Position numbers and translations under genes: made by a program
In this document: positions 1 through 64,000 of the stretch, piece by piece
How the letters are laid out: the number at the start of each line of letters is the position of its first letter
How positions within the stretch are numbered: the first letter of the stretch is position 1
DNA from: Streptomyces sp. R44
GTDB taxonomy: Bacteria; Actinomycetota; Actinomycetes; Streptomycetales; Streptomycetaceae
Length of the DNA: 64,000 bases
Direction: 5' to 3'
Assembly (NCBI RefSeq): GCF_041053105.1
Contig: NZ_CP163444.1
Span: 7,720,501-7,784,500, forward strand
The notes under the pieces: model-generated
The model's database searches: none
Told to the model about the DNA's origin: nothing
Seen by the model: only the letters and a program-made list of their open reading frames with translations

Positions 1-726
1 ACGAGTGCCTTCTACCTCCTCCTGATCACGGTGGGATTCGCGGCGGCGGCCGTGGTCGGCAGCGAGGTGATCGGTGGGGTCGACGCGAACGGTCAGGGGG
101 CCCCGATCCTGCTCGCCTCCGGCGTCCTCGATCGGGCGTCGACGGCACGCGTGGTCCTCATCACCGTGATGGCGTGCCTCGCCTTCCTCGCCGTGCTGAC
201 AGCGGTGACCAGCGTGACCTTCGCCGCCGCCGTCTCCCTCACGCGTGACGTCATCGTCAGGAACGGCCGCCCCCTCACGGATCAGGGCGAGATCCGGGCT
301 CTTCGCTCGGTCGTCGTCGCCCTTTGTGTGGGCGGGCTGGCGCTGTCCGTCGCCGTCAGCCAGTACCCCGTCGAGTTCCTGGTCACCTTCTCGCTGAGCG
401 TCGCGGCGACGTGCGTCTTCCCCGCGCTCGTCTACTCCTTCTACTGGCCGGGGTTCAACCGCCGAGGGCTGTCGTGGTCGGTCTACGGCGGGCTGTTCCT
501 CTGCACGGTCCTCACGTTCTGCTCACCCGTGGTCTCCGGCACCGACTACGCACTGTGGCCGGAAGCGGCGTTCGACTGGTACCCCTTCCACACTCCCGGT
601 CTGTTCTCCGTCCCGGTGGCTTTCCTCCTCGGAAGGCTCGGCAGCAGGAGGCCGTCCCGGCGGGAGGAGGGGGATTCTCGAAATCCCGGTCACGACCGGG
701 TGGAGGCAGAGAGAACCGGGTGGTGA
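1..726 (+). CDS. Sodium:solute symporter (SSS family), C-terminal part, cut by window edge
   Basis: The reading frame is open from the first base, so the gene begins outside the window and only about 240 C-terminal residues are seen. It shows repeated hydrophobic helices and the SSS-like stretches SVTFAAAVSLTRD, FLVTFSLSVAATCVFPALVYSFYWP and NRRGLSWSVYGG, the last resembling the end of acetate/solute symporters. It ends in a charged cytoplasmic tail. It converges on the FAD oxidoreductase gene with a strong hairpin between them. A close relative of exactly this half is found at 22962-23680 in the second cassette. The likely role is sodium-coupled uptake of the substrate of the adjoining catabolic genes; the substrate is not known. 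Confidence 0.8.
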   Translation, partial: TSAFYLLLITVGFAAAAVVGSEVIGGVDANGQGAPILLASGVLDRASTARVVLITVMACLAFLAVLTAVTSVTFAAAVSLTRDVIVRNGRPLTDQGEIRALRSVVVALCVGGLALSVAVSQYPVEFLVTFSLSVAATCVFPALVYSFYWPGFNRRGLSWSVYGGLFLCTVLTFCSPVVSGTDYALWPEAAFDWYPFHTPGLFSVPVAFLLGRLGSRRPSRREEGDSRNPGHDRVEAERTGW

Positions 727-963
727 TCGGTTCGCCGGCCGTGCCCGTTCTCACGTAAGAGGCGGCGGACTGCCGGGCGCCGGGTCCGGTCACCTCGGAC
801 CGCACCGCTGCTCCGACGGCGAGTCGCCGACGCAGGCGGTCGCGGCGCCCCGGCCGACGCAGCAGGTCCTGACAGCGCCTTCCGCCGGTCCCGGCCGGCG
901 ACGAAGCCTGTCGACTCGTCATCGGCCCCAGCCCGTCGGTGACAGTCGTGCACACATGCGGAA

Positions 964-1008
964 GGGGCCCCGCGGACCTGCCGATAGGAACGGCAGTCCC
1001 GAGGCCCC
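964..1008. terminator. Bidirectional hairpin terminator
   Basis: Outer arms GGGGCC (964-969) and GGCCCC (1003-1008) enclose inner arms around 974-983 and 991-999 with one bulge. It sits between the convergent symporter and FAD oxidoreductase genes, as expected for a shared terminator. The rest of the gap 727-963 shows no gene I can support. Confidence 0.55.
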
Positions 1009-1026
1009 CTCTGCCCCATGGCCCGG

Positions 1027-2373
1027 TCAGTTCACCGGAGCCGCGCCGCGTCGGGCGTTCCGCCGGCTTCCGTTGATCCGGTCGTTGATCCGGTCGACAG
1101 TCCAGATGGTCCGCAGTCCTGGAGCCCCCATCATCACGGGGCGTCCGAACTTGGGCTTCTTCACCCAGAGAGCCTTCAGGTCCTCGTGCTGTTCTCCGTC
1201 CACGATGTGGTCGGCGATGAGCGAGCCGAGGTACGGCGCCTGGGCCAGGCCGTGGCCGTTGCAGGCGACCGAGTAGAAGACGTTGTCGTCGATGTTGCCG
1301 GCGAGCGGAAGCCACGACGTCGTGATCCCGATCCATCCGCCCCAGGCGCGCGCTGCCGCGACGTCGGCCAGCGCGGGGAAGCGGGTCTCGAAGCCGCGTG
1401 CGAGGTCGGCGACGACTGCCTCGTCCGGCTTCCTCAGGGGAAGCGGGTAGCTCTTCCCCCGCTGGATCCGACGCACGCCGAACACGATGGTGTTGCGCGA
1501 GGTGAGCCGGTAGTTCTCCATGAAGTTGTGCTGGGTGACCACTCCCGAACGGCTGGTCCAGCCGAGTGCTGCCAGCCGCGCGGGATCGATGGGCTCGGTC
1601 TCCACCTCGGTGACCCAGATCGGCACGGACAGTCGCTTCGGAGCGATCGCCAGCTCGCCGCCGAAGGCGTTCGTCGCGAGCACGAGCTTCCTCGCGCGCA
1701 CCTCACCACCGGGTGTCATGACGGTGATGTGATGGCCGTCCCGCGTGATGTCGGTGACCCTCGTGCGCTCGAAGACCCGGGCACGCGACGAGAGGACGGC
1801 GCGGCGGATGCCCAGGCTGAACTTGCCGGGGTTCATCATCCCGCCGACGGACTCGCGAAAACCGCCGAGGAATCCGCGGGGGATGCCCAGCTCCGCACTC
1901 GTGCCGAGCTCGACCTTCCCGCCGGCCTTCCGCAGGATCTTGGTCACGCGACGCACGCGGCCCATTTGCCCACGGGACACGGCGGCGCAGACGTTGCCGG
2001 TGGCCTCGTAGTCGCAATCGATGTCCAGCCGTTCGATCAGGTGCTCCACGAAGTGCGCGGAGTTCTCGGCGAACCGGACGATGCCGGGGAACTTCCTGGG
2101 GTAGAGGATGTTCAGGAACTGGATGTCGCCGCCCGGGGCACCTGCCAGCTGCCCGGCATTGCGCGAAGCGGAGCCGTGACCGCAGAACTCGGCTTCCAAC
2201 AGCACCACGTCCTGGCCGCGCTCGGCCAGGCGCAGCGCCGTCGACATCCCGGCCAGTCCGCCGCCCACGACCGCCACCTCACAGGTGATGTCCTCTTGCA
2301 GGGCGGGCTGGACGTTGCTGGGAGGGTCGACCCATCCACTGAAGTTGGTGTACTCGACGTTGTCCGTCTTCAT
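1027..2373 (-). CDS. FAD-dependent oxidoreductase, PuuB/DadA-like amine oxidase
   Basis: A roughly 448-residue flavoprotein. Near residues 32-50 is the Rossmann motif VAVVGGGLAGMSTALRLAE, then the ASRNAGQLAG segment typical of the glycine-oxidase/DadA/PuuB group, and near the C-terminus WGGWIGITTSWLPLAG and NGHGLAQAPYLG. Families of this type oxidise secondary amines or gamma-glutamylated diamines to aldehydes. The ATG at 2373 is preferred over the GTG one codon upstream because AAGGA lies 7 nt before it. It is the last gene of a minus-strand run that begins with PhyH at 10780. Its neighbours (aldehyde dehydrogenase, GS-like, PuuD-like) support a gamma-glutamylamine oxidase role; D-amino-acid or sarcosine-type oxidation is an alternative. 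Confidence 0.85.
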   Translation of the reverse strand: MKTDNVEYTNFSGWVDPPSNVQPALQEDITCEVAVVGGGLAGMSTALRLAERGQDVVLLEAEFCGHGSASRNAGQLAGAPGGDIQFLNILYPRKFPGIVRFAENSAHFVEHLIERLDIDCDYEATGNVCAAVSRGQMGRVRRVTKILRKAGGKVELGTSAELGIPRGFLGGFRESVGGMMNPGKFSLGIRRAVLSSRARVFERTRVTDITRDGHHITVMTPGGEVRARKLVLATNAFGGELAIAPKRLSVPIWVTEVETEPIDPARLAALGWTSRSGVVTQHNFMENYRLTSRNTIVFGVRRIQRGKSYPLPLRKPDEAVVADLARGFETRFPALADVAAARAWGGWIGITTSWLPLAGNIDDNVFYSVACNGHGLAQAPYLGSLIADHIVDGEQHEDLKALWVKKPKFGRPVMMGAPGLRTIWTVDRINDRINGSRRNARRGAAPVN

Positions 2374-2416
2374 CACACGTTCCTTGCTTCGTGTTGTCAG
2401 TGGCAGAGGTTCGACT

Positions 2417-3964
2417 TCAGGCCAGCCGGCGCTTGAGGATCTTTCCGCTGCCGGTCATCGGCAGGCTCGACACGATCTCGACGATGCGGGGGTACTTGTA
2501 GGAGGCCATCTGTTCCCTGCCCCAGGCGATGAGCTCGTCGGCGGTGAGGGAGGCGTCCTGCTCGAGGATCACGAACGCCTTGACCTCCTCACCATGGCTG
2601 TCGTGCGGGACGCCGATGACCGCCGCGAGGCTCACCGCGGGATGGGTGTGAAGCACCTCCTCGATCTCGCGGGGGTAGACGTTGAAACCGCCGCGGATGA
2701 TGAGGTCCTTCGCCCGGTCGACGATGTAGTAGAAGCCGTCCTCGTCGCGTCGCGCGAGGTCCCCGGTGCGGAACCATCCGTCGCGGATCGCCTCGGCCGT
2801 CGCCTCCGGGCGGTTGTAGTAGCCCTTCATGACGTTGTGGCCCCTGATCGCGATCTCGCCGACTTCTCCGGCCTCGGTGACCTCCGTCCAGTCCGGTCGG
2901 ATCAGCTTCAGCTGCACACCCCAGATCGGGACGCCGATCGAGCCCGGTCGGGACTCGAACCGGGGGTCGCTGAACGTGGCGACGGGCGACGTCTCGGACA
3001 GCCCGTACCCTTCGAGCACGGTGACACCGAGGCGCTGCTCGACCCGGTTGATGATCTCGACCGGCAGGGCCGCCCCACCGGAGATGCCGATCCGCAGGTT
3101 GTCGGCGATCCGGCGGACGTCGACGTCGTCGGTGAGGGCGTTGAGCAGCCCCCACCACATGGTCGGAACACCCGCGAAGAACGTGATGACCTCGCGGCTC
3201 ATGAGCTCGACCACCTCACGGGCGGCGAAGCGCGGCACGAGGTGCAAGGTCGCCGCGACCGAGAACCCCGCGTGCATCTGCACCGTCGCGCCGAAGGTGT
3301 GGAACAGGGGAAGGCACACCACGTGGCTGTCGGCGGCCGGTTCGTTGCGGAACAACCGGTTGCTGGCCAGCACGTTCATCATCGTGTTCGCGTGGGAGAG
3401 TTCCGCTCCCTTGGCCTGTCCCGTCGTTCCCGACGTGTAGAGGATGACCGCGGTGTCGGTCGGCTCCCTGACCACCGACTCGAACACGGTGCTCATACCG
3501 GCGAGTGCCTGACCGAGCGTCTCCGTACCGGCGATCGGGCTGGGAGATTCCTGGTCGGCGGTGATGACGAAGAAGTGCTCGACCGTCTTCGCCTCGAGGT
3601 AGCCGGCATGACCCTCTGCGGCCATGGCGAGCTCCGGGGTTCCTTCGAAGCAGAAGTACGCCGAGACGTCCGCGTCGCCCAGGTGGTAGGCGATCTCGCG
3701 GCCCTTGAGCAGCACGTTGAGCGGGACCACGACGGCACCCGCCTTGAGCACGCCGTAGTAGACGACGGGGAAGGAGGGCAGATTGGGGCAGCTGAGGGCG
3801 ACCTTGTCACCGGGGCGGATGCCCCGGGACACCAGCAGGTTGGCGACCTGGTTCGCCGCCGCGTCGACCTGGCGGTAGGTCAGCCGGGTCGGGCCGAGCA
3901 CGAGCGCGTCCCGGTCCGGGAACGTGCGGGCGGAGTCTTCGAGGAGGATCGAGAGGTTCAGCAA
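2417..3964 (-). CDS. AMP-dependent acyl-CoA synthetase
   Basis: 515 residues, normal for a stand-alone ANL-family ligase. It shows the P-loop-like YTSGTTGQAKGAELSH, the GYGLSETSPV core, the YFNRP-equivalent GYYNRPEATAEAI, FRTGDLARRDEDGFYYIVDR and the C-terminal catalytic lysine region MTGSGKILKRRL. The enzyme should adenylate a carboxylic acid and pass it to coenzyme A. The start is TTG at 3964 with GGAG about 9 nt upstream. It lies 44 nt upstream of the FAD oxidoreductase gene and 118 nt downstream of the aldehyde dehydrogenase. Cassette B has no second copy, so this is an A-specific addition. Chain length and substrate cannot be told from the sequence. Confidence 0.88.
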   Translation of the reverse strand: MLNLSILLEDSARTFPDRDALVLGPTRLTYRQVDAAANQVANLLVSRGIRPGDKVALSCPNLPSFPVVYYGVLKAGAVVVPLNVLLKGREIAYHLGDADVSAYFCFEGTPELAMAAEGHAGYLEAKTVEHFFVITADQESPSPIAGTETLGQALAGMSTVFESVVREPTDTAVILYTSGTTGQAKGAELSHANTMMNVLASNRLFRNEPAADSHVVCLPLFHTFGATVQMHAGFSVAATLHLVPRFAAREVVELMSREVITFFAGVPTMWWGLLNALTDDVDVRRIADNLRIGISGGAALPVEIINRVEQRLGVTVLEGYGLSETSPVATFSDPRFESRPGSIGVPIWGVQLKLIRPDWTEVTEAGEVGEIAIRGHNVMKGYYNRPEATAEAIRDGWFRTGDLARRDEDGFYYIVDRAKDLIIRGGFNVYPREIEEVLHTHPAVSLAAVIGVPHDSHGEEVKAFVILEQDASLTADELIAWGREQMASYKYPRIVEIVSSLPMTGSGKILKRRLA

Positions 3965-4081
3965 GGTGGTTCTCCAGCGGCTCTGGGTTGGTCATCGGGT
4001 GATCTCGACGGCTGAGTCGAAGGCGTCAGCCCTCAGCCGCTGCGTCGTTCACCCGTGTCCCGAACACGACAGCGGCGCGAT

Positions 4082-5545
4082 TCACAGCGGAAGGTCCGGC
4101 GAGTCGACTCCGACCACCCGGTCACCGCAGAACACGCGCACCGACTCGGCGGGGCCGTGACCGCCGAGGCCGGACGGTCCCCAGAAGCTCTGCGCGGAAT
4201 CGTCGCCGAGGTCGGCGAGCTTGGCGCCGTTGACCCGCACCTCGCCGGACAGCACGCGCGAGCCGACCTCGATCGCGCGTTCCGTGTCGCCGCCGAACAC
4301 ATAGGCATCGAGTCCCGACGGGTGGGCGTTCGCGATGCGCAGCGCCTCCTCGTCGGAATCGACGGCGTGCAGGGACACCACGGGACCGAACAGCTCCGCA
4401 GTGGCCTTCGCCGGGTCGGCCCCGGCGGCGACGGTCGGCGAGAGGAAGAACCCGTCGAGCTCGGGCAGCCGGGCCGGCTGGTGGACGCTCGCCCCCAGGG
4501 CGCGCAGTCCTTCGATCCGGCTCTCCAGCGTCGCGAAGTGCGGTGCGTTCGAGATCGGACCGAGCTCGGCGCTCTCGTCGAGCGAATGACCGATCACGAT
4601 CTTGGAGATGCGCTCGGTCAGCGCTTCGAGCAGCGGCCCCACCAGGCTGCTGTGGGCGAGCACCTTGCCCGGCCCCTCACACCACTGGCCGTTCAGCTTG
4701 GTCATGCCCTCGAAGATTCCGTCGGCGGCGACCTCGACGTCGGCGTCGTCCAGGACGAGCGCGGGGTTGTTGCCGCCGAGCTCCAATTGCAGGACCTTGA
4801 AGTCCTCCGCGGCGGCCCGGGCGATCGCCCGGCCGGCGGCCGGACCACCGGTGAACGACAGGACCTTGATGCGCGGGTCACCGGTCAGTGCGGCACCCAC
4901 GTCGCCCCGGCCGTGTACGAGCTGCAGCGCGCCGCTGGGCAGCCCGGCTTCGACGAAGCACTCGACGACGATCTGCGCGCTGCCCGGGGCGTGCTCCGAC
5001 GGCTTCAGGATCACCGGGCAGCCCGCCGCGACCGCGCTCACGACCTTCGCCGCGGGAATGAAGCTCGGGCCGTTCCACGGCGTGAGGATCGCGGCCGGCC
5101 CCCACGGGACCTTGTACAGGCGGACATCGCGACCGTCCGCCGCCAGAGCGCGTACCCGCGGGATGTTCAGCAGGTCCGCCGCCGTCGCCCGTATCCTGGC
5201 GGGCAGAAACGCCGCCACCTTCCGGGTGACGCCGATCGGCACACCGCTGGTCAGGGCATCCGCACGGGCGATGTCCTCGACTCGGGTCTCGATGAGCGCG
5301 GCGACGCGTTCGAGCACGTCGGCGCGCTCCTGGCGGGCCTCGTCGTCCCACCGGCCGACGCTGTACACGCGTTCGGCGTGCTGCAGCGCCCGCTCGACGT
5401 CCTCGGATCCGGTCGTGACCGTGCGGTGCACCGGTTCCCGGGTGTTGGGGTCGACGTTCCATTCGCCCTGGATCGTCTCGCAGTCGCTCCAGGCGTCCGC
5501 GATGTAGTTCACCGGCTGGGGAATCGTCGTCTCGCCGCTCGACAT
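4082..5545 (-). CDS. NAD(P)-dependent aldehyde dehydrogenase
   Basis: 487 residues, full length for the family. Visible are the PWGPAAILTPWNGP and GCPVILKPSEHAP segments, the cofactor-site FTGG, the general base glutamate in LELGGNNP and the catalytic cysteine in NGQWCEGPGK near residue 289. The C-terminus RVNGAKLADLGDDSAQ fits substrate-channel and dimer contacts. The ATG at 5545 is chosen over the GTG at 5554 because AGAGG stands upstream and the protein then matches the start of the cassette B copy (36734-38203). It probably oxidises the aldehyde made by the amine oxidase or the alcohol dehydrogenase, as PuuC does in the putrescine route. It is 27 nt downstream of the ADH gene. Confidence 0.9.
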   Translation of the reverse strand: MSSGETTIPQPVNYIADAWSDCETIQGEWNVDPNTREPVHRTVTTGSEDVERALQHAERVYSVGRWDDEARQERADVLERVAALIETRVEDIARADALTSGVPIGVTRKVAAFLPARIRATAADLLNIPRVRALAADGRDVRLYKVPWGPAAILTPWNGPSFIPAAKVVSAVAAGCPVILKPSEHAPGSAQIVVECFVEAGLPSGALQLVHGRGDVGAALTGDPRIKVLSFTGGPAAGRAIARAAAEDFKVLQLELGGNNPALVLDDADVEVAADGIFEGMTKLNGQWCEGPGKVLAHSSLVGPLLEALTERISKIVIGHSLDESAELGPISNAPHFATLESRIEGLRALGASVHQPARLPELDGFFLSPTVAAGADPAKATAELFGPVVSLHAVDSDEEALRIANAHPSGLDAYVFGGDTERAIEVGSRVLSGEVRVNGAKLADLGDDSAQSFWGPSGLGGHGPAESVRVFCGDRVVGVDSPDLPL

Positions 5546-5572
5546 GTGAGTCACCTCTGCATCCGTTGTTGG

Positions 5573-6670
5573 TCAGGCCTTGAGGTCGACGACGACGCGC
5601 GTCACGTCACCGCTGCGCATCGCCTTGAAGCCCTCGTTGATCTCGCCGAACGGGATGACCTGCGTGACCATCTCGTCGAGCAACAGCCGCCCCTGCTGGT
5701 AGAGGCGCGCGAGCTGGACGATGTCCTGACGCACCTGCCCCGATCCCATGTACGAGCCGATGAGGCGCTTCTCGCCGAAGAAGAAGTCCGACGCGGGCAC
5801 CTTGAGTTCGGTGCCCTCCGGGGCGATGCCCACCAGGCACGCGGTGCCGGTCGCCCGCACCACCGAGAGTGCCGTGGCCGCGGTGCGCGCCGAGCCGACG
5901 GCCTCGAACGAATAGTCGACGCCGTCGCCCAGCAGCTTCCGAACCTCCGCGGCGACGTCCTCGGCACCCCCGTTCACGACATGCGTCGCGCCGTAGCCGC
6001 GCGCGGCCTCAAGTCGCGCCTCGTCCAGGTCGATCGCGACGACGGCCGAGGCCCCCGCCAGTCTGGCCCCCTGGATGATGGCCGACCCGACGCCACCGCA
6101 GCCGATCACGGCGACCGTGCTTCCCGGACGCACCTGGGCGCCGCGGAAGACGGCGCCGACGCCGGTGATGACACAGCACGCCAGGAGACACCCCACGTGC
6201 AGCGGCACCGCGTCGTCCAGCTTCACCAGCGCGTTCTCCCGCATGAGGGTGTGCCGCGAGAACGCGCCGACGTCGCCGAGCCGCTCGACCGGCTCGCCGT
6301 TCGTCAGCTGGAACGCGGGACGCGGGCGACGACGGACCTCCGCCACGCGCTGACACTGCGTCGAACGGCCGGCCTCGCAGTTGACGCAGCGGCCGCACGA
6401 CGGCGTCAGCGCCCCGACCACGCGGTCGCCGACCCGCAGTCCGGTCACCGCGGAGCCGGTCGCCTCGACGACTCCGGCCACCTCGTGACCCACCACCACC
6501 GGCAGGTCGGTCGGCACCGTGCCGGTCATGTAGTGCAGGTCGCTGTGGCACAGGCCCACGTGCGAGACCGCGACGCGCACCTCGTCGGGCTCGGGATCGT
6601 CGACCTGGATCGCGGTCATTTCGAGCGGTTCGTTCACCGCGGTGAGCACCGCGGCCTCTGTGTCGATCAC
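5573..6670 (-). CDS. Zinc-dependent alcohol dehydrogenase (MDR family)
   Basis: 365 residues. Catalytic zinc ligands are visible at C41 (GLCHSD) and H62/E63 (GHE), and the four structural-zinc cysteines at C92, C95, C98 and C106 are intact. The nucleotide-binding motif is VIGCGGVGSAIIQGARLAGA. It starts at GTG 6670 with GGAG upstream. It resembles class III-type alcohol dehydrogenases that convert primary alcohols to aldehydes with NAD. Paired with the aldehyde dehydrogenase 27 nt downstream, it could process an amino alcohol or a 3-hydroxyacyl product. The cassette B copy (35607-36737) is a close relative with the same order beside its aldehyde dehydrogenase. Confidence 0.88.
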   Translation of the reverse strand: MIDTEAAVLTAVNEPLEMTAIQVDDPEPDEVRVAVSHVGLCHSDLHYMTGTVPTDLPVVVGHEVAGVVEATGSAVTGLRVGDRVVGALTPSCGRCVNCEAGRSTQCQRVAEVRRRPRPAFQLTNGEPVERLGDVGAFSRHTLMRENALVKLDDAVPLHVGCLLACCVITGVGAVFRGAQVRPGSTVAVIGCGGVGSAIIQGARLAGASAVVAIDLDEARLEAARGYGATHVVNGGAEDVAAEVRKLLGDGVDYSFEAVGSARTAATALSVVRATGTACLVGIAPEGTELKVPASDFFFGEKRLIGSYMGSGQVRQDIVQLARLYQQGRLLLDEMVTQVIPFGEINEGFKAMRSGDVTRVVVDLKA

Positions 6671-6724
6671 GTCTTCTCCTCAGTCGTTCCTTGCAGAAGG
6701 GGCCGTACCGACCCCTGTCCCGAG

Positions 6725-9148
6725 CTACTTGCCAGTGCCCTTCGCGGTCCAGAAGCCTTCGATGCCGGCCCTGAACACGCCGCTCTCCCAGGTCTCGCGC
6801 GCGGCGGCGTCCTCTCGGGCGAAGGCCTGCTCGATCTCGTCGAGCCGCGGCCGTAGCAGCGCGAGATGAAGCGCCGTCGTGTTGTTCTCCGGCGTCCACT
6901 CGACGACCAGGTCGACCGCGCGGTCGACCAGCTCGTCGGGCGCGACGATCTCGTCCAGGAGGCCGATCCGCAGGGCATCCTCGGCGCCGATCCGCGGCGA
7001 GCCGAGGACCATGCGCATCGCGTGGTTCCGGACAAGCCTGGTCAGCAGCATGCTGGACGCGTTCGAGATCGTGATGCCCCGGCCGTTCTCCGGCTGGTAG
7101 TACTCCGCCTTCGGACTTCCGATCCGTGCGTCGCAGCAGAGGGTGATCTCCGAGGCACCGCCCACCGCGAGACCGTTCACGGCCGCGATGACGGGGACCC
7201 GTGTCTCCACGATGGCGCGGGTGATGTCGTGAAAGGTCTCGAACGCCTCCCGCATCTCCTCGTACGAGGTGGGCGGCGCCTGGAGGTCCTCGCCGGCGGA
7301 GAACGCCCGGCCCTCACCCGTGAGCACGATTCCGCGCACGTTGTCGCCGGCCCCGAACTTCCTTATGACATAGGCGAGTCGCCTTCGCGTGACGACGTCC
7401 ATGGCGTTCAGCTTCTCCGGACGGCGCAGGGTCAGTACCGCCACGCCCCGTACGACGTCGACGTCGAGGACGTCCGTGGACGGGGGAGAGGACGGGACGG
7501 TGGGTGCGCCCGCAGAGCCGCGCCGGGCGCCCAGGTCGAAGGTGACACCGGGCTCGGCCGCGGCGCGGGCCTTGAGGGCTGGCTTGGACACGCGCTCGGA
7601 CGGTGTCCGCGGGAAGTCGACGACGAACTCGACGTAGCGCGGCACTTTGAAACGGGCGAGCTGGCGGCCGGCCCGGTCGACGATCCGTGCGGCGGTCGTA
7701 CGGTCGGCCGGCACCCCGGCGGCGAGCTGGACGAAGGCCTTGACCTCTTCACCGAAGGTCTCGTCGGGTTCGGCGACGACGGCGGCGGCGATGACCTCCT
7801 CGTCACGTTCGATGGCGGCCTCGACCTCGGCGCTCGCGATGTTCTCGCCGCCCCGGCGCACCATGTCCTTGATCCGACCGACGAGCTGGACGCCGCCGTC
7901 CGGCCGGCGGACGACGACATCGCCGGTGTGCAGCCAGCCGTCCCGCAGCACCTTGGCGGTGTCCTCCGGACGGTTCCAGTAGCCGCGCATCAGCGGCCTG
8001 CCCGAGACGATCAGCTCACCGGGCTCGCCGTCGGGCAGGTCGTCGCCCTGCGGATCGACCACCCGGACCTGCTTCGTCGGCACCGGAAGCCCCAGGCTCC
8101 CGCTCCCCACGGCATTCTCGTCAGAGACGGAACTGAACAGGTCGACGCCGGACTCGGTCATGCCGTAGATCTCCCGCCACGGCGCTCCCCAGCGTTCCTC
8201 CAGCTGCGCGTGGATCCCTACCGGAATGCCCGAACAGAGCACCAGACGCAGGTGGTTGTCCAGGTCGTCGGGGCTCGCCGGCTGCTTGAACAGCAGCGTC
8301 GGCATGGACCCGAGCACGTAGAAGAAAGTGGCACGGTGGCGGCGGACATCGGGGAAGAAGCCCGACGCGGAGAACCGGGGCAACACGACCAGCGGGGCCC
8401 CGATCGTCAGGGCGAGCGCGGTGTTCCACTGCGGATCCATGTAGGAGAACGGCTGCGCGGTGAGCAGGACGTCGTCGGACCCGAGGCCGGTCAGCGCGGC
8501 GCAGGTCCAGCCCAGCCGCACCCAGTAGTCGTGGGTGAGCATGCATGCCTTGGGGAAGCCGGTGGTGCCCGACGTGTACTGCAGGTTCGCCAAGGTCTCG
8601 GCGGCGGCGCTCACCGCCGGAGCGGTCGCCGGGAACGGCGCGGACCCGTCCGCTGCGACGTCGACGATGCGCAGGTCAGCCAACTCGGCTTCGGCGTCGA
8701 TGACTTCCTTCAGGAGACCTGCCCGCTCGTGGTCGGTGAACACGACCCGGGCTCCCGAATCCCGCAGGAGGAAGGTGAGATCAGCCCGCTTGTACGAGGA
8801 GTTGACCGGCACTGCCACCGCCCCGGCCTTCAGCGCGGACAGCCACACGACCGGCCAGTGCACGATGTTCGGGAGCATGATCGCGACACGGTCGCCGGGC
8901 TGGATGCCGTCCACCTCGATCAGCCGATGTGCCAGCCTGGAGGTCCAGTCGTCGATCTCGGCAAACGTCCAGGATCCGTCGCCGAAGCGCAGGAACTCCC
9001 GATCGGGTGATCGCTGCGCACGCTCGGCCAGCAACCCGGTCAGCGTCGCGATGGACGGGTCCTCTCCCATCTGCTGGGGCCCTACGGCCGGCTGCGGACG
9101 GCGAGAGGCCGCATCTGCCTCTCGCTGAGGCGTTTCCTTCACGACCAC
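6725..9148 (-). CDS. Fused acyl-CoA synthetase / enoyl-CoA hydratase
   Basis: 807 residues in two enzymes. Residues about 30-525 are an ANL ligase (YTSGTTGFPKACMLTHDYW, EIYGMTESGVD, GYWNRPEDTAKV, PRTPSERVSKPALKAR). After a linker, residues about 565-805 are a crotonase-fold domain (VLTLRRPEKLNAMDV, GRAFSAGEDLQAPP, INGLAVGGASEITLCCDARIG). The ligase half resembles crotonobetaine/carnitine-type ligases. One protein could therefore activate an acid and hydrate or isomerise the enoyl-CoA. The gene overlaps the membrane-protein gene: GTG at 9148 or, two codons on, GTG at 9142 overlapping its TGA as GTGA. A second such fusion stands at 33163-35610. The crotonase catalytic glutamates were not verified residue by residue. 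Confidence 0.87.
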   Translation of the reverse strand: MVVKETPQREADAASRRPQPAVGPQQMGEDPSIATLTGLLAERAQRSPDREFLRFGDGSWTFAEIDDWTSRLAHRLIEVDGIQPGDRVAIMLPNIVHWPVVWLSALKAGAVAVPVNSSYKRADLTFLLRDSGARVVFTDHERAGLLKEVIDAEAELADLRIVDVAADGSAPFPATAPAVSAAAETLANLQYTSGTTGFPKACMLTHDYWVRLGWTCAALTGLGSDDVLLTAQPFSYMDPQWNTALALTIGAPLVVLPRFSASGFFPDVRRHRATFFYVLGSMPTLLFKQPASPDDLDNHLRLVLCSGIPVGIHAQLEERWGAPWREIYGMTESGVDLFSSVSDENAVGSGSLGLPVPTKQVRVVDPQGDDLPDGEPGELIVSGRPLMRGYWNRPEDTAKVLRDGWLHTGDVVVRRPDGGVQLVGRIKDMVRRGGENIASAEVEAAIERDEEVIAAAVVAEPDETFGEEVKAFVQLAAGVPADRTTAARIVDRAGRQLARFKVPRYVEFVVDFPRTPSERVSKPALKARAAAEPGVTFDLGARRGSAGAPTVPSSPPSTDVLDVDVVRGVAVLTLRRPEKLNAMDVVTRRRLAYVIRKFGAGDNVRGIVLTGEGRAFSAGEDLQAPPTSYEEMREAFETFHDITRAIVETRVPVIAAVNGLAVGGASEITLCCDARIGSPKAEYYQPENGRGITISNASSMLLTRLVRNHAMRMVLGSPRIGAEDALRIGLLDEIVAPDELVDRAVDLVVEWTPENNTTALHLALLRPRLDEIEQAFAREDAAARETWESGVFRAGIEGFWTAKGTGK

Positions 9149-9855
9149 GACTGCTCCCCGGCCACGGCACGGCTCTGCTCGTGTCGGTTCGGCTCCGCAT
9201 CGACCGACTCGTTGTGCCTGTGCAGGACGCGGTAGGCGAAGTAGTAGGTGAACATCTGGAGACCCCAGGTGCTCAGCGCGCCGATGTAGAAGAGGGTGTG
9301 CGCCGCGTCGTCACCTGGAATGTGGACGAAGTCGTATGTCCAGGCGATCGCGCATCCGGCGGCGGTCGCCAGAATCACGCCGGCGGCCATTCCCTTCGCG
9401 TCGATCGACCAGAGCCGCCTCGCGAAGTAGATCAGGAACAACGTGGTCAGAACATTGACCACGATGAGGAAGATGGCGACCCCCACGCCGAGCCGCCCGC
9501 TGAAGAACAGCAGGAAGAGTCCGACCGCGGCGGCGAACACGAACGCCCCGACATCCGTCCGCACGGACGGCTTGTACCGGTGTGTCACCTGCATCAGGCC
9601 CATGACGAGGATCAGCGTGATGCCGACCGACCGGGAGAACTGGTCGAAGAAGAACGCGACGGTGTACATGGGACTCTTCTCGTCGGCGCCCACGAGCGCA
9701 TAGACGAGGAAGTTCGACCCGGAGGTGGCGACGATGATCCATTCGAGGCCGAGAAGATAGTTCTTGAAATTCCGAATGAATTTCCATCCGAAGGTGAATC
9801 CGACGACGATCATCCAGACGTCGGCGAGCAGAAAAAGCAGGTCTCTGAATGCCAT
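9139..9855 (-). CDS. Conserved multi-pass membrane protein of unknown function
   Basis: 238 residues with about seven hydrophobic helices (near 5-25, 33-54, 77-92, 100-118, 122-143, 152-173 and 185-206). I do not recognise the family. A paralogue lies at 23881-24585, and both share GLEWII..SG.NFL, FSRSIG/VG.TLIL, VTHRYKP and a loop IPGDDA.HT.FYI rich in Asp and His. The start ATG 9855 has GAGG upstream. It lies 25 nt after PhyH in the same operon and is coupled to the ligase-hydratase fusion. Retention next to the enzymes in both cassettes suggests a linked role such as substrate entry or membrane anchoring; that is inference. Confidence 0.75.
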   Translation of the reverse strand: MAFRDLLFLLADVWMIVVGFTFGWKFIRNFKNYLLGLEWIIVATSGSNFLVYALVGADEKSPMYTVAFFFDQFSRSVGITLILVMGLMQVTHRYKPSVRTDVGAFVFAAAVGLFLLFFSGRLGVGVAIFLIVVNVLTTLFLIYFARRLWSIDAKGMAAGVILATAAGCAIAWTYDFVHIPGDDAAHTLFYIGALSTWGLQMFTYYFAYRVLHRHNESVDAEPNRHEQSRAVAGEQSWS

Positions 9856-9880
9856 TTTTTCCTCGGTTCCTTGATCCTCG

Positions 9881-10780
9881 TCAGAGCGTGGTGGGCAGGC
9901 CGGCGTCGATCGAGGTGTAGTCGTCCCGCTTGAGCAGGTCCGAGGGGTCGGACATCTGGCCGGCGACTTCGGCCCAGCCGAGGTAGTGCTCCGACGACCA
10001 GTCGAGGGCTCGCTGGATCTCTTCCGGGAGCTTTCGGATCTGTTCCAGGCTGTACGTGAGGAAGTGGTTCTCCTCGGTGCGCAGGAAGGCGAGGTCCCAG
10101 CCCATCGAAAGACCGAATCGGTGACCGTCCGTGGTGGTGTTCTCGCCGCCGCCGTGATAGGTCGATCCGATCCAGATGAGCGCGGAGCCCGCCTTCATCT
10201 CGGTGGGGATCGTCTCCTCGTACCGAGGCGCCCGGTGGTCGTCCCAGAGGTGGGAACCGGGAATCACCAGCGTCCCGCCGTTCTCCGCGGTGAAGTCGCT
10301 GACCGCGACCATGATCTGGACCCGAGCTTCGCGCTGGTAGTCCGGATGCCGCCACAGCCAGACGGAATCGTCGCGGTGGAGCGGCTGCGCGCCCTGGCCG
10401 GGGCCGATCTTGATGGCCATGGTGGCACCGATGTGCATACCCGCCGGGGCCGGCACCGCCTCCTCTCCGAAGAAGACGTTCAGCGGCTTGTTGAGGATGA
10501 GCTCGGCGACCCGGTGGTACAGCGGGTTCAGCGCCACGGTGACCATGTGCTCGGTCTTCGCGAACAGGCCGCCCGCCCGGCGGGTGCGGTTGCCGGCGAA
10601 CACCTCGTCGTGCCCCGTGTCCACCGCGTCGAGCACGGGATCCAGGTCGTTCTTGAGACCCGTGATCGTCGCGTCGTCGAAGAGCCCTTCGACGATCACC
10701 CCGCCGTCTCGCAGGATGATCTCGACCGCCTCTTCGGGGGTCGTGTCGGCAGTGATCCGACAGAGTCCTGAGGTCGACAT
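9881..10780 (-). CDS. Phytanoyl-CoA dioxygenase (PhyH) family, Fe(II)/2-oxoglutarate oxygenase
   Basis: 299 residues. The iron triad is visible as H135-x-D137 (PLHRDDS) and H209 (STYHGGGEN), with R221 downstream as the probable 2-oxoglutarate anchor, plus the family segment ENGGTLVIPGSHLW. Such enzymes hydroxylate acyl-CoAs, amines or other small molecules. The start ATG 10780 follows GGAAGG. It is the first gene of the long minus-strand operon and faces the TetR gene across 204 bp that hold two copies of the putative TetR operator. Cassette B lacks this gene. The substrate is unknown. Confidence 0.85.
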   Translation of the reverse strand: MSTSGLCRITADTTPEEAVEIILRDGGVIVEGLFDDATITGLKNDLDPVLDAVDTGHDEVFAGNRTRRAGGLFAKTEHMVTVALNPLYHRVAELILNKPLNVFFGEEAVPAPAGMHIGATMAIKIGPGQGAQPLHRDDSVWLWRHPDYQREARVQIMVAVSDFTAENGGTLVIPGSHLWDDHRAPRYEETIPTEMKAGSALIWIGSTYHGGGENTTTDGHRFGLSMGWDLAFLRTEENHFLTYSLEQIRKLPEEIQRALDWSSEHYLGWAEVAGQMSDPSDLLKRDDYTSIDAGLPTTL

Positions 10781-10862
10781 GGCAATTCCTTCCAGTCAGG
10801 ACCGGCGACCACATCACGCCTCCGCAATGCGGTGAGGTCATGCTGCTGCATCATGGTCGCTC

Positions 10863-10884
10863 GATCAAGTCAAATGACTAAGTT
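10863..10884. promoter_or_regulatory. Putative TetR operator 1 (two 9-bp half units at 13-bp spacing)
   Basis: GATCAAGTC (10863-10871) and GACTAAGTT (10876-10884) are spaced 13 bp start to start. Inside lies a perfect inverted repeat AGTCA-AA-TGACT (10868-10879). The same unit recurs at 10947, 14592 and 15727. It sits in the divergent PhyH/TetR gap, so it could control the main operon. Confidence 0.6.
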
Positions 10885-10946
10885 CTTGTGTGGGGGAGTC
10901 GCTGCGTGCGCCGATCGGGGCAGAGTCGCCTGTTAGCCTGGTTGTC

Positions 10947-10968
10947 GACTTGATCAAACGTCCAACTT
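10947..10968. promoter_or_regulatory. Putative TetR operator 2, next to the regulator gene
   Basis: GACTTGATC (10947-10955) and GTCCAACTT (10960-10968) have the same 13-bp spacing as the other sites. It ends 17 nt before the TetR start, which suggests autoregulation. The second unit is a weak match. Confidence 0.45.
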
Positions 10969-10984
10969 CGACAGGGGGCATCAG

Positions 10985-11578
10985 GTGGCACGGGTACCGA
11001 CGGCCGAGCGACGCAACGATCTGGTGAACGCCGCCATCCACGTGATCGCGACCCACGGCGTCGACGGTGCGACGACTCGCCGGATCGCCGAGCAGGCGAA
11101 GGCCCCGCTGGCGACGCTGCACTACTGCTTCCAGACGAAGGAGCTGCTGTTCGCAGCCGTCTTCGAGAGGTTGGCGGAGCGGTACCGTGAGGTTCTGATC
11201 GAGAGCGATGTGCACGGCGACGTCGCCGCGACTGCGCGTGCGATCCTCCGCGGCCTGACGAACTGGTATCTCGAGTCCTCTTCGGAATTCGCGTCCGCGA
11301 CCGTGGAGCTGATCAGCTGGGCGCAACGCCAGGAGTCGCACCCGGCCGTGACCGTGTACAACGAGGCGTTCAACGTCGTGCGGTCGATCCTCGCGAGAGC
11401 GGCCTCCGGCCAGGACATCACGCCCGAGACGATCGATCAGATCGGTTATGTCATCGGTGCGCTTTCCGACGGCTTCGTCGTGAACTGGCTGACGTATGCC
11501 GATCGTTCCCGGGCCGCCGAGCAGGCAGAGATCATCGTCGACGTGCTCGATGCGTGGCTGACTGCGAAGCTCGCCTGA
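10985..11578 (+). CDS. TetR-family transcriptional regulator
   Basis: 197 residues. An N-terminal helix-turn-helix spans about residues 24-55 (GVDGATTRRIAEQAKAPLATLHYCFQTKELLF), typical of TetR; the C-terminal helical part would bind the ligand. It starts at GTG 10985 after AGGGGG. It is divergent from the PhyH-led operon. The tandem GACTnnnTC sites in its own promoter region and before the synthetase/hydrolase pair and the monooxygenase suggest it controls all of cassette A, probably as a repressor released by a pathway intermediate (possibly an acyl-CoA; inference). Confidence 0.9.
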   Translation: MARVPTAERRNDLVNAAIHVIATHGVDGATTRRIAEQAKAPLATLHYCFQTKELLFAAVFERLAERYREVLIESDVHGDVAATARAILRGLTNWYLESSSEFASATVELISWAQRQESHPAVTVYNEAFNVVRSILARAASGQDITPETIDQIGYVIGALSDGFVVNWLTYADRSRAAEQAEIIVDVLDAWLTAKLA

Positions 11579-11648
11579 TCGCAAGAAGCCCTGTGCACGC
11601 CTCGCCGCCGAGTTCGCCCGGACCGGCCGGTGGACGGCGACCGGCGAA

Positions 11649-11696
11649 CCCGGGTGTGTGTCCGCCTGCCGGCGAGCCCGCAGGCGGACACCCGGG
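11649..11696. terminator. Bidirectional terminator hairpin
   Basis: An 11-bp perfect stem (11659-11669 with 11680-11690, loop of 10) is extended by outer CCCGGG arms (11649-11654 and 11691-11696). It lies between the convergent TetR and amidotransferase genes. Confidence 0.65.
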
Positions 11697-11704
11697 TCGC
11701 CTCG

Positions 11705-12478
11705 TCACAGGCGCTTGACGGCCTCCTCGACGATCCACGTCATCGTCGGATCGTCGCTCTCCATCCACTCCGGATGCCACTGGACTCCCAGAACGGGTGC
11801 GCCCGGGAACTCCACCGCCTCGACCACACCGTCGGCCGTCCGTCCCGTCACGACGAGCCCCGTGCCGCAGTGGTCGACAGCCTGGTGGTGCCAGGAGTTG
11901 GTGACCGCCCGAGCCCCGAACAGTCCCGCCACGATCGAGCCGGGCTCGAACGTCACGACGTGATCGTCCGTGCCGTCGGTGGGTGCGGCCTCCGGGGACA
12001 GATGCCGCACCGCACCGGGCGGAAGGTCGGCGATGAGCGTGCCACCGAGCGCGGCGTTGAGGACCTGCATGCCCCGGCACACGGCGAGCACCGGTATCCC
12101 CCGGTCGAGCGCGGCACGTACGAGCGCGAGCTCGTACCTGTCCCGCTCGACGTCGTGGACCATCGGATTCGACCGCGGGTCGACGTCGCGGACCACCGAC
12201 GTGTCCCCTCCCCAGCACGCCGGGTGCAGGTCCTGCCCACCGGTGATGACCACGCCGGCCAGCCAGTGGCAGACCGCCTCCGCATCCGTCTCGTACGAGA
12301 GGTTCACGGGGAGACCGCCGGCCTGTGCGATCCGGATCGCGTAGTCGGACATGTAGCTGTCGGTGCAGCGATCGCCGTACCGGCGGTCCCCACCCCTGAT
12401 CAGTTCCAGCCGGATCCGTCGGCCGGTGATGCCGATCAGCGGCCGCATCGCCGTCGGCGTGTCGCCCGTCGCGCTCAC
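11705..12478 (-). CDS. Gamma-glutamyl hydrolase, class I glutamine amidotransferase-like (PuuD family)
   Basis: 257 residues from GTG 12478, which overlaps the synthetase stop as GTGA; the cassette B copy has the same overlap, which supports this start. The nucleophile elbow is VLAVCRGMQVLNAALGG with C134, and the His-Glu pair is in GVQWHPEWM. PuuD-type enzymes hydrolyse gamma-glutamyl-GABA or related amides, releasing glutamate. Coupled translation with the GS-like gene fits a matched pair that adds and later removes the glutamyl group. Some members of the family act on other gamma-glutamyl amides, so the exact substrate is open. Confidence 0.87.
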   Translation of the reverse strand: MSATGDTPTAMRPLIGITGRRIRLELIRGGDRRYGDRCTDSYMSDYAIRIAQAGGLPVNLSYETDAEAVCHWLAGVVITGGQDLHPACWGGDTSVVRDVDPRSNPMVHDVERDRYELALVRAALDRGIPVLAVCRGMQVLNAALGGTLIADLPPGAVRHLSPEAAPTDGTDDHVVTFEPGSIVAGLFGARAVTNSWHHQAVDHCGTGLVVTGRTADGVVEAVEFPGAPVLGVQWHPEWMESDDPTMTWIVEEAVKRL

Positions 12479-13845
12479 GGCAGCTCGAAGTATCGGGCGG
12501 ACTCCCACTCGGAGAGTTCGGCGAACGGATCCCCGCCCGCGGTGTGGAACTGCATCCACTCCCACCGGCGCGACCCGACCCAGTAGTCGACGAACTCGGC
12601 ACCGAGGAGATCACGAAGGATCGGGTCCGCCTCGAGCGCGGCGGCGGCCTTGGTGATGGTGTCCGGCAGCCGGGTGATCTCGCCGGGCGGCATGCACCAC
12701 GCCATCTCGGCGACCGGCTCCGGCGGTTCGATCTTGCGTTCCACGCCCGCGATCACACCGGCCAGCACGCCGGCCAGCGCGAGGTACAGGTTCGCGTCGG
12801 CGCCGGGAACCCGGTACTCCAGGCGGGAGTACGACGGGTGCCCGCACACTGCCCGGACCGCGGTGGTCTTGTTGCTGATGCCCCAGGTGGCGGTGACCGG
12901 CGGGCCGCTGAGGTCCACCAGGCGCCGGTACGAGGTGATCTGCGGGAGCACGATCGAGGTGTTGCCCTCGATCGTCGCGAGCAGACCGCCGACGGCATGG
13001 CGCATCACCTCCGACGGCCCCTCCTCCGCGTAGAACGCGTTGACGCCGTCGCGCTGGAGGGACAGATTGATGTGCGAGGCCTGCCCGTAGCCCGCGGTGG
13101 GCTTGGCCATGAAGGTGACCGTGTGGCCGAGGTCGAACGCGACCTCGCGCATGATCTGGCGGGTTCGCGCCCAGGCGTCACAGACCGCGATCGGATCACC
13201 GGGCGCCAGGTTGATCTCGATCTGGCCGGCGGCGTCCTCGTCGTTCCAGGCCTCCCACTCGATGCCGACCGCGTCGAGCCGGTCGGCGACGGCGTTCATG
13301 TAACCGGTCCAGTCCTTGGACTTCGCCAGGTGATAGGCCGTACCCGCGCTCCCGCCGAGCGGAGTCAGGTCGCGGTATCCGCGTGCGCGCGCCTCGTGGA
13401 TGGACTCCTCGAAGACGGTTGCCTCGATCTCGACGGCAACGGTCGCGGCGAAGCCGAGCGAGGCGAGCCGGTCGACCATCCTGCGCGTGAGGTTGCGCGG
13501 ACAGAGGGGGACCGGCGTGCCGTCCTTCAGCCAGTAGTCGCCGATCACGGCGTCGAGACCCGGCTCCCACTCGACCCGGGTCGAGAGGTCGGGGCGGAAG
13601 TAGACGTCGTCCAGATGCCCGCGCCAAGCGGGATACGCGAAGCCGAAGGCCGGGGCGTTGCCGAGGTCGAGCCCGAACAGGAGGTCGGCGAAGGCGAACC
13701 CCGAGTCCACGCCGGAGGCGAACTTCTTCGGTGCCAGCGTCTTGCCGAGGAACGAGCCCTCGTGGTTCGTCGCTTCGATCCGGACAGCCCGAACGCTGGT
13801 GTCCCGGACGTCAACTCCGGTGACGGGCTTGATGAGTTCAGACAT
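12475..13845 (-). CDS. Glutamine synthetase-like enzyme, probable gamma-glutamylamine synthetase
   Basis: 456 residues with the GS catalytic fold: TVAVEIEATVFEES and AAGQIEINLAPGDP (metal and glutamate site), TFMAKPTAGYGQASHINLSL (ATP/metal site), TATWGISNKTTAVRA and SRLEYRVPGADANLYLALA. It lacks the canonical NRS signature of housekeeping GlnA. In Streptomyces, GS-like proteins such as GlnA3 and GlnA4 are known to gamma-glutamylate polyamines or ethanolamine. Here the gene is flanked by overlapping genes for a small protein (8-nt overlap) and a PuuD-like hydrolase (4-nt), so an amine-glutamylating role is the best reading. The acceptor amine is unknown. Confidence 0.87.
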   Translation of the reverse strand: MSELIKPVTGVDVRDTSVRAVRIEATNHEGSFLGKTLAPKKFASGVDSGFAFADLLFGLDLGNAPAFGFAYPAWRGHLDDVYFRPDLSTRVEWEPGLDAVIGDYWLKDGTPVPLCPRNLTRRMVDRLASLGFAATVAVEIEATVFEESIHEARARGYRDLTPLGGSAGTAYHLAKSKDWTGYMNAVADRLDAVGIEWEAWNDEDAAGQIEINLAPGDPIAVCDAWARTRQIMREVAFDLGHTVTFMAKPTAGYGQASHINLSLQRDGVNAFYAEEGPSEVMRHAVGGLLATIEGNTSIVLPQITSYRRLVDLSGPPVTATWGISNKTTAVRAVCGHPSYSRLEYRVPGADANLYLALAGVLAGVIAGVERKIEPPEPVAEMAWCMPPGEITRLPDTITKAAAALEADPILRDLLGAEFVDYWVGSRRWEWMQFHTAGGDPFAELSEWESARYFELP

Positions 13846-14503
13846 CGTAACGGACCTTCCAGGATGCGCCGATCATGACCGACAGCTGAGAGAGAGTGCC
13901 CTGAATCCCGAGCACACCCGAGGACAGGACGGCGAGCAGGTCGTCGGATCCGGAGAACACGCCGGCCAGCGTCTCCGGTGCGCCGGCGATCAGGTAGTGC
14001 GTCTCGCCGTCGCCCAGGACGACCTGCTCAAGACCCTCCGGGCCTTCGGTCACCGCGATGAGCACGTCCGGAAACCCCGGTACGGAGCGCCCGGCATTCC
14101 AGAAGTGCTCGGCGGCCGTCCGCCAGTCCGGCACCGGCGGCGACAGAGCGAGCAGCGCGCCCGCGGCCAGGTCCGCGTCGCCCGAGGGATCGGAGGTGGG
14201 TGCGAACCGGGCGTTCAGGTCGACGGTGAGGGTGGCATCGGGTTCGACGAGGACTCCGCTCGACACGTCGACGGTGCCGCTGCCGAAGGTGATCGTCGCC
14301 GCCTGCGGGGTGTCGTGGGACCGGATCGCCACCGTGGCGGCCGACTCCTGCGGGGCCGGAAGCACATGGCCCGCGCGGGCGGCATCCCGCAGCGTGCGGC
14401 CGATCAACCGGACGAGCGGAGTCGCATCGTCCTCGATCCTGATGTCGACCTCTGTGGCCGTCGCTGCGCGGGACACCGCAGGGGCCGTCGTGGTTTCGGT
14501 CAT
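13838..14503 (-). CDS. Small GS-coupled protein, possible SCP2-like fold
   Basis: 221 residues from ATG 14503, chosen because it has an RBS (AAAGGA, GGAGG) and because the cassette B relative (30383-31042) begins with the same MTET. Shared blocks are GRTLRDAARAGH, AIRSHDTPQAAT, AEHFWNAGR..GFPDVL and the C-terminal GTLSQLSVM.ASWKVR.DV. The alternation of short beta-like strands and the C-terminal block (allowance then G.L...G.L) recalls sterol-carrier SCP2 domains, perhaps twice; I hold this loosely. It overlaps the GS-like gene by 8 nt in both cassettes, so it probably works with that enzyme or its product. No catalytic residues are evident. Confidence 0.75.
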   Translation of the reverse strand: MTETTTAPAVSRAATATEVDIRIEDDATPLVRLIGRTLRDAARAGHVLPAPQESAATVAIRSHDTPQAATITFGSGTVDVSSGVLVEPDATLTVDLNARFAPTSDPSGDADLAAGALLALSPPVPDWRTAAEHFWNAGRSVPGFPDVLIAVTEGPEGLEQVVLGDGETHYLIAGAPETLAGVFSGSDDLLAVLSSGVLGIQGTLSQLSVMIGASWKVRYDV

Positions 14504-14587
14504 CCTCCAGTCCTTTCGACTTCGGGAGATCACACGCGCCGCGAATCGGTCGCCGCGGATCTCGGATGGACCGTGATCATCTTGGCC

Positions 14588-14626
14588 AAATGACTCGATC
14601 AAATGACTAGATCAGGTGACTAGGAT
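14588..14626. promoter_or_regulatory. Triple tandem 13-bp operator array
   Basis: Three head-to-tail 13-bp units occupy 14588-14600, 14601-14613 and 14614-14626, each containing TGACT followed by a GATC/GGAT tail. They match the TetR sites at 10863 and 15723. The array sits between the divergent small-protein/GS operon and the alpha/beta hydrolase gene. Confidence 0.65.
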
Positions 14627-14674
14627 GGTGGGGTACGGCTCGCGACCTGTCAATGACTTCGGAGAGGCCCGACA

Positions 14675-15646
14675 GTGAATGAAGTGAAGCCCGCGTACTG
14701 GGACCAGCTGGATGCCGATGCGCAGCATGCGGCGCGGTTCATCGCCGAAACCCTCACCAGACCGGTACGGGAACTGGGTGTGAAGGCCGCACGGAAGATC
14801 CTGGCGACCTCGCCGCCGGAGCGGCCCCTCACCCCTCTTGACCTGGTCGAACAGCTGACCCTGCCTGCCCGCTCCGGTGAGCTCCGCGCGCGCCTCTATC
14901 ACCCGGACGGCACGCCGCTGTCCGCCGGTCCGCGCCCGGTGCTGCTCTATCTGCACGGTGGCGGCTTCGTCCTCGGCACCCTCGACGGAGTCGACGAGGT
15001 CTGCCGCGCGATCGCCGCCCGATCCGGGTGGGCGGTGCTCTCCCTGGAGTACCGACTCGCACCGGAGAATCCCTATCCGGCAGCCCTGGACGACTGTCTC
15101 GACATCTTTGCCTGGTTGCGCCGATCGGCTTCCGCGTACGGCCTCGATCCGCAGGTGATCGCCGTCGCAGGCGACTCCGCAGGCGGAAGTCTCGCCGCCG
15201 CGCTGTGCCTCAAGCTCCGGGACGCCGGGCTGCCCGGGCCTGTGTCCCAGGTGCTCGTCTACCCCGCTGTCGACGACGCGTTCGCCACCCCGTCCTGGAC
15301 GGAGTTCGCCGACGCACCCCTCTTGACCAGCGCGGATGCCCGCTGGTTCTGGGAGCAGTACCTCGGACCCGACCACGAGGGAACGGTCGATCACTACGCG
15401 GCCCCCATGCACGCCGCATCGCTGCGGGATCTCCCGCCGGCACTGGTTCTCACCGCCGAGGTCGACCCGCTTCGCGACGACGCCGAGGCGTACGCCGAGA
15501 GGCTGCGGCGTGACGGTGTGGAGGTCACCGCGACCCGCTGTGCCGGCGTGTTCCACGGCTTCTTCACCGAAGTGGGCGTGTTCGCCAGGACGGACGAAGC
15601 GATCTCGCAGGTGGCGCGGCACCTCCGAGACGTTGCCGGCAGCTGA
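14675..15646 (+). CDS. Alpha/beta hydrolase, hormone-sensitive lipase (HSL) family esterase
   Basis: 323 residues. The oxyanion motif HGGGF (from H94), nucleophile GDSAGG (S168), acid in EVDPLRDD and histidine in VFHGF are all present, so the catalytic triad is complete. Class HSL enzymes hydrolyse esters of short to medium acids. The start is GTG 14675 with GGAGAGG about 8 nt upstream. About 200 bp downstream is a Baeyer-Villiger-type monooxygenase gene; such oxygenases make esters, which this enzyme could cleave. Lactone or amide cleavage is also possible. Confidence 0.87.
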   Translation: MNEVKPAYWDQLDADAQHAARFIAETLTRPVRELGVKAARKILATSPPERPLTPLDLVEQLTLPARSGELRARLYHPDGTPLSAGPRPVLLYLHGGGFVLGTLDGVDEVCRAIAARSGWAVLSLEYRLAPENPYPAALDDCLDIFAWLRRSASAYGLDPQVIAVAGDSAGGSLAAALCLKLRDAGLPGPVSQVLVYPAVDDAFATPSWTEFADAPLLTSADARWFWEQYLGPDHEGTVDHYAAPMHAASLRDLPPALVLTAEVDPLRDDAEAYAERLRRDGVEVTATRCAGVFHGFFTEVGVFARTDEAISQVARHLRDVAGS

Positions 15647-15722
15647 GCGCGCACACGTAAGCCGACTCGACGTGCGTTCGGCTATTGACGGCACTCGGGC
15701 CCGTGGCTAGATTCCGTTGGTC

Positions 15723-15748
15723 ATACGACTAAGTCGGATGACTAAGAC
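15723..15748. promoter_or_regulatory. Putative TetR operator before the monooxygenase operon
   Basis: Two 13-bp units (15723-15735 and 15736-15748) contain GACTAAGTC and GACTAAGAC. These are the best matches to the GACT-n-AGTC dyad and lie about 100 bp before the monooxygenase start. Confidence 0.6.
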
Positions 15749-15844
15749 GTGCGCGCCGATGGGCGGAGGGGCGAACGGCCCCCGCCGAGGCGAAGCCCTG
15801 ACGGCCAGATGTCACCCACCTTTCGACTACCCGAAGGCACACGC

Positions 15845-17509
15845 ATGACTGAGACCGCTCCACCCACCGCCCCCGTCGTCGACCTCCTCTGTGTCGGCGC
15901 GGGATTCTCAGGCCTTTACGCGGCGTACAAGGCCGCCGAGAAGGGCTGGACCTTCGCAGGGTTCGAAGTCGCGCCCGGCGTCGGCGGCACCTGGTTCTGG
16001 AACACGTACCCCGGCGCCCGGTGCGACGTCGAGAGCATCTACTACTCCTACTCGTTCAGCCAGGAGCTCCTGCAGGAGTGGACGTGGAGCGAGCGCTTCG
16101 CTCCGCAGGCCGAGATCCTCAAGTACATCAACCACGTCGCGGACCGCTTCGACCTGCGCCGGCACTTCAGCTTCAACACCCGGGTGACTTCCGCGACCTG
16201 GCTCCCGGACGAGCGGCTCTGGGAAGTGACGCTCGACTCCGGCGAGACCCGGCGGGGTCGCCATCTGCTCGCCGGCTCGGGCGGTCTTTCGGCGCCCAAG
16301 GACTTCGACGTGCCGGGCCTGGAGAACTTCACCGGGATCACGGTCTCGACGAGCCGGTGGAACATTCCGCTGAGCGATCTGGCGGGCAAGCGCGTCGCCG
16401 TGATCGGTACCGGGTCGTCCGCGGTGCAGTGCATTCCGCTCATCGCCGAGGTCGCCGAGCACCTCACCGTGTTCCAGCGCACGCCCAACTACGTGTTTCC
16501 CGCACGGAACGCCCCGCTGTCGGCGGACTACGTCGACGAGATCAAGGGCAGCTACGCGGCGATCCGCGAGGAGTGCCGCCACTCGCTCGGTGGCATCCCG
16601 GACCGCATCCCGGACGCCGCCGCTTTCGACGTCTCCGATGAGGAGCGGCGTGAGCGCTATGAGCGGGCCTACGTACGGAGCGGATTCAACGGTGTCGGCG
16701 GCGAGTTCTCCGACCTGCTGACCGATGCGAGGGCCAACGAGACCGCGGCGGAGTTCGTGCGGGGGAAGATCCGCCAGATCGTCCATGACTCCAAGACCGC
16801 CGCGGTCCTCGAGCCCCGCTTCCACGCGCTCGGCGCGAAGCGCAGCTGCTTCGGCACCGACTACTACGAGACCTTCAACCGTCCGAACGTCTCGGTGGTC
16901 TCCCTGCGCGACGAGCCGATCGACACCATGACGAGCGACAGCATCGTCACCAGGGGCGGCTCCTACGAGGTCGACGCCATCGTGCTGGCGATCGGATTCG
17001 ACGCCTTCACCGGGCCGCTGTTCGCGCTCAACGTCTCCACCCCGGAGTCCGGCAGGCTGCAGGACGCGTGGAGCGACGGCGTCCGGACGTACTTGGGCAT
17101 CATGACCGCCGGCTTTCCTAACTTCTTCATGATCGCCGGACCGCAGAGTCCGGCGCTCGCGAGCAATGTCGTGGTCACGATCGAGCAGGCCGTCGACTGG
17201 ATCACCGATCTCATCGGGCACGCGAAGGCCGGCGGCGCCGAGGTCGTCGAGCCGACGCTAGAGGCTCAGGACGACTGGGTGAAGATCACCGAGGACACGG
17301 TCAACCAGACCCTCTACGCGACCACCGACTCCTGGTACCGCGGTTCGAACGTGTCCGGCAAGCCGACGACCTTCCTCGGCTACGTGGGTGGTGTCGGCAA
17401 GTACCGCCGGATGTGTACCGAACTCGCCAAGCGGGGCTACCCGGGCATCGAGTTCGACGGCGAGACCGTCGCTCGCCGCCTCGGCCGCATCCACAAGGAG
17501 ATCGCATGA
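15845..17509 (+). CDS. Baeyer-Villiger-type flavin monooxygenase with an altered fingerprint
   Basis: 554 residues from ATG 15845. The FAD Rossmann motif is GAGFSGLYAAYKA, followed by GGTWFWNTYPGARCD, which matches the conserved first BVMO region, and an NADPH motif VIGTGSSAVQCIP. The usual fingerprint FxGxxxHxxxW(P/D) reads FTGITVSTSRWN at 162-173: phenylalanine, glycine and tryptophan are kept but histidine is serine (S168) and the last position is asparagine. In characterised type I enzymes this histidine matters for activity. The gene overlaps the hotdog gene by ATGA. It may be a BVMO with unusual chemistry or a related N- or ring-hydroxylating enzyme. Confidence 0.85.
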   Translation: MTETAPPTAPVVDLLCVGAGFSGLYAAYKAAEKGWTFAGFEVAPGVGGTWFWNTYPGARCDVESIYYSYSFSQELLQEWTWSERFAPQAEILKYINHVADRFDLRRHFSFNTRVTSATWLPDERLWEVTLDSGETRRGRHLLAGSGGLSAPKDFDVPGLENFTGITVSTSRWNIPLSDLAGKRVAVIGTGSSAVQCIPLIAEVAEHLTVFQRTPNYVFPARNAPLSADYVDEIKGSYAAIREECRHSLGGIPDRIPDAAAFDVSDEERRERYERAYVRSGFNGVGGEFSDLLTDARANETAAEFVRGKIRQIVHDSKTAAVLEPRFHALGAKRSCFGTDYYETFNRPNVSVVSLRDEPIDTMTSDSIVTRGGSYEVDAIVLAIGFDAFTGPLFALNVSTPESGRLQDAWSDGVRTYLGIMTAGFPNFFMIAGPQSPALASNVVVTIEQAVDWITDLIGHAKAGGAEVVEPTLEAQDDWVKITEDTVNQTLYATTDSWYRGSNVSGKPTTFLGYVGGVGKYRRMCTELAKRGYPGIEFDGETVARRLGRIHKEIA

Positions 17510-17886
17510 AGGTGGTGCACCAGCGCTACGTCGCCCACTCCGACGCGCACTACGCGGGGAACCTGGTCGACGGGGCCTTCGGGCTGAAGCTCTTCGGGGA
17601 CGCCGGAACGCACCTGGCGATCACCATCGACGGCCACGAGAGCCTGTTCGCCGGGTATGCGTCGGTCGAGTTCCTCGCCCCGGTCCGCGGCGGCGATGTG
17701 GTCGAGGTCGAGGCGCGCTTGGCGTCGAAGGGAAGGCGCAGCCGGACCGTCGACTTCGAGCTGCGCATCATCTGCAGGTCCGTCGACGACAGTGGCCGGG
17801 CCGAGGTGCTCGCCGAACCCATCGTGGCCACTCGGGCGCGAGGGACGGCCGTCGTTCCGGCCGACACTGCAACGACGACGCCGTGA
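17506..17886 (+). CDS. Hotdog-fold protein, 3-aminobutyryl-CoA ammonia-lyase-like
   Basis: 126 residues. The N-terminal AHSDAHYAGNLVDGAFGLKLFGD and EFLAPVRGGDVVEVEARL segments, and the ending EPIVATRARGTAVVP, match my recollection of the Kal family, which removes ammonia from 3-aminobutyryl-CoA to give crotonyl-CoA in lysine fermentation. The start ATG 17506 overlaps the monooxygenase stop and follows AAGGAG. In this setting it may eliminate ammonia from a beta-aminoacyl-CoA made by one of the acyl-CoA ligases, feeding the enoyl-CoA hydratase. A plain thioesterase function cannot be excluded. Confidence 0.75.
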   Translation: MKVVHQRYVAHSDAHYAGNLVDGAFGLKLFGDAGTHLAITIDGHESLFAGYASVEFLAPVRGGDVVEVEARLASKGRRSRTVDFELRIICRSVDDSGRAEVLAEPIVATRARGTAVVPADTATTTP

Positions 17887-17966
17887 CCGTGGGGGCAGCG
17901 TCGGTCGGCGAGGGCGGTTCGAGATGAACCGCAACAGGTGGCCGTTCACGACGGCTTAGAACAGCG

Positions 17967-17998
17967 TACGGCGGTGGGCCCGCAGGTCCACCGCCGTA
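17967..17998. terminator. Strong hairpin terminator
   Basis: An 11-bp perfect stem (17967-17977 with 17988-17998) around a 10-nt loop lies 80 nt after the hotdog gene. Confidence 0.65.
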
Positions 17999-18057
17999 TC
18001 AGGAGACGCCACCCAGGCGTAAAGGGGAGCAGTTCCCAGCCGGGTGGCTGTCCGCAC

Positions 18058-18090
18058 GTACGGCCCGCCGATTTCGGCGGCAGGCCGTAC
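18058..18090 (+). promoter_or_regulatory. Nested palindrome in the MFS leader
   Basis: Outer arms GTACGGCC (18058-18065) and GGCCGTAC (18083-18090) enclose GCCGA-TT-TCGGC (18067-18078), ending 42 nt before the MFS start. It could be an operator or an attenuating hairpin; no U-tract follows. Confidence 0.4.
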
Positions 18091-18132
18091 TCATGCATGC
18101 GTGGTCCCGCAAACAATCACTCGGAGACTAAC

Positions 18133-19602
18133 ATGACTGAGCACAGCGAACTGAGCGGCCTGGCGGGGGAGTTGAGGGCGGCCAAAGTGCCGCGGAGGGG
18201 GGCGCTCATCGGAGTGGGTGCCCTGCTCGTCATCCTGACCAACGCGATCATGTTCATCCTGCCACCGCTCTTGCCGGTCATCCAGGCGCAGTACGGACTC
18301 ACAACGGTCTCCGCCACCATGTGGATCTTCACTCTGCTCACGTTGGGAGGAGGCGCGGGCTACATCCTGCTTCCCCGACTCGCGGATGTGTCCGGCGACC
18401 GCAACGCGTCCGTGTTCGCCTCCGGGTGTCTCACCGTCGGAGCTCTCATCCCCGCCGTGGGTGACTCGTATCCGGCCCTGCTCATCGGTTCCGCGATCAT
18501 GGGCTTCGGTACCGCGGCCCAGCTGCTGCCCTTGGGCTTTCTGCGGCGGAACCTGGCGGGAGAGGGGATCGTCACGGCGGTTCGCGTGCTGGTCATCGCC
18601 ACAGGAGTCGGGATTGTCGTGGGCATGATTGGCGGTGGGGTCATCGTCGAGAACCTGTCCCTGCGCACCTTCTTCTGTATCCTCGCCGCGGCGTTCGCCG
18701 CGACGACGATCGTCTCGTTCGTGGTCATCCCGCACTCCCCGCCGGCCGAGTCCGTCGGCCGCATCGGCGTGCTCGGCACGGTGTGGATGATCGCGTGGGT
18801 CGCGGCGGTGCTGCTGACGCTGACGCAGGGGCTGGTGTGGGGCAATGCGGCCGTCATTCCGCTGATCGCCGGCGTCGTCGGCGGAGTCCTGTGGGTACGT
18901 GTCGAACGCAGGTCCTCGGTGGCGGTGTTCGACGTGGCGATGCTGAAGTCGCCCCTCGTCACCGCGGCGTCCCTGTCGGTGGCGTTGTTCGGCGCTGTGA
19001 ACGCGGCGTTCCTGTTGCTGCTGAGCACCTACAGCCAGGTCATTCCCGCGTACCTCCCGTCGAAGGACGCCTACGGCCTCGGACGTACCGCGCTGCAGAC
19101 GGGTTGGCTCATGGTGCCCTTCGCGGTGATGTTCGTGGTGGGTGGCAAGGTGGTCGATCGACTGGTCGCCAAGGGGCGCGGTGCTTCAGTGCTGGTGATG
19201 GGTGCTCTCCTCACCGCCGCGGGGCTCGGCTGGCTTGCTCTGGCCCACGACCGCCCGTGGCACTACCTCGTCGGCGCCGGTGTGATCGGCCTCGGATGCA
19301 GCATGGGATATGCGGCCGGTTTCAGCATTGCCCAGATGGCGGTATCCGAGGAGAAAGCCGGGATGGCCGCGGGCGTGGTCGGCACCGCCATGGCGATCGG
19401 CATCGCCTTCGGGTCGGCACTGATCACCGGGGTGCTGAGCGCGTCTGTCGTCCCCGTTCCCGGAACGGACATCGAGGTCGCCGCGGAAAGCCTCTACGGC
19501 ACCGGCTACTGGATCTCGGTCGGCCTGGCCATGTTGATCGTGGTCGCCGTGCTCATCTCGCGAGTGCGCAACGGCCGGCGCGTGCCCGCCGCGGCGTCCT
19601 AG
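18133..19602 (+). CDS. Major facilitator superfamily transporter
   Basis: 489 residues from ATG 18133, with GGAG upstream. About 12-14 hydrophobic helices are visible, with the MFS-like loop RLADVSGDRN between early helices and a duplicated helix pattern. The length and helix count suit drug:H+ antiporter (DHA2-type) or related metabolite carriers. It is separated from the hotdog gene by a terminator, so it may be expressed on its own. Substrate direction cannot be told; it could import the cassette substrate or export a toxic intermediate. Confidence 0.82.
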   Translation: MTEHSELSGLAGELRAAKVPRRGALIGVGALLVILTNAIMFILPPLLPVIQAQYGLTTVSATMWIFTLLTLGGGAGYILLPRLADVSGDRNASVFASGCLTVGALIPAVGDSYPALLIGSAIMGFGTAAQLLPLGFLRRNLAGEGIVTAVRVLVIATGVGIVVGMIGGGVIVENLSLRTFFCILAAAFAATTIVSFVVIPHSPPAESVGRIGVLGTVWMIAWVAAVLLTLTQGLVWGNAAVIPLIAGVVGGVLWVRVERRSSVAVFDVAMLKSPLVTAASLSVALFGAVNAAFLLLLSTYSQVIPAYLPSKDAYGLGRTALQTGWLMVPFAVMFVVGGKVVDRLVAKGRGASVLVMGALLTAAGLGWLALAHDRPWHYLVGAGVIGLGCSMGYAAGFSIAQMAVSEEKAGMAAGVVGTAMAIGIAFGSALITGVLSASVVPVPGTDIEVAAESLYGTGYWISVGLAMLIVVAVLISRVRNGRRVPAAAS

Positions 19603-19666
19603 ATCGACCATGGTTCCGAGACGAACGCCGCAGCGTGCAGCCCCCACTCGTCCAGCTTTCCTCGGA

Positions 19667-19710
19667 AGATCTTCAAGAAGTCCTCGCCCGCGGGGTGCTG
19701 ACCTGCGCAG
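19667..19710. repeat. 44-bp repeat, copy 1
   Basis: Matches 47456-47499 at 42 of 44 positions. It ends in the palindrome ACCTGCGCAGGT (19701-19712). The second copy lies at the broken start of a CorA fragment, so both mark recombined DNA. Confidence 0.7.
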
Positions 19711-19842
19711 GTAGACGTCTAGGGGGTGCTGGCCTGCGGCGTTGCTCCGTTCCGGGGCTGGGAGCTGCTGGGGGTGCCGGACGGCCGCCCCGTGCTCAGA
19801 CTCGTCTGACGAGCTGTGCGCGGGACGGTGCGGTTCGGATGA

Positions 19843-20229
19843 TCAGGCTGCCTTGGGCTGGGAGTCGGCGAGGTCGTTCAGGACCGCGTTGACCACGGGC
19901 CAGCACATGTCCAGGGTGTCGCGGTCCGGGGCGTGAGCCTCCCGAATCTCGGCGCGCGGATGAACAAAGTTGCGGTACTTGCGCAACTCGTGGCAGAAGC
20001 GTTCGACGTCGGCCCCGATCCAGCCGGCGTCGTGGCAGGTCTTGATCAGGGAATCCAGGCTCACCCTGTCGGGGGAGGTGCGGCCGAGCAGGGAGGCGTC
20101 GCGCTCGTGAACGACGTGGACGAGGACGCCTTCGAGGAGGCTGCCGAGCATGACGATGGCGTCCACATGGGCGCCGTTGGCGTAGCAGGTGTGGGCCTCG
20201 TCCAGGCGGTGCTGGAGGAGGTCGGCCAT
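19843..20229 (-). pseudogene. HEPN/DUF4145-like fragment
   Basis: A 128-residue alpha-helical stretch from ATG 20229. It has HRLDEAHTCYANGAHVDAIVMLGSLLEGVL and, near the end, LRKYRNFVHP, the RN..(x)H signature common in HEPN and DUF4145-type domains. Such domains are often C-terminal parts of larger defence or regulatory proteins. Upstream the frame runs into unrelated fragments, so it is probably a truncated end; a small intact gene is the alternative. Confidence 0.45.
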
Positions 20230-20308
20230 TTTCTGGTGGCTCCGAGGACAGGAGCGCCAGCAGCACGATGGCCATGACCACCCCAGGGAGAGCAACATCC
20301 CGTCGTAG

Positions 20309-20428
20309 CGGAGCCTGCTGCCGCGGCACGCGGTGGAACAGTCCGCCGTCGTCGCGGCCTCCCGCTACCTGCCCAGTGGATCCCGCGCCGGCGTGGGCGG
20401 CGACTGGTACGACGTGATCCCGCACCGC
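20309..20428 (+). pseudogene. SpoIIE/PP2C-type phosphatase fragment
   Basis: About 40 codons directly after a TAG. The residues RSLLPRH, ASRYLPSG and AGVGGDWYDVI are the start of the SpoIIE-type phosphatase domain found in Streptomyces GAF/PAS regulators. It breaks off at about 20428 where an antisense regulator fragment begins. Confidence 0.55.
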
Positions 20429-20692
20429 GTTGCGGGCGAACCTCCGAGCGAGCTCGACGGACTGGGGCGGGGGCGCGACCTCTACCGCTTCCGGGCCGTG
20501 CTCGAGCACTGCCAGGAGCGCGGTGACGTGCCCGGCCGTCTCCTCGGACGCGAAAGCGGCGATGTCCTCGTACCGCCACAGCTCGGGGAGCTCGCTGCGG
20601 GTGAACCGCAACATGGCGTCGACCGCCTCGTCCGTCCGAGGCCTGAGCTCCAGAGCCAGACGGCGGAAGAAGGCGTCGACATCGGTCCCCAT
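20424..20692 (-). pseudogene. PucR/RsbRD-type regulator N-terminal fragment
   Basis: About 90 residues from ATG 20692 (MGTDVDAFFRRLALELRP, then ELWRYEDIAAFASEETAGH) look like the N-terminal RsbRD-like helical domain of PucR-type regulators. It is cut at about 20424, and the C-terminal helix-turn-helix is missing. It meets the phosphatase fragment on the other strand. Confidence 0.5.
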
Positions 20693-21163
20693 ACGGGCAT
20701 TGTCCGGAAGCCAGCGGGCATCTGCCACCGGGTGAGGGAGGGGCAGGCTCCGACCCCCGGGGCGATTGCAGTTCGTGACCAATCGTGCGTAAGTTCGAAA
20801 TTGATTCCACGTTGGCTTTGTTCGCACCGTCTGTCGTGCCCGCCTCTCCGACGCCCCGGCCCCACAGGCCGGCTGCGGGAGCCACCCGGGACCAGCAGAG
20901 CCTCACGCGGGCCACGGTGGGACCGGTGCTGTCACCCCATCCGTACCCTCGCTGCCCAGAGGCTTCCGGGCACTCTCGCTCCGTCCCTCTCATCCCGGCT
21001 CCGCCCAGAGGTCCGCCCGCACCAACACGTGACGACGGCCCCGACGGTGCTGCACGGCGCGTCCGGCGAATGTTTCTGGTCGTCAATACGGTGCTCCTTG
21101 CCGTAGGCGTCGTACTTTTCTGCTCCACAACGCTTTCCGGGGCCCCGTTCGCGGGCGCCTCGC

Positions 21164-21700
21164 GTGCGTCGCCGGGCCGCGGGTGCGGGCGCCAAGCACC
21201 GGCTGGTATTCACCGATCGGGTGGTCGCGACACTGACCCATCTGCGATGCGATCTCCCCCAAGCCGTTCTGGGTCCGCTGTTCGGGATCGACCGCTCCAC
21301 GATCACCCGGGCGGTGGCGGAGATGCGTGCTCTGCTCGCGCGCCGCGGTTTTGCGGTGCCGGACCGTCCGGGCCTACGGCTGCGGACCCTCGCAGACGTC
21401 TTCGCTTACGCGCAGGCCGAAGGCGCGGCCTTGCGGCTGGATGCCACCGATTTCCAGTCCGTCGTCCGGTCGGTCACCGGGGCTGGCGGCGGGCCTTCGT
21501 GTCCGGCAAGAGGAAGCGGAACACTATGAAGGCCACCGTCGTCGCGGACGGACACGGCCGCACCCTGTGGGCCGGCAACCTCCGCCCGGGACGCATGCAG
21601 GACGCCACCGCCATCCGCGGCGAAGGCGTCGACGGCCGCTTCCGCCAGTTTTTCGACGTTCAAGTTCTACTTGCTGAAGGGTATTTGGGCTTCCGGCGGG
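21164..21700 (+). pseudogene. Frameshifted IS5-type transposase remnant
   Basis: The first frame has a helix-turn-helix (LFGIDRSTITRAVAEMRALL) and LRLRTLADVFAYA; near 21458 the frame changes and continues FVSGKRKRNTMKATVVADGHG and RPGRMQDATAIRGEG, the DDE region of the same transposase type. It stops at about 21700 without the third acidic residue region. No terminal repeats were found, so it is a dead remnant. Confidence 0.65.
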
Positions 21701-21956
21701 ATTGCGCCGCCCGGCGGAACCCTCCCAGACGCCTACCTCGCCATCGCCGGCCTTGTCTCCGACCGCGCCTCCACACCTGAACCAGGCCCCAGCCCAGGCC
21801 AGCGCGTCCCCACCGCAATCACGCACCAACTCGTAACCACCGGCGGGGAGATCTCAGCTGCCGTCACACGCCAGTTCGTCAGCGCTCGCAGTCACTTGAC
21901 CGACCGCGGAGCACCGACGACGGACTGTTCCGGTGGCCGGTGTGGGCGTGCGAGCG

Positions 21957-22847
21957 CTATGTGGTGCGGAACCGCTCCCGCTCGACCTCCATGACCAGTC
22001 CCGCACCGATCAGCCGCTCCAAGTGCTGCACCGCGGTCCGCCGCTCGACCGGTCCCACGTGGGAGCCCTCGACGTCGGGACGGTAGACGAGGCGGTGTCC
22101 GGCGATCTCCTCGACGGTGCGCGGCTCGTCGAGGAACGCCAAGAGTGCCGCGTCCCGCCTCTCCACCACTCGGGCGAAGGCGTCGAGCCGTGCGGAGAAC
22201 TCGCTCGCGCCCTCGATCACGCCCCTCTGGTGGGCCGTGCCGTACCACCGGACGTCGATCTCCCGGCAGCGGCCCATGGAAGCCTCGAAGTCCGCGAGGC
22301 TGCTGCCGGTGTCTCCGTAGTAGGGGCCGAACGACGTCAGGTCGATGTCCGCCACGTACAGGAAGCCGTCCGGTTCGATGAGGAAACCGCAGTGGCCCGC
22401 CGTGTGACCGGGCAGGTGGACGACGGTCACGGTGCGGCCGCCGAGGTCGAACACGGTTCCGTCGGCGAACCCCGTCGCGTCGGTCCGGTCCCGTACGTGG
22501 AATCGGTCGCGCAGTATCGCGTCGGTGTGCGCGGTGGCGTCCGGCGGGAGACCGTAACCGGTGGCCATGACCTCGCGGGAGCACAGTGCGGCGAGGTCGC
22601 CGTCGTGGATGCGGACGGGCACCTCGTAGCCGCCGAGGCCCGCGACGTGGTCCTCGTGGGCGTGGCTCACCAGGACCGCGTCCGCCGGCGGCGCCGCTCC
22701 GACGAGCGACAGCGACGGGTCGATGACCAGCGTCTCGGCAGTGCCGCGTACGAGGACGGAATTCGCGTACGGGTAGGCGCCCCGCTCGGCTCCGACGAGC
22801 ACGGTGACCCCGTCGTACTTTTCTTCCGTGTACCCCGGTTTCGTCAT
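21957..22847 (-). CDS. MBL-fold metallo-hydrolase
   Basis: 296 residues. The metal-binding motif is SHAHEDHVAG (HxHxDH), followed by HLPGHTAGHCGF and YVADIDLTSFGPYYGD, which supply the later His and Asp ligands. A C-terminal helical region of about 80 residues (RRTAVQHLERLIGAGLV) resembles the winged-helix tail of glyoxalase-like MBL proteins. It would hydrolyse a thioester, lactone or similar bond. It is intact, lies beside the truncated symporter of cassette B on the same strand, and may be its operon partner. Confidence 0.82.
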   Translation of the reverse strand: MTKPGYTEEKYDGVTVLVGAERGAYPYANSVLVRGTAETLVIDPSLSLVGAAPPADAVLVSHAHEDHVAGLGGYEVPVRIHDGDLAALCSREVMATGYGLPPDATAHTDAILRDRFHVRDRTDATGFADGTVFDLGGRTVTVVHLPGHTAGHCGFLIEPDGFLYVADIDLTSFGPYYGDTGSSLADFEASMGRCREIDVRWYGTAHQRGVIEGASEFSARLDAFARVVERRDAALLAFLDEPRTVEEIAGHRLVYRPDVEGSHVGPVERRTAVQHLERLIGAGLVMEVERERFRTT

Positions 22848-22961
22848 GGTCGGTGCTCCTTCTGGTGCGGCTCTCGTGCTGGTCGGATCGGGCTTACTGG
22901 CTTGGTGAGGACAGGTCTGCCGGGCGGGACGAAGGGAACGGCCCTGCAGGCCGGCCGCGCA

Positions 22962-23680
22962 CTACCTCTTCGCCTGCTCGTACGCGGCCCGCCGGGAACT
23001 CTGTCCGGTGCGGGCCGGCGGCCTCGTGCTGCCCAGCCAGCCGAGGAGGAACGCCGCCGGGACCGAGATCAGGCCGGTGGTGTGGAACGGGTACCAGTCG
23101 AAGGACACGTCTGGCCACAGCGCGTATGTGCTGCCGGAGACGGTGGGCGAGAAGAGGGTGAGGACGGTGCACAGGGACAGACCCCCGTACACGCACCACA
23201 GCAGCCCCCGGCGGTTGAACCCCGGCCAGAAGAAGGAGTAGATCAGCACAGGGAAGACGCAGGTCGCCGTGACGCCCAGCGAGAACGTGATCAGGAACTC
23301 GACGGGATAGCGGTGGAAGGCGGTGGAGAGCGACAGCCCTGCGACGCACAGGACGACGACAGCGGAGCGAAGCGCCCACACCTGTTGGGTGTCGGTAAGG
23401 GGGCGCCCCGCCCGGGCGAGGGCATCGTGTGTGAGGGAGACCGCGGCTGCGAAAGTCATGCTGGTCACCACCGTCAACACGGCGAGGAAGGCGACACAGG
23501 CCACAACGGTGATGATCACGACGCGTGCGGTCGATCCGTTTCCGAAGAGGCCGGAGGCGAGCAGGATCGGGGCCGCTTGGCCGTTCGCGTCGACCGCGCC
23601 GATCTGTCCGCTGCCGACCACGGCGGCCGCCGCGAAGCCGGTCGTGATCAGGAGCAGGTAGAAGACCGCGGTCAGCCCGC
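22962..23680 (-). pseudogene. Truncated SSS symporter, C-terminal part
   Basis: About 238 residues closely matching the symporter at 1-726, from FYLLLITTGFAAAAVVG to the tail. The N-terminal half is missing: upstream of about 23680 the DNA becomes the start of an FAD oxidoreductase in another frame. A deletion has joined two genes that both ran on this strand. It cannot encode a working carrier. Confidence 0.78.
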
Positions 23681-23884
23681 GCCGTATCCGCAGAACTCCG
23701 ATTCCAGCAGGACGGCGTCGACGCCGTGCTCCGCGAGGCGGAGCACGGTCGCCATGCCCGCGAGTCCGCCGCCGATGACCGCGACAGAGCAGGTGAGGCT
23801 CTCCGTCAGCGACGGGCGGACGTCGGTGGGCGGATCGACCCATCCGGTGAACGTGGTGTAGGTCGTGTTCGCGGTGGCGCTCAT
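23672..23884 (-). pseudogene. Truncated FAD oxidoreductase, N-terminal 70 residues
   Basis: It starts TYTTFTGWVDPPTDVRPSL and has the Rossmann motif VAVIGGGLAGMATVLRLAE, matching residues 1-70 of the intact enzyme at 1027-2373, then stops two codons after CGYG. Its ATG overlaps the membrane-protein stop as ATGA. Only the dinucleotide-binding start survives, so cassette B lacks this oxidase; the amine oxidase at 27269 may replace it. Confidence 0.8.
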
Positions 23885-24585
23885 GCGATGTCAACTCCTG
23901 TGACGGTGGTCGGGGCGACCGGGACGTGGCCTGCGTCGATCCTCTCGTCGTGAGCAGCGAAGGCGGCATACGCCCGGTAGATGACGAGCATCGCCAGGCC
24001 CCAGGTGAACAGCGCGAGGATGTAGAACCGGGTGTGGTCGGCGTCGTCGCCGGGGATTCGCCAGAAGTCGTAGACCGACGCGACGACCACGTTCAGCGCG
24101 GTGGCGCCGGCCACCCACGCGGCGTGGGCGCGCTCGCCGAACTTCCAGAGACGCCACGCGAAATAGCACAGGAAGCCAGAGGCCGCGAGTGCGGTGATCA
24201 GGAAGAACACCTTGCCCGGCGTTCCGATCTCCTCGGCGAACTCGGAGAGCAGGACCCCGAGGATCGCGGCCAGGGCGAAGGCGCCTACCTCGACTCGGGC
24301 TGTGGGCTTGTACCTGTGGGTGACGGCCAGCAATCCGAGGATCAGGATCAGCGTGAACCCGATCGAGCGCGAGAACGCGTCCAGGAAGAAGGCGATGTGG
24401 TGCATCGGGGAATGGGGACCGGCCTTGGTCACCCCATAGATCAGGAAATTTGTCCCGGATACGCCCATGATGATCCATTCGAGGCCGATCAAATAGTTGT
24501 GATGGCCTCTGATGAACTTCACACCGCAGATGAATCCGACGGCGACCATCCAGATGTCCGACGCGGCGAACAGTACGTCGCGCAT
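23881..24585 (-). CDS. Conserved multi-pass membrane protein, cassette B copy
   Basis: 234 residues from ATG 24585 with AAGGAGG 9 nt upstream. It has about seven helices and shares GLEWII, SG.NFLIYG, FSRSIGFTLIL, VTHRYKP and IPGDDADHTRFYI with the protein at 9139-9855. The family is not recognised. It diverges from the monooxygenase gene at 24869 across a 283-bp gap with several palindromes, and was once coupled to the now broken FAD oxidoreductase. Confidence 0.75.
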   Translation of the reverse strand: MRDVLFAASDIWMVAVGFICGVKFIRGHHNYLIGLEWIIMGVSGTNFLIYGVTKAGPHSPMHHIAFFLDAFSRSIGFTLILILGLLAVTHRYKPTARVEVGAFALAAILGVLLSEFAEEIGTPGKVFFLITALAASGFLCYFAWRLWKFGERAHAAWVAGATALNVVVASVYDFWRIPGDDADHTRFYILALFTWGLAMLVIYRAYAAFAAHDERIDAGHVPVAPTTVTGVDIA

Positions 24586-24725
24586 GGCAGCGCCTCCTTG
24601 CGGGTGACCGTGATCTGGTGTGGCTTCCACAGTGGCGTGCCTGCGAGGACGCCCGCTACGCCGACGTGCACCCATGTGTCGCGACTGCCGCAGCACACTG
24701 CACCACGACTACGCCATAGGTGCGG

Positions 24726-24789
24726 CACCGCAATGACTCGGGCAGTGCACTGTGCACCACGCCGTCACGCAGGACGGGGCATTGCGGTG
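24726..24789. promoter_or_regulatory. Palindromic control region between divergent cassette B operons
   Basis: An outer inverted repeat CACCGCAATG (24726-24735) / CATTGCGGTG (24780-24789) brackets the dyad GTGCAC-T-GTGCAC (24745-24757). It has no match in cassette A. It may bind the PucR-type regulator encoded at 38256-39476; that link is inference. Confidence 0.5.
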
Positions 24790-24868
24790 TAGAGCCACGG
24801 CCGCCGCGGCGGGCACCGTGGAATCACACACCGACGTGATCACCACGCAAAGACGGAAAGGCGGCGCG

Positions 24869-26380
24869 ATGAACGCATCGAAGCACCGACCCGAGGAATT
24901 CGACATCGTCATCATCGGTGCCGGCATCTCCGGCATCGGAGCCGCGCGGTACTTCGTCGAGACGTTTCCCGGCAAACGCGTCGTCGTGTTCGAAGGGCGC
25001 GACAACATCGGCGGCACCTGGGACCTTTTCAAGTACCCCGGCATCCGATCCGATTCCGACCTGCACACCTTCGGCTACGAGTTCAAGCCCTGGAGGGACC
25101 GCGCCGCCATCGCGGAAGCCCCCAAGATCCTGAACTACCTGCGCGAGACGATCGATGAGAACGATCTGGGCGGTCTCATCCGCCTCGGGCACAGCGTGCG
25201 GCGCGCGGAATGGTCGAGCGCCGACGCGCGCTGGACGATCGACGTGCACACCGCCGACGGCGACAAGCGTGTCACCGCCAACTGGATCTTCGCAGGCACC
25301 GGGTACTACCGCTACGACGAGGGCTACACCCCGCATTTCGAGGGCCGCGAGGACTTCGCCGGCGACATCATTCACCCGCAGCACTGGCCCGAGGGCTACG
25401 ACTACGCGGACAAGAAGGTCGTCGTGATCGGAAGCGGCGCGACCGCCGTGACGCTGATCCCGTCACTGCTGACCGGCGAGGGCGCCGCCGCCCACGTGAC
25501 CATGCTCCAGCGCACCCCCACGTACGTGATGCCCTGGCCGAAGGTCGATTCCCTCGCGCTCCTGCTCACCCGGCTCTTCGGCGAACGCCGCGGTTACGCG
25601 ATGACCCGGTTCAACAACATCTGGATCGATCGGGGCGTGGTCAAGTCGCTCCGCACGTTCCCACGCCTGGGCCGCGCACTCATCCGGCGCATCAACAAGA
25701 AGTCGCTGCCCAAGGGCTACGACGTGGACACCCACTTCAACCCGCCCTACGACCCGTGGGACCAGCGCCTGTGTCTTTCCCCCGACGGCGACTTCTTCGC
25801 CGTACTGCGCGACGGCAGCGCCTCGATCGTCACCGACCGGATCACGCGTTTCACCGAGTCGGGGATCCGGCTCGAGTCGGGCGAGCACCTCGACGCCGAC
25901 GTGATCGTCACCGCGACCGGCCTCAACGTGCGCCTGCTCGGCGGCATCGACCTGGTGGTCGACGGTGCGCCGGTGAACCTCGCCGACTGCGTCGTCTACC
26001 GCGGCACCCTGCTCTCGGGGGTTCCCAACCTCGCCATCGCCATCGGCTACACGACCTCGTCGTGGACGCTGAAGATCGGCATCTTGTGCCGCTACTTCTG
26101 CAAGCTGGTCGGACACATGGACGCCTTCGGCTACGACAGCGTCGTCGTCGAGGCCGATCCCGCCATGGAGACGCGGCCGGTCATGGACCTCAGCGCGGGT
26201 TACGCGCAACGGGCCCGCGAGACCACCCCGAAGCAGGGCACGGGCACGTGGCAGATGTCGATGTCGTACCCGCAGGACGCCAAGCTGCTGCGCGGCCCCC
26301 TGCTGGACGACGCGCTCAAGTTCGGCTCCACCACTGACGAAAGTGCACCCTCGACAGCACGGGAGGCCATGCGTGCCTGA
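24869..26380 (+). CDS. EthA-type Baeyer-Villiger monooxygenase
   Basis: 503 residues from ATG 24869. FAD motif GAGISGIGAARYF, then GGTWDLFKYPGIRSDSD, the canonical fingerprint FAGDIIHPQHWP (F163, G165, H169, W173, P174) and the NADPH motif VIGSGATAVTLIP. The pattern resembles mycobacterial EthA, which inserts oxygen beside ketones and activates ethionamide. It overlaps the alpha/beta hydrolase gene by 8 nt, so ketone-to-ester oxidation followed by ester cleavage is a natural pair. Cassette A has a different monooxygenase in the same functional slot. Confidence 0.88.
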   Translation: MNASKHRPEEFDIVIIGAGISGIGAARYFVETFPGKRVVVFEGRDNIGGTWDLFKYPGIRSDSDLHTFGYEFKPWRDRAAIAEAPKILNYLRETIDENDLGGLIRLGHSVRRAEWSSADARWTIDVHTADGDKRVTANWIFAGTGYYRYDEGYTPHFEGREDFAGDIIHPQHWPEGYDYADKKVVVIGSGATAVTLIPSLLTGEGAAAHVTMLQRTPTYVMPWPKVDSLALLLTRLFGERRGYAMTRFNNIWIDRGVVKSLRTFPRLGRALIRRINKKSLPKGYDVDTHFNPPYDPWDQRLCLSPDGDFFAVLRDGSASIVTDRITRFTESGIRLESGEHLDADVIVTATGLNVRLLGGIDLVVDGAPVNLADCVVYRGTLLSGVPNLAIAIGYTTSSWTLKIGILCRYFCKLVGHMDAFGYDSVVVEADPAMETRPVMDLSAGYAQRARETTPKQGTGTWQMSMSYPQDAKLLRGPLLDDALKFGSTTDESAPSTAREAMRA

Positions 26381-27272
26381 CGACACCGAGGACCGCTTCT
26401 GCACCCTTCCGGGGGGCACGCGTGTCTGCTACCGAATCGACGGAGAGTCCGGCGCCCCGCCGATCCTGCTCATCGCCGGCCTCGCGGAGGACTTGACGAC
26501 GTGGTCCGAGCGGTTCGTCTCCGCCCTCGCCGCGACCGGCCTCCAGGTGATCCGGATGGACAACCGGGACTGCGGCCGCTCCACCTACGCGACCACTCCA
26601 CCACCGAGCACGCTCCGGCAACTGCTCGCCCGGCCCCGTCGGGACGCGTACACGCTGGCCGACATGGCGGCCGATGCCGCGCAGCTGATCGAGTACCTCG
26701 GTCTGGGGCCGGTGCACCTCGTCGGGCGCTCGTTGGGCGGGATGATCGCGCAGACCGTCGCGGCGCGGTACCCCGAACTCACCACGTCGCTCACCTCTTT
26801 GTACTCCACCACGGGCAATCCGAAGGTCGGGCAGCCGGCCGCGTCGACCATGGCGCTGCTCGCCGCCCCGCCGCCGCGGAACCGGGTGCAGGCCGTGCGT
26901 GCGCACCTTCGCATGACGGCGCATCTCGCGGGCACCGGGTTCCCGATCGACGAGGTCGAAGAAGCGGGCCACGCCGTTCAGACGTGGAGCCGCACGGCCG
27001 GCGACGGTGCGGCGGGGACCGCGCGCCAGGTCCAGGCGATCCATGCCTCGGGCGACCGGACGGCGGAGATCGCCCGCATCACGGCTCCCACCCTGGTGAT
27101 CAACGGCGATCGTGACCTCATCGTCGCGCCGTCCGGGGGCGACGCCACCGCGGCCGCGATCCCGGATGCGCGGCACGTGGTGATTCCCGGGATGGGGCAC
27201 CACCTGCCCGACGCGCTCGCGCTCCTCGTCACCGACCACGTCGTCGGACACCTCGAAAGGGCATCAGCATGA
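26373..27272 (+). CDS. Alpha/beta hydrolase
   Basis: 299 residues from GTG 26373 with GGGAGG upstream. The nucleophile elbow is GRSLGG, the acid is in NGDRD and the histidine in GMGHHLP, a full triad. It belongs to the general alpha/beta hydrolase fold (esterase or enol-lactonase-like), not to the HSL group of the cassette A enzyme. It is coupled on both sides: 8 nt with the monooxygenase and ATGA with the amine oxidase. Confidence 0.85.
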   Translation: MPDDTEDRFCTLPGGTRVCYRIDGESGAPPILLIAGLAEDLTTWSERFVSALAATGLQVIRMDNRDCGRSTYATTPPPSTLRQLLARPRRDAYTLADMAADAAQLIEYLGLGPVHLVGRSLGGMIAQTVAARYPELTTSLTSLYSTTGNPKVGQPAASTMALLAAPPPRNRVQAVRAHLRMTAHLAGTGFPIDEVEEAGHAVQTWSRTAGDGAAGTARQVQAIHASGDRTAEIARITAPTLVINGDRDLIVAPSGGDATAAAIPDARHVVIPGMGHHLPDALALLVTDHVVGHLERASA

Positions 27273-28669
27273 CCGAGACACGCACCACGGACGTCGTCGT
27301 CATCGGTGCCGGGGTCTCCGGGTTGACCGCGGCGCGGCGGCTGGCGCAGGCCGGCCGGTCGGTCGTGGTGATCGAGGCCGGTGACCGGGTCGGCGGCCGC
27401 ACGATGAACCTCGACGTCGCCGACGGCGTGATCACCGAAGGCGGTGGACAGTGGGTCGGACCAGGCCAGGACCGGGTCCTCTCGCTCCTGGACGAGCTGG
27501 GGCTGGAAACCTTCAAGACCCACGTCGCCGGCAAGTCGATCTACCGCCGGCGTGGCCGCTCGAAGCGGTACGACGGCCTCGTCCCGCCGCTGAGCCCGCT
27601 CGCGCTCGCCGACTTCGCCCAGTTGCAGCTGCGGCTGGAGCGGATGGCGAGGACCGTGCCGCTCGACGCCCCGTGGACCGCGCGCCGCGCCCGCTCCTGG
27701 GACGCCAGGACCTTCGGGCACTGGCTCGAGGCGAACGCGACGACCGCGGAGGCCAGGGAGATGTTCACGGTCGGCTTCTCGGTGACCAACGCCGAGGACC
27801 CGCACTCCACGTCGCTGCTGGTGCAGCTCGCGCGGATCCGGGGCTCCGGCGGAATCGAACACGCCTTCAACATCACCGGTGGGGCGCAGGAGTCACGGGT
27901 GGTCGGCGGCACGGTCCGGATCGCGGAGCGTCTGGCCGAGGATCTGGGGGACGCCGTGGTGCTCGACTCGCCCGTCGTCGAGATCGCGCAGGACGCCGAC
28001 GGAGTCTCGGTCCGGTCGGCGCGGGTCGACGTCCGCGCGGACCGGGTGATCGTCGCGATGTCGCCGGCGGATGCCGCCGGGATCCGCGTCACGCCCGGCC
28101 TGCCCACCCGCCGCGTGATGCTGCAGCGTCGCTGGAGCAGCGGCGCGGAGAGCAAGCTCTTCGCCGTCTACGACCGCCCGTTCTGGCGGGAGCAGGGCCT
28201 GAGCGGCCAGGCGGTCACGGACCTGCCGGTGGCCCGGTACGTCGTCGACAACTCCCCGCCGGACGGCAGCGTCGGGATCCTGCTGACCTTCCTCGGCACC
28301 GCCGGGGCCGGGTACGGCCAGCACTGGCCCGACGCGGTCCTCGACGACCCCGCGGTGCGACGCTCTGCCTTCCTCGCCGACCTGGCTGTGCTGTTCGGGC
28401 CGCAAGCGGCCCATCCGACCGCGTACCTCGAGAAGGACTGGACGCACGAGCCGTGGATCAACGGCTGCGTCGGCTCCCGCGCCCCGGGCACGCTGACCCA
28501 GTACACGGATGCGGATCGCCGGCCGGTCGGTCGGATCCACTGGGCCGGCACAGAGACCGCGACGGTCAACCAGGGCTATTTCGACGGCGCGGTCCGCGCC
28601 GCCGAGCGCGCCGTCCAGGAGGTGCTGGACTTCGATCCCGTCAGGGTTTCCAGCCGACCCGCCGCGTAG
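27269..28669 (+). CDS. Flavin-containing amine oxidase (MAO-like)
   Basis: 466 residues. The N-terminal VVVIGAGVSGLTAARRLAQAG and IEAGDRVGGRT are the FAD signature of monoamine oxidases. EGGGQWVGPGQDR follows, and the C-terminal IHWAGTETATVNQGYFDGAVRAAERA closes the FAD site. It would oxidise a primary or secondary amine to an imine or aldehyde with oxygen. It is coupled to the hydrolase (ATGA). It may take over from the broken PuuB-like gene in this cassette. Confidence 0.87.
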   Translation: MTETRTTDVVVIGAGVSGLTAARRLAQAGRSVVVIEAGDRVGGRTMNLDVADGVITEGGGQWVGPGQDRVLSLLDELGLETFKTHVAGKSIYRRRGRSKRYDGLVPPLSPLALADFAQLQLRLERMARTVPLDAPWTARRARSWDARTFGHWLEANATTAEAREMFTVGFSVTNAEDPHSTSLLVQLARIRGSGGIEHAFNITGGAQESRVVGGTVRIAERLAEDLGDAVVLDSPVVEIAQDADGVSVRSARVDVRADRVIVAMSPADAAGIRVTPGLPTRRVMLQRRWSSGAESKLFAVYDRPFWREQGLSGQAVTDLPVARYVVDNSPPDGSVGILLTFLGTAGAGYGQHWPDAVLDDPAVRRSAFLADLAVLFGPQAAHPTAYLEKDWTHEPWINGCVGSRAPGTLTQYTDADRRPVGRIHWAGTETATVNQGYFDGAVRAAERAVQEVLDFDPVRVSSRPAA

Positions 28670-28902
28670 GCATGAAGCGGGCCGCGCGGACGCCCACCTG
28701 GATATCTCACCGCCGTTGCGATGCGCGCCCCGCGGCAAACGCCTATGCGGGCACATCCGTGGGAGATCGACGCGCCGTCGCCTGCAGGCCGGTACCACTC
28801 GCTCACGCCCGAGCACGGCGAGAAGAGCGCGGGATCTCGCCGTCGGAAGCTGCCGCGTCGGAGACGCCGGCACGGAGAGCACCACTGAAGGGAGCAGTCG
28901 TC

Positions 28903-30330
28903 ATGAGTCAGCAGCGCGAAGGGCGGGCGCAAGAGCTCACCACCGGCCTGGACCGGACCCTGGGCGTCCCTCAGATCGTCTTCATGGTCGTGGCGATGGC
29001 CGCACCGCTGACGGTCTTCGCCGGACTCATCCCGTTGATGCTCGGTTCGGGGAACGGCATCGGAACGCCGGTCGACTTCGCGATCGTCGGAGTCGTGCTC
29101 GTCCTGTTCACGATCGGGTACTCGGCGATGACCCCTGAGGTGCGCAACGCGGGTGCCTTCTACTCCTATGTCCAGCGCGGCCTCGGCACCGGCACCGGGC
29201 TGGGCGCCGCCATGCTCGCCCTGGTCACGTACACCCTCCTCATCGTCGCCGTCTCGGCGTACCTCGGGGCCGCCGCGCGCAACGTGATCGGGACCTTCTT
29301 CGGCGTCTCGGTGCCATGGTGGTGCCTCGCGGGGGCCGGGCTCGCGGCCATCGGGTACCTGGGATACCGCAACGTCGAGGTCAGCGCGCGAGTACTCGGC
29401 GCGCTGCTCATCGCGGAGGTCGGGATCGTCGCCCTCGTCGACCTCGCCATCGTGCTGCGCGGCGGCGACCACGGTCTCTCCGCGGACCCGCTGACCTGGG
29501 ACGCGTTCGCCAGCGGCGCCAGCGGCACCGGGATCATGTTCGCCGTCTTCGGGTTCGTCGGCTTCGAGGCCACCGCCGTGTTCCGGTCCGAGGCCGAGGA
29601 CCCCGACCGGACCATCCCGAGGGCCACCTACGTCGCGGTCGTCCTGATCGCCGTGATCTACGCCTTCTCGTCCTGGGCCATGATCAACGGCCTCGGCATC
29701 GCGCATGCCGTCGATCTCGCGGCGCGCGACCCCGAAGGACTCGCACCCGGGCTCGCCAACCGCTATCTGTCTCAAGCCGCCCACGACGTCATGCAGGTTC
29801 TCCTCGTCACCAGCTTCTTCGCCTGTGTGCTCACCGCGCACAACGTGGTGGCCCGCTACCTCTTCGCCCTCGGCCGCCAGGGCGCGCTCCCGGTCTCGCT
29901 CGGTTCCGTGCACCCCGCGCACCGGTCGCCGCACGTGGCCTCGCTGCTGACCTCCGGGCTGATCGGCCCCCTGCTCGCGGCCACGGCGATCGCCGGCCTC
30001 GATCCGGTCGTCGAGGTCTACGCCTGGTTCGGCGGTGCCGGGACCCTCGGGCTCATCGTGCTGCTGGCGCTGACCTCCGCGGCGATCGTCGTGCACTTCC
30101 GCAGGGTCCGCACGGCGACCGCATGGACGGGCACCGTCGCCCCCGCCCTGGCGCTCGGCGCGCTCGGAACGATCCTCGTACTCGTCATCGGCAACTTCGA
30201 GCTCCTGATCGGGTCGAGCACCGGAGCGAACGTCTTCCTCGCGGTCATCGTCGCGGCGTTCGTCGGCGGCCTCGCGTGGGCGGCGCTGCTGCGTCGGCGC
30301 CGACCGGACACCTACGCCGCCCTGGAATGA
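28903..30330 (+). CDS. APC-family amino acid/amine permease
   Basis: 475 residues with about 12 helices. The N-terminal LDRTLGVPQIVFMVVAMAAPLTV and GFVGFEATAVFRSEAEDPDRTIPRATY are APC landmarks, the latter the loop before helix 7. It starts at ATG 28903 after AAGGGAG. The frame is open far upstream, but that part is a shadow of the amine oxidase. A 234-bp gap before it may hold a promoter. Position between the amine oxidase and the glutamylation genes suggests import of the amine substrate. Confidence 0.87.
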   Translation: MSQQREGRAQELTTGLDRTLGVPQIVFMVVAMAAPLTVFAGLIPLMLGSGNGIGTPVDFAIVGVVLVLFTIGYSAMTPEVRNAGAFYSYVQRGLGTGTGLGAAMLALVTYTLLIVAVSAYLGAAARNVIGTFFGVSVPWWCLAGAGLAAIGYLGYRNVEVSARVLGALLIAEVGIVALVDLAIVLRGGDHGLSADPLTWDAFASGASGTGIMFAVFGFVGFEATAVFRSEAEDPDRTIPRATYVAVVLIAVIYAFSSWAMINGLGIAHAVDLAARDPEGLAPGLANRYLSQAAHDVMQVLLVTSFFACVLTAHNVVARYLFALGRQGALPVSLGSVHPAHRSPHVASLLTSGLIGPLLAATAIAGLDPVVEVYAWFGGAGTLGLIVLLALTSAAIVVHFRRVRTATAWTGTVAPALALGALGTILVLVIGNFELLIGSSTGANVFLAVIVAAFVGGLAWAALLRRRRPDTYAALE

Positions 30331-30382
30331 CCGCCGCCCCCACGGTCCCACAGCACCATATACACCATCGAAAGGTACGAGA

Positions 30383-31042
30383 GTGACGGAAACCCCTACG
30401 GCCCCGAGGAGTCTCGTGGACCAGCGTGCGCCGGTCCGGATAGAGATCGACGACGATGCCACGCCCGTCGTCCGGCTGCTCGGCCGGACCCTGCGCGACG
30501 CGGCCCGGACCGGTCACGCCCCCGAAGTACTCGGCCGAGGCACAGGGACGGTCGCCGTCCGCTCGCACGACACCCCGCAGGCCGCCACCGTCACGCTGCA
30601 CGGCGGCGTCGTCACCGTGACCGGCGGCGTCTTCGCGCCGACCGACGCCACGCTGGTCGTCGACCTCGAATCCCGTTTCGCGCCCACACAGGACCCGGAG
30701 GATGACGCGGAACTGGCCGGCGGGATGCTCCGCGCCCTACGGCCCCCGTTGCCTCCGTGGCGCGAGGCCGCCGAGCACTTCTGGGAGGTGACCCGCGGCA
30801 TCCACGGCATCCCCGACGTCCTCGTCGCGGTGGCGGGGGAACCGGAAGGCCCCCAGGAGGCCAGATTCGGTGCGGGCCCCAGCACGTACCGCATGGTCGG
30901 CACGCCCGAGGCGCTGGCAGGCGTGTTCACCGGCGCCGACTACCTCCTCACCTCCCTGGAGTCCGGCCTGCGGGTCCAGGGGACGCTCTCGCAGTTGTCG
31001 GTCATGACGGCTGCCTCGTGGAAGGTTCGATTCGATGTCTGA
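30383..31042 (+). CDS. Small GS-coupled protein, possible SCP2-like fold (cassette B)
   Basis: 219 residues from GTG 30383 with AAAGG upstream. It shares GRTLRDAARTGH, VRSHDTPQAATV, AEHFWEVTR..HGIPDVLVAV and GTLSQLSVMTAASWKVRFDV with the protein at 13838-14503. It overlaps the GS-like gene by 8 nt, exactly as in cassette A. Function unknown; lipid- or CoA-ester binding by an SCP2-like fold is a guess from the C-terminal block. Confidence 0.75.
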   Translation: MTETPTAPRSLVDQRAPVRIEIDDDATPVVRLLGRTLRDAARTGHAPEVLGRGTGTVAVRSHDTPQAATVTLHGGVVTVTGGVFAPTDATLVVDLESRFAPTQDPEDDAELAGGMLRALRPPLPPWREAAEHFWEVTRGIHGIPDVLVAVAGEPEGPQEARFGAGPSTYRMVGTPEALAGVFTGADYLLTSLESGLRVQGTLSQLSVMTAASWKVRFDV

Positions 31043-32408
31043 ACTCACCCGGTCGGCATCCACCAGGTCCGCTCGGACAGCACCCACGAGAGCCATCCGC
31101 TTGGAGGCCACCGGCCACGACGGGAGCTTCCTGGGGAAGACCATCACGCCGGCGAAGTTCGCGTCCGGCAAGGAGTCGGGCTTCGCCTTCGCCGACATCC
31201 TGTTCGCGATCGACCTGGGTAACGCGTTCGTGTACGGCGACGCGTTCCCGGACTGGCGCGGCAACCTCTACGACATCTCGATGATCCCCGACATGGCCAC
31301 ACTGGTGCAGTGGAAGCCCGGCCTCGAAGCCGTCATCGGTGACTACTGGCTACGGGACGGGCGGCCGGTGCCGATCTGTCCGCGGAACATGGTGCGCAGG
31401 CTGGTCGAGCGCCTCCAGGCCCTCGGCTACAACGCCAAGGTCGCGGTGGAGATCGAAACGACGCTGTTCGCGGAGTCCGTCCAGGAGGCGCGGGCCCGCG
31501 GGTACCGCGATCTCACCCCGCTCGGTGGAGACACCGGCGCCACGTACCACCTGGCGAGGTCGAAGGACTGGGTCGACTACATGGACGCGGTCACCGACCG
31601 GCTCGACGAGCTCGGCATCACCTGGGAGGCGTGGACCGACGAGGCCGCCCCCGGCCAGACCGAGTTGAACCTCGCGCCCAGTGATCCGGTGTCGCTCGGG
31701 GACTCCTGGGTGCGTACCAAGCAGGTGATGCGCGAAGTCGCGTTCGAGCAGGGCCGGTCGGTGACCTTCATGGCCAAGCCGACCGCCGGATTCGGACAGG
31801 GCGCGCACATCAACCTCTCGCTGCACCGGGACGGAGAGAACCAGTTCTTCGCACCCGAGGGACCGTCCGAGGTGATGCTCCAGGCCGTCGGTGGGCTGAT
31901 GGCCACGATGGCGGGGAACACCCTGCTGGCGCTGCCGCAGATTACCTCGTACCGGCGCCTGGTCGACATCAGCGGCCCACCGACCACCATCAGCTGGGGC
32001 GTCAACAACAAGACCGCGGCGGTGCGGGCCATCGTCGGGCACCCCACGTACTCGCGGCTCGAGTACCGGCTTCCCGGCTCGGACGTCAACCCGTACTACG
32101 CGCTGGCCGGTGTGCTGGCCGGGGTCGTGGCCGGCATCGAACGGCGGATGCAGGCACCGCCGCAGGTCGACGACATGGCGTGGAGCCTACCGGACGACAG
32201 CGGGGTCGAGCGGATCCCGGACACGATCACGAAGGCCATCGCCGCGCTGGAAGGCGACGAGATACTTCGCGAGTACCTGGGCGAGGAGTTCGTCGACTTC
32301 TGGGTGGCGTCGCGCCGGTGGGAATGGATGGAGTTCCACACCAAGGGTGGTGACCCGTACGCCGAGCTCTCCGCGTGGGAGACCCGTCGCTACTTCGAGT
32401 TCCCGTGA
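31035..32408 (+). CDS. Glutamine synthetase-like enzyme, probable gamma-glutamylamine synthetase (cassette B)
   Basis: 457 residues. It keeps AVEIETTLFAES, PGQTELNLAPSDP, TFMAKPTAGFGQGAHINLSL, ISWGVNNKTAAVRA and SRLEYRLPGSDVNPYYALA, the ATP, metal and glutamate sites. It is close to the enzyme at 12475-13845 along its whole length. The gene has the same overlaps as its partner: 8 nt with the small protein and GTGA with the PuuD-like gene. It likely attaches glutamate to an amine; GlnA-type ammonia assimilation is unlikely given the context. Confidence 0.87.
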   Translation: MSELTRSASTRSARTAPTRAIRLEATGHDGSFLGKTITPAKFASGKESGFAFADILFAIDLGNAFVYGDAFPDWRGNLYDISMIPDMATLVQWKPGLEAVIGDYWLRDGRPVPICPRNMVRRLVERLQALGYNAKVAVEIETTLFAESVQEARARGYRDLTPLGGDTGATYHLARSKDWVDYMDAVTDRLDELGITWEAWTDEAAPGQTELNLAPSDPVSLGDSWVRTKQVMREVAFEQGRSVTFMAKPTAGFGQGAHINLSLHRDGENQFFAPEGPSEVMLQAVGGLMATMAGNTLLALPQITSYRRLVDISGPPTTISWGVNNKTAAVRAIVGHPTYSRLEYRLPGSDVNPYYALAGVLAGVVAGIERRMQAPPQVDDMAWSLPDDSGVERIPDTITKAIAALEGDEILREYLGEEFVDFWVASRRWEWMEFHTKGGDPYAELSAWETRRYFEFP

Positions 32409-33181
32409 GCGGCAAGCCACTGGTCGGTATCACCGGCCGCCGGTTCCAGCTGGGCCTGATCGCAGGAACGGACGACCGTCACGCCACGGCGTGCGTGGAC
32501 TCGTTCATGTCCGCCTTCGCGACGCGGGTGGCGCAGGCCGGCGGGGTTCCCGTGCTCCTGCCCTACGACGCTGATCCGCTGGACGTCTGCGCGTGGGTGT
32601 CCGGGGTGGTGATCACCGGCGGGCAGGACGTGCACCCGGCCCGGTGGGGCGGCGACACCTCCGTGGTCCGCGATGTCGACCCTCGGCTCGATCCCCATGC
32701 GCACGATCCGGAACGCGACGACTACGAGTTCACCCTGGCCCGCGCCGCCATCGACCGCGGCATCCCCGTGCTGGGGGTGTGCCGAGGGATGCAGCTGCTC
32801 AACGTGGCGCTGGGCGGAACGCTCGTCGCGGACCTGCCGCCCGGCCCCGTGCCGCACTTGTCGCCGCTGGCTGCGCCCACCGACGGTGACGCCGAGCACC
32901 TCGTGACCTTCGAGCCCGGCTCGACGGCCGCGCGGCTCTTCGGCGACAGCGCCGTCACCAACTCGTGGCACCACCAGGCCGTCGACCGGTGCGGCGCGGG
33001 GCTCGTCGTCACGGGCCGCACGCCCGACGGGGTTGCGGAGGCCGTGGAGGCGCCCGGCGCGCCGATCCTCGGGGTGCAGTGGCACCCCGAGTGGATGGAA
33101 CGGGACGACCCGGCCATGGCCTGGATCGTCGACGAATCGAGACAACGACAGGAGGCCGGAGCATGCCGGCTGACCCGATAA
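32405..33181 (+). CDS. Gamma-glutamyl hydrolase, PuuD-like (cassette B)
   Basis: 258 residues from GTG 32405, overlapping the synthetase stop. Nucleophile in VLGVCRGMQLLNVALGG, His-Glu pair in GVQWHPEWM, and the same GGDTSVVRDVDPR block as the cassette A enzyme. It should split the gamma-glutamyl amide after oxidation of the amine end. Its 3' end overlaps the ligase-hydratase gene by 19 nt. Confidence 0.87.
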   Translation: MSGKPLVGITGRRFQLGLIAGTDDRHATACVDSFMSAFATRVAQAGGVPVLLPYDADPLDVCAWVSGVVITGGQDVHPARWGGDTSVVRDVDPRLDPHAHDPERDDYEFTLARAAIDRGIPVLGVCRGMQLLNVALGGTLVADLPPGPVPHLSPLAAPTDGDAEHLVTFEPGSTAARLFGDSAVTNSWHHQAVDRCGAGLVVTGRTPDGVAEAVEAPGAPILGVQWHPEWMERDDPAMAWIVDESRQRQEAGACRLTR

Positions 33182-35610
33182 CCGCGACCACGCCCAGGGA
33201 CGGAACACCGGGGCGTCCCGCCGTCGCCCTCGACCTGATGGGGGAGACGCCCCGGGTACGTACCGTCACCGGCCTGCTGGCGGATGGCGCCGCCCGCACT
33301 CCCGGCGCCGAGCTGCTGAGGTTCGGCGACGCCTCGTGGACCTACGAGCAGGCTGACGCATCGTCGTCGCGGCTGGCACACCGCCTCATCGAGGCCGACG
33401 GCGTGGCGCCGGGCGACCGCGTCGCGATCATGCTGCCGAACGTCCCGCAGTGGCCGCTCACCTGGTTCGCGGTGCTCAAGGCCGGCGCCGTCGCCGTGCC
33501 CGTCAACTCGGCGTACCGAGCGGCCGACCTGGCGTTCGTGCTGCGCGACTGCGGCGCGAAAGTGATCGTCACCGACACCGAGCACCTCCCGCTGGTGCGC
33601 GAGGTGGCATCCGGCGACGACGCCCTCGCGGGCCTCCGCATCGTCGACGTCGCCGACATCCCCGACACGGGTATCCCGGCCACCGCCCCGGATGTCCCGA
33701 TCACCCCGGACACGCTGGCCAACCTGCAGTACACCTCGGGCACCACCGGATTCCCGAAGGCGTGCATGCTGACCCACGACTACTGGACCCGCATCGCTCG
33801 GGACTGCGCCGCGGCCGCCGGCCTCGGCGGCGACGACGTGCTGCTCACGGCGCAGCCCTTCTCGTACATGGACCCGCAGTGGAACACGGTCCTCGCCCTG
33901 ACCGCCGGCGCCCCGCTGGTGGTGCTGCCGCGGTTCTCCGCGTCGGGGTTCATGGCCGACGTACGGCGCCACCGCGTGACCTTCTGCTACGTCCTCGGAG
34001 CGATGCCCACCCTGCTGTTCAAGCAGCCGCCCACCGCCGACGACCGGGACAACCACCTGCGCGCGGTGTTCTGCTCCGCGATCCCCGCGGCGCTGCACGC
34101 CCAGCTGGAGGACCGCTGGGGCGCACCGTGGCGAGAGCTCTACGGCATGACCGAGAGCGGGATCGACCTGATCAGCCCACTCGCCGATCCCGCGGTCGTC
34201 GGGAGCGGCGGCATCGGGCGGCCCGTGCCCACCAAGCGCGTCAGGATCGTGGACGCCGACGGCGCCGAGGTCCCCGCTGGCACACCCGGCGAACTGACCG
34301 TGTCCGGAGCGCCGATGATGCTCGGCTACTGGAACCGTCCCGAGGAGACCGCGCGGGCGCTGCGGGACGGATGGCTGCGCACCGGCGATCTCGCGGTCGC
34401 CGACGACCGGGGCGAGATCCGCCTGGTGGGCCGCATCAAGGACATGGTGCGGCGCGGCGGCGAGAACGTCGCCAGCGCCGAGGTGGAGGCAGCGCTCGAA
34501 ACCGACGACCGCGTCGTCGCGGCCGCGGTCGTCGCCGAGCCCGACGAGGTGCTCGGGGAGGAGCTCAAGGCATTCGTCCAGCTCGCGGCGGGCGGCACCG
34601 GCGACCGGGCGACGGCCGAGGCCATCATCGCCCGGGTCGCGGAGCGGCTCGCGCGGTTCAAAGTGCCGCGCTACGTCGAATTCGTCGCGGACTTCCCCCG
34701 GACCCCGTCGGAGCGGGTGTCCAAGCCCGCGCTCAGGGCCCGGGCGGCCGAAGCCCCCGGCACCACCTTCGACCTGCGCGACCGGACCTCATCGACCTCC
34801 GCGGCGTCGTCGGACGCGGCCCTGTCGGACACGGCGGCCGAACACGTGCTCGTCGACGTGATCCGCGAGGTCGCCGTGATCACCCTGCGGCGCCCGTCGA
34901 AGCTCAACGCGCTCACCGTCGGAATGCGGCTGCGCCTCGCCGCGCTCATCCGCGAACACGGCACCGGTGAGCGGGCCCGGGGAATCGTGATCACGGGCAC
35001 GGGCCGCGCGTTCAGCGCGGGCGAGGACCTCAGCGCTCCGCCGACCACGTTCGCCGAGATGCGCGAGACCTTCGAGACCTTCCACGACGTCACCCGGGCG
35101 GTGATCGAGACCCGGGTCCCCGTGGTCGCGGCGATCAACGGGATCGCGGTGGGAGGCGCCTCGGAGATCACGCTGTGCTGCGACGCGCGGCTCGGCACGC
35201 CGCAGACCACGTTCTTCCAGCCGGAGAATGCCCGCGGCCTCACGATCTCCAACGCGTCCAGCGTGCTCCTCACCCGCATCGTCCGCAATCACGCGATGCG
35301 GATCGTCCTGGGCTCGGAGCGCATCGGCGCCGAGGAAGCACTGCGGATCGGTCTGATCGATCAGATCGTCGAACAGGACGACCTGCTGGACCGCGCGATC
35401 GACCTCGTCCACGCCTGGACACCGGAGGGCGGCAACAACACCGCCCTGCACCTGTCGCTGCTGCGTCCCTCGTCCGAAGAGATCGAACGCGCCTTCGTGC
35501 TGGAGGACGCCGCGGCCGACGCGTCGTGGAACAGCGGCGCGCTGACCGCGGGCATCGCGGGCTTCTGGAACGCGAAGAAGCCCGCCACCACGACCGGAGA
35601 GAACGAATGA
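33163..35610 (+). CDS. Fused acyl-CoA synthetase / enoyl-CoA hydratase (cassette B)
   Basis: 815 residues from ATG 33163 (GGAGG upstream). The ligase half has YTSGTTGFPKACMLTHDYW, ELYGMTESGID, GYWNRPEETARAL and TPSERVSKPALRAR. A Ser/Ala-rich linker follows near residues 540-560, then a crotonase domain with VITLRRPSKLNALTV, RAFSAGEDLSAPP and INGIAVGGASEITLCCDARLG. It is the full-length relative of the protein at 6725-9148. It is coupled to the ADH gene by ATGA. Confidence 0.87.
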   Translation: MPADPITATTPRDGTPGRPAVALDLMGETPRVRTVTGLLADGAARTPGAELLRFGDASWTYEQADASSSRLAHRLIEADGVAPGDRVAIMLPNVPQWPLTWFAVLKAGAVAVPVNSAYRAADLAFVLRDCGAKVIVTDTEHLPLVREVASGDDALAGLRIVDVADIPDTGIPATAPDVPITPDTLANLQYTSGTTGFPKACMLTHDYWTRIARDCAAAAGLGGDDVLLTAQPFSYMDPQWNTVLALTAGAPLVVLPRFSASGFMADVRRHRVTFCYVLGAMPTLLFKQPPTADDRDNHLRAVFCSAIPAALHAQLEDRWGAPWRELYGMTESGIDLISPLADPAVVGSGGIGRPVPTKRVRIVDADGAEVPAGTPGELTVSGAPMMLGYWNRPEETARALRDGWLRTGDLAVADDRGEIRLVGRIKDMVRRGGENVASAEVEAALETDDRVVAAAVVAEPDEVLGEELKAFVQLAAGGTGDRATAEAIIARVAERLARFKVPRYVEFVADFPRTPSERVSKPALRARAAEAPGTTFDLRDRTSSTSAASSDAALSDTAAEHVLVDVIREVAVITLRRPSKLNALTVGMRLRLAALIREHGTGERARGIVITGTGRAFSAGEDLSAPPTTFAEMRETFETFHDVTRAVIETRVPVVAAINGIAVGGASEITLCCDARLGTPQTTFFQPENARGLTISNASSVLLTRIVRNHAMRIVLGSERIGAEEALRIGLIDQIVEQDDLLDRAIDLVHAWTPEGGNNTALHLSLLRPSSEEIERAFVLEDAAADASWNSGALTAGIAGFWNAKKPATTTGENE

Positions 35611-36737
35611 TCACCACCCGCGCGGCCGTGCTCACGAAGGTGGGCGAACCCCTGCGCCTGACCTACATCCACGTCGACGAGCCCGAGCCGCACGAGGTGC
35701 GGATCGCCGTCACACACGTCGGGCTGTGCCACAGCGACCTGCACTACGTTACCGGCGCCGTCTCCACCGACCTGCCGGTGGTGGTCGGTCACGAGGTGGC
35801 CGGCGTCGTCGAATCCGTCGGCCCGGCCGTCACGGACCTGCGCCCCGGCGACCACGTCACCGGCGCGCTCACCCCGTCGTGCGGCCAGTGCGCGAACTGC
35901 AACGCGGCCCGTTCGACACAGTGCCGGCGGCTCGACGAGATCCGGCGCCGCCCGCGGCCCGCGTACACCCTGCCCGACGGGACAGCGGTCGCCCGACTCG
36001 GCGACCTGGGCGCGTTCTCCGAGCACATGCTGCTGCGCGCGAACGCCGCCGTGAAGCTGCCCGACGGCGTGTCCACCCAGGTCGGCTGCCTGCTGTCGTG
36101 CTGCGTCGTCACCGGCGTCGGTGCCGTGTTCCGCGGTGCGCGGGTGCGGCCCGGCTCCACCGTGGCCGTGATCGGCTGCGGAGGCGTCGGCTCGGCCATC
36201 ATCCAGGGCGCGCGGCTCGCGGGCGCGTCCGCGATCGTCGCGATCGACGTCGACGAGCAGCGGCTGCGAGCCGCCCGCGGCTACGGCGCGACCCACACCC
36301 TGAACGGCGGCGTCGACGACGTGCCCGCTGCGGTGCGCGCCCTGCTGGGCGACGGCGTCGACTACTCCTTCGAGGCCGTCGGGTCCGCCCGCACCGCGGC
36401 AACCGCCCTCGACGTGGTGCGCCCCACCGGCACGGCCTGCATCGTCGGCATCGCTCCCGAAGGCACCGAGCTGACCCTGCCCGCGTCCGACTTCTTCTTC
36501 GGCGAGAAGCGCCTGATCGGCTCGTACATGGGGTCGGGGCAGGCGCGGGAGGACATCGCCCAGTTCGCCCGGCTGTACCAGCAGGGCCGGCTGCTGCTCG
36601 ACGAGATGGTCAGCGACGTCATCGACTTCGACCGGATCAACGAGGGCTTCGAGGCGATGAAGTCCGGCGAGGTGACCCGCATCGTCCTCGCCATGCCGAT
36701 CCGTTCCGGCAACCCCGCCGCGGAGGAGACCCGATGA
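35607..36737 (+). CDS. Zinc-dependent alcohol dehydrogenase (cassette B)
   Basis: 376 residues. Zinc ligands in GLCHSD and GHE, four structural cysteines in PSCGQCANCNAARSTQC, and nucleotide motif VIGCGGVGSAIIQGARLAGA. Near-collinear with the protein at 5573-6670 but with a longer C-terminal tail. The gene is coupled by ATGA to both neighbours. It likely interconverts an alcohol and the aldehyde used by the next enzyme. Confidence 0.88.
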   Translation: MITTRAAVLTKVGEPLRLTYIHVDEPEPHEVRIAVTHVGLCHSDLHYVTGAVSTDLPVVVGHEVAGVVESVGPAVTDLRPGDHVTGALTPSCGQCANCNAARSTQCRRLDEIRRRPRPAYTLPDGTAVARLGDLGAFSEHMLLRANAAVKLPDGVSTQVGCLLSCCVVTGVGAVFRGARVRPGSTVAVIGCGGVGSAIIQGARLAGASAIVAIDVDEQRLRAARGYGATHTLNGGVDDVPAAVRALLGDGVDYSFEAVGSARTAATALDVVRPTGTACIVGIAPEGTELTLPASDFFFGEKRLIGSYMGSGQAREDIAQFARLYQQGRLLLDEMVSDVIDFDRINEGFEAMKSGEVTRIVLAMPIRSGNPAAEETR

Positions 36738-38203
36738 AGACCACGACACCAACAACGTCTCTTGCGCAGCCGGTGAGCTACATCGCCGGTGAGTGGGTGC
36801 GATGCCAAGAGCTCGACGCGTGGAACGTCGACCCGAACACGGGGGAGCCGGTCCACCGCACGGTGACCACATCGCCCACCGACCTGGAGCGAGCGCTGCA
36901 GCACGCGCAGCGCGCCTACGATGCGCTGGACTGGGCAGGTGACGACTTCCGGCTCATGCGGGCCGAGGCGCTCGAACGGGCCGCGGCGAACGTCGAGGAG
37001 CGGCTCGAGGAAATCGCCCGCACCGACGCGATCACGAGCGGCACGGCGATCACCGCCACCCGCAAACTCGCCGCGTTCCTCCCGGCCCGGATCCGGGCGG
37101 CCGCCGACGAGGCCCGTGGCATCCCCCGCGTCACCGCGCTCGCCGCCGGCGGGCGCGACGTCCGGCTGCACCGAGTGCCCTGGGGACCCGCCGCGATCCT
37201 CACGCCGTGGAACGGCCCCAGCTTCATCCCGGCGGCGAAGGTCGCCAGCGCGGTGGCTTCGGGCTGCCCGGTGCTGCTCAAGCCGTCCGAGCACGCCCCC
37301 GCCAGCGCGCAGGTGATCGTCGAGTGCTTCGTCGACGCCGGCCTGCCCGAGGGCGCGCTGCAGCTCGTCCACGGCACGGGCGACATCGGCGCCGCGCTCA
37401 CGGCCGACCGCCGGGTGAAGGTGGTGTCCTTCACCGGCGGCCCGGGCGCCGGGCGGGCCATCGCCCGCGCCGCCGCCGAGGACTTCAAGGTCCTCCAGCT
37501 CGAACTCGGTGGCAACAACCCCGTGCTCGTGCTCGACGACGCCGACCTCGACGTGACCGCCGACGGCATCCTGACCGGCATGACGAACCTGAACGGCCAG
37601 TGGTGCGAGGGGCCGGGCAAGGTCCTGGCACCGCACCGGCTGGTGCAGCCCCTGCGGGAGGCCCTCGCGGAGCGCATCGCGCGGCTGCGGATCGGGCACT
37701 CGCTCGACGAGGAGTCCGACATCGGACCCATCGCCAACGAACCGCACCACCGGAACCTGCTCCAGCGCATCGAGGGCCTGCGCGGGCTCGGTGCCGAGAT
37801 CGACCAGCCCGGGGAGCTGCCCGGCCTGGCGGGCTTCTTCCTGTCTCCCACGCTCGCCACCGGGTCCGACCCGGAACGTACGACCGCCGAGCTGTTCGGG
37901 CCCATCGTCTCCTTGCACGGCGTGGACTCGGACGAGGACGCGCTGCGCGCCGCCAACGCGCACCCGTCGGGCCTGGACGCCTACGTGTTCGGCACCGACA
38001 CCGACCGCGCGATCGCGATCGGTGCCCGGATCGTGTCCGGCGAGGTGCGGGTCAACGGCGCCAAGCTCGCCGATCTCGGCGACGACTCCGCCCAGAGTTT
38101 CTGGGGCCCGTCCGGCATCGGCGGCCACGGGCCCGCGGAGTCGGTGCGGGTGTTCTGCGGAGACCGGGTCGTCGGGGTCGATTCGCCGGATCTGCCCTTG
38201 TGA
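36734..38203 (+). CDS. NAD(P)-dependent aldehyde dehydrogenase (cassette B)
   Basis: 489 residues. General base E257 in LELGGNNP and catalytic C291 in NGQWCEGPGK, with FTGG and the SEHAP segment as in the copy at 4082-5545. It is the last gene of the plus-strand operon that starts at 24869 or 28903. A 9-bp hairpin follows and separates it from the convergent regulator gene. Confidence 0.9.
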   Translation: MKTTTPTTSLAQPVSYIAGEWVRCQELDAWNVDPNTGEPVHRTVTTSPTDLERALQHAQRAYDALDWAGDDFRLMRAEALERAAANVEERLEEIARTDAITSGTAITATRKLAAFLPARIRAAADEARGIPRVTALAAGGRDVRLHRVPWGPAAILTPWNGPSFIPAAKVASAVASGCPVLLKPSEHAPASAQVIVECFVDAGLPEGALQLVHGTGDIGAALTADRRVKVVSFTGGPGAGRAIARAAAEDFKVLQLELGGNNPVLVLDDADLDVTADGILTGMTNLNGQWCEGPGKVLAPHRLVQPLREALAERIARLRIGHSLDEESDIGPIANEPHHRNLLQRIEGLRGLGAEIDQPGELPGLAGFFLSPTLATGSDPERTTAELFGPIVSLHGVDSDEDALRAANAHPSGLDAYVFGTDTDRAIAIGARIVSGEVRVNGAKLADLGDDSAQSFWGPSGIGGHGPAESVRVFCGDRVVGVDSPDLPL

Positions 38204-38224
38204 CCGGCCCGGAAGGAGACCGAG

Positions 38225-38254
38225 CCCCTCACGAGCGCCGCCGGACGTGAGGGG
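38225..38254. terminator. Bidirectional terminator hairpin
   Basis: CCCCTCACG (38225-38233) pairs with CGTGAGGGG (38246-38254) around a 12-nt loop, between the convergent aldehyde dehydrogenase and PucR-type genes. Confidence 0.65.
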
Positions 38255-38255
38255 T

Positions 38256-39476
38256 TCAGTGCCGCAACTCCACGAGCATGAGTGCTGCGACCACGCTCGC
38301 GGCGTTGTCGGCAAGCGGCACCGGCAGCAGCTGGTCGGCGCGGGCCAGCCGTCGCTCGATGGTGTTGCGGTGCGTGAACATCCGCTCCGCGGCGGCGGAG
38401 CCGTTGAATCGCTCTCGGACGTAGGTCAGCACGGTCTGCCGCAGCACCGGGTCGGCAGTCGCGAGGTCGCCCAGCGTGTCGGTCACGAACTGATCGGCCT
38501 GCGCCATGTCGGCCGTGAGCACCGACACCAGCGCGACGTCCTCGTACCGGACGACCGGGCGTGCCGAGCCCATGCGCGCCAGGAGTCGTTGCGCGGCGGA
38601 GGCGTCCAGGTGACTCCGGCGGAAACCGTCGACATCCCGCCCGCAACGTCCGAACGCGACGTGGGTTCCCGGGTGGCCGGCCAGGGCGGCCACCGCCGTC
38701 TCGGCCGGCGGGACCTTGTCCGCCGGGACCCACACCCACAGCGCGGTCGTGCTCGCGTTCAGGGTGAGTCTGCAGGAGGCTCCGCACATCCTCATCACCG
38801 CCTCGGCGGTCGCGTCGAGTCCCGCGGCCTCGTCGGCGGAGTCGCTCCAGATGATCGCGGCGAGGTGACTGCCCGCCAGCGCGTACCCGAGCCGCGATTC
38901 GGCCAGCGCCCGGCCGATCGGCGCACCTTCGAGCAAGAGTTGGACGGTGGCGTGCCGCTCGGCGCTGGCGCCCCGCGCGAGGTCGGCCCGTTCCTTCTCG
39001 GCGTACTCGTCGAGCGCCGCGATCGAGTCGTCGACGAAGGTCGCCATCGACCGCTCGGACACCTTCATCACGTCACGGAGCTCGTCGACGACGGTGGTCG
39101 CGGCGAAACAGGCATCGACCCACAGCTCCCACGCCCCGTGCTGGGCGCCCCGCCACGAACCGAGGTCGTGCGTGTCCAGGCCGCGTCGCACCAGGTCGCG
39201 TGCGAACTGCAGAACCTCGGGGTCGACACACGGCCCGACCCGCATACCGGGGTCATGCAGGGTGGCCGACAGCCAATGCCTGAAATATGCCTTACCCATG
39301 TGACGGTCGGCCGCCGCGAACTGCGGGTCGTCCAACAGGGCGCGGTACTCGGCCTCCCGGTGGGCGGCGGCCACGACCCCGTCGACCGCCACGCTGGTCG
39401 AAGCCAGGAGGGACTCGGCGACGTCCCGCATCAGTTCGGCAGTACGTCGGCTCGGTCGCGGCCATCCGGAATCCAC
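38256..39476 (-). CDS. PucR/CdaR-type transcriptional regulator
   Basis: 406 residues. The C-terminal helix-turn-helix (VRERFNGSAAAERMFTHRNTIERRLARADQLL) is the PucR HTH_30 signature; the N-terminal half is helical and the middle resembles a GGDEF-like regulator domain. The start is GTG 39476 with no clear RBS. The sequence TATATT (complement of 39483-39488) lies 6 nt before it, so the transcript may be leaderless (inference). It probably controls the cassette B operons; PucR family members often respond to purines, amino acids or other nitrogen compounds. Confidence 0.85.
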   Translation of the reverse strand: MDSGWPRPSRRTAELMRDVAESLLASTSVAVDGVVAAAHREAEYRALLDDPQFAAADRHMGKAYFRHWLSATLHDPGMRVGPCVDPEVLQFARDLVRRGLDTHDLGSWRGAQHGAWELWVDACFAATTVVDELRDVMKVSERSMATFVDDSIAALDEYAEKERADLARGASAERHATVQLLLEGAPIGRALAESRLGYALAGSHLAAIIWSDSADEAAGLDATAEAVMRMCGASCRLTLNASTTALWVWVPADKVPPAETAVAALAGHPGTHVAFGRCGRDVDGFRRSHLDASAAQRLLARMGSARPVVRYEDVALVSVLTADMAQADQFVTDTLGDLATADPVLRQTVLTYVRERFNGSAAAERMFTHRNTIERRLARADQLLPVPLADNAASVVAALMLVELRH

Positions 39477-39755
39477 CCTCGCAATATAGCGTCGGACGGC
39501 ACCGGCAGGGGCATCCTCGGCCAGGGCCCGGGCCGATGTTACCGAGGTGTGTCAGGCCCGCTGGACGGAGCGCGTACGGGTCCGGGTCGTCCTCCGGTGG
39601 CAAGCTTGGATCGGCACGCGCCCAGCCGATCTCTCCGGCCGGGATCGACGGATGACCGCACCCCCTCACGCGCAGGCCGGACGTCTGCGGACTCTCCAGG
39701 CTCCGATGCTGACCTTTTGCTGACCCTTGCTTGGAGATAGGGTGCTTGACCTGGG

Positions 39756-39950
39756 GTGATGCGATGCCCGCTCGGGTTGTGGTGGAACTTCGTGGGCCGC
39801 ACGGACGAGGAGATCGCCGAAGCCCGCGAGGAGTGGGAGAAGGCCTCCGACCGCTTCGGCGAGGTCGACGGCTACCCGGGCGCCCGCCTCCCCGCCCCCG
39901 CCCTCCCGCACGCCCGCATCGCTCCGCGCGGGAACCCCGCGCACCGCTGA
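39756..39950 (+). pseudogene. Pirin family C-terminal fragment
   Basis: 64 codons ending in TGA. WWNFVGRTDEEIAEAREEW, DRFGEVDGY and RLPAPALP are the end of the pirin C-terminal cupin. The first 200 or so residues are missing, so it is a remnant. A strong terminator hairpin follows. The gap 39477-39755 before it shows no other gene. Confidence 0.65.
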
Positions 39951-40017
39951 CCTGAGGTTTTCTCTGCCGAGCCGATGGAGGGACGAGAGGCGCCCGGCTG
40001 CGCCTGTGGCTGTCGCC

Positions 40018-40060
40018 GCGACTGTGGGAGGGGGCGCATCGCAGCCCCTCCCACAGTCGC
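40018..40060. terminator. Very strong hairpin terminator
   Basis: A 16-bp perfect stem (40018-40033 with 40045-40060) around an 11-nt loop, just after the pirin fragment and before the IS5 element. It was probably the terminator of the original pirin gene. Confidence 0.7.
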
Positions 40061-40078
40061 GCAGTCGGCGGGTGCACT

Positions 40079-40952
40079 TTTAGGCCGTGTCCTATGTGGT
40101 GAGGTGGACGAGCCGCTTGTAGCAGCAGATCGCTGTGGCGAGGCCGAGGAAGGCCAGGTAGTTGCGGGGGTGTCGTTCGTAGCGGTGGTTGAGCCGGCGG
40201 TAACCGGTCAGCCAGGACATCGTCCGCTCGATCACCCACCTGCGACGCCCGAGTCGTTCACTGGACTCGATGCCCTTGCGGGCGATGCGGACGCCGATAC
40301 GTTTCCCGCGGAGCCATTTCCGCAGCTCAGGTATGTCGTAGGCCTTGTCGGCATGCAGGCGCTGGGGCTTGAAATTCCGGCCTCGATAGGGGTCGTGTTT
40401 CGTTTGGAGACCCATGATCATGGGCTTCAGCCCTTGGCTGTCATGGGTGTTGGCGGCCGAGACGCCGACAGTGAGGGGCAGTCCGTTCGCGTCCGACAGG
40501 ACGTGCATCTTGGAACCCGCCTTGCCCCGGTCCACGGGGCTCGGACCGGTGAGTTCACCCCCTTTTTCGCCCTCACATGGGCGGAGTCGAGGACCGCTCG
40601 GGACAGGTCGAGCAGGCCGGCGTCGTCGAGCCGGTGCAGGATCTCCTCGTGCAGCCGGCCCCACACACCGGCCCGCGACCAGGTCAGGAACCGGCGATGG
40701 GCCGTCGACTTCGATATCCCGAAGCACGGCGGCAAAGCACGCCAGGCGCATCCGGACACCAGCACGTAGACGATCGCGGCGAACAGTGTCTCATCAGGGG
40801 TGTCCTGCGTCCCACCGCCCTGCGGCCGCACCCTGGACGGCGGGATCAGCGGCTCCGCGATCTCCCACAACCCGTCCGGAACAATCCAACTCCACGTACC
40901 CCGCCCCATGAGCAGCCCAACGACTGCCTCACCACATAGGACACGGCCTAAA
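40079..40952 (-). mobile_element. IS5-family insertion sequence
   Basis: The ends are perfect inverted repeats of at least 24 bp (40081-40104 and 40927-40950, starting TAGGCCGTGTCC), with TT/AA just outside. A two-frame transposase fills the interior. The length of about 874 bp fits the IS427-like subgroup. A short TA-rich target duplication is possible but cannot be fixed from one copy. Confidence 0.88.
40092..40909 (-). CDS. IS5-type transposase expressed by frameshifting
   Basis: Frame 1 from ATG 40909 carries the N-terminal part (LWEIAEPLIPPSRVRPQGG, LFAAIVYVLVSGCAWRALPPCFG) to the first Asp (VLDSAHVRAKKG). At the slippery run A5G5 (complement of 40558-40567) the frame changes and continues GSKMHVLSDANGLPLTVGVS, LHADKAYDIPELR and RRWVIERTMSWLTGYRRL to 40092. 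A programmed shift at such a run is well known in this IS group, so the enzyme may be active. Confidence 0.8.
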
Positions 40953-41036
40953 GCGGTGGCCTGCCTGTTGACGAGGTCCACAACGGCCGCGGGGCACCGG
41001 GACGCGGTGGGCCTGGTGGGGGCGGAGACACGTCAC

Positions 41037-41410
41037 GGCGGCGAGGGCTCGCCGACCGGGCGCTGGAGCCTGATCGCGCCCCGCTCGTCCGCGGGCTCTT
41101 TGAGCTTGAGGAAGTGCGGTTCCCGGCTGGCGATCAGGTTGCGGAACTCGCCGCTGTCGTCCAAGCCGCGTACGGCTTTCTCGTCGAGCCCGGTGGCCGC
41201 ATGGGCCGACACGACGGGGCAGGAGAGGGATCCGTCGACGAGGAGGGCGCCATGGCCCTTGAACAGGCCTCTGACGGTGGGCGAGGCGGATAGTGATCAG
41301 CACCAGACGGTCACTGATCTCCTGCAGCAGCTCCCGCCGCCGCTTGTGCTCGGCAATCGGGTCCTCCCAGGAAGCGGCCACGATCGCAGCCTCTTCCGCC
41401 GATCGCCGGC
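41037..41410 (-). pseudogene. Unrecognised broken coding remnant
   Basis: Two frames together read like one protein: AEEAAIVAASWEDPIAEHKRRRELLQ in one, then LFKGHGALLVDGSLSCPVVSAHAATGLDEKAVRGLDD and IASREPHFLKLKEPADERG in the other, ending at a TGA near 41037. I cannot assign a family. The rest of 40953-41672 holds nothing I can support. Confidence 0.3.
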
Positions 41411-41672
41411 GTCGCCGGCCGCAGTGGTGCGGGTCGAGGGCGGTGGTCAGCCGGTCGAAGGAGCGGTGGACGCGGCGGGAGAACGCGATCCTGGCGGGAT
41501 GAGCACCCAGCGTCGCCACCCGCTATGGGCCAGAGTTGAACGATTTGCAGTCCCCGTCCTTGCCTCGGACAGTGCGAGTTGACCTTTGCTTTTTCTTTGC
41601 GTCCTCTGCAGTTGTGAACACTCGGCCGTAGTTAGGGTTATACGGCCGCGAGTGCAACGGGAGGGGGCACGA

Positions 41673-42038
41673 GTGGGCGACAAGGGCAAGATTCTTGAGA
41701 TCAAGACGGCTGACCTGAAGGCGACAGCGCCAACGTTCCACGACCAGAGCGTGGCGCTCGGAACGGCTCTGGGCGCGCTTCGCGCGTCGCTGGCGAAAGC
41801 TGGGGCGGCCTGGGGGGACGATGAACCGGGACAGCAGTTCCACGACACGTACGGGCCGATCGTCGAACGGATCCAGCACTCCGCAGGCATCATCAAGGAG
41901 GGCTTGGCGAGCATCCACACGGCGATGACCGACATGGCGGACGGGCACATAGAGAACGAAGCTCTGATCGAGGCGATGTTCCGCAAGGCCGTGCCCGCGG
42001 CCCATGGAGGCCCCGACGGCTCGGGGCGCCAGGAGTGA
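41673..42038 (+). CDS. WXG100/ESAT-6-like small secreted protein
   Basis: 121 residues from GTG 41673 after GGGAGGGGG. It is helical, with the WXG-type turn AGAAWGDDEPGQQF near the middle. Such proteins are secreted by the type VII (ESX) system and often pair with larger toxins. The next gene overlaps by GTGA, so the two are made together. No ESX machinery is in the window. Confidence 0.72.
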   Translation: MGDKGKILEIKTADLKATAPTFHDQSVALGTALGALRASLAKAGAAWGDDEPGQQFHDTYGPIVERIQHSAGIIKEGLASIHTAMTDMADGHIENEALIEAMFRKAVPAAHGGPDGSGRQE

Positions 42039-43327
42039 GTGCCGGTGACGAAGTCCGGGAGATCGTCACTGACGTCACCGGAATCGAGTGGCCCGCGGGC
42101 AACGTCGGCAAACTGCGCGACATCGCGAACGCCTGGCGCACGTTCGCCGACGACATGGAGGGCATAGCGACAGCTGCCAACAAGGCGGCGCAGACGCTGA
42201 TTCACAACAACTCCGGCGAGGCGATCTCCGCGTTCGCTGACCCCTTCTGGGCCCGCTACTACCACGACAAGAAGGGGTGGCTGCAGGACCTCGTCGATGG
42301 CCCCCGCTCGCTGGCGGACGGGATCGACAAGTACGCCGACGCTGTGGCCGGCGCGAAGAAGAAACTCGACCATGAGCTGGAGATCGCCGGCGCGGTCATC
42401 GTGGCCGGTACGGCCCTGGCGTTCTTCACCCTCGGCGCCACCGAGGTCGCCGCGGCGGCAGCCACTGCCACCATCGTCGAGCTGGCCGCGACCGTGGGAG
42501 TAGCTCTGACGACAGAGGTCGCCACCATCGCCGGCACCGTCTTCGCGACCGCAGCCATCGCGGGCATCGAATCCGTCACCGTCGACCTTGCTGTCGCCCA
42601 GCCGCTCAAAATCGCTGCGGGCGTTCAGACCGGTGGCCTCAACCTGGACGAGGCCCGGGACGCCGGATTCTATGGAGCCCTTACCGGCGGAGCCCTCGGC
42701 GGCGCCGGAAGGGCGTTTCAGCTTGCCCAGGAAGGCGGCGGGTTTGCTGGGCTGTTTCCGGGCCTGGCGAGTGGTATGGGTGGACCCCGTACCTCGTTTG
42801 CCGGGCTGCCCGACGGACTCCCGGCCGGCGACCCCTACACCTTTCGAACGGGGGCACCCTCCGGCGCAGGCTCGGGGCCTGGGCGAGGTCCCTGGCCGGC
42901 ATCGAGCGAGTTGAAGGGGCCGGCCGCAGGCAAGGAGCTCAAACCGCCCCACGCGCGCCACACCGTTTCGGGGTCGGCCAGTGGTGAGGTGAAAGAGAAC
43001 AACAGTGTCATCCTGCGGGGCCACCAGGAATCTGTTTCCCAGGACATAGCCGACCTCGCCAGCGGTAAGGGGACGTACGTCAAGGAACTCGACCGCTATG
43101 AGGTGAACGGGCGGACCTATGGTGTAGAAGACTCAGGAAGGGTCTATCCCGACTCCGGTCCAGGCATCGTGAAGCTCGACAGAAACGAGTACGCAGCCCT
43201 GCAGCAGGTAGCCAAGGCGAAGGGGGACATCAGCGCCGCACCGCAGCTGACCAGGAACCCGCGTTTCACCAACAACCCAGGCATCGTCGAGAAAGCCCTG
43301 GCCATCTACAACGGGACGTATCCGTGA
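42035..43327 (+). CDS. Putative type VII-secreted polymorphic toxin
   Basis: 430 residues. Residues 1-110 are helical and WXG/PPE-like (LRDIANAWRTFADDMEGIATAANKAAQ). Residues about 118-190 are hydrophobic and Ala-rich. A Gly/Pro-rich linker spans about 230-310, followed by a distinct C-terminal domain of about 110 residues with VILRGHQESVSQDIADLASG, ELDRYEVNGRTYGVED and NNPGIVEKALAIYNGTYP. This layout (trafficking, linker, variable tip) is typical of polymorphic toxins. I do not recognise the tip. It overlaps both neighbours by GTGA. Confidence 0.65.
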   Translation: MSAGDEVREIVTDVTGIEWPAGNVGKLRDIANAWRTFADDMEGIATAANKAAQTLIHNNSGEAISAFADPFWARYYHDKKGWLQDLVDGPRSLADGIDKYADAVAGAKKKLDHELEIAGAVIVAGTALAFFTLGATEVAAAAATATIVELAATVGVALTTEVATIAGTVFATAAIAGIESVTVDLAVAQPLKIAAGVQTGGLNLDEARDAGFYGALTGGALGGAGRAFQLAQEGGGFAGLFPGLASGMGGPRTSFAGLPDGLPAGDPYTFRTGAPSGAGSGPGRGPWPASSELKGPAAGKELKPPHARHTVSGSASGEVKENNSVILRGHQESVSQDIADLASGKGTYVKELDRYEVNGRTYGVEDSGRVYPDSGPGIVKLDRNEYAALQQVAKAKGDISAAPQLTRNPRFTNNPGIVEKALAIYNGTYP

Positions 43328-44232
43328 CATACAACCTCCTTACCGTCGGCGCCGTCAGCCCCGAGGCCATGGGCGTCGCACTTGCCGGAAGCCTTGGTAT
43401 CGCGGTCGGTGACGTGGATGTGGCCGATCCCGACGGCGACCCCGACCTGCGGAACTGGGATGCGCCCGTCTCGTGCGAACACCGCGCAGTCCACGGTGAT
43501 GTCGCGTGGTCGCTGGACATCTACGTCCAGGGCGAAGCGGCTGATCAGCCGCTCGAGTCCGAGCTCGCCGCGGCGTTTGCGAAGGCGGCCACGACGACCG
43601 TCCTGTACCCCGCAGCCGAAGCAATCCCGAGCGCCTATTGGGCAGTGACGCCGGACGGCCTTCTCACGCGTGTCCGGCTCGAACTCTCCGACGACGAGCC
43701 CCCTCTCTACGAGGTCACCGCCGTCGAGGCGCCGGTGCCGCAGCTGCCCCGGGCGATCGTGACGAGGTTTGCCGAGATCGTGCGGGAACAAAAGCCGGAC
43801 ACTCCGGTGGCCGAGGCCTTTGCGGCATCGGTTGAGCAGGTGCGGGAAGCAGCCTCGGGCCTGGCGCGGCTTGCCTGGGACGACGACACGGGCAGTCCCG
43901 TCTGGTCCGCCAAGGACAACCTGGTCGTATGGGAGCGAGTCATCAGGCAGCTGGAATCCGGGTGGGCGCCATCAGGGTGGTATCCGGCCGACCTCTATCG
44001 AGAACGGTTGGAAGCCCGCGACGAGCTTGCTGGCATCGGTGCCCGGCTGCCTCGTGAGGTCACCGAGCTGCTTGACAAGGCTCTGGAGGAACTGGACAGC
44101 CGGTTTGCTGCGGCAACAGCTGAAGACGCGTCGGGGAGCCTTCGCAGGGAGCTGACCGGGGCGACTGAACAGACCTCGGTCGGCTGGTGGTGGCATCGCC
44201 GCCCGGATCCCACGCCGTGGAGGCAGGCCTGA
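43324..44232 (+). CDS. Putative immunity protein
   Basis: 302 residues, acidic overall, no signal peptide and no membrane helix, so cytoplasmic. The start GTG 43324 overlaps the toxin stop. No family is recognised. It has a beta-rich first 100 residues and a helical second half ending WWWHRRPDPTPW. Position after the toxin gene is the main reason for the call. It is larger than most immunity proteins, so a chaperone or adaptor is possible. Confidence 0.5.
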   Translation: MTYNLLTVGAVSPEAMGVALAGSLGIAVGDVDVADPDGDPDLRNWDAPVSCEHRAVHGDVAWSLDIYVQGEAADQPLESELAAAFAKAATTTVLYPAAEAIPSAYWAVTPDGLLTRVRLELSDDEPPLYEVTAVEAPVPQLPRAIVTRFAEIVREQKPDTPVAEAFAASVEQVREAASGLARLAWDDDTGSPVWSAKDNLVVWERVIRQLESGWAPSGWYPADLYRERLEARDELAGIGARLPREVTELLDKALEELDSRFAAATAEDASGSLRRELTGATEQTSVGWWWHRRPDPTPWRQA

Positions 44233-44273
44233 CCTCGTGCAGGCCGATCTGACCTTGCCTTTACGGCAACGGT

Positions 44274-44313
44274 GCAGGCCCGGTGCGCGACGGGAATCGC
44301 GTTCCGGGCCTGC
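44274..44313. terminator. Hairpin terminator after toxin operon
   Basis: GCAGGCCCGG (44274-44283) pairs perfectly with CCGGGCCTGC (44304-44313), 42 nt after the immunity candidate. Confidence 0.6.
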
Positions 44314-44333
44314 CGCCACGGACCGGGAAGCGG

Positions 44334-44480
44334 TCAGCGAATCTTCACGGTGGCGCAGGTGAACGTCGTGTCCTGGAGCAGCGCGGGAGCGACGGCGACG
44401 CCGGTCAGGTACTCGGCCAGAGCGAACGCCGCCGGCGAGGGCAGGTCCGTCTCCGCGTCCGCAGCGCGTTCACCAGGTAC
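44334..44480 (-). pseudogene. C-terminal fragment of an unknown protein
   Basis: About 48 codons reading ALAEYLTGVAVAPALLQDT then FTCATVKIR and a stop at 44334. It has gene-like codon use but no start and no recognised family. It fills most of the gap between the toxin operon and the HAD gene. Confidence 0.3.
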
Positions 44481-44529
44481 GCCAAGGCGACGGTGCTGCA
44501 CCGGTGGTGCCGACGGTGAGCTGGGATCG

Positions 44530-45186
44530 TCACCAGGCGTCGAGGCCGGCGGGGGTGTGAAGTACGAAGTCAGGGCCAGCCGCGATCAGGTCGTCGATAT
44601 CGGCGTATCCGTAGCTGATGGCGATGGCCCGAAGGCCGGCGGCACGTGCGTGGCGGACATCGCTGCCGGTGTCGCCGACGTACGCGGTTGCGCCGTGCTG
44701 ACGGTGCAGGAGCCGGAGTTTGAGCTCCTTCCTGCCGTCCTCGTCCCGCGAGAGCAGCACACCTGGCATCGCGTTCGCGTCGAGGGACCGCTGCAGCAGG
44801 CGCTCGACCGCGATGCGGTGGCTGCCGGTGACGATGCCGTACCCGGGACCACGGCCGAGCTCGTCGAGGACGTCGGCGAGTTCGGGGATGACGCCGTGCG
44901 CCGACTCGTCCGCGGTGACGTCGGTCAACCGCGCGTGCCGCTGCCAGAACCGCTCGGCTGCCTCGTACGGGATCCAGCGGGTAAGCGACTGGCTCAGCAC
45001 GCCCTGGTAGATGAGCGGTAGTTCGTGGGGGCCGGTGAGGTCAGGGAGCTCCCACAGCCCCATCTCCGTCCGTGCGGTCTGGTAGGCGCGCCAGGCCCGC
45101 TCACGCGAGTCGTGGAGGACGCCGTCCCGGTCGAAGACCAGTACTTCTCCCTCTCCTCTCTCAGTTGCACGAGGGGGACTCCGCAC
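44530..45186 (-). CDS. HAD-family hydrolase (phosphatase)
   Basis: 218 residues. Motif I is VFDRDGVLHDS with D19 and D21, motif II VTGS, motif III lysine in GRKELKL and motif IV VGDTGSDVRHA, giving a complete HAD site with a helical cap between motifs I and II. It resembles phosphoglycolate-phosphatase-like members. The start is GTG 45186. It stands next to the IS1182 element, with no clear operon partner. Confidence 0.8.
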   Translation of the reverse strand: MRSPPRATERGEGEVLVFDRDGVLHDSRERAWRAYQTARTEMGLWELPDLTGPHELPLIYQGVLSQSLTRWIPYEAAERFWQRHARLTDVTADESAHGVIPELADVLDELGRGPGYGIVTGSHRIAVERLLQRSLDANAMPGVLLSRDEDGRKELKLRLLHRQHGATAYVGDTGSDVRHARAAGLRAIAISYGYADIDDLIAAGPDFVLHTPAGLDAW

Positions 45187-45224
45187 CAGGCCAGCATGTG
45201 GGGGTGGGGGAGCCAGGCGGCTAG

Positions 45225-47065
45225 CTTGACTCTGTCGGGGATCTTGGAGCTGTCGAGGTCAGGTGCCCAGGGTGCGCCAGGACTTTGGCCGGGGAATCTC
45301 GCGCTGGTCGAGGTAGTTCTGGAAGGCGGTCGGCCGGCGGGGAGAGGGTGCTTCCTCGGTCGGTGGGAGGCCGCTGAGGCGCTCGATGTTGATGGCGATG
45401 GCGGTCAGGACGTGCTGGACGTGGGTTTTGCTCTGTCCTCGGTAGCGGCAGTGGCGCATGCCGTGGCCGTGGGCGAACTCGTTGACTGTTCCTTCCACTC
45501 CGGAGCGGACCGCGTAGCGGGTCTTCCACTCGGGTGTCTGTTGCTCGGCACGGATACGGAGTTGCAGGTCGCGGAGTTCTCGCGGGGGAAAGCCGATGGT
45601 GCGGGTGCTTTCGCGGGAGGTGGTGCACTGTGCGCGGGCTGGGCAGGGCTGGCACTGGCTCTTGGTGAAACGTGCCACGATCAGCGGGGCCGCGGTGGGC
45701 GAGGAGGTCGGGTAGGGGTCGTGCCGGCCCTGGCTGACCTGTCCCTGGGGGCAGGTGACCTGTCGGCGGTCGTAGTCGATGTGGAAGTCGTCCCGGGCGA
45801 ATCCCTCGCCTCGACGGTGCTGCCGGGTGGGGTTGCCCCGCAGCGGCCCGGAGATGGTGACCTGGTGGTCGCGTGCGGCTTGTTCCAGATGGGGCAGGGA
45901 GGTGTAGCCGGCGTCGACCAGGTGCTCGTCGGGCAGCAGGCCGCGGCGGTGCAGGCGGATGTGGATGCCGGGCAGGACGTTGCTGTCGTGGGTGGTGGAC
46001 GCGGTGGTGGCCACGTCCGTGATCACGTTGGGGCCATCAGGAGCACACGTCTCCGTCAGATGGGCGGAGAACCCCTTCCAGCTGATGATGTGCCCGTGGC
46101 GGGCATAGCGGGCCGAGGTGTCGTAGGGGGAGACGATCGCCCGGGACGAGGGCGGCAGCCCGGGTCCGTCTTCGGTCTCGGCGGTGCGCCAGCGCAGGTG
46201 CCCTGCGGCGTCGCGGTGGTAGTTCTGCACCATGATCTGGCGCAGGGCCTGGACACGAGGGCCCGACGCGCGGTCCGCTCCGTGCCGGTAGAGGTGTTCC
46301 AGGAGCCGGGCGGCGTCGTTTCCGGTGGCGAGGATCCTGGTCTTGGGCTTGGTGGGGTTCTTGCCCAGCCGGACGGGGCGGCCGTAGCGGCGCCCCCAGT
46401 CCTCGTCGACGAGTTCGTCCAGCAGGTGCGGGGCGGTGCCGGCGGCCTCCTCCAGTGCGGCGCGGACCGCCTCGGTGACCGTCTCCAGCCGGGGTCAGGT
46501 CGCGGACCGCGGCCAGGACGTGGGTGGAGCCGGTGCGCTGGTGGTGCGCTCGCGCACCAGACCGGCTTCCTTCAGGCGGGCCAGCGCGAGGTCGAGGAGG
46601 CGGTCGGCGCGGTCGTCTTCGGTGAGACGGCTGCGGAAGTCGGCCAGCACGCTGTGGTGGAAACCGGGGTCATCCAGCTCCATGGCCATGGCGTACTTGA
46701 AGTCGATGCGGCAGCGGACCGCCTCGGCGGCCTGCCGGTCCGACATGCCGAGCACGAACTGCAGCACACAGACGGTGGCCAGCTGGGCGGGAGAGAGACC
46801 CGGACGCCCGTCCCGCGGATACCAGTCGGCGAAGTCCTCGTCACACCACAGCCCGTCCAGGCGGTCTCTCACCCACATCGCCGCCGTACCACCCGGGTTG
46901 CTCGCCCGCGCGATCTGCACGGTCAGAGGTGGGACTTGCTCACCGGAACGAGGACGGAGCGACAACGGACACCTCGACAACTGCATGGGCTCTCGGAACA
47001 CCCCGAGCATGCCCACCGATCACTCCGGTGCACCGGGCAACTCCAAGATCCCCGACAGAGTCAAG
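45225..47065 (-). mobile_element. IS1182-family insertion sequence
   Basis: Perfect 25-bp terminal inverted repeats (45225-45249 and 47041-47065, starting CTTGACTCTGTCGG) bound 1841 bp that contain a single transposase gene on the minus strand. The transposase has a frameshift, so the copy is probably inactive on its own but could be moved in trans. Confidence 0.9.
45259..46965 (-). pseudogene. IS1182-type transposase with one frameshift
   Basis: The first part from TTG 46965 has RPRSGEQVPPLTVQIARASN, WVRDRLDGLWCDEDFADWYP, MSDRQAAEAVRCRIDFKYAM and FHHSVLADFRSRL. Near 46490 the frame is lost and continues as [19 protein letters not shown] and then [16 protein letters not shown] and [23 protein letters not shown] to 45259. 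A single 1-base shift restores the whole protein. No slippery run is evident there, so it looks like a mutation. Confidence 0.8.
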
Positions 47066-47282
47066 TTAGGTGCGAGGCGCTGCTGACGGCTCCGTTCTCC
47101 CCAGATTCTCCCCAGCGCTTCCGGATCCCTAAAAAGGCCAGGTCAGAGGGCCTGTGCAGGGAGGGGCGAGGAGATTACCCGCATCACTTCTCCCCAAGGA
47201 CTCCCCAGAGCCCGAAATAGGCGGTTTGTGGAGGGGTGCAGGAGTGAACCGTGCGCGCGGCATGAGTGCGGTTCATTGCTCT

Positions 47283-47465
47283 CTAGAGCCAGTCCCGCCG
47301 CTTGAGAATTACGTATAAACCGGTGCAATCAACCCCCATCAGGCCGATCGCGAACGGGTATCCGCCCGTCCAGTGCAGCTCCGGCATGCTGTCGAAGTTC
47401 ATGCCGTAGATAGTTCCCGCGAGTGTGGGAACTAAGAGGATGGCGGCCCACGGGGAGATCTTCAA
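47283..47465 (-). pseudogene. CorA-type magnesium transporter C-terminal fragment
   Basis: About 60 residues with two helices, the diagnostic YGMNF after helix 1, and MPELHWTGGYPFAIGLM. It ends in a basic tail after helix 2. The cytoplasmic N-terminal domain is missing; upstream sequence is the 44-bp repeat shared with 19667. It is a remnant. Confidence 0.7.
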
Positions 47466-47499
47466 GAAGTCCTCGCCCGCGGGGCGCTGATCTGCGCAG
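47456..47499. repeat. 44-bp repeat, copy 2
   Basis: Matches 19667-19710 with two differences. It covers the first codons of the CorA fragment. Between 47630 and 48039 I see no gene. Confidence 0.7.
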
Positions 47500-48039
47500 A
47501 TGGCCGTGTGAGGCTTGCTGACCTGCGAGTTTACTCATTCCCGGACCTTTCACTGTGACGTCATTTTGCGTGGTCGATTCTCCCCAGCCGCTCCCCAGCG
47601 GCGTTGATTCCCCCCCAGATCCTCCCCAAGAAATGCCGCATTATGAGGGTCGAGCTGCTGACAGTGCGGCCGTTCTTGCCTGCGAAGCCGACTACATAAT
47701 GTGACCACCCTGGGGCCGGCGTTGGCGGAAGGGGGCCCGGGTCCAGGAGAGGAACAGACCACCGACACCTGGGGGATTCAAGGGGCGGACGGAGCCTCGT
47801 GGAATCCCACCGCATGCTCTGTTCCATCCGAGCCGCTCACGCCAGAATCAACGCGTCACGGACAGTCCTTCTACGATCATCAGGATCCACTGTCTCTGCG
47901 ATCGCTGCGGTCTCCTCTGCTCGGGCCGTCGGCCGCAGCGGTCGCGTCCTCCCGACCTCTTGTCGGGGCGTCTTCTCGTCTCTACTGTGAACCTTCAAAT
48001 CCCAGGGAACCCAGGCCCCTGGCTCTTTGAGGGATGGAC

Positions 48040-48053
48040 TTTGAACGATCAAA
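48040..48053. promoter_or_regulatory. Putative LacI-family operator
   Basis: TTTGAACGATCAAA is a 14-bp dyad with a central CG, the usual shape of LacI-family operators. It lies at the front of the sugar operon whose last gene encodes a LacI regulator. Confidence 0.55.
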
Positions 48054-49363
48054 TTCTTGCGCGGGCGCCGGAGACCAGCAGGCGGGCCGCCCCCGGACCG
48101 GCCCCGGGACCGGCCTCCGAAACGGCCCCCGGTGCAGCCCTGGGTGGCGGTCCGACCGTCGGCTACCTCGACTACGCCCGCGTCGGTCCGCTCGCCCCGG
48201 AGGCGACCACCGCGCTCGCCGACGCGACCGCGCTGGCCGGTCGTTCCGGGCCCGCCGACCTCGACCGGCTCTTCGCCCGCAGCGACGCCGCCCGCGTCTC
48301 GGCGGCCCGGCTCCTCGATGCCAGGCCACACGAGATCGCGCTCGCCCCGTCCACCAGCAACGGCCTGATCACCGTGGCCGCCGCGCTGCGCGGGCCCGGC
48401 ACCGTGCTCGTGCCCCGGGACGAGTTCCCCGCCAACGTCTACCCCTGGATCCGCTTCGCCGGCCGGGGCGGCCCCGACGTGCGTCTCGTCGAGCCGGACG
48501 GGTCGCGGCACATCTCGCCCGACCTGCTGCGCCGGCACCTCACCCCCGACGTCACCGCACTCACCGTCAGTGCAGTCGACTCGCTCACCGGTCATGTGGC
48601 GCCGCTCGCCGCCCTCAAGGAGATCCTCGGGCCGGAGCGACTGCTGGTCGTCGACGCGATCCAGGGTCTTGGGGCCGTCCCTCTCGACGTGGACGCCGCC
48701 GACATCCTCGTCAGCGGAGGCCAGAAGTGGCTACGAGCCGGCTGGGGCGCCGCGTTCCTGCTGATCCGCGACCGGTGCGCCGAGCGACTGGGGCCAGGCC
48801 TCGGCGGCTGGGCCGGCGTCACGGACCCCTTCGCGGCGCGGCACCCAGCACCGCCACTGTCGGGCGCGGCAGCGCACCTCGCCACCAACCCGGACTTCCC
48901 GGCCGCGGCGGCCATTGGCGCCGCCGTCGACGGTCTGCTCGAACGGGGCGGTCCCGCTGCGGCCGGCACCCGCATCCGGGCCACCCTCGCCGAGTTGCTC
49001 GACCGCGCGCGGCGGGCGGGTGCCGAGGTCCTGCTGGACGGACTGGGGGAGCGGGACCGTGCCGGCATCGGCACCTTCCGGCTCCCCGGTCACGACCCCC
49101 TCGCCGTCCACCAGGTCCTGGAAGCGGCCGGCGTGATCACCACGCGCCGCGGCGAGTGGATCCGGCTCTCGCCGCACGTCTCCACCCCGCCCTCCGCGGT
49201 GGACCTCTTCGCCGAAGCCCTGCACGCGCTCACCCGGCGCACGAGCCACCTCCGGACCAGCACAACGAGCACCAGCAGTACCAGCAGCGCGAGCAGAGCC
49301 GTCAACCCCGACACCCACGCCCATACCCCCCGTAGCCAGGAGCCGACATGTCCCACCACCTGA
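48041..49363 (+). CDS. Class V aminotransferase-like PLP protein
   Basis: About 440 residues. The PLP lysine is in ILVSGGQKWLRAGWG, preceded by the Asp/Gln region LLVVDAIQGLGAVPLD; the fold resembles cysteine desulfurase or isopenicillin N epimerase-like enzymes, but no mobile catalytic cysteine loop is evident. The C-terminus is a Ser/Thr-rich tail and overlaps the next gene by 16 nt. The start is unsure: TTG 48041 has GAGGGA upstream but falls inside the putative operator; GTG 47989 or nearby is possible. Its place in a sugar operon is unusual. Confidence 0.7.
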   Translation: MNDQILARAPETSRRAAPGPAPGPASETAPGAALGGGPTVGYLDYARVGPLAPEATTALADATALAGRSGPADLDRLFARSDAARVSAARLLDARPHEIALAPSTSNGLITVAAALRGPGTVLVPRDEFPANVYPWIRFAGRGGPDVRLVEPDGSRHISPDLLRRHLTPDVTALTVSAVDSLTGHVAPLAALKEILGPERLLVVDAIQGLGAVPLDVDAADILVSGGQKWLRAGWGAAFLLIRDRCAERLGPGLGGWAGVTDPFAARHPAPPLSGAAAHLATNPDFPAAAAIGAAVDGLLERGGPAAAGTRIRATLAELLDRARRAGAEVLLDGLGERDRAGIGTFRLPGHDPLAVHQVLEAAGVITTRRGEWIRLSPHVSTPPSAVDLFAEALHALTRRTSHLRTSTTSTSSTSSASRAVNPDTHAHTPRSQEPTCPTT

Positions 49364-50682
49364 GCCGCCGCCAGATCCTCCACCTCGCCACCGCCTCCGC
49401 CGCCGGGCTCGGCCTGACCGCCTGCGGAGGCGGCGGTTCGGGCGCCGGCTCCGCAGGTGCCGACGGCGACAGCGGTCCCATCACGGTCTGGAGCTGGACC
49501 ACCGCGGCCGAGGCCCTGCGCGGAGTCGTCCCGTCCTTCGAGCGCGACAACCCCGGCATCAAGGTCGACGTCCAGGATCTCGGCAACCCCGCCATCTGGG
49601 ACAAGATCACCGTCGGTCTCGCCGCGGGCGGGAAGGGCCTCGGCGACGTCCTCCACATCGGCGTCGACTACCTGCCCGGCTACATGGAGAAGTTCCCCCA
49701 GGGCCTCGCCGACCTGTCGAGGCTCGGCGCCGACAAGCACAAGGACGCCTTCGTCGAGGGCCTGTGGCCGACCGTCATAGGCAAGGACAGAGCGGTCCAC
49801 GCCCTGCCCTGGGAGGTCAACCCCCTCGGGCTCTTCTACCGGAGCGACTACTTCGAGAAGGCCGACGTCGACCCCGCCTCGATCACCAGCTGGGACGACC
49901 TGATCGCCGCAGGACCGAAGATCCGAGCCGCCACCGGCGCGCAGCTGATCGGCCTCGACAAGCCCGGCACCACCCAGGACATGGACTTCTTCCAGAATCT
50001 GATGCAGCTCCAGGGCGCCTTCTACTTCGACCACGAGGGCAAGGTCACGCTCGCCTCCCCGGAGGCGATCCAGGCCCTCACCGTCATCAAGCGGATCAAC
50101 GACGCCGGCCTCATGGCCGACACCGCCGGCACGGGCACCGGGAAGCGCCTGCTCAGCCAGGGGAAGCTCGCCACCGCCCCGTACCCGGCCTGGGCCATCG
50201 AGTACCTGGCCACCAAGTTCCCGGCGCAGAGCGGGAAGTGGCGTGTCATGCAGCCGCCCGCCGCCGTGCCCGGCGGCAAGCGCAGCGTCATCGTGAACTC
50301 GACCTACCTGACCGTCTCCGCGACGAGCCCGCGCCGCAAGGCCGCCTGGCGCTTCATCGAGTACGCCCTCACCAAGCCGGCCGAGATCAACCGCATGTTC
50401 GCCTCCGGCGGCGTCTTCCCCGCCCTCAAGGCGGCTTACGAGGACCCGAAGTTCAGCGCGCCGAACCCCTTCTACGGCGGCCAGAAGGTGCTGCGTTCCT
50501 TCGTCGACTCGCTCGCCTCCGGGTCGGACGCGACCAACTTCACCGGCGACTACAGCCGTGCCCTGAAGCTCGCGAGCGACGCCCAGAGCCAAGTCCTCGT
50601 CAAGGGTGCCGACCCCGCCGAGGCGCTGAAGGCCGCGGCGAAGCAGCTCGCCCAGCAGACCGGCCGGCAGCAGGCGGCCTGA
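49348..50682 (+). CDS. Sugar ABC transporter substrate-binding lipoprotein
   Basis: 444 residues. The N-terminus has a twin-arginine-like LSRRQIL, a hydrophobic stretch and the lipobox LTAC, so the mature protein is anchored at C31 or nearby. The body (ITVWSWTTAAEALRGVVPSFE, ALPWEVNPLGLFYRSDYFEKA) is a family 1 extracellular binding protein for oligosaccharides. It is followed 2 nt later by the first permease gene. Confidence 0.9.
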   Translation: MSHHLSRRQILHLATASAAGLGLTACGGGGSGAGSAGADGDSGPITVWSWTTAAEALRGVVPSFERDNPGIKVDVQDLGNPAIWDKITVGLAAGGKGLGDVLHIGVDYLPGYMEKFPQGLADLSRLGADKHKDAFVEGLWPTVIGKDRAVHALPWEVNPLGLFYRSDYFEKADVDPASITSWDDLIAAGPKIRAATGAQLIGLDKPGTTQDMDFFQNLMQLQGAFYFDHEGKVTLASPEAIQALTVIKRINDAGLMADTAGTGTGKRLLSQGKLATAPYPAWAIEYLATKFPAQSGKWRVMQPPAAVPGGKRSVIVNSTYLTVSATSPRRKAAWRFIEYALTKPAEINRMFASGGVFPALKAAYEDPKFSAPNPFYGGQKVLRSFVDSLASGSDATNFTGDYSRALKLASDAQSQVLVKGADPAEALKAAAKQLAQQTGRQQAA

Positions 50683-50684
50683 CC

Positions 50685-51785
50685 ATGTCCCTCGCACCTC
50701 CCGACCGAGCTCCCGACAGCGGGGCCGCGGCCACCGGAGGGGCCGGTGCCGGCACCGGCCCCTCGGGCCCCGCAAGCGTTCGTGACGACGCCGCCCGCGA
50801 CAGCGCGACCTCCCGCGACGGGGCGCCTTCCCGTACCAGCGCGACTTCCCGTAAAGAGGCGACGCCCAGCAGCGAAGCGGCCGCCTACCCCGCCCGCCGC
50901 CCGAGCGCCGGCCCCGCCCGCCGCGGACTACTGACCCGGAGATCCTTCCCGTACTTCCTGATCATGCCCGCCGTCCTGGGCTTCGCCGTCTTCAAGGCGT
51001 ACCCCATCGCCGCGTCGTTCTGGATCAGCCTCACCACCGGCAACGGCGATGCCACCCAGTTCTCCGGACTCGCCAACTACCTTCGGCTCGTGGCCGATCC
51101 GCTGTTCTGGACCGCGCTCCAGAACACGGCGCTCATCCTGGTCGTCCAGGTGCCGCTGATGCTGGGCCTCGCCCTGCTCGTCGCGCTCGGCCTCAACTCC
51201 ACCAAGGTGTGGTTGCGGCCCCTCTGGCGGCTCGGCGTCTTCGTCCCGTCCCTGACCGGCCTGGTCGCGGCGGGCGTGATGTTCTCCGTGATCCTCAACC
51301 GCGACGCCGGCCTCATGAACTGGGTGCTCTCGCTCGTCGGCGTCGACCCGGTGAACTGGCTCGGCACCCCCTTCTGGGCCCGCGTCGGCGTCGTCCTCGT
51401 CATCACCTGGCACTACACCGGCTACAACGCGGTGATGTACCTCGCCGCACTCCAGGGAATCCCCAAGGAGTTGTACGAAGCGGCCATGGTCGACGGCGCG
51501 GGCCCCGTCCGCCGCTTCTTCGCCATCACGCTGCCCCAGATGCGGCCGATCCTGCTCCTCACTGTCGTGCTCTCCACGATCGGCACCCTGCAGCTCTTCG
51601 ACGAGCCGTACGTCCTGACCGGCGGCGGCCCCGACAACTCCACCCTCACGGTCACCATGTACCTCTACAACAACGGCTTCAAGTACTTCGACTTCGGCTA
51701 CGCCTCGGCCCTCGCCTACGCACTCGCGCTGATCGTCTCCGTCCTCGGGATCCTGCAGGTCCGCCTGATGGGAGAGCGCCGATGA
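50685..51785 (+). CDS. Sugar ABC transporter permease (MalF-like)
   Basis: 366 residues from ATG 50685. A low-complexity Ala/Ser/Thr-rich N-terminal tail of about 80 residues precedes six helices. The EAA loop is YEAAMVDGAGPVRRFFAITLPQMRP, which contacts the ATPase. TGGGPDNSTLTVTMYLY is typical of MalF-type permeases. It is coupled by ATGA to the second permease. Confidence 0.9.
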   Translation: MSLAPPDRAPDSGAAATGGAGAGTGPSGPASVRDDAARDSATSRDGAPSRTSATSRKEATPSSEAAAYPARRPSAGPARRGLLTRRSFPYFLIMPAVLGFAVFKAYPIAASFWISLTTGNGDATQFSGLANYLRLVADPLFWTALQNTALILVVQVPLMLGLALLVALGLNSTKVWLRPLWRLGVFVPSLTGLVAAGVMFSVILNRDAGLMNWVLSLVGVDPVNWLGTPFWARVGVVLVITWHYTGYNAVMYLAALQGIPKELYEAAMVDGAGPVRRFFAITLPQMRPILLLTVVLSTIGTLQLFDEPYVLTGGGPDNSTLTVTMYLYNNGFKYFDFGYASALAYALALIVSVLGILQVRLMGERR

Positions 51786-52597
51786 AGATGCGCGGCCCCC
51801 TCCTCACCGTTCTGCTCGCGGGCGCCTTCGGGCTCTGCGTCGGCCCGTTCTACTGGCTCGCGATCGCCGCCACCCAGGACGACAAGGACGTGTTCTCCTG
51901 GCCGCCGAAGCTGGTGCCGGGCGGCCACCTCCTCGACAACCTCCAGGGGCTCCAGGACTCCGTCGGCCTCGCCCGCGTCCTGCTCAACACCTTCGTGGTG
52001 GCCGGCGTCCAGACCGTCGGGGCCGTCGTCGTCTCGGTCCTCGCCGGCTACGCCTTCGCCAAGTTCGACTTCCGCGGGCGCAACCTGTTCTTCGTCCTGC
52101 TGCTCAGCACCCTGGTCATCCCCGACACGGTGATGCTCATCCCGATCTTCCAGATGATGATGGAACTGGGCCTGATCGACACCTACCAGTCCATCATCCT
52201 GCCCGGTCTCGTCACCCCGTTCGGCATCTTCCTGATGCGGCAGGCACTGCGCTCCATGCCCGACGAACTCCTCGACGCCGCCCGCGTCGACGGCGCCGGC
52301 GAACTGCGGGTGCTGTGGCGGATCGTCGTCCCGGTCAACCGCCCGATCATCGCTGCCCTGGCCCTGTTCGTCTTCCTCGGCGGCTGGAACCAGTTCGTCT
52401 GGCCGCTGATCGCGCTGCGCAGCCCGGAGATGTACACGCTCCCGGTGGCCACGGCGACCCTCCAGGGCCTCTCGACCACGAACTACGCGCAGCTCCTGCT
52501 GGCCAGCGCCATCGCCGCGCTCCCCGTGATGGGCCTCTTCCTCGTCCTGCAACGCCAGTTCATCTCCGGCCTCCTGGCCGGGGCGACCAAGGAGTGA
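51782..52597 (+). CDS. Sugar ABC transporter permease (MalG-like)
   Basis: 271 residues with six helices. The EAA loop is LDAARVDGAGELRVLWRIVVPVNRP, and FLGGWNQFVWPLIAL is typical of MalG-type permeases. It forms the membrane pore with the preceding gene product. No ATPase gene follows; Streptomyces importers of this type usually share the MsiK ATPase encoded elsewhere. Confidence 0.9.
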   Translation: MKMRGPLLTVLLAGAFGLCVGPFYWLAIAATQDDKDVFSWPPKLVPGGHLLDNLQGLQDSVGLARVLLNTFVVAGVQTVGAVVVSVLAGYAFAKFDFRGRNLFFVLLLSTLVIPDTVMLIPIFQMMMELGLIDTYQSIILPGLVTPFGIFLMRQALRSMPDELLDAARVDGAGELRVLWRIVVPVNRPIIAALALFVFLGGWNQFVWPLIALRSPEMYTLPVATATLQGLSTTNYAQLLLASAIAALPVMGLFLVLQRQFISGLLAGATKE

Positions 52598-52602
52598 CTC
52601 CC

Positions 52603-54575
52603 GTGACCACCGCACCGGACCCGACCGGACCTGACGCCACCACCCCGGACGCCACCGCCCCGAACGCGCCCGCCGCCATCGCCTCGGACACGCGCGCCCC
52701 GCACACGCCCACCGAGCAGCCCGTCCCCGCCTGGCGCCCCAACTCCGGAGGCAGCTCGGCCACCACTGGCACTCCCGCCACCCCCGCCGCCCCTCCAACC
52801 GTCGTCCACCGCCCCCCCCCACCCCCCTACTCACTCCACTCCACCGCACCCCGCTCACCGTCCACCTCACCGCCCTCGGCAGCGACCAGTGGCAGTCGAC
52901 CGTCACCCAGGTCACCGACGGCGTGGCCCTGATCGAGGTCCGGGCGGCGGAGGCGGTCACCGTCCGCGCGGAATGGCGCGTCCCCTGCGTCGGAGCCACC
53001 GCCTACTGGACCCCCGACACCAACGCCAGCCGCTGGCTCCCGCCCTCCTGGATCGCCCCGCGAACGGTCTCCCTCGCCCTGGGTGCCCCCGTCGCCAGCC
53101 TCGTCGGCACCGACGACCGCGCCCTGTGCACCGCCGCGGCGGGCGAGACGGCCGCGCCCGTGCGCGTCGGCGCCGGTGTGGTGGAGGAGAGCGGCGAGTT
53201 CGCCTTCACCGTCGAGCAGGAACTCACCCCTGCCGGTACGCCGTTGCGCGTACGGATCGATCTCACCGGCCGGCACTTCGCCACCACCGTCCGGGCCGTC
53301 GCCGACTGGTGGGCCGAGGAGGCCGCGGACCACCCCGGCATCGCCCCCGCCGCACGGATGCCCGCCTATTCCACCTGGTACAGCCTCCACCAGAACGTCG
53401 ACACCGCCACCGTCGAACGCCAGGCGGCCCTGGCCGCGGCCATCGGCTGCGAGAGCATCATCGTCGACGACGGCTGGCAGACCTCCGACCGTACGCGCGG
53501 CTACGGCCACTGCGGCGACTGGGATCCCAACCCGAAGGCCTTCCCCGACCTCGCCGCCCACGTCGCCGAGGTCCACCGCCTCGGCCTCTCCTACCTCCTC
53601 TGGTACGCGCTGCCGTTCATCGGCCGTCACAACGACGCCTGGGACCGCTTCAAGGGCCTGATCCTGCGGGAGGAGCCCCACCTGGACGCGGCCGTGCTCG
53701 ACCCCCGCCACCCGGAGGTGCGCGCCTACCTGATCGACAAGGTCTCCCGCGCCGTCGAGGAGTGGGGGATGGACGGCGTGAAGATCGACTTCATCGACCG
53801 CTTCGCCGTCACCTGCCCCCCGCCCGCACCGGCCGGCGCCGACCACGCCGAGGTCCACGACGGCGTACGGCGGCTCGTCGCCGACCTCGACGCCCGGCTG
53901 CGCCGTACCCGGCCCGACGTGATCATCGAGCACCGCCAGCCGTACGTCAGCCCCGGCCTCTGGCCGTACGCCACCATGGTCCGCGCCACCGACTGCCCGC
54001 TCAGCCCCGCCGAGAACCGCCAGCGCACCGTCGACTGCCGCCTCACCGCGGGCCCGCTCGCCGTCCACGCCGACATGATCATGTGGCACTCCGCCGAGAC
54101 ACCGGAAGCGGTGGCCGTCCACCTCGTCAACGCCCTGTTCTCGGTCCCGCAGATCTCCGTGGACCTCGGCGCCCAGACCGAGGACCAGCTGTCGACCCTA
54201 CGCTTCTGGCTGGACGTCTTCCGCCGCCACGCCGACGTCCTCCAGCAAGGCGCCCTGGAACCCGAGCGCCCCGACCTCGGCTACCCGCTGGTCCGCGCCC
54301 ACGACGCCCGTACGACGGTGATCGCGCGCTACGCACCGCTGCCGGTCACCCTGCCGCCCCGACAGCCGCTGACCACCCCGCAGACCGTCCTCGTGGCCAA
54401 CGCGGACAGCGACGCCGTCGTCCTGATCGGCGTCACCGAGCCCGAACGGGCCCTCGCCCTCGTCCAGGGCTGCCGTGGTGAGATCCTGTCCGAGACCGTC
54501 CTCGACCTCGTCGCCGGCGTGAACCCGGTGCACGTGCCGACGGGCGGCCTGCTCACCCTGACCCGCGAGGACTGA
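52603..54575 (+). CDS. GH36-type alpha-galactosidase, frame broken near the start
   Basis: The main frame is open to 54575 and carries the GH27/31/36 TIM barrel: SIIVDDGWQTSD, WDPNPKAFPDLAAHV, WYALPFIG and the nucleophile strand DGVKIDFIDRF. The part upstream of 52923 continues the same protein back to about 52830 (LTVHLTALGSDQWQSTV), but the likely start GTG 52603, just after the permease, is in another frame (VTTAPDPTGPD). The frames meet at a C9-A-C6 run (52812-52827). Either slippage, a sequencing error or a mutation is involved. It should cleave alpha-galactosides. Confidence 0.78.
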
Positions 54576-54653
54576 ACGGGACGACGGACGGTGGGTCGGG
54601 GCGGCCGTACACCGCCCCAACCCACCGCCCACAGCCACAGCCACAGAGGAACG

Positions 54654-55718
54654 ATGACCGCTCAACAGGTGACCATCGAGGACGTCGCACGGGCGGCGGG
54701 AGTTTCCCGCCAGACCGTCTCGAACGCCCTCAACGCCCCCCACCGGCTGCGCGCGACCACGCTCGCCAGGGTCACCGCCGCCATCGAGGAGCTCGGCTAC
54801 CAGCCGGACCAGTCCGCTCGCAGCCTGCGCACCGGCACCCGCAAGGTCATCGGCTATCCCGCACCCGCCGACAACCCCGCCGACCCGAACCCCCTGATGG
54901 GCGGCTTCCTCCAGGCGCTCGTCAGCGCCGCCGACGCCGTGGGCCACCGTGTCCTGCTGTTCCGCTGCGACCCCCAGCAGGGCTCCGGGGCGGTCGCCAA
55001 GTCCTTCAACGGACTGATCGCCGCCCGCCAGATCGACGGCTTCGTCCTCTCCGACGTCGTCCACGACGACCCCCGGGTCGACGTGCTCACCGAGGCGGGG
55101 TTCCCGTTCGTCGCCTTCGGCCGTACGGCACCCGGGCGCCCGCAGAACTGGGTCGACATCGACTCCGCCGCGGCCACCGCCCAGCTGGTCCACACGTTGC
55201 TCGGCCAGGGGCACCGCCGGATCTGTTACGTCAACTCCGCAGCGTCCCTGCCCTGGCTCGCCGACCGCAGGGCCGGCCTGCTCCAGGCCGCGGCGGCCGC
55301 TCCCGACGGAGCCTTCGAGGTCAGCGTCCCCGAAGACGACCCGGCCGCGCTCTCCCAGGCGATCCAGCGGCTGCTGGTCGGCCCCGCCCGCCCGACGGCC
55401 CTGGTCTGCGCGAGCGACTGGCTCGCCCTGACCGCATATCAGGCCGTCCGAGTGGCCGGCCTCACCGTGGGCACCGACGTCGCCGTCACCGGCTTCAACG
55501 ACATGCCCCTGTGCACCCTGCTCCAGCCCACTCTCACCAGCGTCCGGCTGCCCCTGGCCACGATCGCGCACGCGCTCGTCGACCGCCTGATCACCGTGGT
55601 CGAGGGCACCACCCCCACACCGACGACCGGACTCCTGCTCCCGGCGGAGACGGTCATGCGGGACAGCACGCCGATGAAGCTTCCCCTTGATCGCGGACAT
55701 CTGGAGACTGGGACTTGA
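54654..55718 (+). CDS. LacI-family transcriptional regulator
   Basis: 354 residues from ATG 54654 with AGAGGA upstream. The helix-turn-helix is VTIEDVARAAGVSRQTVSNAL and the hinge RSLRTGTRKVIGY; the rest is a periplasmic-binding-protein-like sensor (GFVLSDVVHDDPRVDVL, VTGFNDMPLCTLLQPTLTSV). It closes the sugar operon and probably represses it at the dyad 48040-48053 until the inducing sugar appears. Confidence 0.9.
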   Translation: MTAQQVTIEDVARAAGVSRQTVSNALNAPHRLRATTLARVTAAIEELGYQPDQSARSLRTGTRKVIGYPAPADNPADPNPLMGGFLQALVSAADAVGHRVLLFRCDPQQGSGAVAKSFNGLIAARQIDGFVLSDVVHDDPRVDVLTEAGFPFVAFGRTAPGRPQNWVDIDSAAATAQLVHTLLGQGHRRICYVNSAASLPWLADRRAGLLQAAAAAPDGAFEVSVPEDDPAALSQAIQRLLVGPARPTALVCASDWLALTAYQAVRVAGLTVGTDVAVTGFNDMPLCTLLQPTLTSVRLPLATIAHALVDRLITVVEGTTPTPTTGLLLPAETVMRDSTPMKLPLDRGHLETGT

Positions 55719-55741
55719 GGTTCCAGAGGAAGTAGCACCAG

Positions 55742-55771
55742 GTGGGAAGCAAGTACACGAAGCGGTACACC
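55742..55771 (+). pseudogene. IS3-type OrfA start remnant
   Basis: GTG followed by GSKYTKRYT is the usual first decad of IS3-family OrfA proteins in this group, but the sequence then diverges. The rest of 55719-55908 has no supported gene. Confidence 0.35.
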
Positions 55772-55908
55772 AGCCACTTTCCCCGCCGTAGGAGCGGTTA
55801 CATGAGGCGGGACATCAGCCTTATCGGCTGGTTTAGCCCTGAGTTGGAGTTTCTTGAGCAGATTGCTGCTGGTGCACGAGCTCGACTTTGTCCCGGAACG
55901 GAGGCTTC

Positions 55909-57144
55909 TCACATCGCCTCCTCCAGGGCGCGTCTGAACTCCTGTGCAGAGGGGGTGACGCCCTCGCGTGGATCCTCCACCGCGAGGATGTCGTCGATCA
56001 GTGCGGCCAGTCCGGTCGGGAGTGCAGCGTTCCTCTTGCGGATCGGCACTGCGGGCTCACGCAGGACCACACGAAGGGGATCGGTACCTTCTGGGAAGTC
56101 CCGGGGGGTGCTGCGGGTGAGAGCCCAGTACAGACATGCCGCCGAGGCCCATACGTCCACGGCGGGCGTGGCGTACTTATAGTTCACCATCTGGGCCCGT
56201 GGCATGAAGGCGACGCTGCCGCCCACCGCCCCGCTGCGGGTGTAGTCCGACAGCCCCGCGTGTTCGAAGGCCTTGGCGAGCCCGAAATCCGCGATCTTCA
56301 CCCCGGGGGTGGGTCCTGCGCCGGACAGCAGGACGTTCTGTGGCTTGATGTCCCGGTGCACGAGGCCCCGCGCGGGAGCCGTGGTGCCGTCACTGAGGCG
56401 CACCGCGGGCAGGGGGGCGCTGTGGGCGTACGCGAGGCCGTCGAGGACCTGGCGTATCAGGGCGATGGCGACGGCGGGGGTCAGGGTCCCGTCCTGTTCG
56501 ATCACCCGTTGGGCGAGGTTTCCGCCTTCGCAGTACTCACAGGCGAAGTAGAGCAGCGTTCTGGTGGAGCCGGCGTCGCGGAATCGCACCAGGTTCGGAT
56601 GCTGGAGCACTCTGGTGTTCTTGATCTCGCGCAGGAAGCCGTTCACCGCCTCCGGGTGGATAGCCACCTCGGGCCGGAGCACCTTCAAGGCAAGTGACTC
56701 GCCGGAGTCCTGCTGCCGCGCGAGGTAGACGATTCCCTGTGCGCCCCTGCCGATTTCCCGCACGATGGTGTAACCGTCGATCTGTTCGTCAGCGTCACCG
56801 TCGGCCGGGGCGGGTAAGCCGTCATCAATTGAGGACACGCGCAGCAGCAAGGTGCCGACTCGTATCTCGTCCCCGTCGGCCAAGTCGTGTGCCCGGGAGC
56901 CGGGACCGTCGATCCTGACACCGTTGACGTAGGTGCCGTTCCGGCTCCCGAGGTCGCGTACCCGCACCGTCGGCGGGTCGATGTCGAACGCGCAGTGATG
57001 GCGCGATACTTGCCTCTGGTCCGCGGATGCCACGATGGCGCAGTCGGCGGCGCGGCCGACGATGGCGGTGCCTCGCTCGCCATACGAGAACGTCGTGGAT
57101 TGCGCGCCGACGACGGCCACGCTCAGCCGTACCTCCGCTGCCAT
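55909..57144 (-). CDS. FHA-domain serine/threonine protein kinase
   Basis: 411 residues. An N-terminal FHA domain (about 1-105) has GRAADC, VSRHH and GSRNGTYVNG, which bind phosphothreonine. The kinase domain (about 122-405) has GRGAQGIVYLAR, the lysine in LALKVL, HRDIKPQN and DFGLAKAFE, all intact. There is no membrane helix, so it is soluble. It ends at 55909; the gene for an unknown conserved protein lies 8 bp upstream of its start on the same strand. FHA and kinase in one chain suggests self-regulation or phospho-target recruitment. Confidence 0.9.
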   Translation of the reverse strand: MAAEVRLSVAVVGAQSTTFSYGERGTAIVGRAADCAIVASADQRQVSRHHCAFDIDPPTVRVRDLGSRNGTYVNGVRIDGPGSRAHDLADGDEIRVGTLLLRVSSIDDGLPAPADGDADEQIDGYTIVREIGRGAQGIVYLARQQDSGESLALKVLRPEVAIHPEAVNGFLREIKNTRVLQHPNLVRFRDAGSTRTLLYFACEYCEGGNLAQRVIEQDGTLTPAVAIALIRQVLDGLAYAHSAPLPAVRLSDGTTAPARGLVHRDIKPQNVLLSGAGPTPGVKIADFGLAKAFEHAGLSDYTRSGAVGGSVAFMPRAQMVNYKYATPAVDVWASAACLYWALTRSTPRDFPEGTDPLRVVLREPAVPIRKRNAALPTGLAALIDDILAVEDPREGVTPSAQEFRRALEEAM

Positions 57145-57152
57145 GCCCGGTC

Positions 57153-57821
57153 TCAGTCGACAGTGGCGACGTACAGGGGCGAACCCAGCAGCACTATGGA
57201 TCTGTCTTCCGGATCCGGACTCGGCCCGTGCAGAAGACGCTTGGCAACGAACTCCATCGTCTGCGCCGGCCCTTGCAACGCTTCCACGGTCCGGCGTACC
57301 GCGTTCAGAGCCGCCGCTTCTGGAGTAGCACGATGCCCGGGATCGCCGTTGACGAGCGAGTCGATCTCCGGGTCCACGCGGAGCCCATCCAGTAGCGAGG
57401 GCAACAGGGACCGGGCGAGTGTCGGGATGCCCCCGGCATCAGGAGACGCCCCCAGGACATGGTGCGTCGAACCGCCCAGACCGACGACGACACCACTGTC
57501 GGTGCGACCACCGAAGTACGCCAGCGATGTGCCGTCACTGTCCGTCAACACATTCCACCGCATTGCCAGTTGCTCTCGGAAGAATGTCCCCGGCTCGTCG
57601 ACCGACCCCAGCTCACCGTGCTTCTCGAGGTGACTGACGACACGGTCCAGGCGACTGATCCGGTCGTCGTTCGGCGTGCTCTCCGTGACATCGCGATAGC
57701 TGGCGACCTTCGCGTCGATCCCGAATTCTCTGGTCTTCTTCTGGCCGAACGACGGATCGATCTGCGGCAGCAGCATGTCGACCTTGCTGTCGCTGACGTA
57801 GAGGTAGTACCGAAAGCCCAA
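57153..57821 (-). CDS. Conserved actinobacterial protein of unknown function (DUF7019/SAVMC3_10250-like)
   Basis: 222 residues from TTG 57821, chosen because GGGGGAAG precedes it and the protein then starts GFRYYLYVSDSKVDMLLPQI, the N-terminus I recall from an unnamed family common in Streptomyces beside signalling genes (family names from memory). The middle has YFGGRTDSGVVVGLGGSTHHVLG, a small beta-rich core. No catalytic motif is clear. It is 8 nt upstream of the FHA-kinase gene, so they form an operon. Confidence 0.65.
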   Translation of the reverse strand: MGFRYYLYVSDSKVDMLLPQIDPSFGQKKTREFGIDAKVASYRDVTESTPNDDRISRLDRVVSHLEKHGELGSVDEPGTFFREQLAMRWNVLTDSDGTSLAYFGGRTDSGVVVGLGGSTHHVLGASPDAGGIPTLARSLLPSLLDGLRVDPEIDSLVNGDPGHRATPEAAALNAVRRTVEALQGPAQTMEFVAKRLLHGPSPDPEDRSIVLLGSPLYVATVD

Positions 57822-57914
57822 GGTGCTTCCCCCGCTTCTTACATACCTCGCCCCACGGGCCGGTTGCAGCAATCAGTATGCGTCATGCTGCCTGCCGGTG
57901 CTTCAATTCTGGTC

Positions 57915-58052
57915 ATGACATCTTCCTCAAGCGGCGCTCAGTTAGAGCCTGGATGCACCGCAGGATCCCCAGTCATGACGTTCGACACTGAGGGCACCGA
58001 CATGTTCGGCGAGGGGCAGCGTGACGTCGCCGCGGAACCGGACTATGCGTGA
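57915..58052 (+). CDS. Small acidic ORF overlapping the WD40-kinase gene
   Basis: 45 codons from ATG 57915; its TGA overlaps the kinase GTG as GTGA. The peptide is acidic with several Thr and Ser (MTFDTEGTDMFGEGQRD near the end). No RBS is clear and internal ATGs at 57975 and 57999 exist, so the start is open. It could be a leader or a true small partner of the kinase. Confidence 0.35.
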   Translation: MTSSSSGAQLEPGCTAGSPVMTFDTEGTDMFGEGQRDVAAEPDYA

Positions 58053-61000
58053 ACGCGGATCCGGTGCTGTGGCGCGAGGGTGACCTCATAGACGACCGCT
58101 ATCGGGTGACGCGGATCCTCGGACAGGGCGGAATGGGCGTGGTGCACCAGGTCCGACATCTCGCATGGGGCGCCGACCTGGCGGTTAAGAGCCCGAAAGG
58201 GCAGCGGTGGAACGCTACTCGCCGGGAGCAGTTCGTCACCGAGGCCGAGACCTGGGTGTCGCTGGGGCTGCATCCGCACGTGTGCAGCTGCCATTACGTA
58301 CGCGTCTTCGACGGAGTCCCGCGCGTCTTCGCCGAGTACGTCCCTGGCGGCAGCCTCCATGACTGGATCCGCGGCCGGAGGCTCTACAACGGGGACCACC
58401 GCGGCGTGCTGGCCCGCATGCTCGATCTCGCGATCCAGTTCGCGTGGGGCCTCGAGCACGCGCACAGCCGAGGTCTCGTGCACCAGGACGTCAAACCGGC
58501 GAACGTCCTGATCGAGGAGGCGGGGGAAGGCGCCGTCACGGCGAAGGTCACCGACTTCGGCATCGCCCGGGCGCGCGCCGTCGCTCTCGCGGCGGCCGCG
58601 GACGACACCGCGCCAGGCGTGAGTGTCCCGGTCTCGGCAGGCGGATACACCCGGAGATACGCCTCGCCCGAGCAAGTAGACGGACTGCCGCTGGGTCGGC
58701 GCACCGACGTCTACAGCTACGCGGTCGCAGTACTGGAGATGTTCACCGGAGGAGCGACCTGGCGGGCCGGCGAGGTCGCGGGTGAAGTCCTCGCGCAGCA
58801 CCGCGCCCATGCGGAAGGCGTTCCCCCGGACGGCGGCCCGCCTCACCTGCCCTCGGACCTTGCCGACCTGCTGGAACGATGCCTGCGCCATGACCCCGCG
58901 CACCGACCGGGATCGATGTCCGAGATCGCCGCCGAGCTGACCGGGATTTATCAGCGGGCGTTGGGACACCCCCATCCTCGTCAGATGCCCAAGGCCTCCG
59001 AACTGCTGGCGGACGAGTTGAACAACCGTGCCCTCTCCCTGCTCGACCTCGGCAGACCGGGCGATTCCGACCGGTCGTTCACGGCAGCGACAAAAGCCGA
59101 TCCGCAGCACCTGGCGGCGGCCTACAACCACGGCCTGCGGCGGTGGCGACGCGCGGACATCACCGACGAGAACCTCATCGCCACACTCGACGGCATCCGC
59201 GCCGGCGACGACTCCTGGCAGGCCCGGCACCTGCTCGCCCAAGTACACCTGGAACGCGGCGACCTGACCTCCGCCCGCGCGTTGCTGGAGTCGGCACTGC
59301 ACGAGACTTCTGATGAACCGGACGTCAGAGCGGCGTTACGCGCCGCCCGGTCCCCCCTGGGTGTCGACGCCCGCTGCACCGAGACCTCGGCAATCGCCTG
59401 GCGCGGCGAGCAGTCCATCGTGAACCCAGTCCGCATCGCCGCCGACGCGCCGCTCGCGCTGACCGGCGGCCGTGACGGCACGGTGCGATTGTGGGACCTG
59501 GACAGCGGGCACTGCCACCTGACGCTCTCTGGGAGCAGCCGTCCGGTGATCGCCGTCGACATCAGTCCAGACGGCACTGTCGGTGCCTCCGCGAGCGGGG
59601 ACGACACGATTCGAATCTGGGACCTGACCACCGGCCGCGGCCTGTACGAGGTGCGCACGGAGCGGCCGCGCCGACCAGGCAGGGGGTTCGTGGCTCAGGG
59701 CGAGTACTACACCGTCCGGATCAGCGCCGACGCACGGTTCGTGCTGTGGGCGGAGGAAGGGAAGGTAACGCTCTGGGACTTCTGGGGAGCTGGACGGACC
59801 GTGCTGCACGACGAGGACGACGGAGGCTGGCGGGCAGGGATCGACCTGACCGCTGACGGGCGTCTGGCTCTCTTCGCCGACGGCGATCGGATTCGGATGT
59901 GGGAGCCGGCGAGCGGACGCGGGTGGCAGACCGCGCCCATACCCGACGGGATCGCCCCGGGCTTTCTCCGCGTATCCCCCGACGGCCGCTCCGCGGTCAC
60001 CAGCGGATACGCAGCCGGGACCATCCGTCTGTGGGACTTGGTGAGCGGTCAGTGCGCCCACAGGCTCCAAGGGCACCGCAGTGGGGTAAGGGCACTCTCG
60101 TTCAGCGGTGACTCGCGGTTCCTACTCTCCAGCGGACAGGTGGACAGGACTGTCCGATTCTGGGATCTGCGCACCGGCCGTTGCCTGCGAACCTTCGCCC
60201 TACCCGAAACGGGTGGCTACGTGGACGAGGTGAGGTTGGCGGGCGACGCCCGCCGTGCGATCTCGGTCAGCGACAACGGCACCGTCGCGCGCTGGACGAT
60301 GCCGGCCGGACCCATGACCGCCGAAACCGGGAGCGCGATCCTCCAACTGAGCCGGCCACGTCCCGTCACCGACTTAGCCAACCTGAGTAAGAAGGTGGAG
60401 GCGCAGGTGGTCTCGGCGGAGCAGGCGATGGCCGACGGACGTCTGCCGGCGGCACTTGACCTGCTCACGCAGGCGCGCGCCACGGCAGGGTACGAACGTC
60501 AGTCGCACGTGCTGTCCGCCTGGCGAAAGCTGGCCCGCAAATCGATCCGCACGGTCCTACGCGGCTCCTGGCCCGGCAAGACGCTTGCCACCGGGCACTT
60601 CCAGTCGGCCGACCTCTCCCAGGACGGCACGGTAGCCGCGGTCTGCCACACCGACGGCACGGTCCGGCTGTGGGACATCGAGCACGACACCGAACTGCGC
60701 GAGATCCGTGTGAACCCCGGCAGGTCGGGCGGGATGGGGGTCTGCCTCAGCCTGAGCGTCGATGGGCGCCGACTCTTGTCCGGTGAGAACGACCGGGTGC
60801 GGCTGTGGTCGGTCGACACCGGCGCATGCCTACACACCTTCGACGTGGGCGAACACGAGATATGGTCGGTACGCTTCGCAGCCGACGACAATCACGCGCT
60901 TTTCAGCGGCTATCCCTGGACTCAGCTCTGGGACCTGCGCACGGGTTCCGTGTTGTCCACCATGCACGAAAGAGTCACCAGTGTCGCTTGGGCCGGTCCG

Positions 61001-61714
61001 CTCTCCCTTGCGGCCGCGATCGGCGGGATGCACCGCGACACGGTGCTGGTGCACGAGGTGGCCGACGGCCAACTCGTCCGCAGGGTCGACGCACCACGCC
61101 CCCCGGGAAATACGCAGGACCCGACAGGCTATGAAGCCTTCTTCAAGCCGCGTGGCTTGGTCGAATGGAGTTCGGCGGGCCTAAGTGCCGACGGACGCCA
61201 ACTGCTGACCGGCGACGAGGCCGGGGCCATTCAGCTGTGGGACCTCGCCACCGGGGAACGACTCCGGCAGTTCGAAAAGGAACCGGACCACACACCGTCC
61301 AAGCTCCGATTCACCGCCGACGGACGCTTCGCAATCTCCACCGGCCGCGACTTCAAGATCCGGGCGTGGGATGTCGGCACCGGACGGTGCCTGCGTGTCC
61401 TCGGTGAACACCGGCAGCCGGTCGACGACATCGTCGTCGCCTCAGACAGCCGTCGCGTGCTCTCATGGAGCCGAGTCGACGGCGCCCGACTGTGGGAGCT
61501 CGACTGGGAGCTGGAGGCCCGGGAAGCGGTCGACTGGGACGAGGCCGCAGCGCCCTACCTGGAGGGTTTTCTTGCCCGGCACGGGCAGCACCCGACCGAT
61601 GCCGACATCGACGGCTTGCTGCGCCTCCTCCAAGACGCCGGTTACGGCTGGCTGCGAGCAGAGGGAGTTCGGGCCGAACTGGATCGCATGGCAGTCGCGC
61701 AAAGGAAGCGATGA
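58049..61714 (+). CDS. Serine/threonine kinase with TPR-like and WD40 repeats
   Basis: 1221 residues. Kinase domain about 18-300: GQGGMGVVHQVR, K47, HQDVKPANV at 145-153 and D169FG; the usual HRD arginine is glutamine, so activation by loop phosphorylation may differ. Residues about 310-450 hold TPR-like helices (AAYNHGLRRWRRA, LAQVHLERGDLTSARALLESAL). From about 460 to 1165 there are many WD40 blades ending in VRLWD-type strands, broken by a helical insert near 790-840. The layout recalls PkwA-type kinases. It is soluble and diverges from the FHA-kinase operon. Confidence 0.9.
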   Translation: MNADPVLWREGDLIDDRYRVTRILGQGGMGVVHQVRHLAWGADLAVKSPKGQRWNATRREQFVTEAETWVSLGLHPHVCSCHYVRVFDGVPRVFAEYVPGGSLHDWIRGRRLYNGDHRGVLARMLDLAIQFAWGLEHAHSRGLVHQDVKPANVLIEEAGEGAVTAKVTDFGIARARAVALAAAADDTAPGVSVPVSAGGYTRRYASPEQVDGLPLGRRTDVYSYAVAVLEMFTGGATWRAGEVAGEVLAQHRAHAEGVPPDGGPPHLPSDLADLLERCLRHDPAHRPGSMSEIAAELTGIYQRALGHPHPRQMPKASELLADELNNRALSLLDLGRPGDSDRSFTAATKADPQHLAAAYNHGLRRWRRADITDENLIATLDGIRAGDDSWQARHLLAQVHLERGDLTSARALLESALHETSDEPDVRAALRAARSPLGVDARCTETSAIAWRGEQSIVNPVRIAADAPLALTGGRDGTVRLWDLDSGHCHLTLSGSSRPVIAVDISPDGTVGASASGDDTIRIWDLTTGRGLYEVRTERPRRPGRGFVAQGEYYTVRISADARFVLWAEEGKVTLWDFWGAGRTVLHDEDDGGWRAGIDLTADGRLALFADGDRIRMWEPASGRGWQTAPIPDGIAPGFLRVSPDGRSAVTSGYAAGTIRLWDLVSGQCAHRLQGHRSGVRALSFSGDSRFLLSSGQVDRTVRFWDLRTGRCLRTFALPETGGYVDEVRLAGDARRAISVSDNGTVARWTMPAGPMTAETGSAILQLSRPRPVTDLANLSKKVEAQVVSAEQAMADGRLPAALDLLTQARATAGYERQSHVLSAWRKLARKSIRTVLRGSWPGKTLATGHFQSADLSQDGTVAAVCHTDGTVRLWDIEHDTELREIRVNPGRSGGMGVCLSLSVDGRRLLSGENDRVRLWSVDTGACLHTFDVGEHEIWSVRFAADDNHALFSGYPWTQLWDLRTGSVLSTMHERVTSVAWAGPLSLAAAIGGMHRDTVLVHEVADGQLVRRVDAPRPPGNTQDPTGYEAFFKPRGLVEWSSAGLSADGRQLLTGDEAGAIQLWDLATGERLRQFEKEPDHTPSKLRFTADGRFAISTGRDFKIRAWDVGTGRCLRVLGEHRQPVDDIVVASDSRRVLSWSRVDGARLWELDWELEAREAVDWDEAAAPYLEGFLARHGQHPTDADIDGLLRLLQDAGYGWLRAEGVRAELDRMAVAQRKR

Positions 61715-61896
61715 CCCAGTCTGGTGCGGTCGGGCTCGGCGCAGCGTCGCGGCCAAAGACTTCCGAAAGCTCGCTCCCCCTGCTGGTTCTGAAGCGATCC
61801 GGGTCTCATAGAGGCTCCGGAGTGTCCCGGATCGCTTCAAACCGACCGCGGGGCACGGTGATCAACAACATCGCCCTTGCCGCCCCGGCCGCATGA
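61711..61896 (+). CDS. Small ORF overlapping the kinase stop
   Basis: 61 codons from ATG 61711, overlapping the kinase TGA as ATGA. The sequence is basic and of low complexity, and the 14-bp hairpin 61790-61839 lies inside it, so it may not be a gene. Confidence 0.25.
   Translation: MTQSGAVGLGAASRPKTSESSLPLLVLKRSGSHRGSGVSRIASNRPRGTVINNIALAAPAA
61790..61839. terminator. Hairpin after the kinase gene
   Basis: A 14-bp perfect stem (61790-61803 with 61826-61839, core GAAGCGATCCGGG) around a 22-nt loop, 76 nt after the kinase stop; a rho-independent-like terminator or an RNA structure. Confidence 0.55.
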
Positions 61897-61898
61897 CG

Positions 61899-62084
61899 TC
61901 AGTCACGCGTTTGAGCCAGGAAAAGGACACGATGGCTCGCAACAATGCGACACGTATGAAGGGCTCCGCCCTCGTGTAATGCGACACGATCTGCGTGGGA
62001 CACGGTCTCTGCTGACACAACTGCGCGCGGGGTGCCGTCGTCGCCCTCGCTGGTCTCGATCTCGTACAGGCCGGTGGTGGTCAT
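61899..62084 (-). CDS. Small hypothetical protein
   Basis: 61 residues from ATG 62084 with GGGGGCG upstream. It reads TTTGLYEIETSEGDDGTPRA then VVSAETVSHADRVALHEGG. It is well formed and overlaps the stop of the preceding truncated gene by ATGA. No family is recognised. It could be a small regulator of that lost gene. Confidence 0.5.
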   Translation of the reverse strand: MTTTGLYEIETSEGDDGTPRAVVSAETVSHADRVALHEGGALHTCRIVASHRVLFLAQTRD

Positions 62085-62152
62085 GCGCTCGCCCCCGCGA
62101 CGGCGGTGTCCAGGAGCGTGACGGCGTCGGCCTGGTACGGGTCGGCGAACAG
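62081..62152 (-). pseudogene. C-terminal stub of a lost gene
   Basis: About 23 codons, LFADPYQADAVTLLDTAVAG then ASA and stop, coupled by ATGA to the next small gene. Upstream it is cut at about 62153 by a sequence that looks like an IS end. Confidence 0.4.
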
Positions 62153-62190
62153 TTAGGGCCTGTCCGATGGGTCGTATGAGCTGATCAGGA
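62153..62190. other. Possible IS-end remnant
   Basis: The stretch starting GGGCCTGTCCGATGGGTCGT resembles the outer end of IS5-type elements and sits at the point where the stub above is cut. Only one end is seen. Confidence 0.3.
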
Positions 62191-62224
62191 GCGTGGCCTA
62201 CTGTTCGCTGAACAAGGGGGCCGC

Positions 62225-62686
62225 ATGGCACGCGATACAGCTGAAGCAGAGGCGGGGATGAAGGGGATCAGATTTCCTGCCTGGCACGGAAAGCACTACG
62301 TGACGCTGGCTGAGCTACTGGTTCGCCTCGGCAGCTTCGGCCTGGACCTGACCTGGCGCGTCGAGTTCGACGAGATCGTCGATCCCCGCTGTGTCGAGAT
62401 GGAGAGACGCGCCGACGCCGGCATGGACACGTTGACCTTGTTGTCGTTGACGACCCCCTTCCTCCAGTTGATCGACGCCGAAGCACGTGGGTTCGCGGAG
62501 GACCAGCTGGTGCTCGTCCTGACCGAATTCGATAGTTCCTCCTGGGACGTCAGGGCTGTCGACGCGGATTGCTCCGTCGATGAAGCCGCGCCACGTGCTC
62601 GCCGAGTCGGAGCCGGCCCCGCCCCCTCGTGGCCGGCCGCTGGCAGGACCCCCGCCGGCACCTGCGCGCACTCCGACGAGATCTGA
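62225..62686 (+). CDS. Hypothetical acidic protein
   Basis: 153 residues from ATG 62225 with AAGGGGG upstream. The first 120 residues (GKHYVTLAELLVRLGSFGLD, EFDEIVDPRCVEMERRADAG, LTTPFLQLIDAEARGFAEDQ) look like a folded domain of the immunity or regulatory kind; the last 30 are Pro/Ala-rich and may follow a frameshift. No family is recognised. Confidence 0.45.
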   Translation: MARDTAEAEAGMKGIRFPAWHGKHYVTLAELLVRLGSFGLDLTWRVEFDEIVDPRCVEMERRADAGMDTLTLLSLTTPFLQLIDAEARGFAEDQLVLVLTEFDSSSWDVRAVDADCSVDEAAPRARRVGAGPAPSWPAAGRTPAGTCAHSDEI

Positions 62687-62751
62687 GAAGCCCCGACCGG
62701 CCCCGGAGCCCACCCCGCCCACACACGAAAGGACGTGGCCATGGCCACACT

Positions 62752-62988
62752 GTGCGAACGCAAGACCTGGCCGCCGCCTGCACATACCTGGCGGGAGAAG
62801 AACTGATCACCGTCGACTGGGAGCCGGGCAACACCCCGGCGATGGTCACCCTCACCCACGAGGGAATCCGGCACATGGAGGCCGAGGAGGAAGGAGGGCC
62901 ACGGGCCCGGCCTGATCCGGGCAGCACACCTATATGCGGGCGAACTCCTCTGTCTGCTGGGCGAACTCCTGGGCCATGGCCGCGCTGA
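62752..62988 (+). pseudogene. Winged-helix-like C-terminal fragment
   Basis: The frame reads DLAAACTYLAGEELITVDWE and VTLTHEGIRHMEAEEE, the wing end of a small DNA-binding domain. The start is missing, and its last 59 bases overlap the ATPase gene on the other strand, so its natural end is unclear. Confidence 0.35.
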
Positions 62989-64000
62989 CCGTGGGCCTGG
63001 TTTCGCCGATCGCGCGCAGGTAGTCCTCGGTGGTGGGGTGGGCCCGGGTCCCGGTGTCGAAGGTGTGCTCGAACTGGATCTGTGAGACGGTGCGCGCCAC
63101 ATGGGCGATGTCGGCGGGGGTGAACCCCTCGCTGGCGGTCGCCAGCGCCGTGCTGTCGGCCTGCGCTCCCGCCCTGGCCAGGTAGCTCTCCCACAGCGCG
63201 GTCCTCGCGCGGTCGTCGGGTGGACCGATCGGCAGCACGTAGTCGAACCGGCCGTGCCGCAGGAACGCGGAGTCGAGGGTGATCACGTTGTTCGTGGCGC
63301 AGACGAGCAGCCGCCCGTCCTGGCCCCGGAACCGGACGATCGCCTTGAGTAGTTCGTTCACGACGCCGACCGCGGTCGCGTCCGCACCGCTCCGGGTCCC
63401 GGCGATCTCCTCGACCTCGTCGATGAAGACCAGGACGTGGTCGAGCCGGGCGATCTCGTCGAAGCGCCGGTTCAGGCCGCTGGCGAGCCCGTACTCGGCG
63501 GCCAGTCGGGCGGGGAACAGTTCGAGGAACGGCCATCCCAGACGGCTGGCGATGGCGTGCGCGAACGTGCTCTTCCCCGTCCCGGGCGGCCCGAAGAGCA
63601 TCACGGCCCGCGGCGGCTCCACTCCGTGCTGGGCGGCCATTTCGGGATGGGCCAGTGGCAGGACCAGGCGCCGCTCGATGAGCTCCTTCTCCTTCTGCAT
63701 GCCGGCGACCTTCTGCCACAGGTTCCCGGGCGGCAGCTCCGCTCCCAGCGACGCGAGCATGCTGACCGCCTGCGGGGTTACTTGCCCTCGCTTCTCGAAG
63801 AAGACCAGGCCCGGACGGGCGTCGAAGCCGCAGTTGTGCAGGGCGGTGGCGCCGGTCTCGCCGTCAGGCAGGACGGCGTGCACGGTTCGGACGCCACCGG
63901 CGAACAGCCGGTGCTCCAGGGCCGTGATCAGGTCGCTGCCCAGCCCCTGGTGCCGCCAGGCGGGCGCCATGCTGATGCGCAGGATCCACGCCCGGTCACC
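62930..64000 (-). CDS. GNAT acetyltransferase domain fused to an AAA+ ATPase, cut by window edge
   Basis: The frame is open to the last base, so the N-terminus is missing. The visible start (RISMAPAWRHQGLGSDLITALEHRL, ALHNCGFDARPGLVFFEKRG) is the acetyl-CoA-binding half of a GNAT domain with its R/Q-x-x-G-x-G loop. The rest is an AAA+ module: Walker A GPPGTGKST, Walker B HVLVFIDEVEE, sensor 1 LLVCATNNV and arginine-finger region RHGRFDYVLP. It ends with a helical lid. The fusion is uncommon. The function is not known; it may couple protein remodelling with acetylation. Confidence 0.8.
   Translation of the reverse strand, partial: GDRAWILRISMAPAWRHQGLGSDLITALEHRLFAGGVRTVHAVLPDGETGATALHNCGFDARPGLVFFEKRGQVTPQAVSMLASLGAELPPGNLWQKVAGMQKEKELIERRLVLPLAHPEMAAQHGVEPPRAVMLFGPPGTGKSTFAHAIASRLGWPFLELFPARLAAEYGLASGLNRRFDEIARLDHVLVFIDEVEEIAGTRSGADATAVGVVNELLKAIVRFRGQDGRLLVCATNNVITLDSAFLRHGRFDYVLPIGPPDDRARTALWESYLARAGAQADSTALATASEGFTPADIAHVARTVSQIQFEHTFDTGTRAHPTTEDYLRAIGETRPTVSAAMAQEFAQQTEEFARI

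Follow-up and report, generated by a model that had tools for sequence, protein, structure and literature searches.

Two neighbouring cassettes of Streptomyces sp. R44 as separately inherited versions of a putative gamma-glutamylating, probably hydrophobic-amine catabolic system

A stretch of 64,000 nucleotides of the Streptomyces sp. R44 genome (the window) carries two similar sets of genes side by side, cassettes A and B (Table 1), which raises the questions of whether one set arose from the other and what kind of amine they would serve to break down. The host of both is a soil Streptomyces. Our computations covered the genes present, their linkage and their histories, as well as predicted folds and catalytic positions, using a comparison set of 71 actinobacterial loci from at least 15 actinobacterial genera.

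Table 1. Features of the two cassettes (percentages are protein identities; cluster counts refer to the 71 loci)
Side	Feature	Position	Strand	Remark
A	sodium:solute symporter, C-terminal part	31..726	+	gene start left of window
A	FAD oxidoreductase, DAO family	1027..2373	-	Pfam DAO 1.7e-52; cluster in 50/71
A	separate acyl-CoA ligase	2417..3964	-	Pfam AMP-binding 2.5e-89; cluster in 11/71
A	aldehyde dehydrogenase (ALDH)	4082..5545	-	Pfam Aldedh 1.4e-100
A	zinc alcohol dehydrogenase (ADH), liver-ADH-like	5573..6670	-	77% to B
A	acyl-CoA ligase/enoyl-CoA hydratase fusion	6725..9070	-	Pfam AMP-binding + ECH_1; both hydratase glutamates kept
A	7-helix membrane protein	9139..9855	-	AF2 pLDDT 89.6; cluster in 43/71
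A	PhyH-type 2-oxoglutarate dioxygenase	9881..10780	-	A only; Pfam PhyH 2.1e-32; cluster in 6/71
A	TetR regulator	11024..11578	+	opposite to A core; Pfam TetR_N; cluster in 57/71
A	PuuD-like gamma-glutamyl amide hydrolase (predicted)	11705..12478	-	Pfam Peptidase_C26 2e-51
A	GS-like gamma-glutamylamide synthetase (predicted)	12475..13845	-	Pfam Gln-synt_C 8.1e-79; flap glutamate to Gly
A	tandem SCP2-like protein	13838..14503	-	gene overlaps GS; AF2 pLDDT 90.2
A	HSL-type alpha/beta-hydrolase	14675..15646	+	Pfam Abhydrolase_3 7.4e-72
A	BVMO-family monooxygenase	15845..17509	+	second-fingerprint His to Ser; phenylacetone monooxygenase, near full-length, 4.6e-157
A	4HBT thioesterase	17506..17886	+	Pfam 4HBT 6.6e-7; cluster in 29/71
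A	MFS transporter	18133..19602	+	Pfam MFS_1; cluster in 19/71
B	metallo-beta-lactamase-fold protein	21957..22847	-	Pfam Lactamase_B; 80% partner left of window
B	symporter C-terminal fragment	22962..23621	-	Pfam SSF positions 270-405 of 406
B	FAD oxidoreductase N-terminal stump, 70 aa	23672..23884	-	70% to A over 56 aa
B	membrane protein	23881..24585	-	51% to A
B	Baeyer-Villiger-type monooxygenase	24869..26380	+	canonical fingerprint
B	alpha/beta-hydrolase	26373..27272	+	Pfam Abhydrolase_1 1.7e-27
B	MAO-like flavin amine oxidase	27269..28669	+	Pfam Amino_oxidase 1.9e-68; best solved relative monoamine oxidase
B	APC-family permease	28903..30330	+	Pfam AA_permease
B	tandem SCP2-like protein	30416..31042	+	60% to A
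B	GS-like gamma-glutamylamide synthetase (predicted)	31035..32408	+	Pfam Gln-synt_C 1e-80; 66% to A
B	PuuD-like hydrolase	32405..33181	+	Pfam Peptidase_C26 3.1e-52
B	ligase-hydratase fusion	33163..35610	+	
B	zinc alcohol dehydrogenase	35607..36737	+	
B	aldehyde dehydrogenase	36773..38203	+	
B	PucR-like regulator (named by eye)	38256..39431	-	same-place gene in T. tyrosinosolvens annotated helix-turn-helix

By blastp, six genes were paired at 60-77% identity, namely those of the small protein, the GS-like protein, the PuuD-like hydrolase (71%), the ligase-hydratase (68%), ADH and ALDH (74%), and the membrane protein and the C-terminal part of the symporter (69%) were paired as well. The metallo-beta-lactamase-fold gene has its partner just beyond the left end of the window, and both sides have genes for an alpha/beta-hydrolase and a flavin monooxygenase of BVMO type (A 14675-17509, B 24869-27272). 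An earlier note on this DNA had listed nine genes as occurring twice; most of these pairs were recovered, but B retains only the stump of the FAD oxidoreductase, joined to the symporter fragment. The same comparison gave no partner in B for the PhyH, separate AMP ligase, 4HBT, MFS and TetR genes of A, and none in A for the APC permease, MAO-like oxidase and PucR-like regulator of B. The opposite orientation (minus strand for the core of A, plus strand for that of B), the fused ligase-hydratase in both and the different regulators (TetR and PucR-like) were all as described before. The note had also pointed to identical gene overlaps: both the 8-nt overlap of small protein and GS and the 4-nt GTGA overlap of GS and PuuD are indeed present in A and B, but in our gene calls they recur in 45/67 and 41/58 adjacent pairs across the family, so that they are no hallmark of A and B and were discarded as a mark of the pair. 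Rfam gave no match at gathering score within the window, and a scan of positions 10780-15900 gave one promoter-like site, against a mean of 0.2 (sd 0.6) in shuffles, and, within the GS gene, two terminator-like sites that overlap, against a mean of 1.2 (sd 0.9); both results were set aside.

The same genes lying side by side in opposite orientation could point to a local inverted duplication that diverged later, as first pictured. For the core genes we rejected this origin, which is scarcely credible given that B is nearest to Streptomyces bikiniensis and then to Amycolatopsis, Nocardia and Rhodococcus, whose orthologues are 80-94% identical to its genes (against 51-77% for those of A), and that strongly supported branches part A from B in the GS tree. 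A falls in a Streptomyces lineage. The earlier note had staked its picture beforehand on the paired genes being each other's closest relatives; they are not, because other genomes contain closer orthologues of each. On their sequences, A and B are related but separately inherited cassettes, not duplicates of each other.

As the note had expected, many other actinobacteria carry the cassette genes together. A kernel of seven genes (small protein, GS, PuuD-like hydrolase, ADH, ALDH, BVMO-type monooxygenase and alpha/beta-hydrolase) was called in 56 of the 71 loci, and nine of the 15 misses were technical (contig or flank-end cuts, or uncalled genes recovered by tblastn); for six (L015, L017, L029, L065, L067 and L068) no technical reason was found. 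Neighbouring genes need not all be members of one pathway. Foldseek gave 603 matches for the membrane protein of A at E up to 10, none at 0.001 or below; those listed were generic 7-helix receptors, and none was a clear fold match from which to assign a function. The FAD oxidoreductase of A, whose broad family also includes aminophosphonate and pipecolate oxidases, matched the NCBIfam models TIGR03329 and AmaA under their cut-offs.

The ammonia-flap glutamate, located by reference to the top-scoring GS of this genome (L001), which keeps it, has given way to Gly in all 70 family members, with an acid one residue earlier in nine. This glutamate is also changed in published glutamyl-organic-amine synthetases (GoaS; PMC11335346) and in GlnA3. 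GlnA2, a polyamine enzyme, keeps it, so that loss of the flap glutamate is no strict mark of amine ligases. Having both the catalytic fold and the changed flap position that go with GoaS, as judged from their sequences, the GS-like proteins of A and B would, we infer, join glutamate to an organic amine as a gamma-glutamyl amide.

A further finding was the nature of the small protein, which is modelled by AF2 as two SCP2-like domains; in the model of the A protein, residues 25-123 and 126-221 each match SCP2 protein folds. Its Pfam SCP2 score is below the gathering score (12.6 of 21.3 bits), and 18 of 50 members matched that model with E values of 5 or below, the best being 4.2e-6. An SCP2-like ORF directly precedes the GS gene in 9 of 9 distant loci. 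Gammaproteobacterial SCP2-like/GS pairs have no other full kernel gene nearby, so that the pair may serve another role. Of 14 phylum-wide matches to the small-protein profile, 12 were weak (E 1.5e-8 to 6e-4), without a GS match in the surrounding 2.2-3.3 kb, and are probably generic SCP2-type proteins. SCP2-like folds need not bind lipid.

Both monooxygenases of the window contain the first type I BVMO fingerprint, [A/G]GxWxxxx[F/Y]P[G/M]xxxD (as given in PMC4498894). The second, FxGxxxHxxxW[P/D], is canonical in B and in 33/33 BVMO2 sequences, whereas A has Ser for His, as do 26/26 BVMO1 sequences; lacking this histidine, the A enzyme may not perform Baeyer-Villiger chemistry. The type of monooxygenase follows the GS lineage: of 31 loci in GS group A, 24 have BVMO1 and none BVMO2, and BVMO2 is found in 17/18 of group I and 13/13 of group B, a link that rests on few evolutionary events. 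The tie of the Ser-for-His lineage to one GS group offers a natural experiment on the function of that histidine.

Ligase and hydratase were expected to belong together, and in 59 of the 61 loci with a ligase they are fused (30) or separate but adjacent (29), the other two being cut by the locus end. Both hydratase glutamates are kept in 61/62 sequences, and acyl-CoA dehydrogenase forms a single cluster (named by eye) in 5/71 loci. In nine of the 71 loci the ligase-hydratase is missing although small protein, GS, ADH, PuuD and an ALDH are present; it is thus not essential to the wider family.

From these data we infer the reactions, their order and the hydrophobic character of the substrate. 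The cassettes probably break down a perhaps greasy amine after tagging it with glutamate. The tandem SCP2-like protein would probably present a hydrophobic or membrane-dissolved amine to the GS-like enzyme for gamma-glutamylation; the BVMO-type monooxygenase and the alpha/beta-hydrolase would break the carbon chain at a carbonyl by converting a ketone to an ester and the ester to an alcohol and an acid, ADH and ALDH would turn the alcohol into an acid, and the PuuD-like hydrolase would give glutamate back. The ligase-hydratase of types A, I and B would form a CoA ester and then (de)hydrate it, so that an alpha,beta-unsaturated or beta-substituted acid is its probable substrate. The variant amine pathway of the earlier note, with a CoA-activated and (de)hydrated acid, is retained here, but it had been drawn without the monooxygenase and the hydrolase, and without recognising the small protein as SCP2-like. 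We put the probability of the whole account, that of two separately inherited versions of one gamma-glutamylating, probably hydrophobic-amine catabolic system, at roughly 0.55.

Alternatively, the cassettes could encode an ordinary pathway for small amines or amino alcohols, like that of GlnA4 (ethanolamine) or of isopropylamine, in which a gamma-glutamyl amino alcohol would be oxidised via the aldehyde to a gamma-glutamyl amino acid and released as amino acid and glutamate, the SCP2-like partner being structural or regulatory and the monooxygenase a side branch. The isopropylamine route follows this gamma-glutamyl amino-alcohol logic. The simplest locus (L068), with little beyond SCP2-like protein, GS, ADH, PuuD and ALDH, is in line with it, as is the scheme that PMC6529630 proposes for SCO1611-1615, where a GS is accompanied by a dehydrogenase, an ALDH and a gamma-glutamyl hydrolase. 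Nevertheless, a BVMO was called in 62/71 loci and an alpha/beta-hydrolase in 65/71, and a GlnA4-like locus already exists elsewhere in the genome, its GS sharing only 32-33% identity with those of A and B, making this reading somewhat unlikely. Quite improbable is that glutamylation itself is the purpose, detoxifying membrane-active amines, with the remaining genes disposing of the product: the GS-like GlnA2 of S. coelicolor is reported to aid survival at toxic polyamine levels, and transporters lie near (MFS cluster in 19/71 loci, APC cluster in 17/71), but ligase-hydratase, ADH and ALDH would point to carbon use.

The preferred reading of glutamate-tagged hydrophobic amines has a bolder extension, which we regard as speculative and unlikely, namely that SCP2-like protein and GS together make up a gamma-glutamylamide synthetase of a new, two-protein class that acts on lipid-like amines. 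The carrier would lift an amphiphilic amine from the membrane and hand it over to GS, BVMO cleavage would free an alpha,beta-unsaturated acid, and the ligase-hydratase would activate and hydrate it without an acyl-CoA dehydrogenase. On paper, such chemistry would suit a keto-sphingoid base; sphingosine cleavage would give trans-2-hexadecenoate. Among the papers listed, which come from a library lacking most subscription papers, so that absence from it weighs little, none dealt with glutamylation combined with BVMO or with CoA ligase/hydratase or with an SCP2 partner of GS, and none was relevant to sphingoid or alkylamine routes. GS-like enzymes are a growing amine-tagging group, many of them without a known substrate, and the bond of one such lineage with an SCP2-like carrier restricts the substrate guess to hydrophobic amines and provides a concrete, testable partner.

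Several known systems resemble the cassettes in part. The Puu pathway of E. coli glutamylates putrescine, oxidises it and releases the product by a PuuD-type hydrolase, a scheme shared by the cassettes, together with a DAO-family oxidase in A. However, ADH, BVMO and ligase-hydratase are extra and the oxidase is broken in B, and membership was rejected since the models score under their cut-offs: PuuA (GGputSyn) with 170 bits for A and 184 for B, of 650, and, for A, PuuD (82.6 of 266 bits) and PuuC. Degradation of cyclohexylamine or ketones uses an amine oxidase, a BVMO and a lactone hydrolase; in B, BVMO, hydrolase and MAO-like oxidase lie side by side, and cyclohexylamine oxidase is among the solved relatives of the latter, but that route is not known to include a glutamylation step. 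The GlnA4 ethanolamine locus of S. coelicolor (SCO1610-1615), as described in PMC6529630, has the same logic of GS-like enzyme, dehydrogenase, ALDH and gamma-glutamyl hydrolase. The cassettes have a Zn-ADH instead of a short-chain dehydrogenase and other regulators (TetR and PucR-like), and add SCP2-like protein, BVMO, alpha/beta-hydrolase and ligase-hydratase; Zn-ADH, regulators and the separate GlnA4-like locus elsewhere in this genome, with a divergent GntR-like gene (by eye), led us to reject membership here too. With the GoaS group (PuuA, AtdA1, the isopropylamine enzyme, NpaA1 and GlnA3; PMC11335346) the cassettes share GS fold, changed ammonia site and amine-oxidising genes alongside, whereas the GS of A and B score below the thresholds of the NCBIfam models of gamma-glutamylputrescine synthetase and type III GS and form a lineage of their own with an SCP2-like partner.

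The paired-cassette system is real and widespread. The species-genome collection was scanned once with the GS proteins of A and B via two short peptide patterns, and the best 80 of the 93 GS relatives were kept, comprising 71 close actinobacterial loci (L007-L076 and L078) and nine distant ones (L077 and L079-L086). In the 71 loci (own gene calls, at most 10 kb of flank per side) we found the small protein (a tandem SCP2-like protein) in 68, GS in 70, PuuD in 68, ADH in 68, ALDH in 60 (and a second ALDH cluster in nine), any BVMO-type monooxygenase in 62 and any alpha/beta-hydrolase in 65, accompanied by TetR (57), FAD oxidase (50), membrane protein (43) and 4HBT (29) genes. The co-occurrence across actinobacterial genomes of small protein, GS and ligase-hydratase fusion that the earlier note had put forward as a check was borne out, with the fusion present in 30 of the 71 loci; a ligase without hydratase domain was called in 31 and a separate hydratase in 29, the split genes being spaced by -4 to +10 nt and the two lone-ligase loci being cut by the locus end. 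The complete kernel of the seven genes from small protein to hydrolase was called in 56 loci. Nine of the 15 misses were contig- or flank-end cuts or concerned genes present by tblastn though uncalled or frame-broken; for the six other loci (L015, L017, L029, L065, L067 and L068) no technical cause was found. The literature searches brought up no description of the system.

Near the distant SCP2-like/GS pairs most pathway genes were absent. In four gammaproteobacterial MAGs (L077, L079, L084 and L086) the pair lies beside ribB-like and glycolate oxidase subunit-like genes (assigned by eye), a gene context that differs from that of the actinobacterial cassettes. A third, more distant SCP2-like/GS cassette, without the ligase-hydratase fusion, was seen in L111-L113, with PhyH-type dioxygenases in two of the three and a class III aminotransferase-like protein in one.

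Genes in the window (G000:C1:7720501-7784500, from a genome of one contig of 8.89 Mb) were called with our own codon-based script; 30 window proteins were scanned against Pfam profiles and 10 against NCBIfam. The statement that the paired genes each occur twice holds for ALDH (74% identity between A and B in blastp), ADH (77%), ligase-hydratase (68%), PuuD-like (71%), GS (66%), small protein (60%), membrane protein (51%) and the C-terminal part of the symporter (69%), but not for the FAD oxidoreductase, of which B has only a 70-residue ORF that runs into the symporter fragment. The junction of these remnants is likely a deletion scar. A monooxygenase and a hydrolase, on the A side and on the B side, were absent from the gene list of the earlier note, as was a metallo-beta-lactamase-fold gene that is also paired, its partner lying to the left of the window (L087). 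The amine oxidase cluster found there, AmOx2, occurs in 21 of the 71 related loci.

Features in and to the left of the window (L087, the stretch left of it)
Feature	Coordinates	Place	Remark
Second metallo-beta-lactamase-fold gene	L087:3452-4342	left of window, beside cassette A	80% identical to 21957-22847
Amine oxidase, AmOx2 cluster	L087:1988-3343	left of window, beside cassette A	
Protein matching a reductase	L087:5919-6728	left of window	35-43% identity to the reductase directly after ALDH in six B-type loci; reductase imine-reductase-like by eye
FAD oxidoreductase and symporter remnants	23672-23884 and 22962-23621	cassette B	run together in one stretch
Partial ORF	40092-40535	directly right of cassette B	transposase fragment-like (by eye)
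Sugar ABC transporter-like gene set and LacI-type regulator	48041-55718		by eye; no link to the cassettes

A and B, which had been described as two copies side by side, are not duplicates; for the core genes this origin was ruled out by the placement of both in the GS tree (70 rows) and by the higher identity of B to loci of other genera. A_GS groups with Streptomyces sequences (100/99 with L007), and a GS of Streptomyces diastatochromogenes ATCC 21481 matches the A-type GS at 100% identity. B_GS pairs with Streptomyces bikiniensis (100/97), followed by Amycolatopsis, Rhodococcus and Nocardia, and B genes are 80-94% identical to loci of the latter three genera (L053, L055-L057 and L078) versus 51-77% to A. 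The small protein was found in seven of 295 Streptomyces genomes, with two copies in this genome only. Among 50 genomes already known to bear the cassette (from the 61 loci first chosen), eight carried two strong copies, in six cases on different contigs; the copies of Rhodococcus koreensis are 4.5 Mb apart, and in Amycolatopsis sp. NBRC 101858 a B-type cassette adjoins an A-type one in the same direction at about 13 kb. In L064 and L065, too, a B-type cassette has pieces of an A-type one next to it (cut by the locus end in L065). Two cassettes of this kind have thus become neighbours in several different ways, a hint that the A and B versions may complement each other.

Manual sorting of the loci gave 31 in group A, 18 in group I (most of them from Nocardioides and Amycolatopsis), 13 in group B and nine in group V; L049, L051 and L063 fall elsewhere in the trees. 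The monooxygenase type tracks the GS group, an association with few independent events behind it: group A has BVMO1 in 24 loci, BVMO2 in none and seven uncalled (three of these with BVMO1 pieces by tblastn), BVMO2 occurs in 17 of 18 loci of I and in 13 of 13 of B, and V has BVMO3 in five, BVMO2 in three and one locus without. PMC4498894 and PMC6058054 give the BVMO fingerprint as FxGxxxHxxxW[P/D]. BVMO2 (33/33) and BVMO3 (5/5) have the canonical fingerprint and BVMO1 has Ser at the His position (26/26); the first BVMO fingerprint is intact in both window monooxygenases. The A monooxygenase may lack Baeyer-Villiger chemistry.

In unrooted FastTree trees of the modules, group I joins B as an exact split for GS (support 1.0) and the small protein (0.80). 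The ligase tree puts 15 of 17 I rows together with five loci of group A and away from B (0.956). Judging by these placements, the ligase, at the least, appears to have a history that differs in part from that of the SCP2-like/GS pair. The trees of ADH (0.887, with three A loci) and ALDH (0.686, with five) lean towards the ligase pattern, the membrane protein tree (0.33) and the FAD oxidase tree (0.62) are indecisive, and the PuuD tree does not resolve group I.

In the best supported route, given here in a presumed order, the amine would be gamma-glutamylated, a product cleaved by monooxygenase and hydrolase, an alcohol oxidized to an acid, glutamate released and an acid activated with CoA, with (de)hydration. 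The two catalytic glutamates of the hydratase, which align with those of solved enoyl-CoA hydratases, are conserved in 61 of 62 sequences; only the frame-broken L021 departs from this. The ATP loop of the ligase is kept, and at the position of the usual C-terminal lysine motif the 62 rows read ERVSK or near variants, a departure from the usual motif. Since the hydratase is either fused to the ligase or encoded next to it, and the single acyl-CoA dehydrogenase cluster (named by eye) occurs in only five of the 71 loci, the acid that these two enzymes use is probably already unsaturated or beta-substituted, although an acyl-CoA dehydrogenase may be encoded elsewhere in the genome.

The SCP2-like partner of GS suggests a hydrophobic amine, although this fold need not imply lipid binding. 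A small amine may be the substrate instead, although next to the GlnA4-like locus of this genome (GS-like and ALDH genes, with a divergent GntR-like gene and a permease start by eye) another simple pathway for ethanolamine would be redundant. Where L001, the top-scoring GS of this genome, has the GS flap glutamate, all 70 family members have Gly, and nine of the 70 have an acid one residue before. PMC8998196 has this position changed in GlnA3 and kept in GlnA2, both polyamine enzymes, and PMC11335346 describes loss of the flap and Asp50' residues in glutamyl-organic-amine synthetases. The system, of which the SCP2-like/GS pair is the most interesting element, is a variant of gamma-glutamylamide amine catabolism and not a separate kind.
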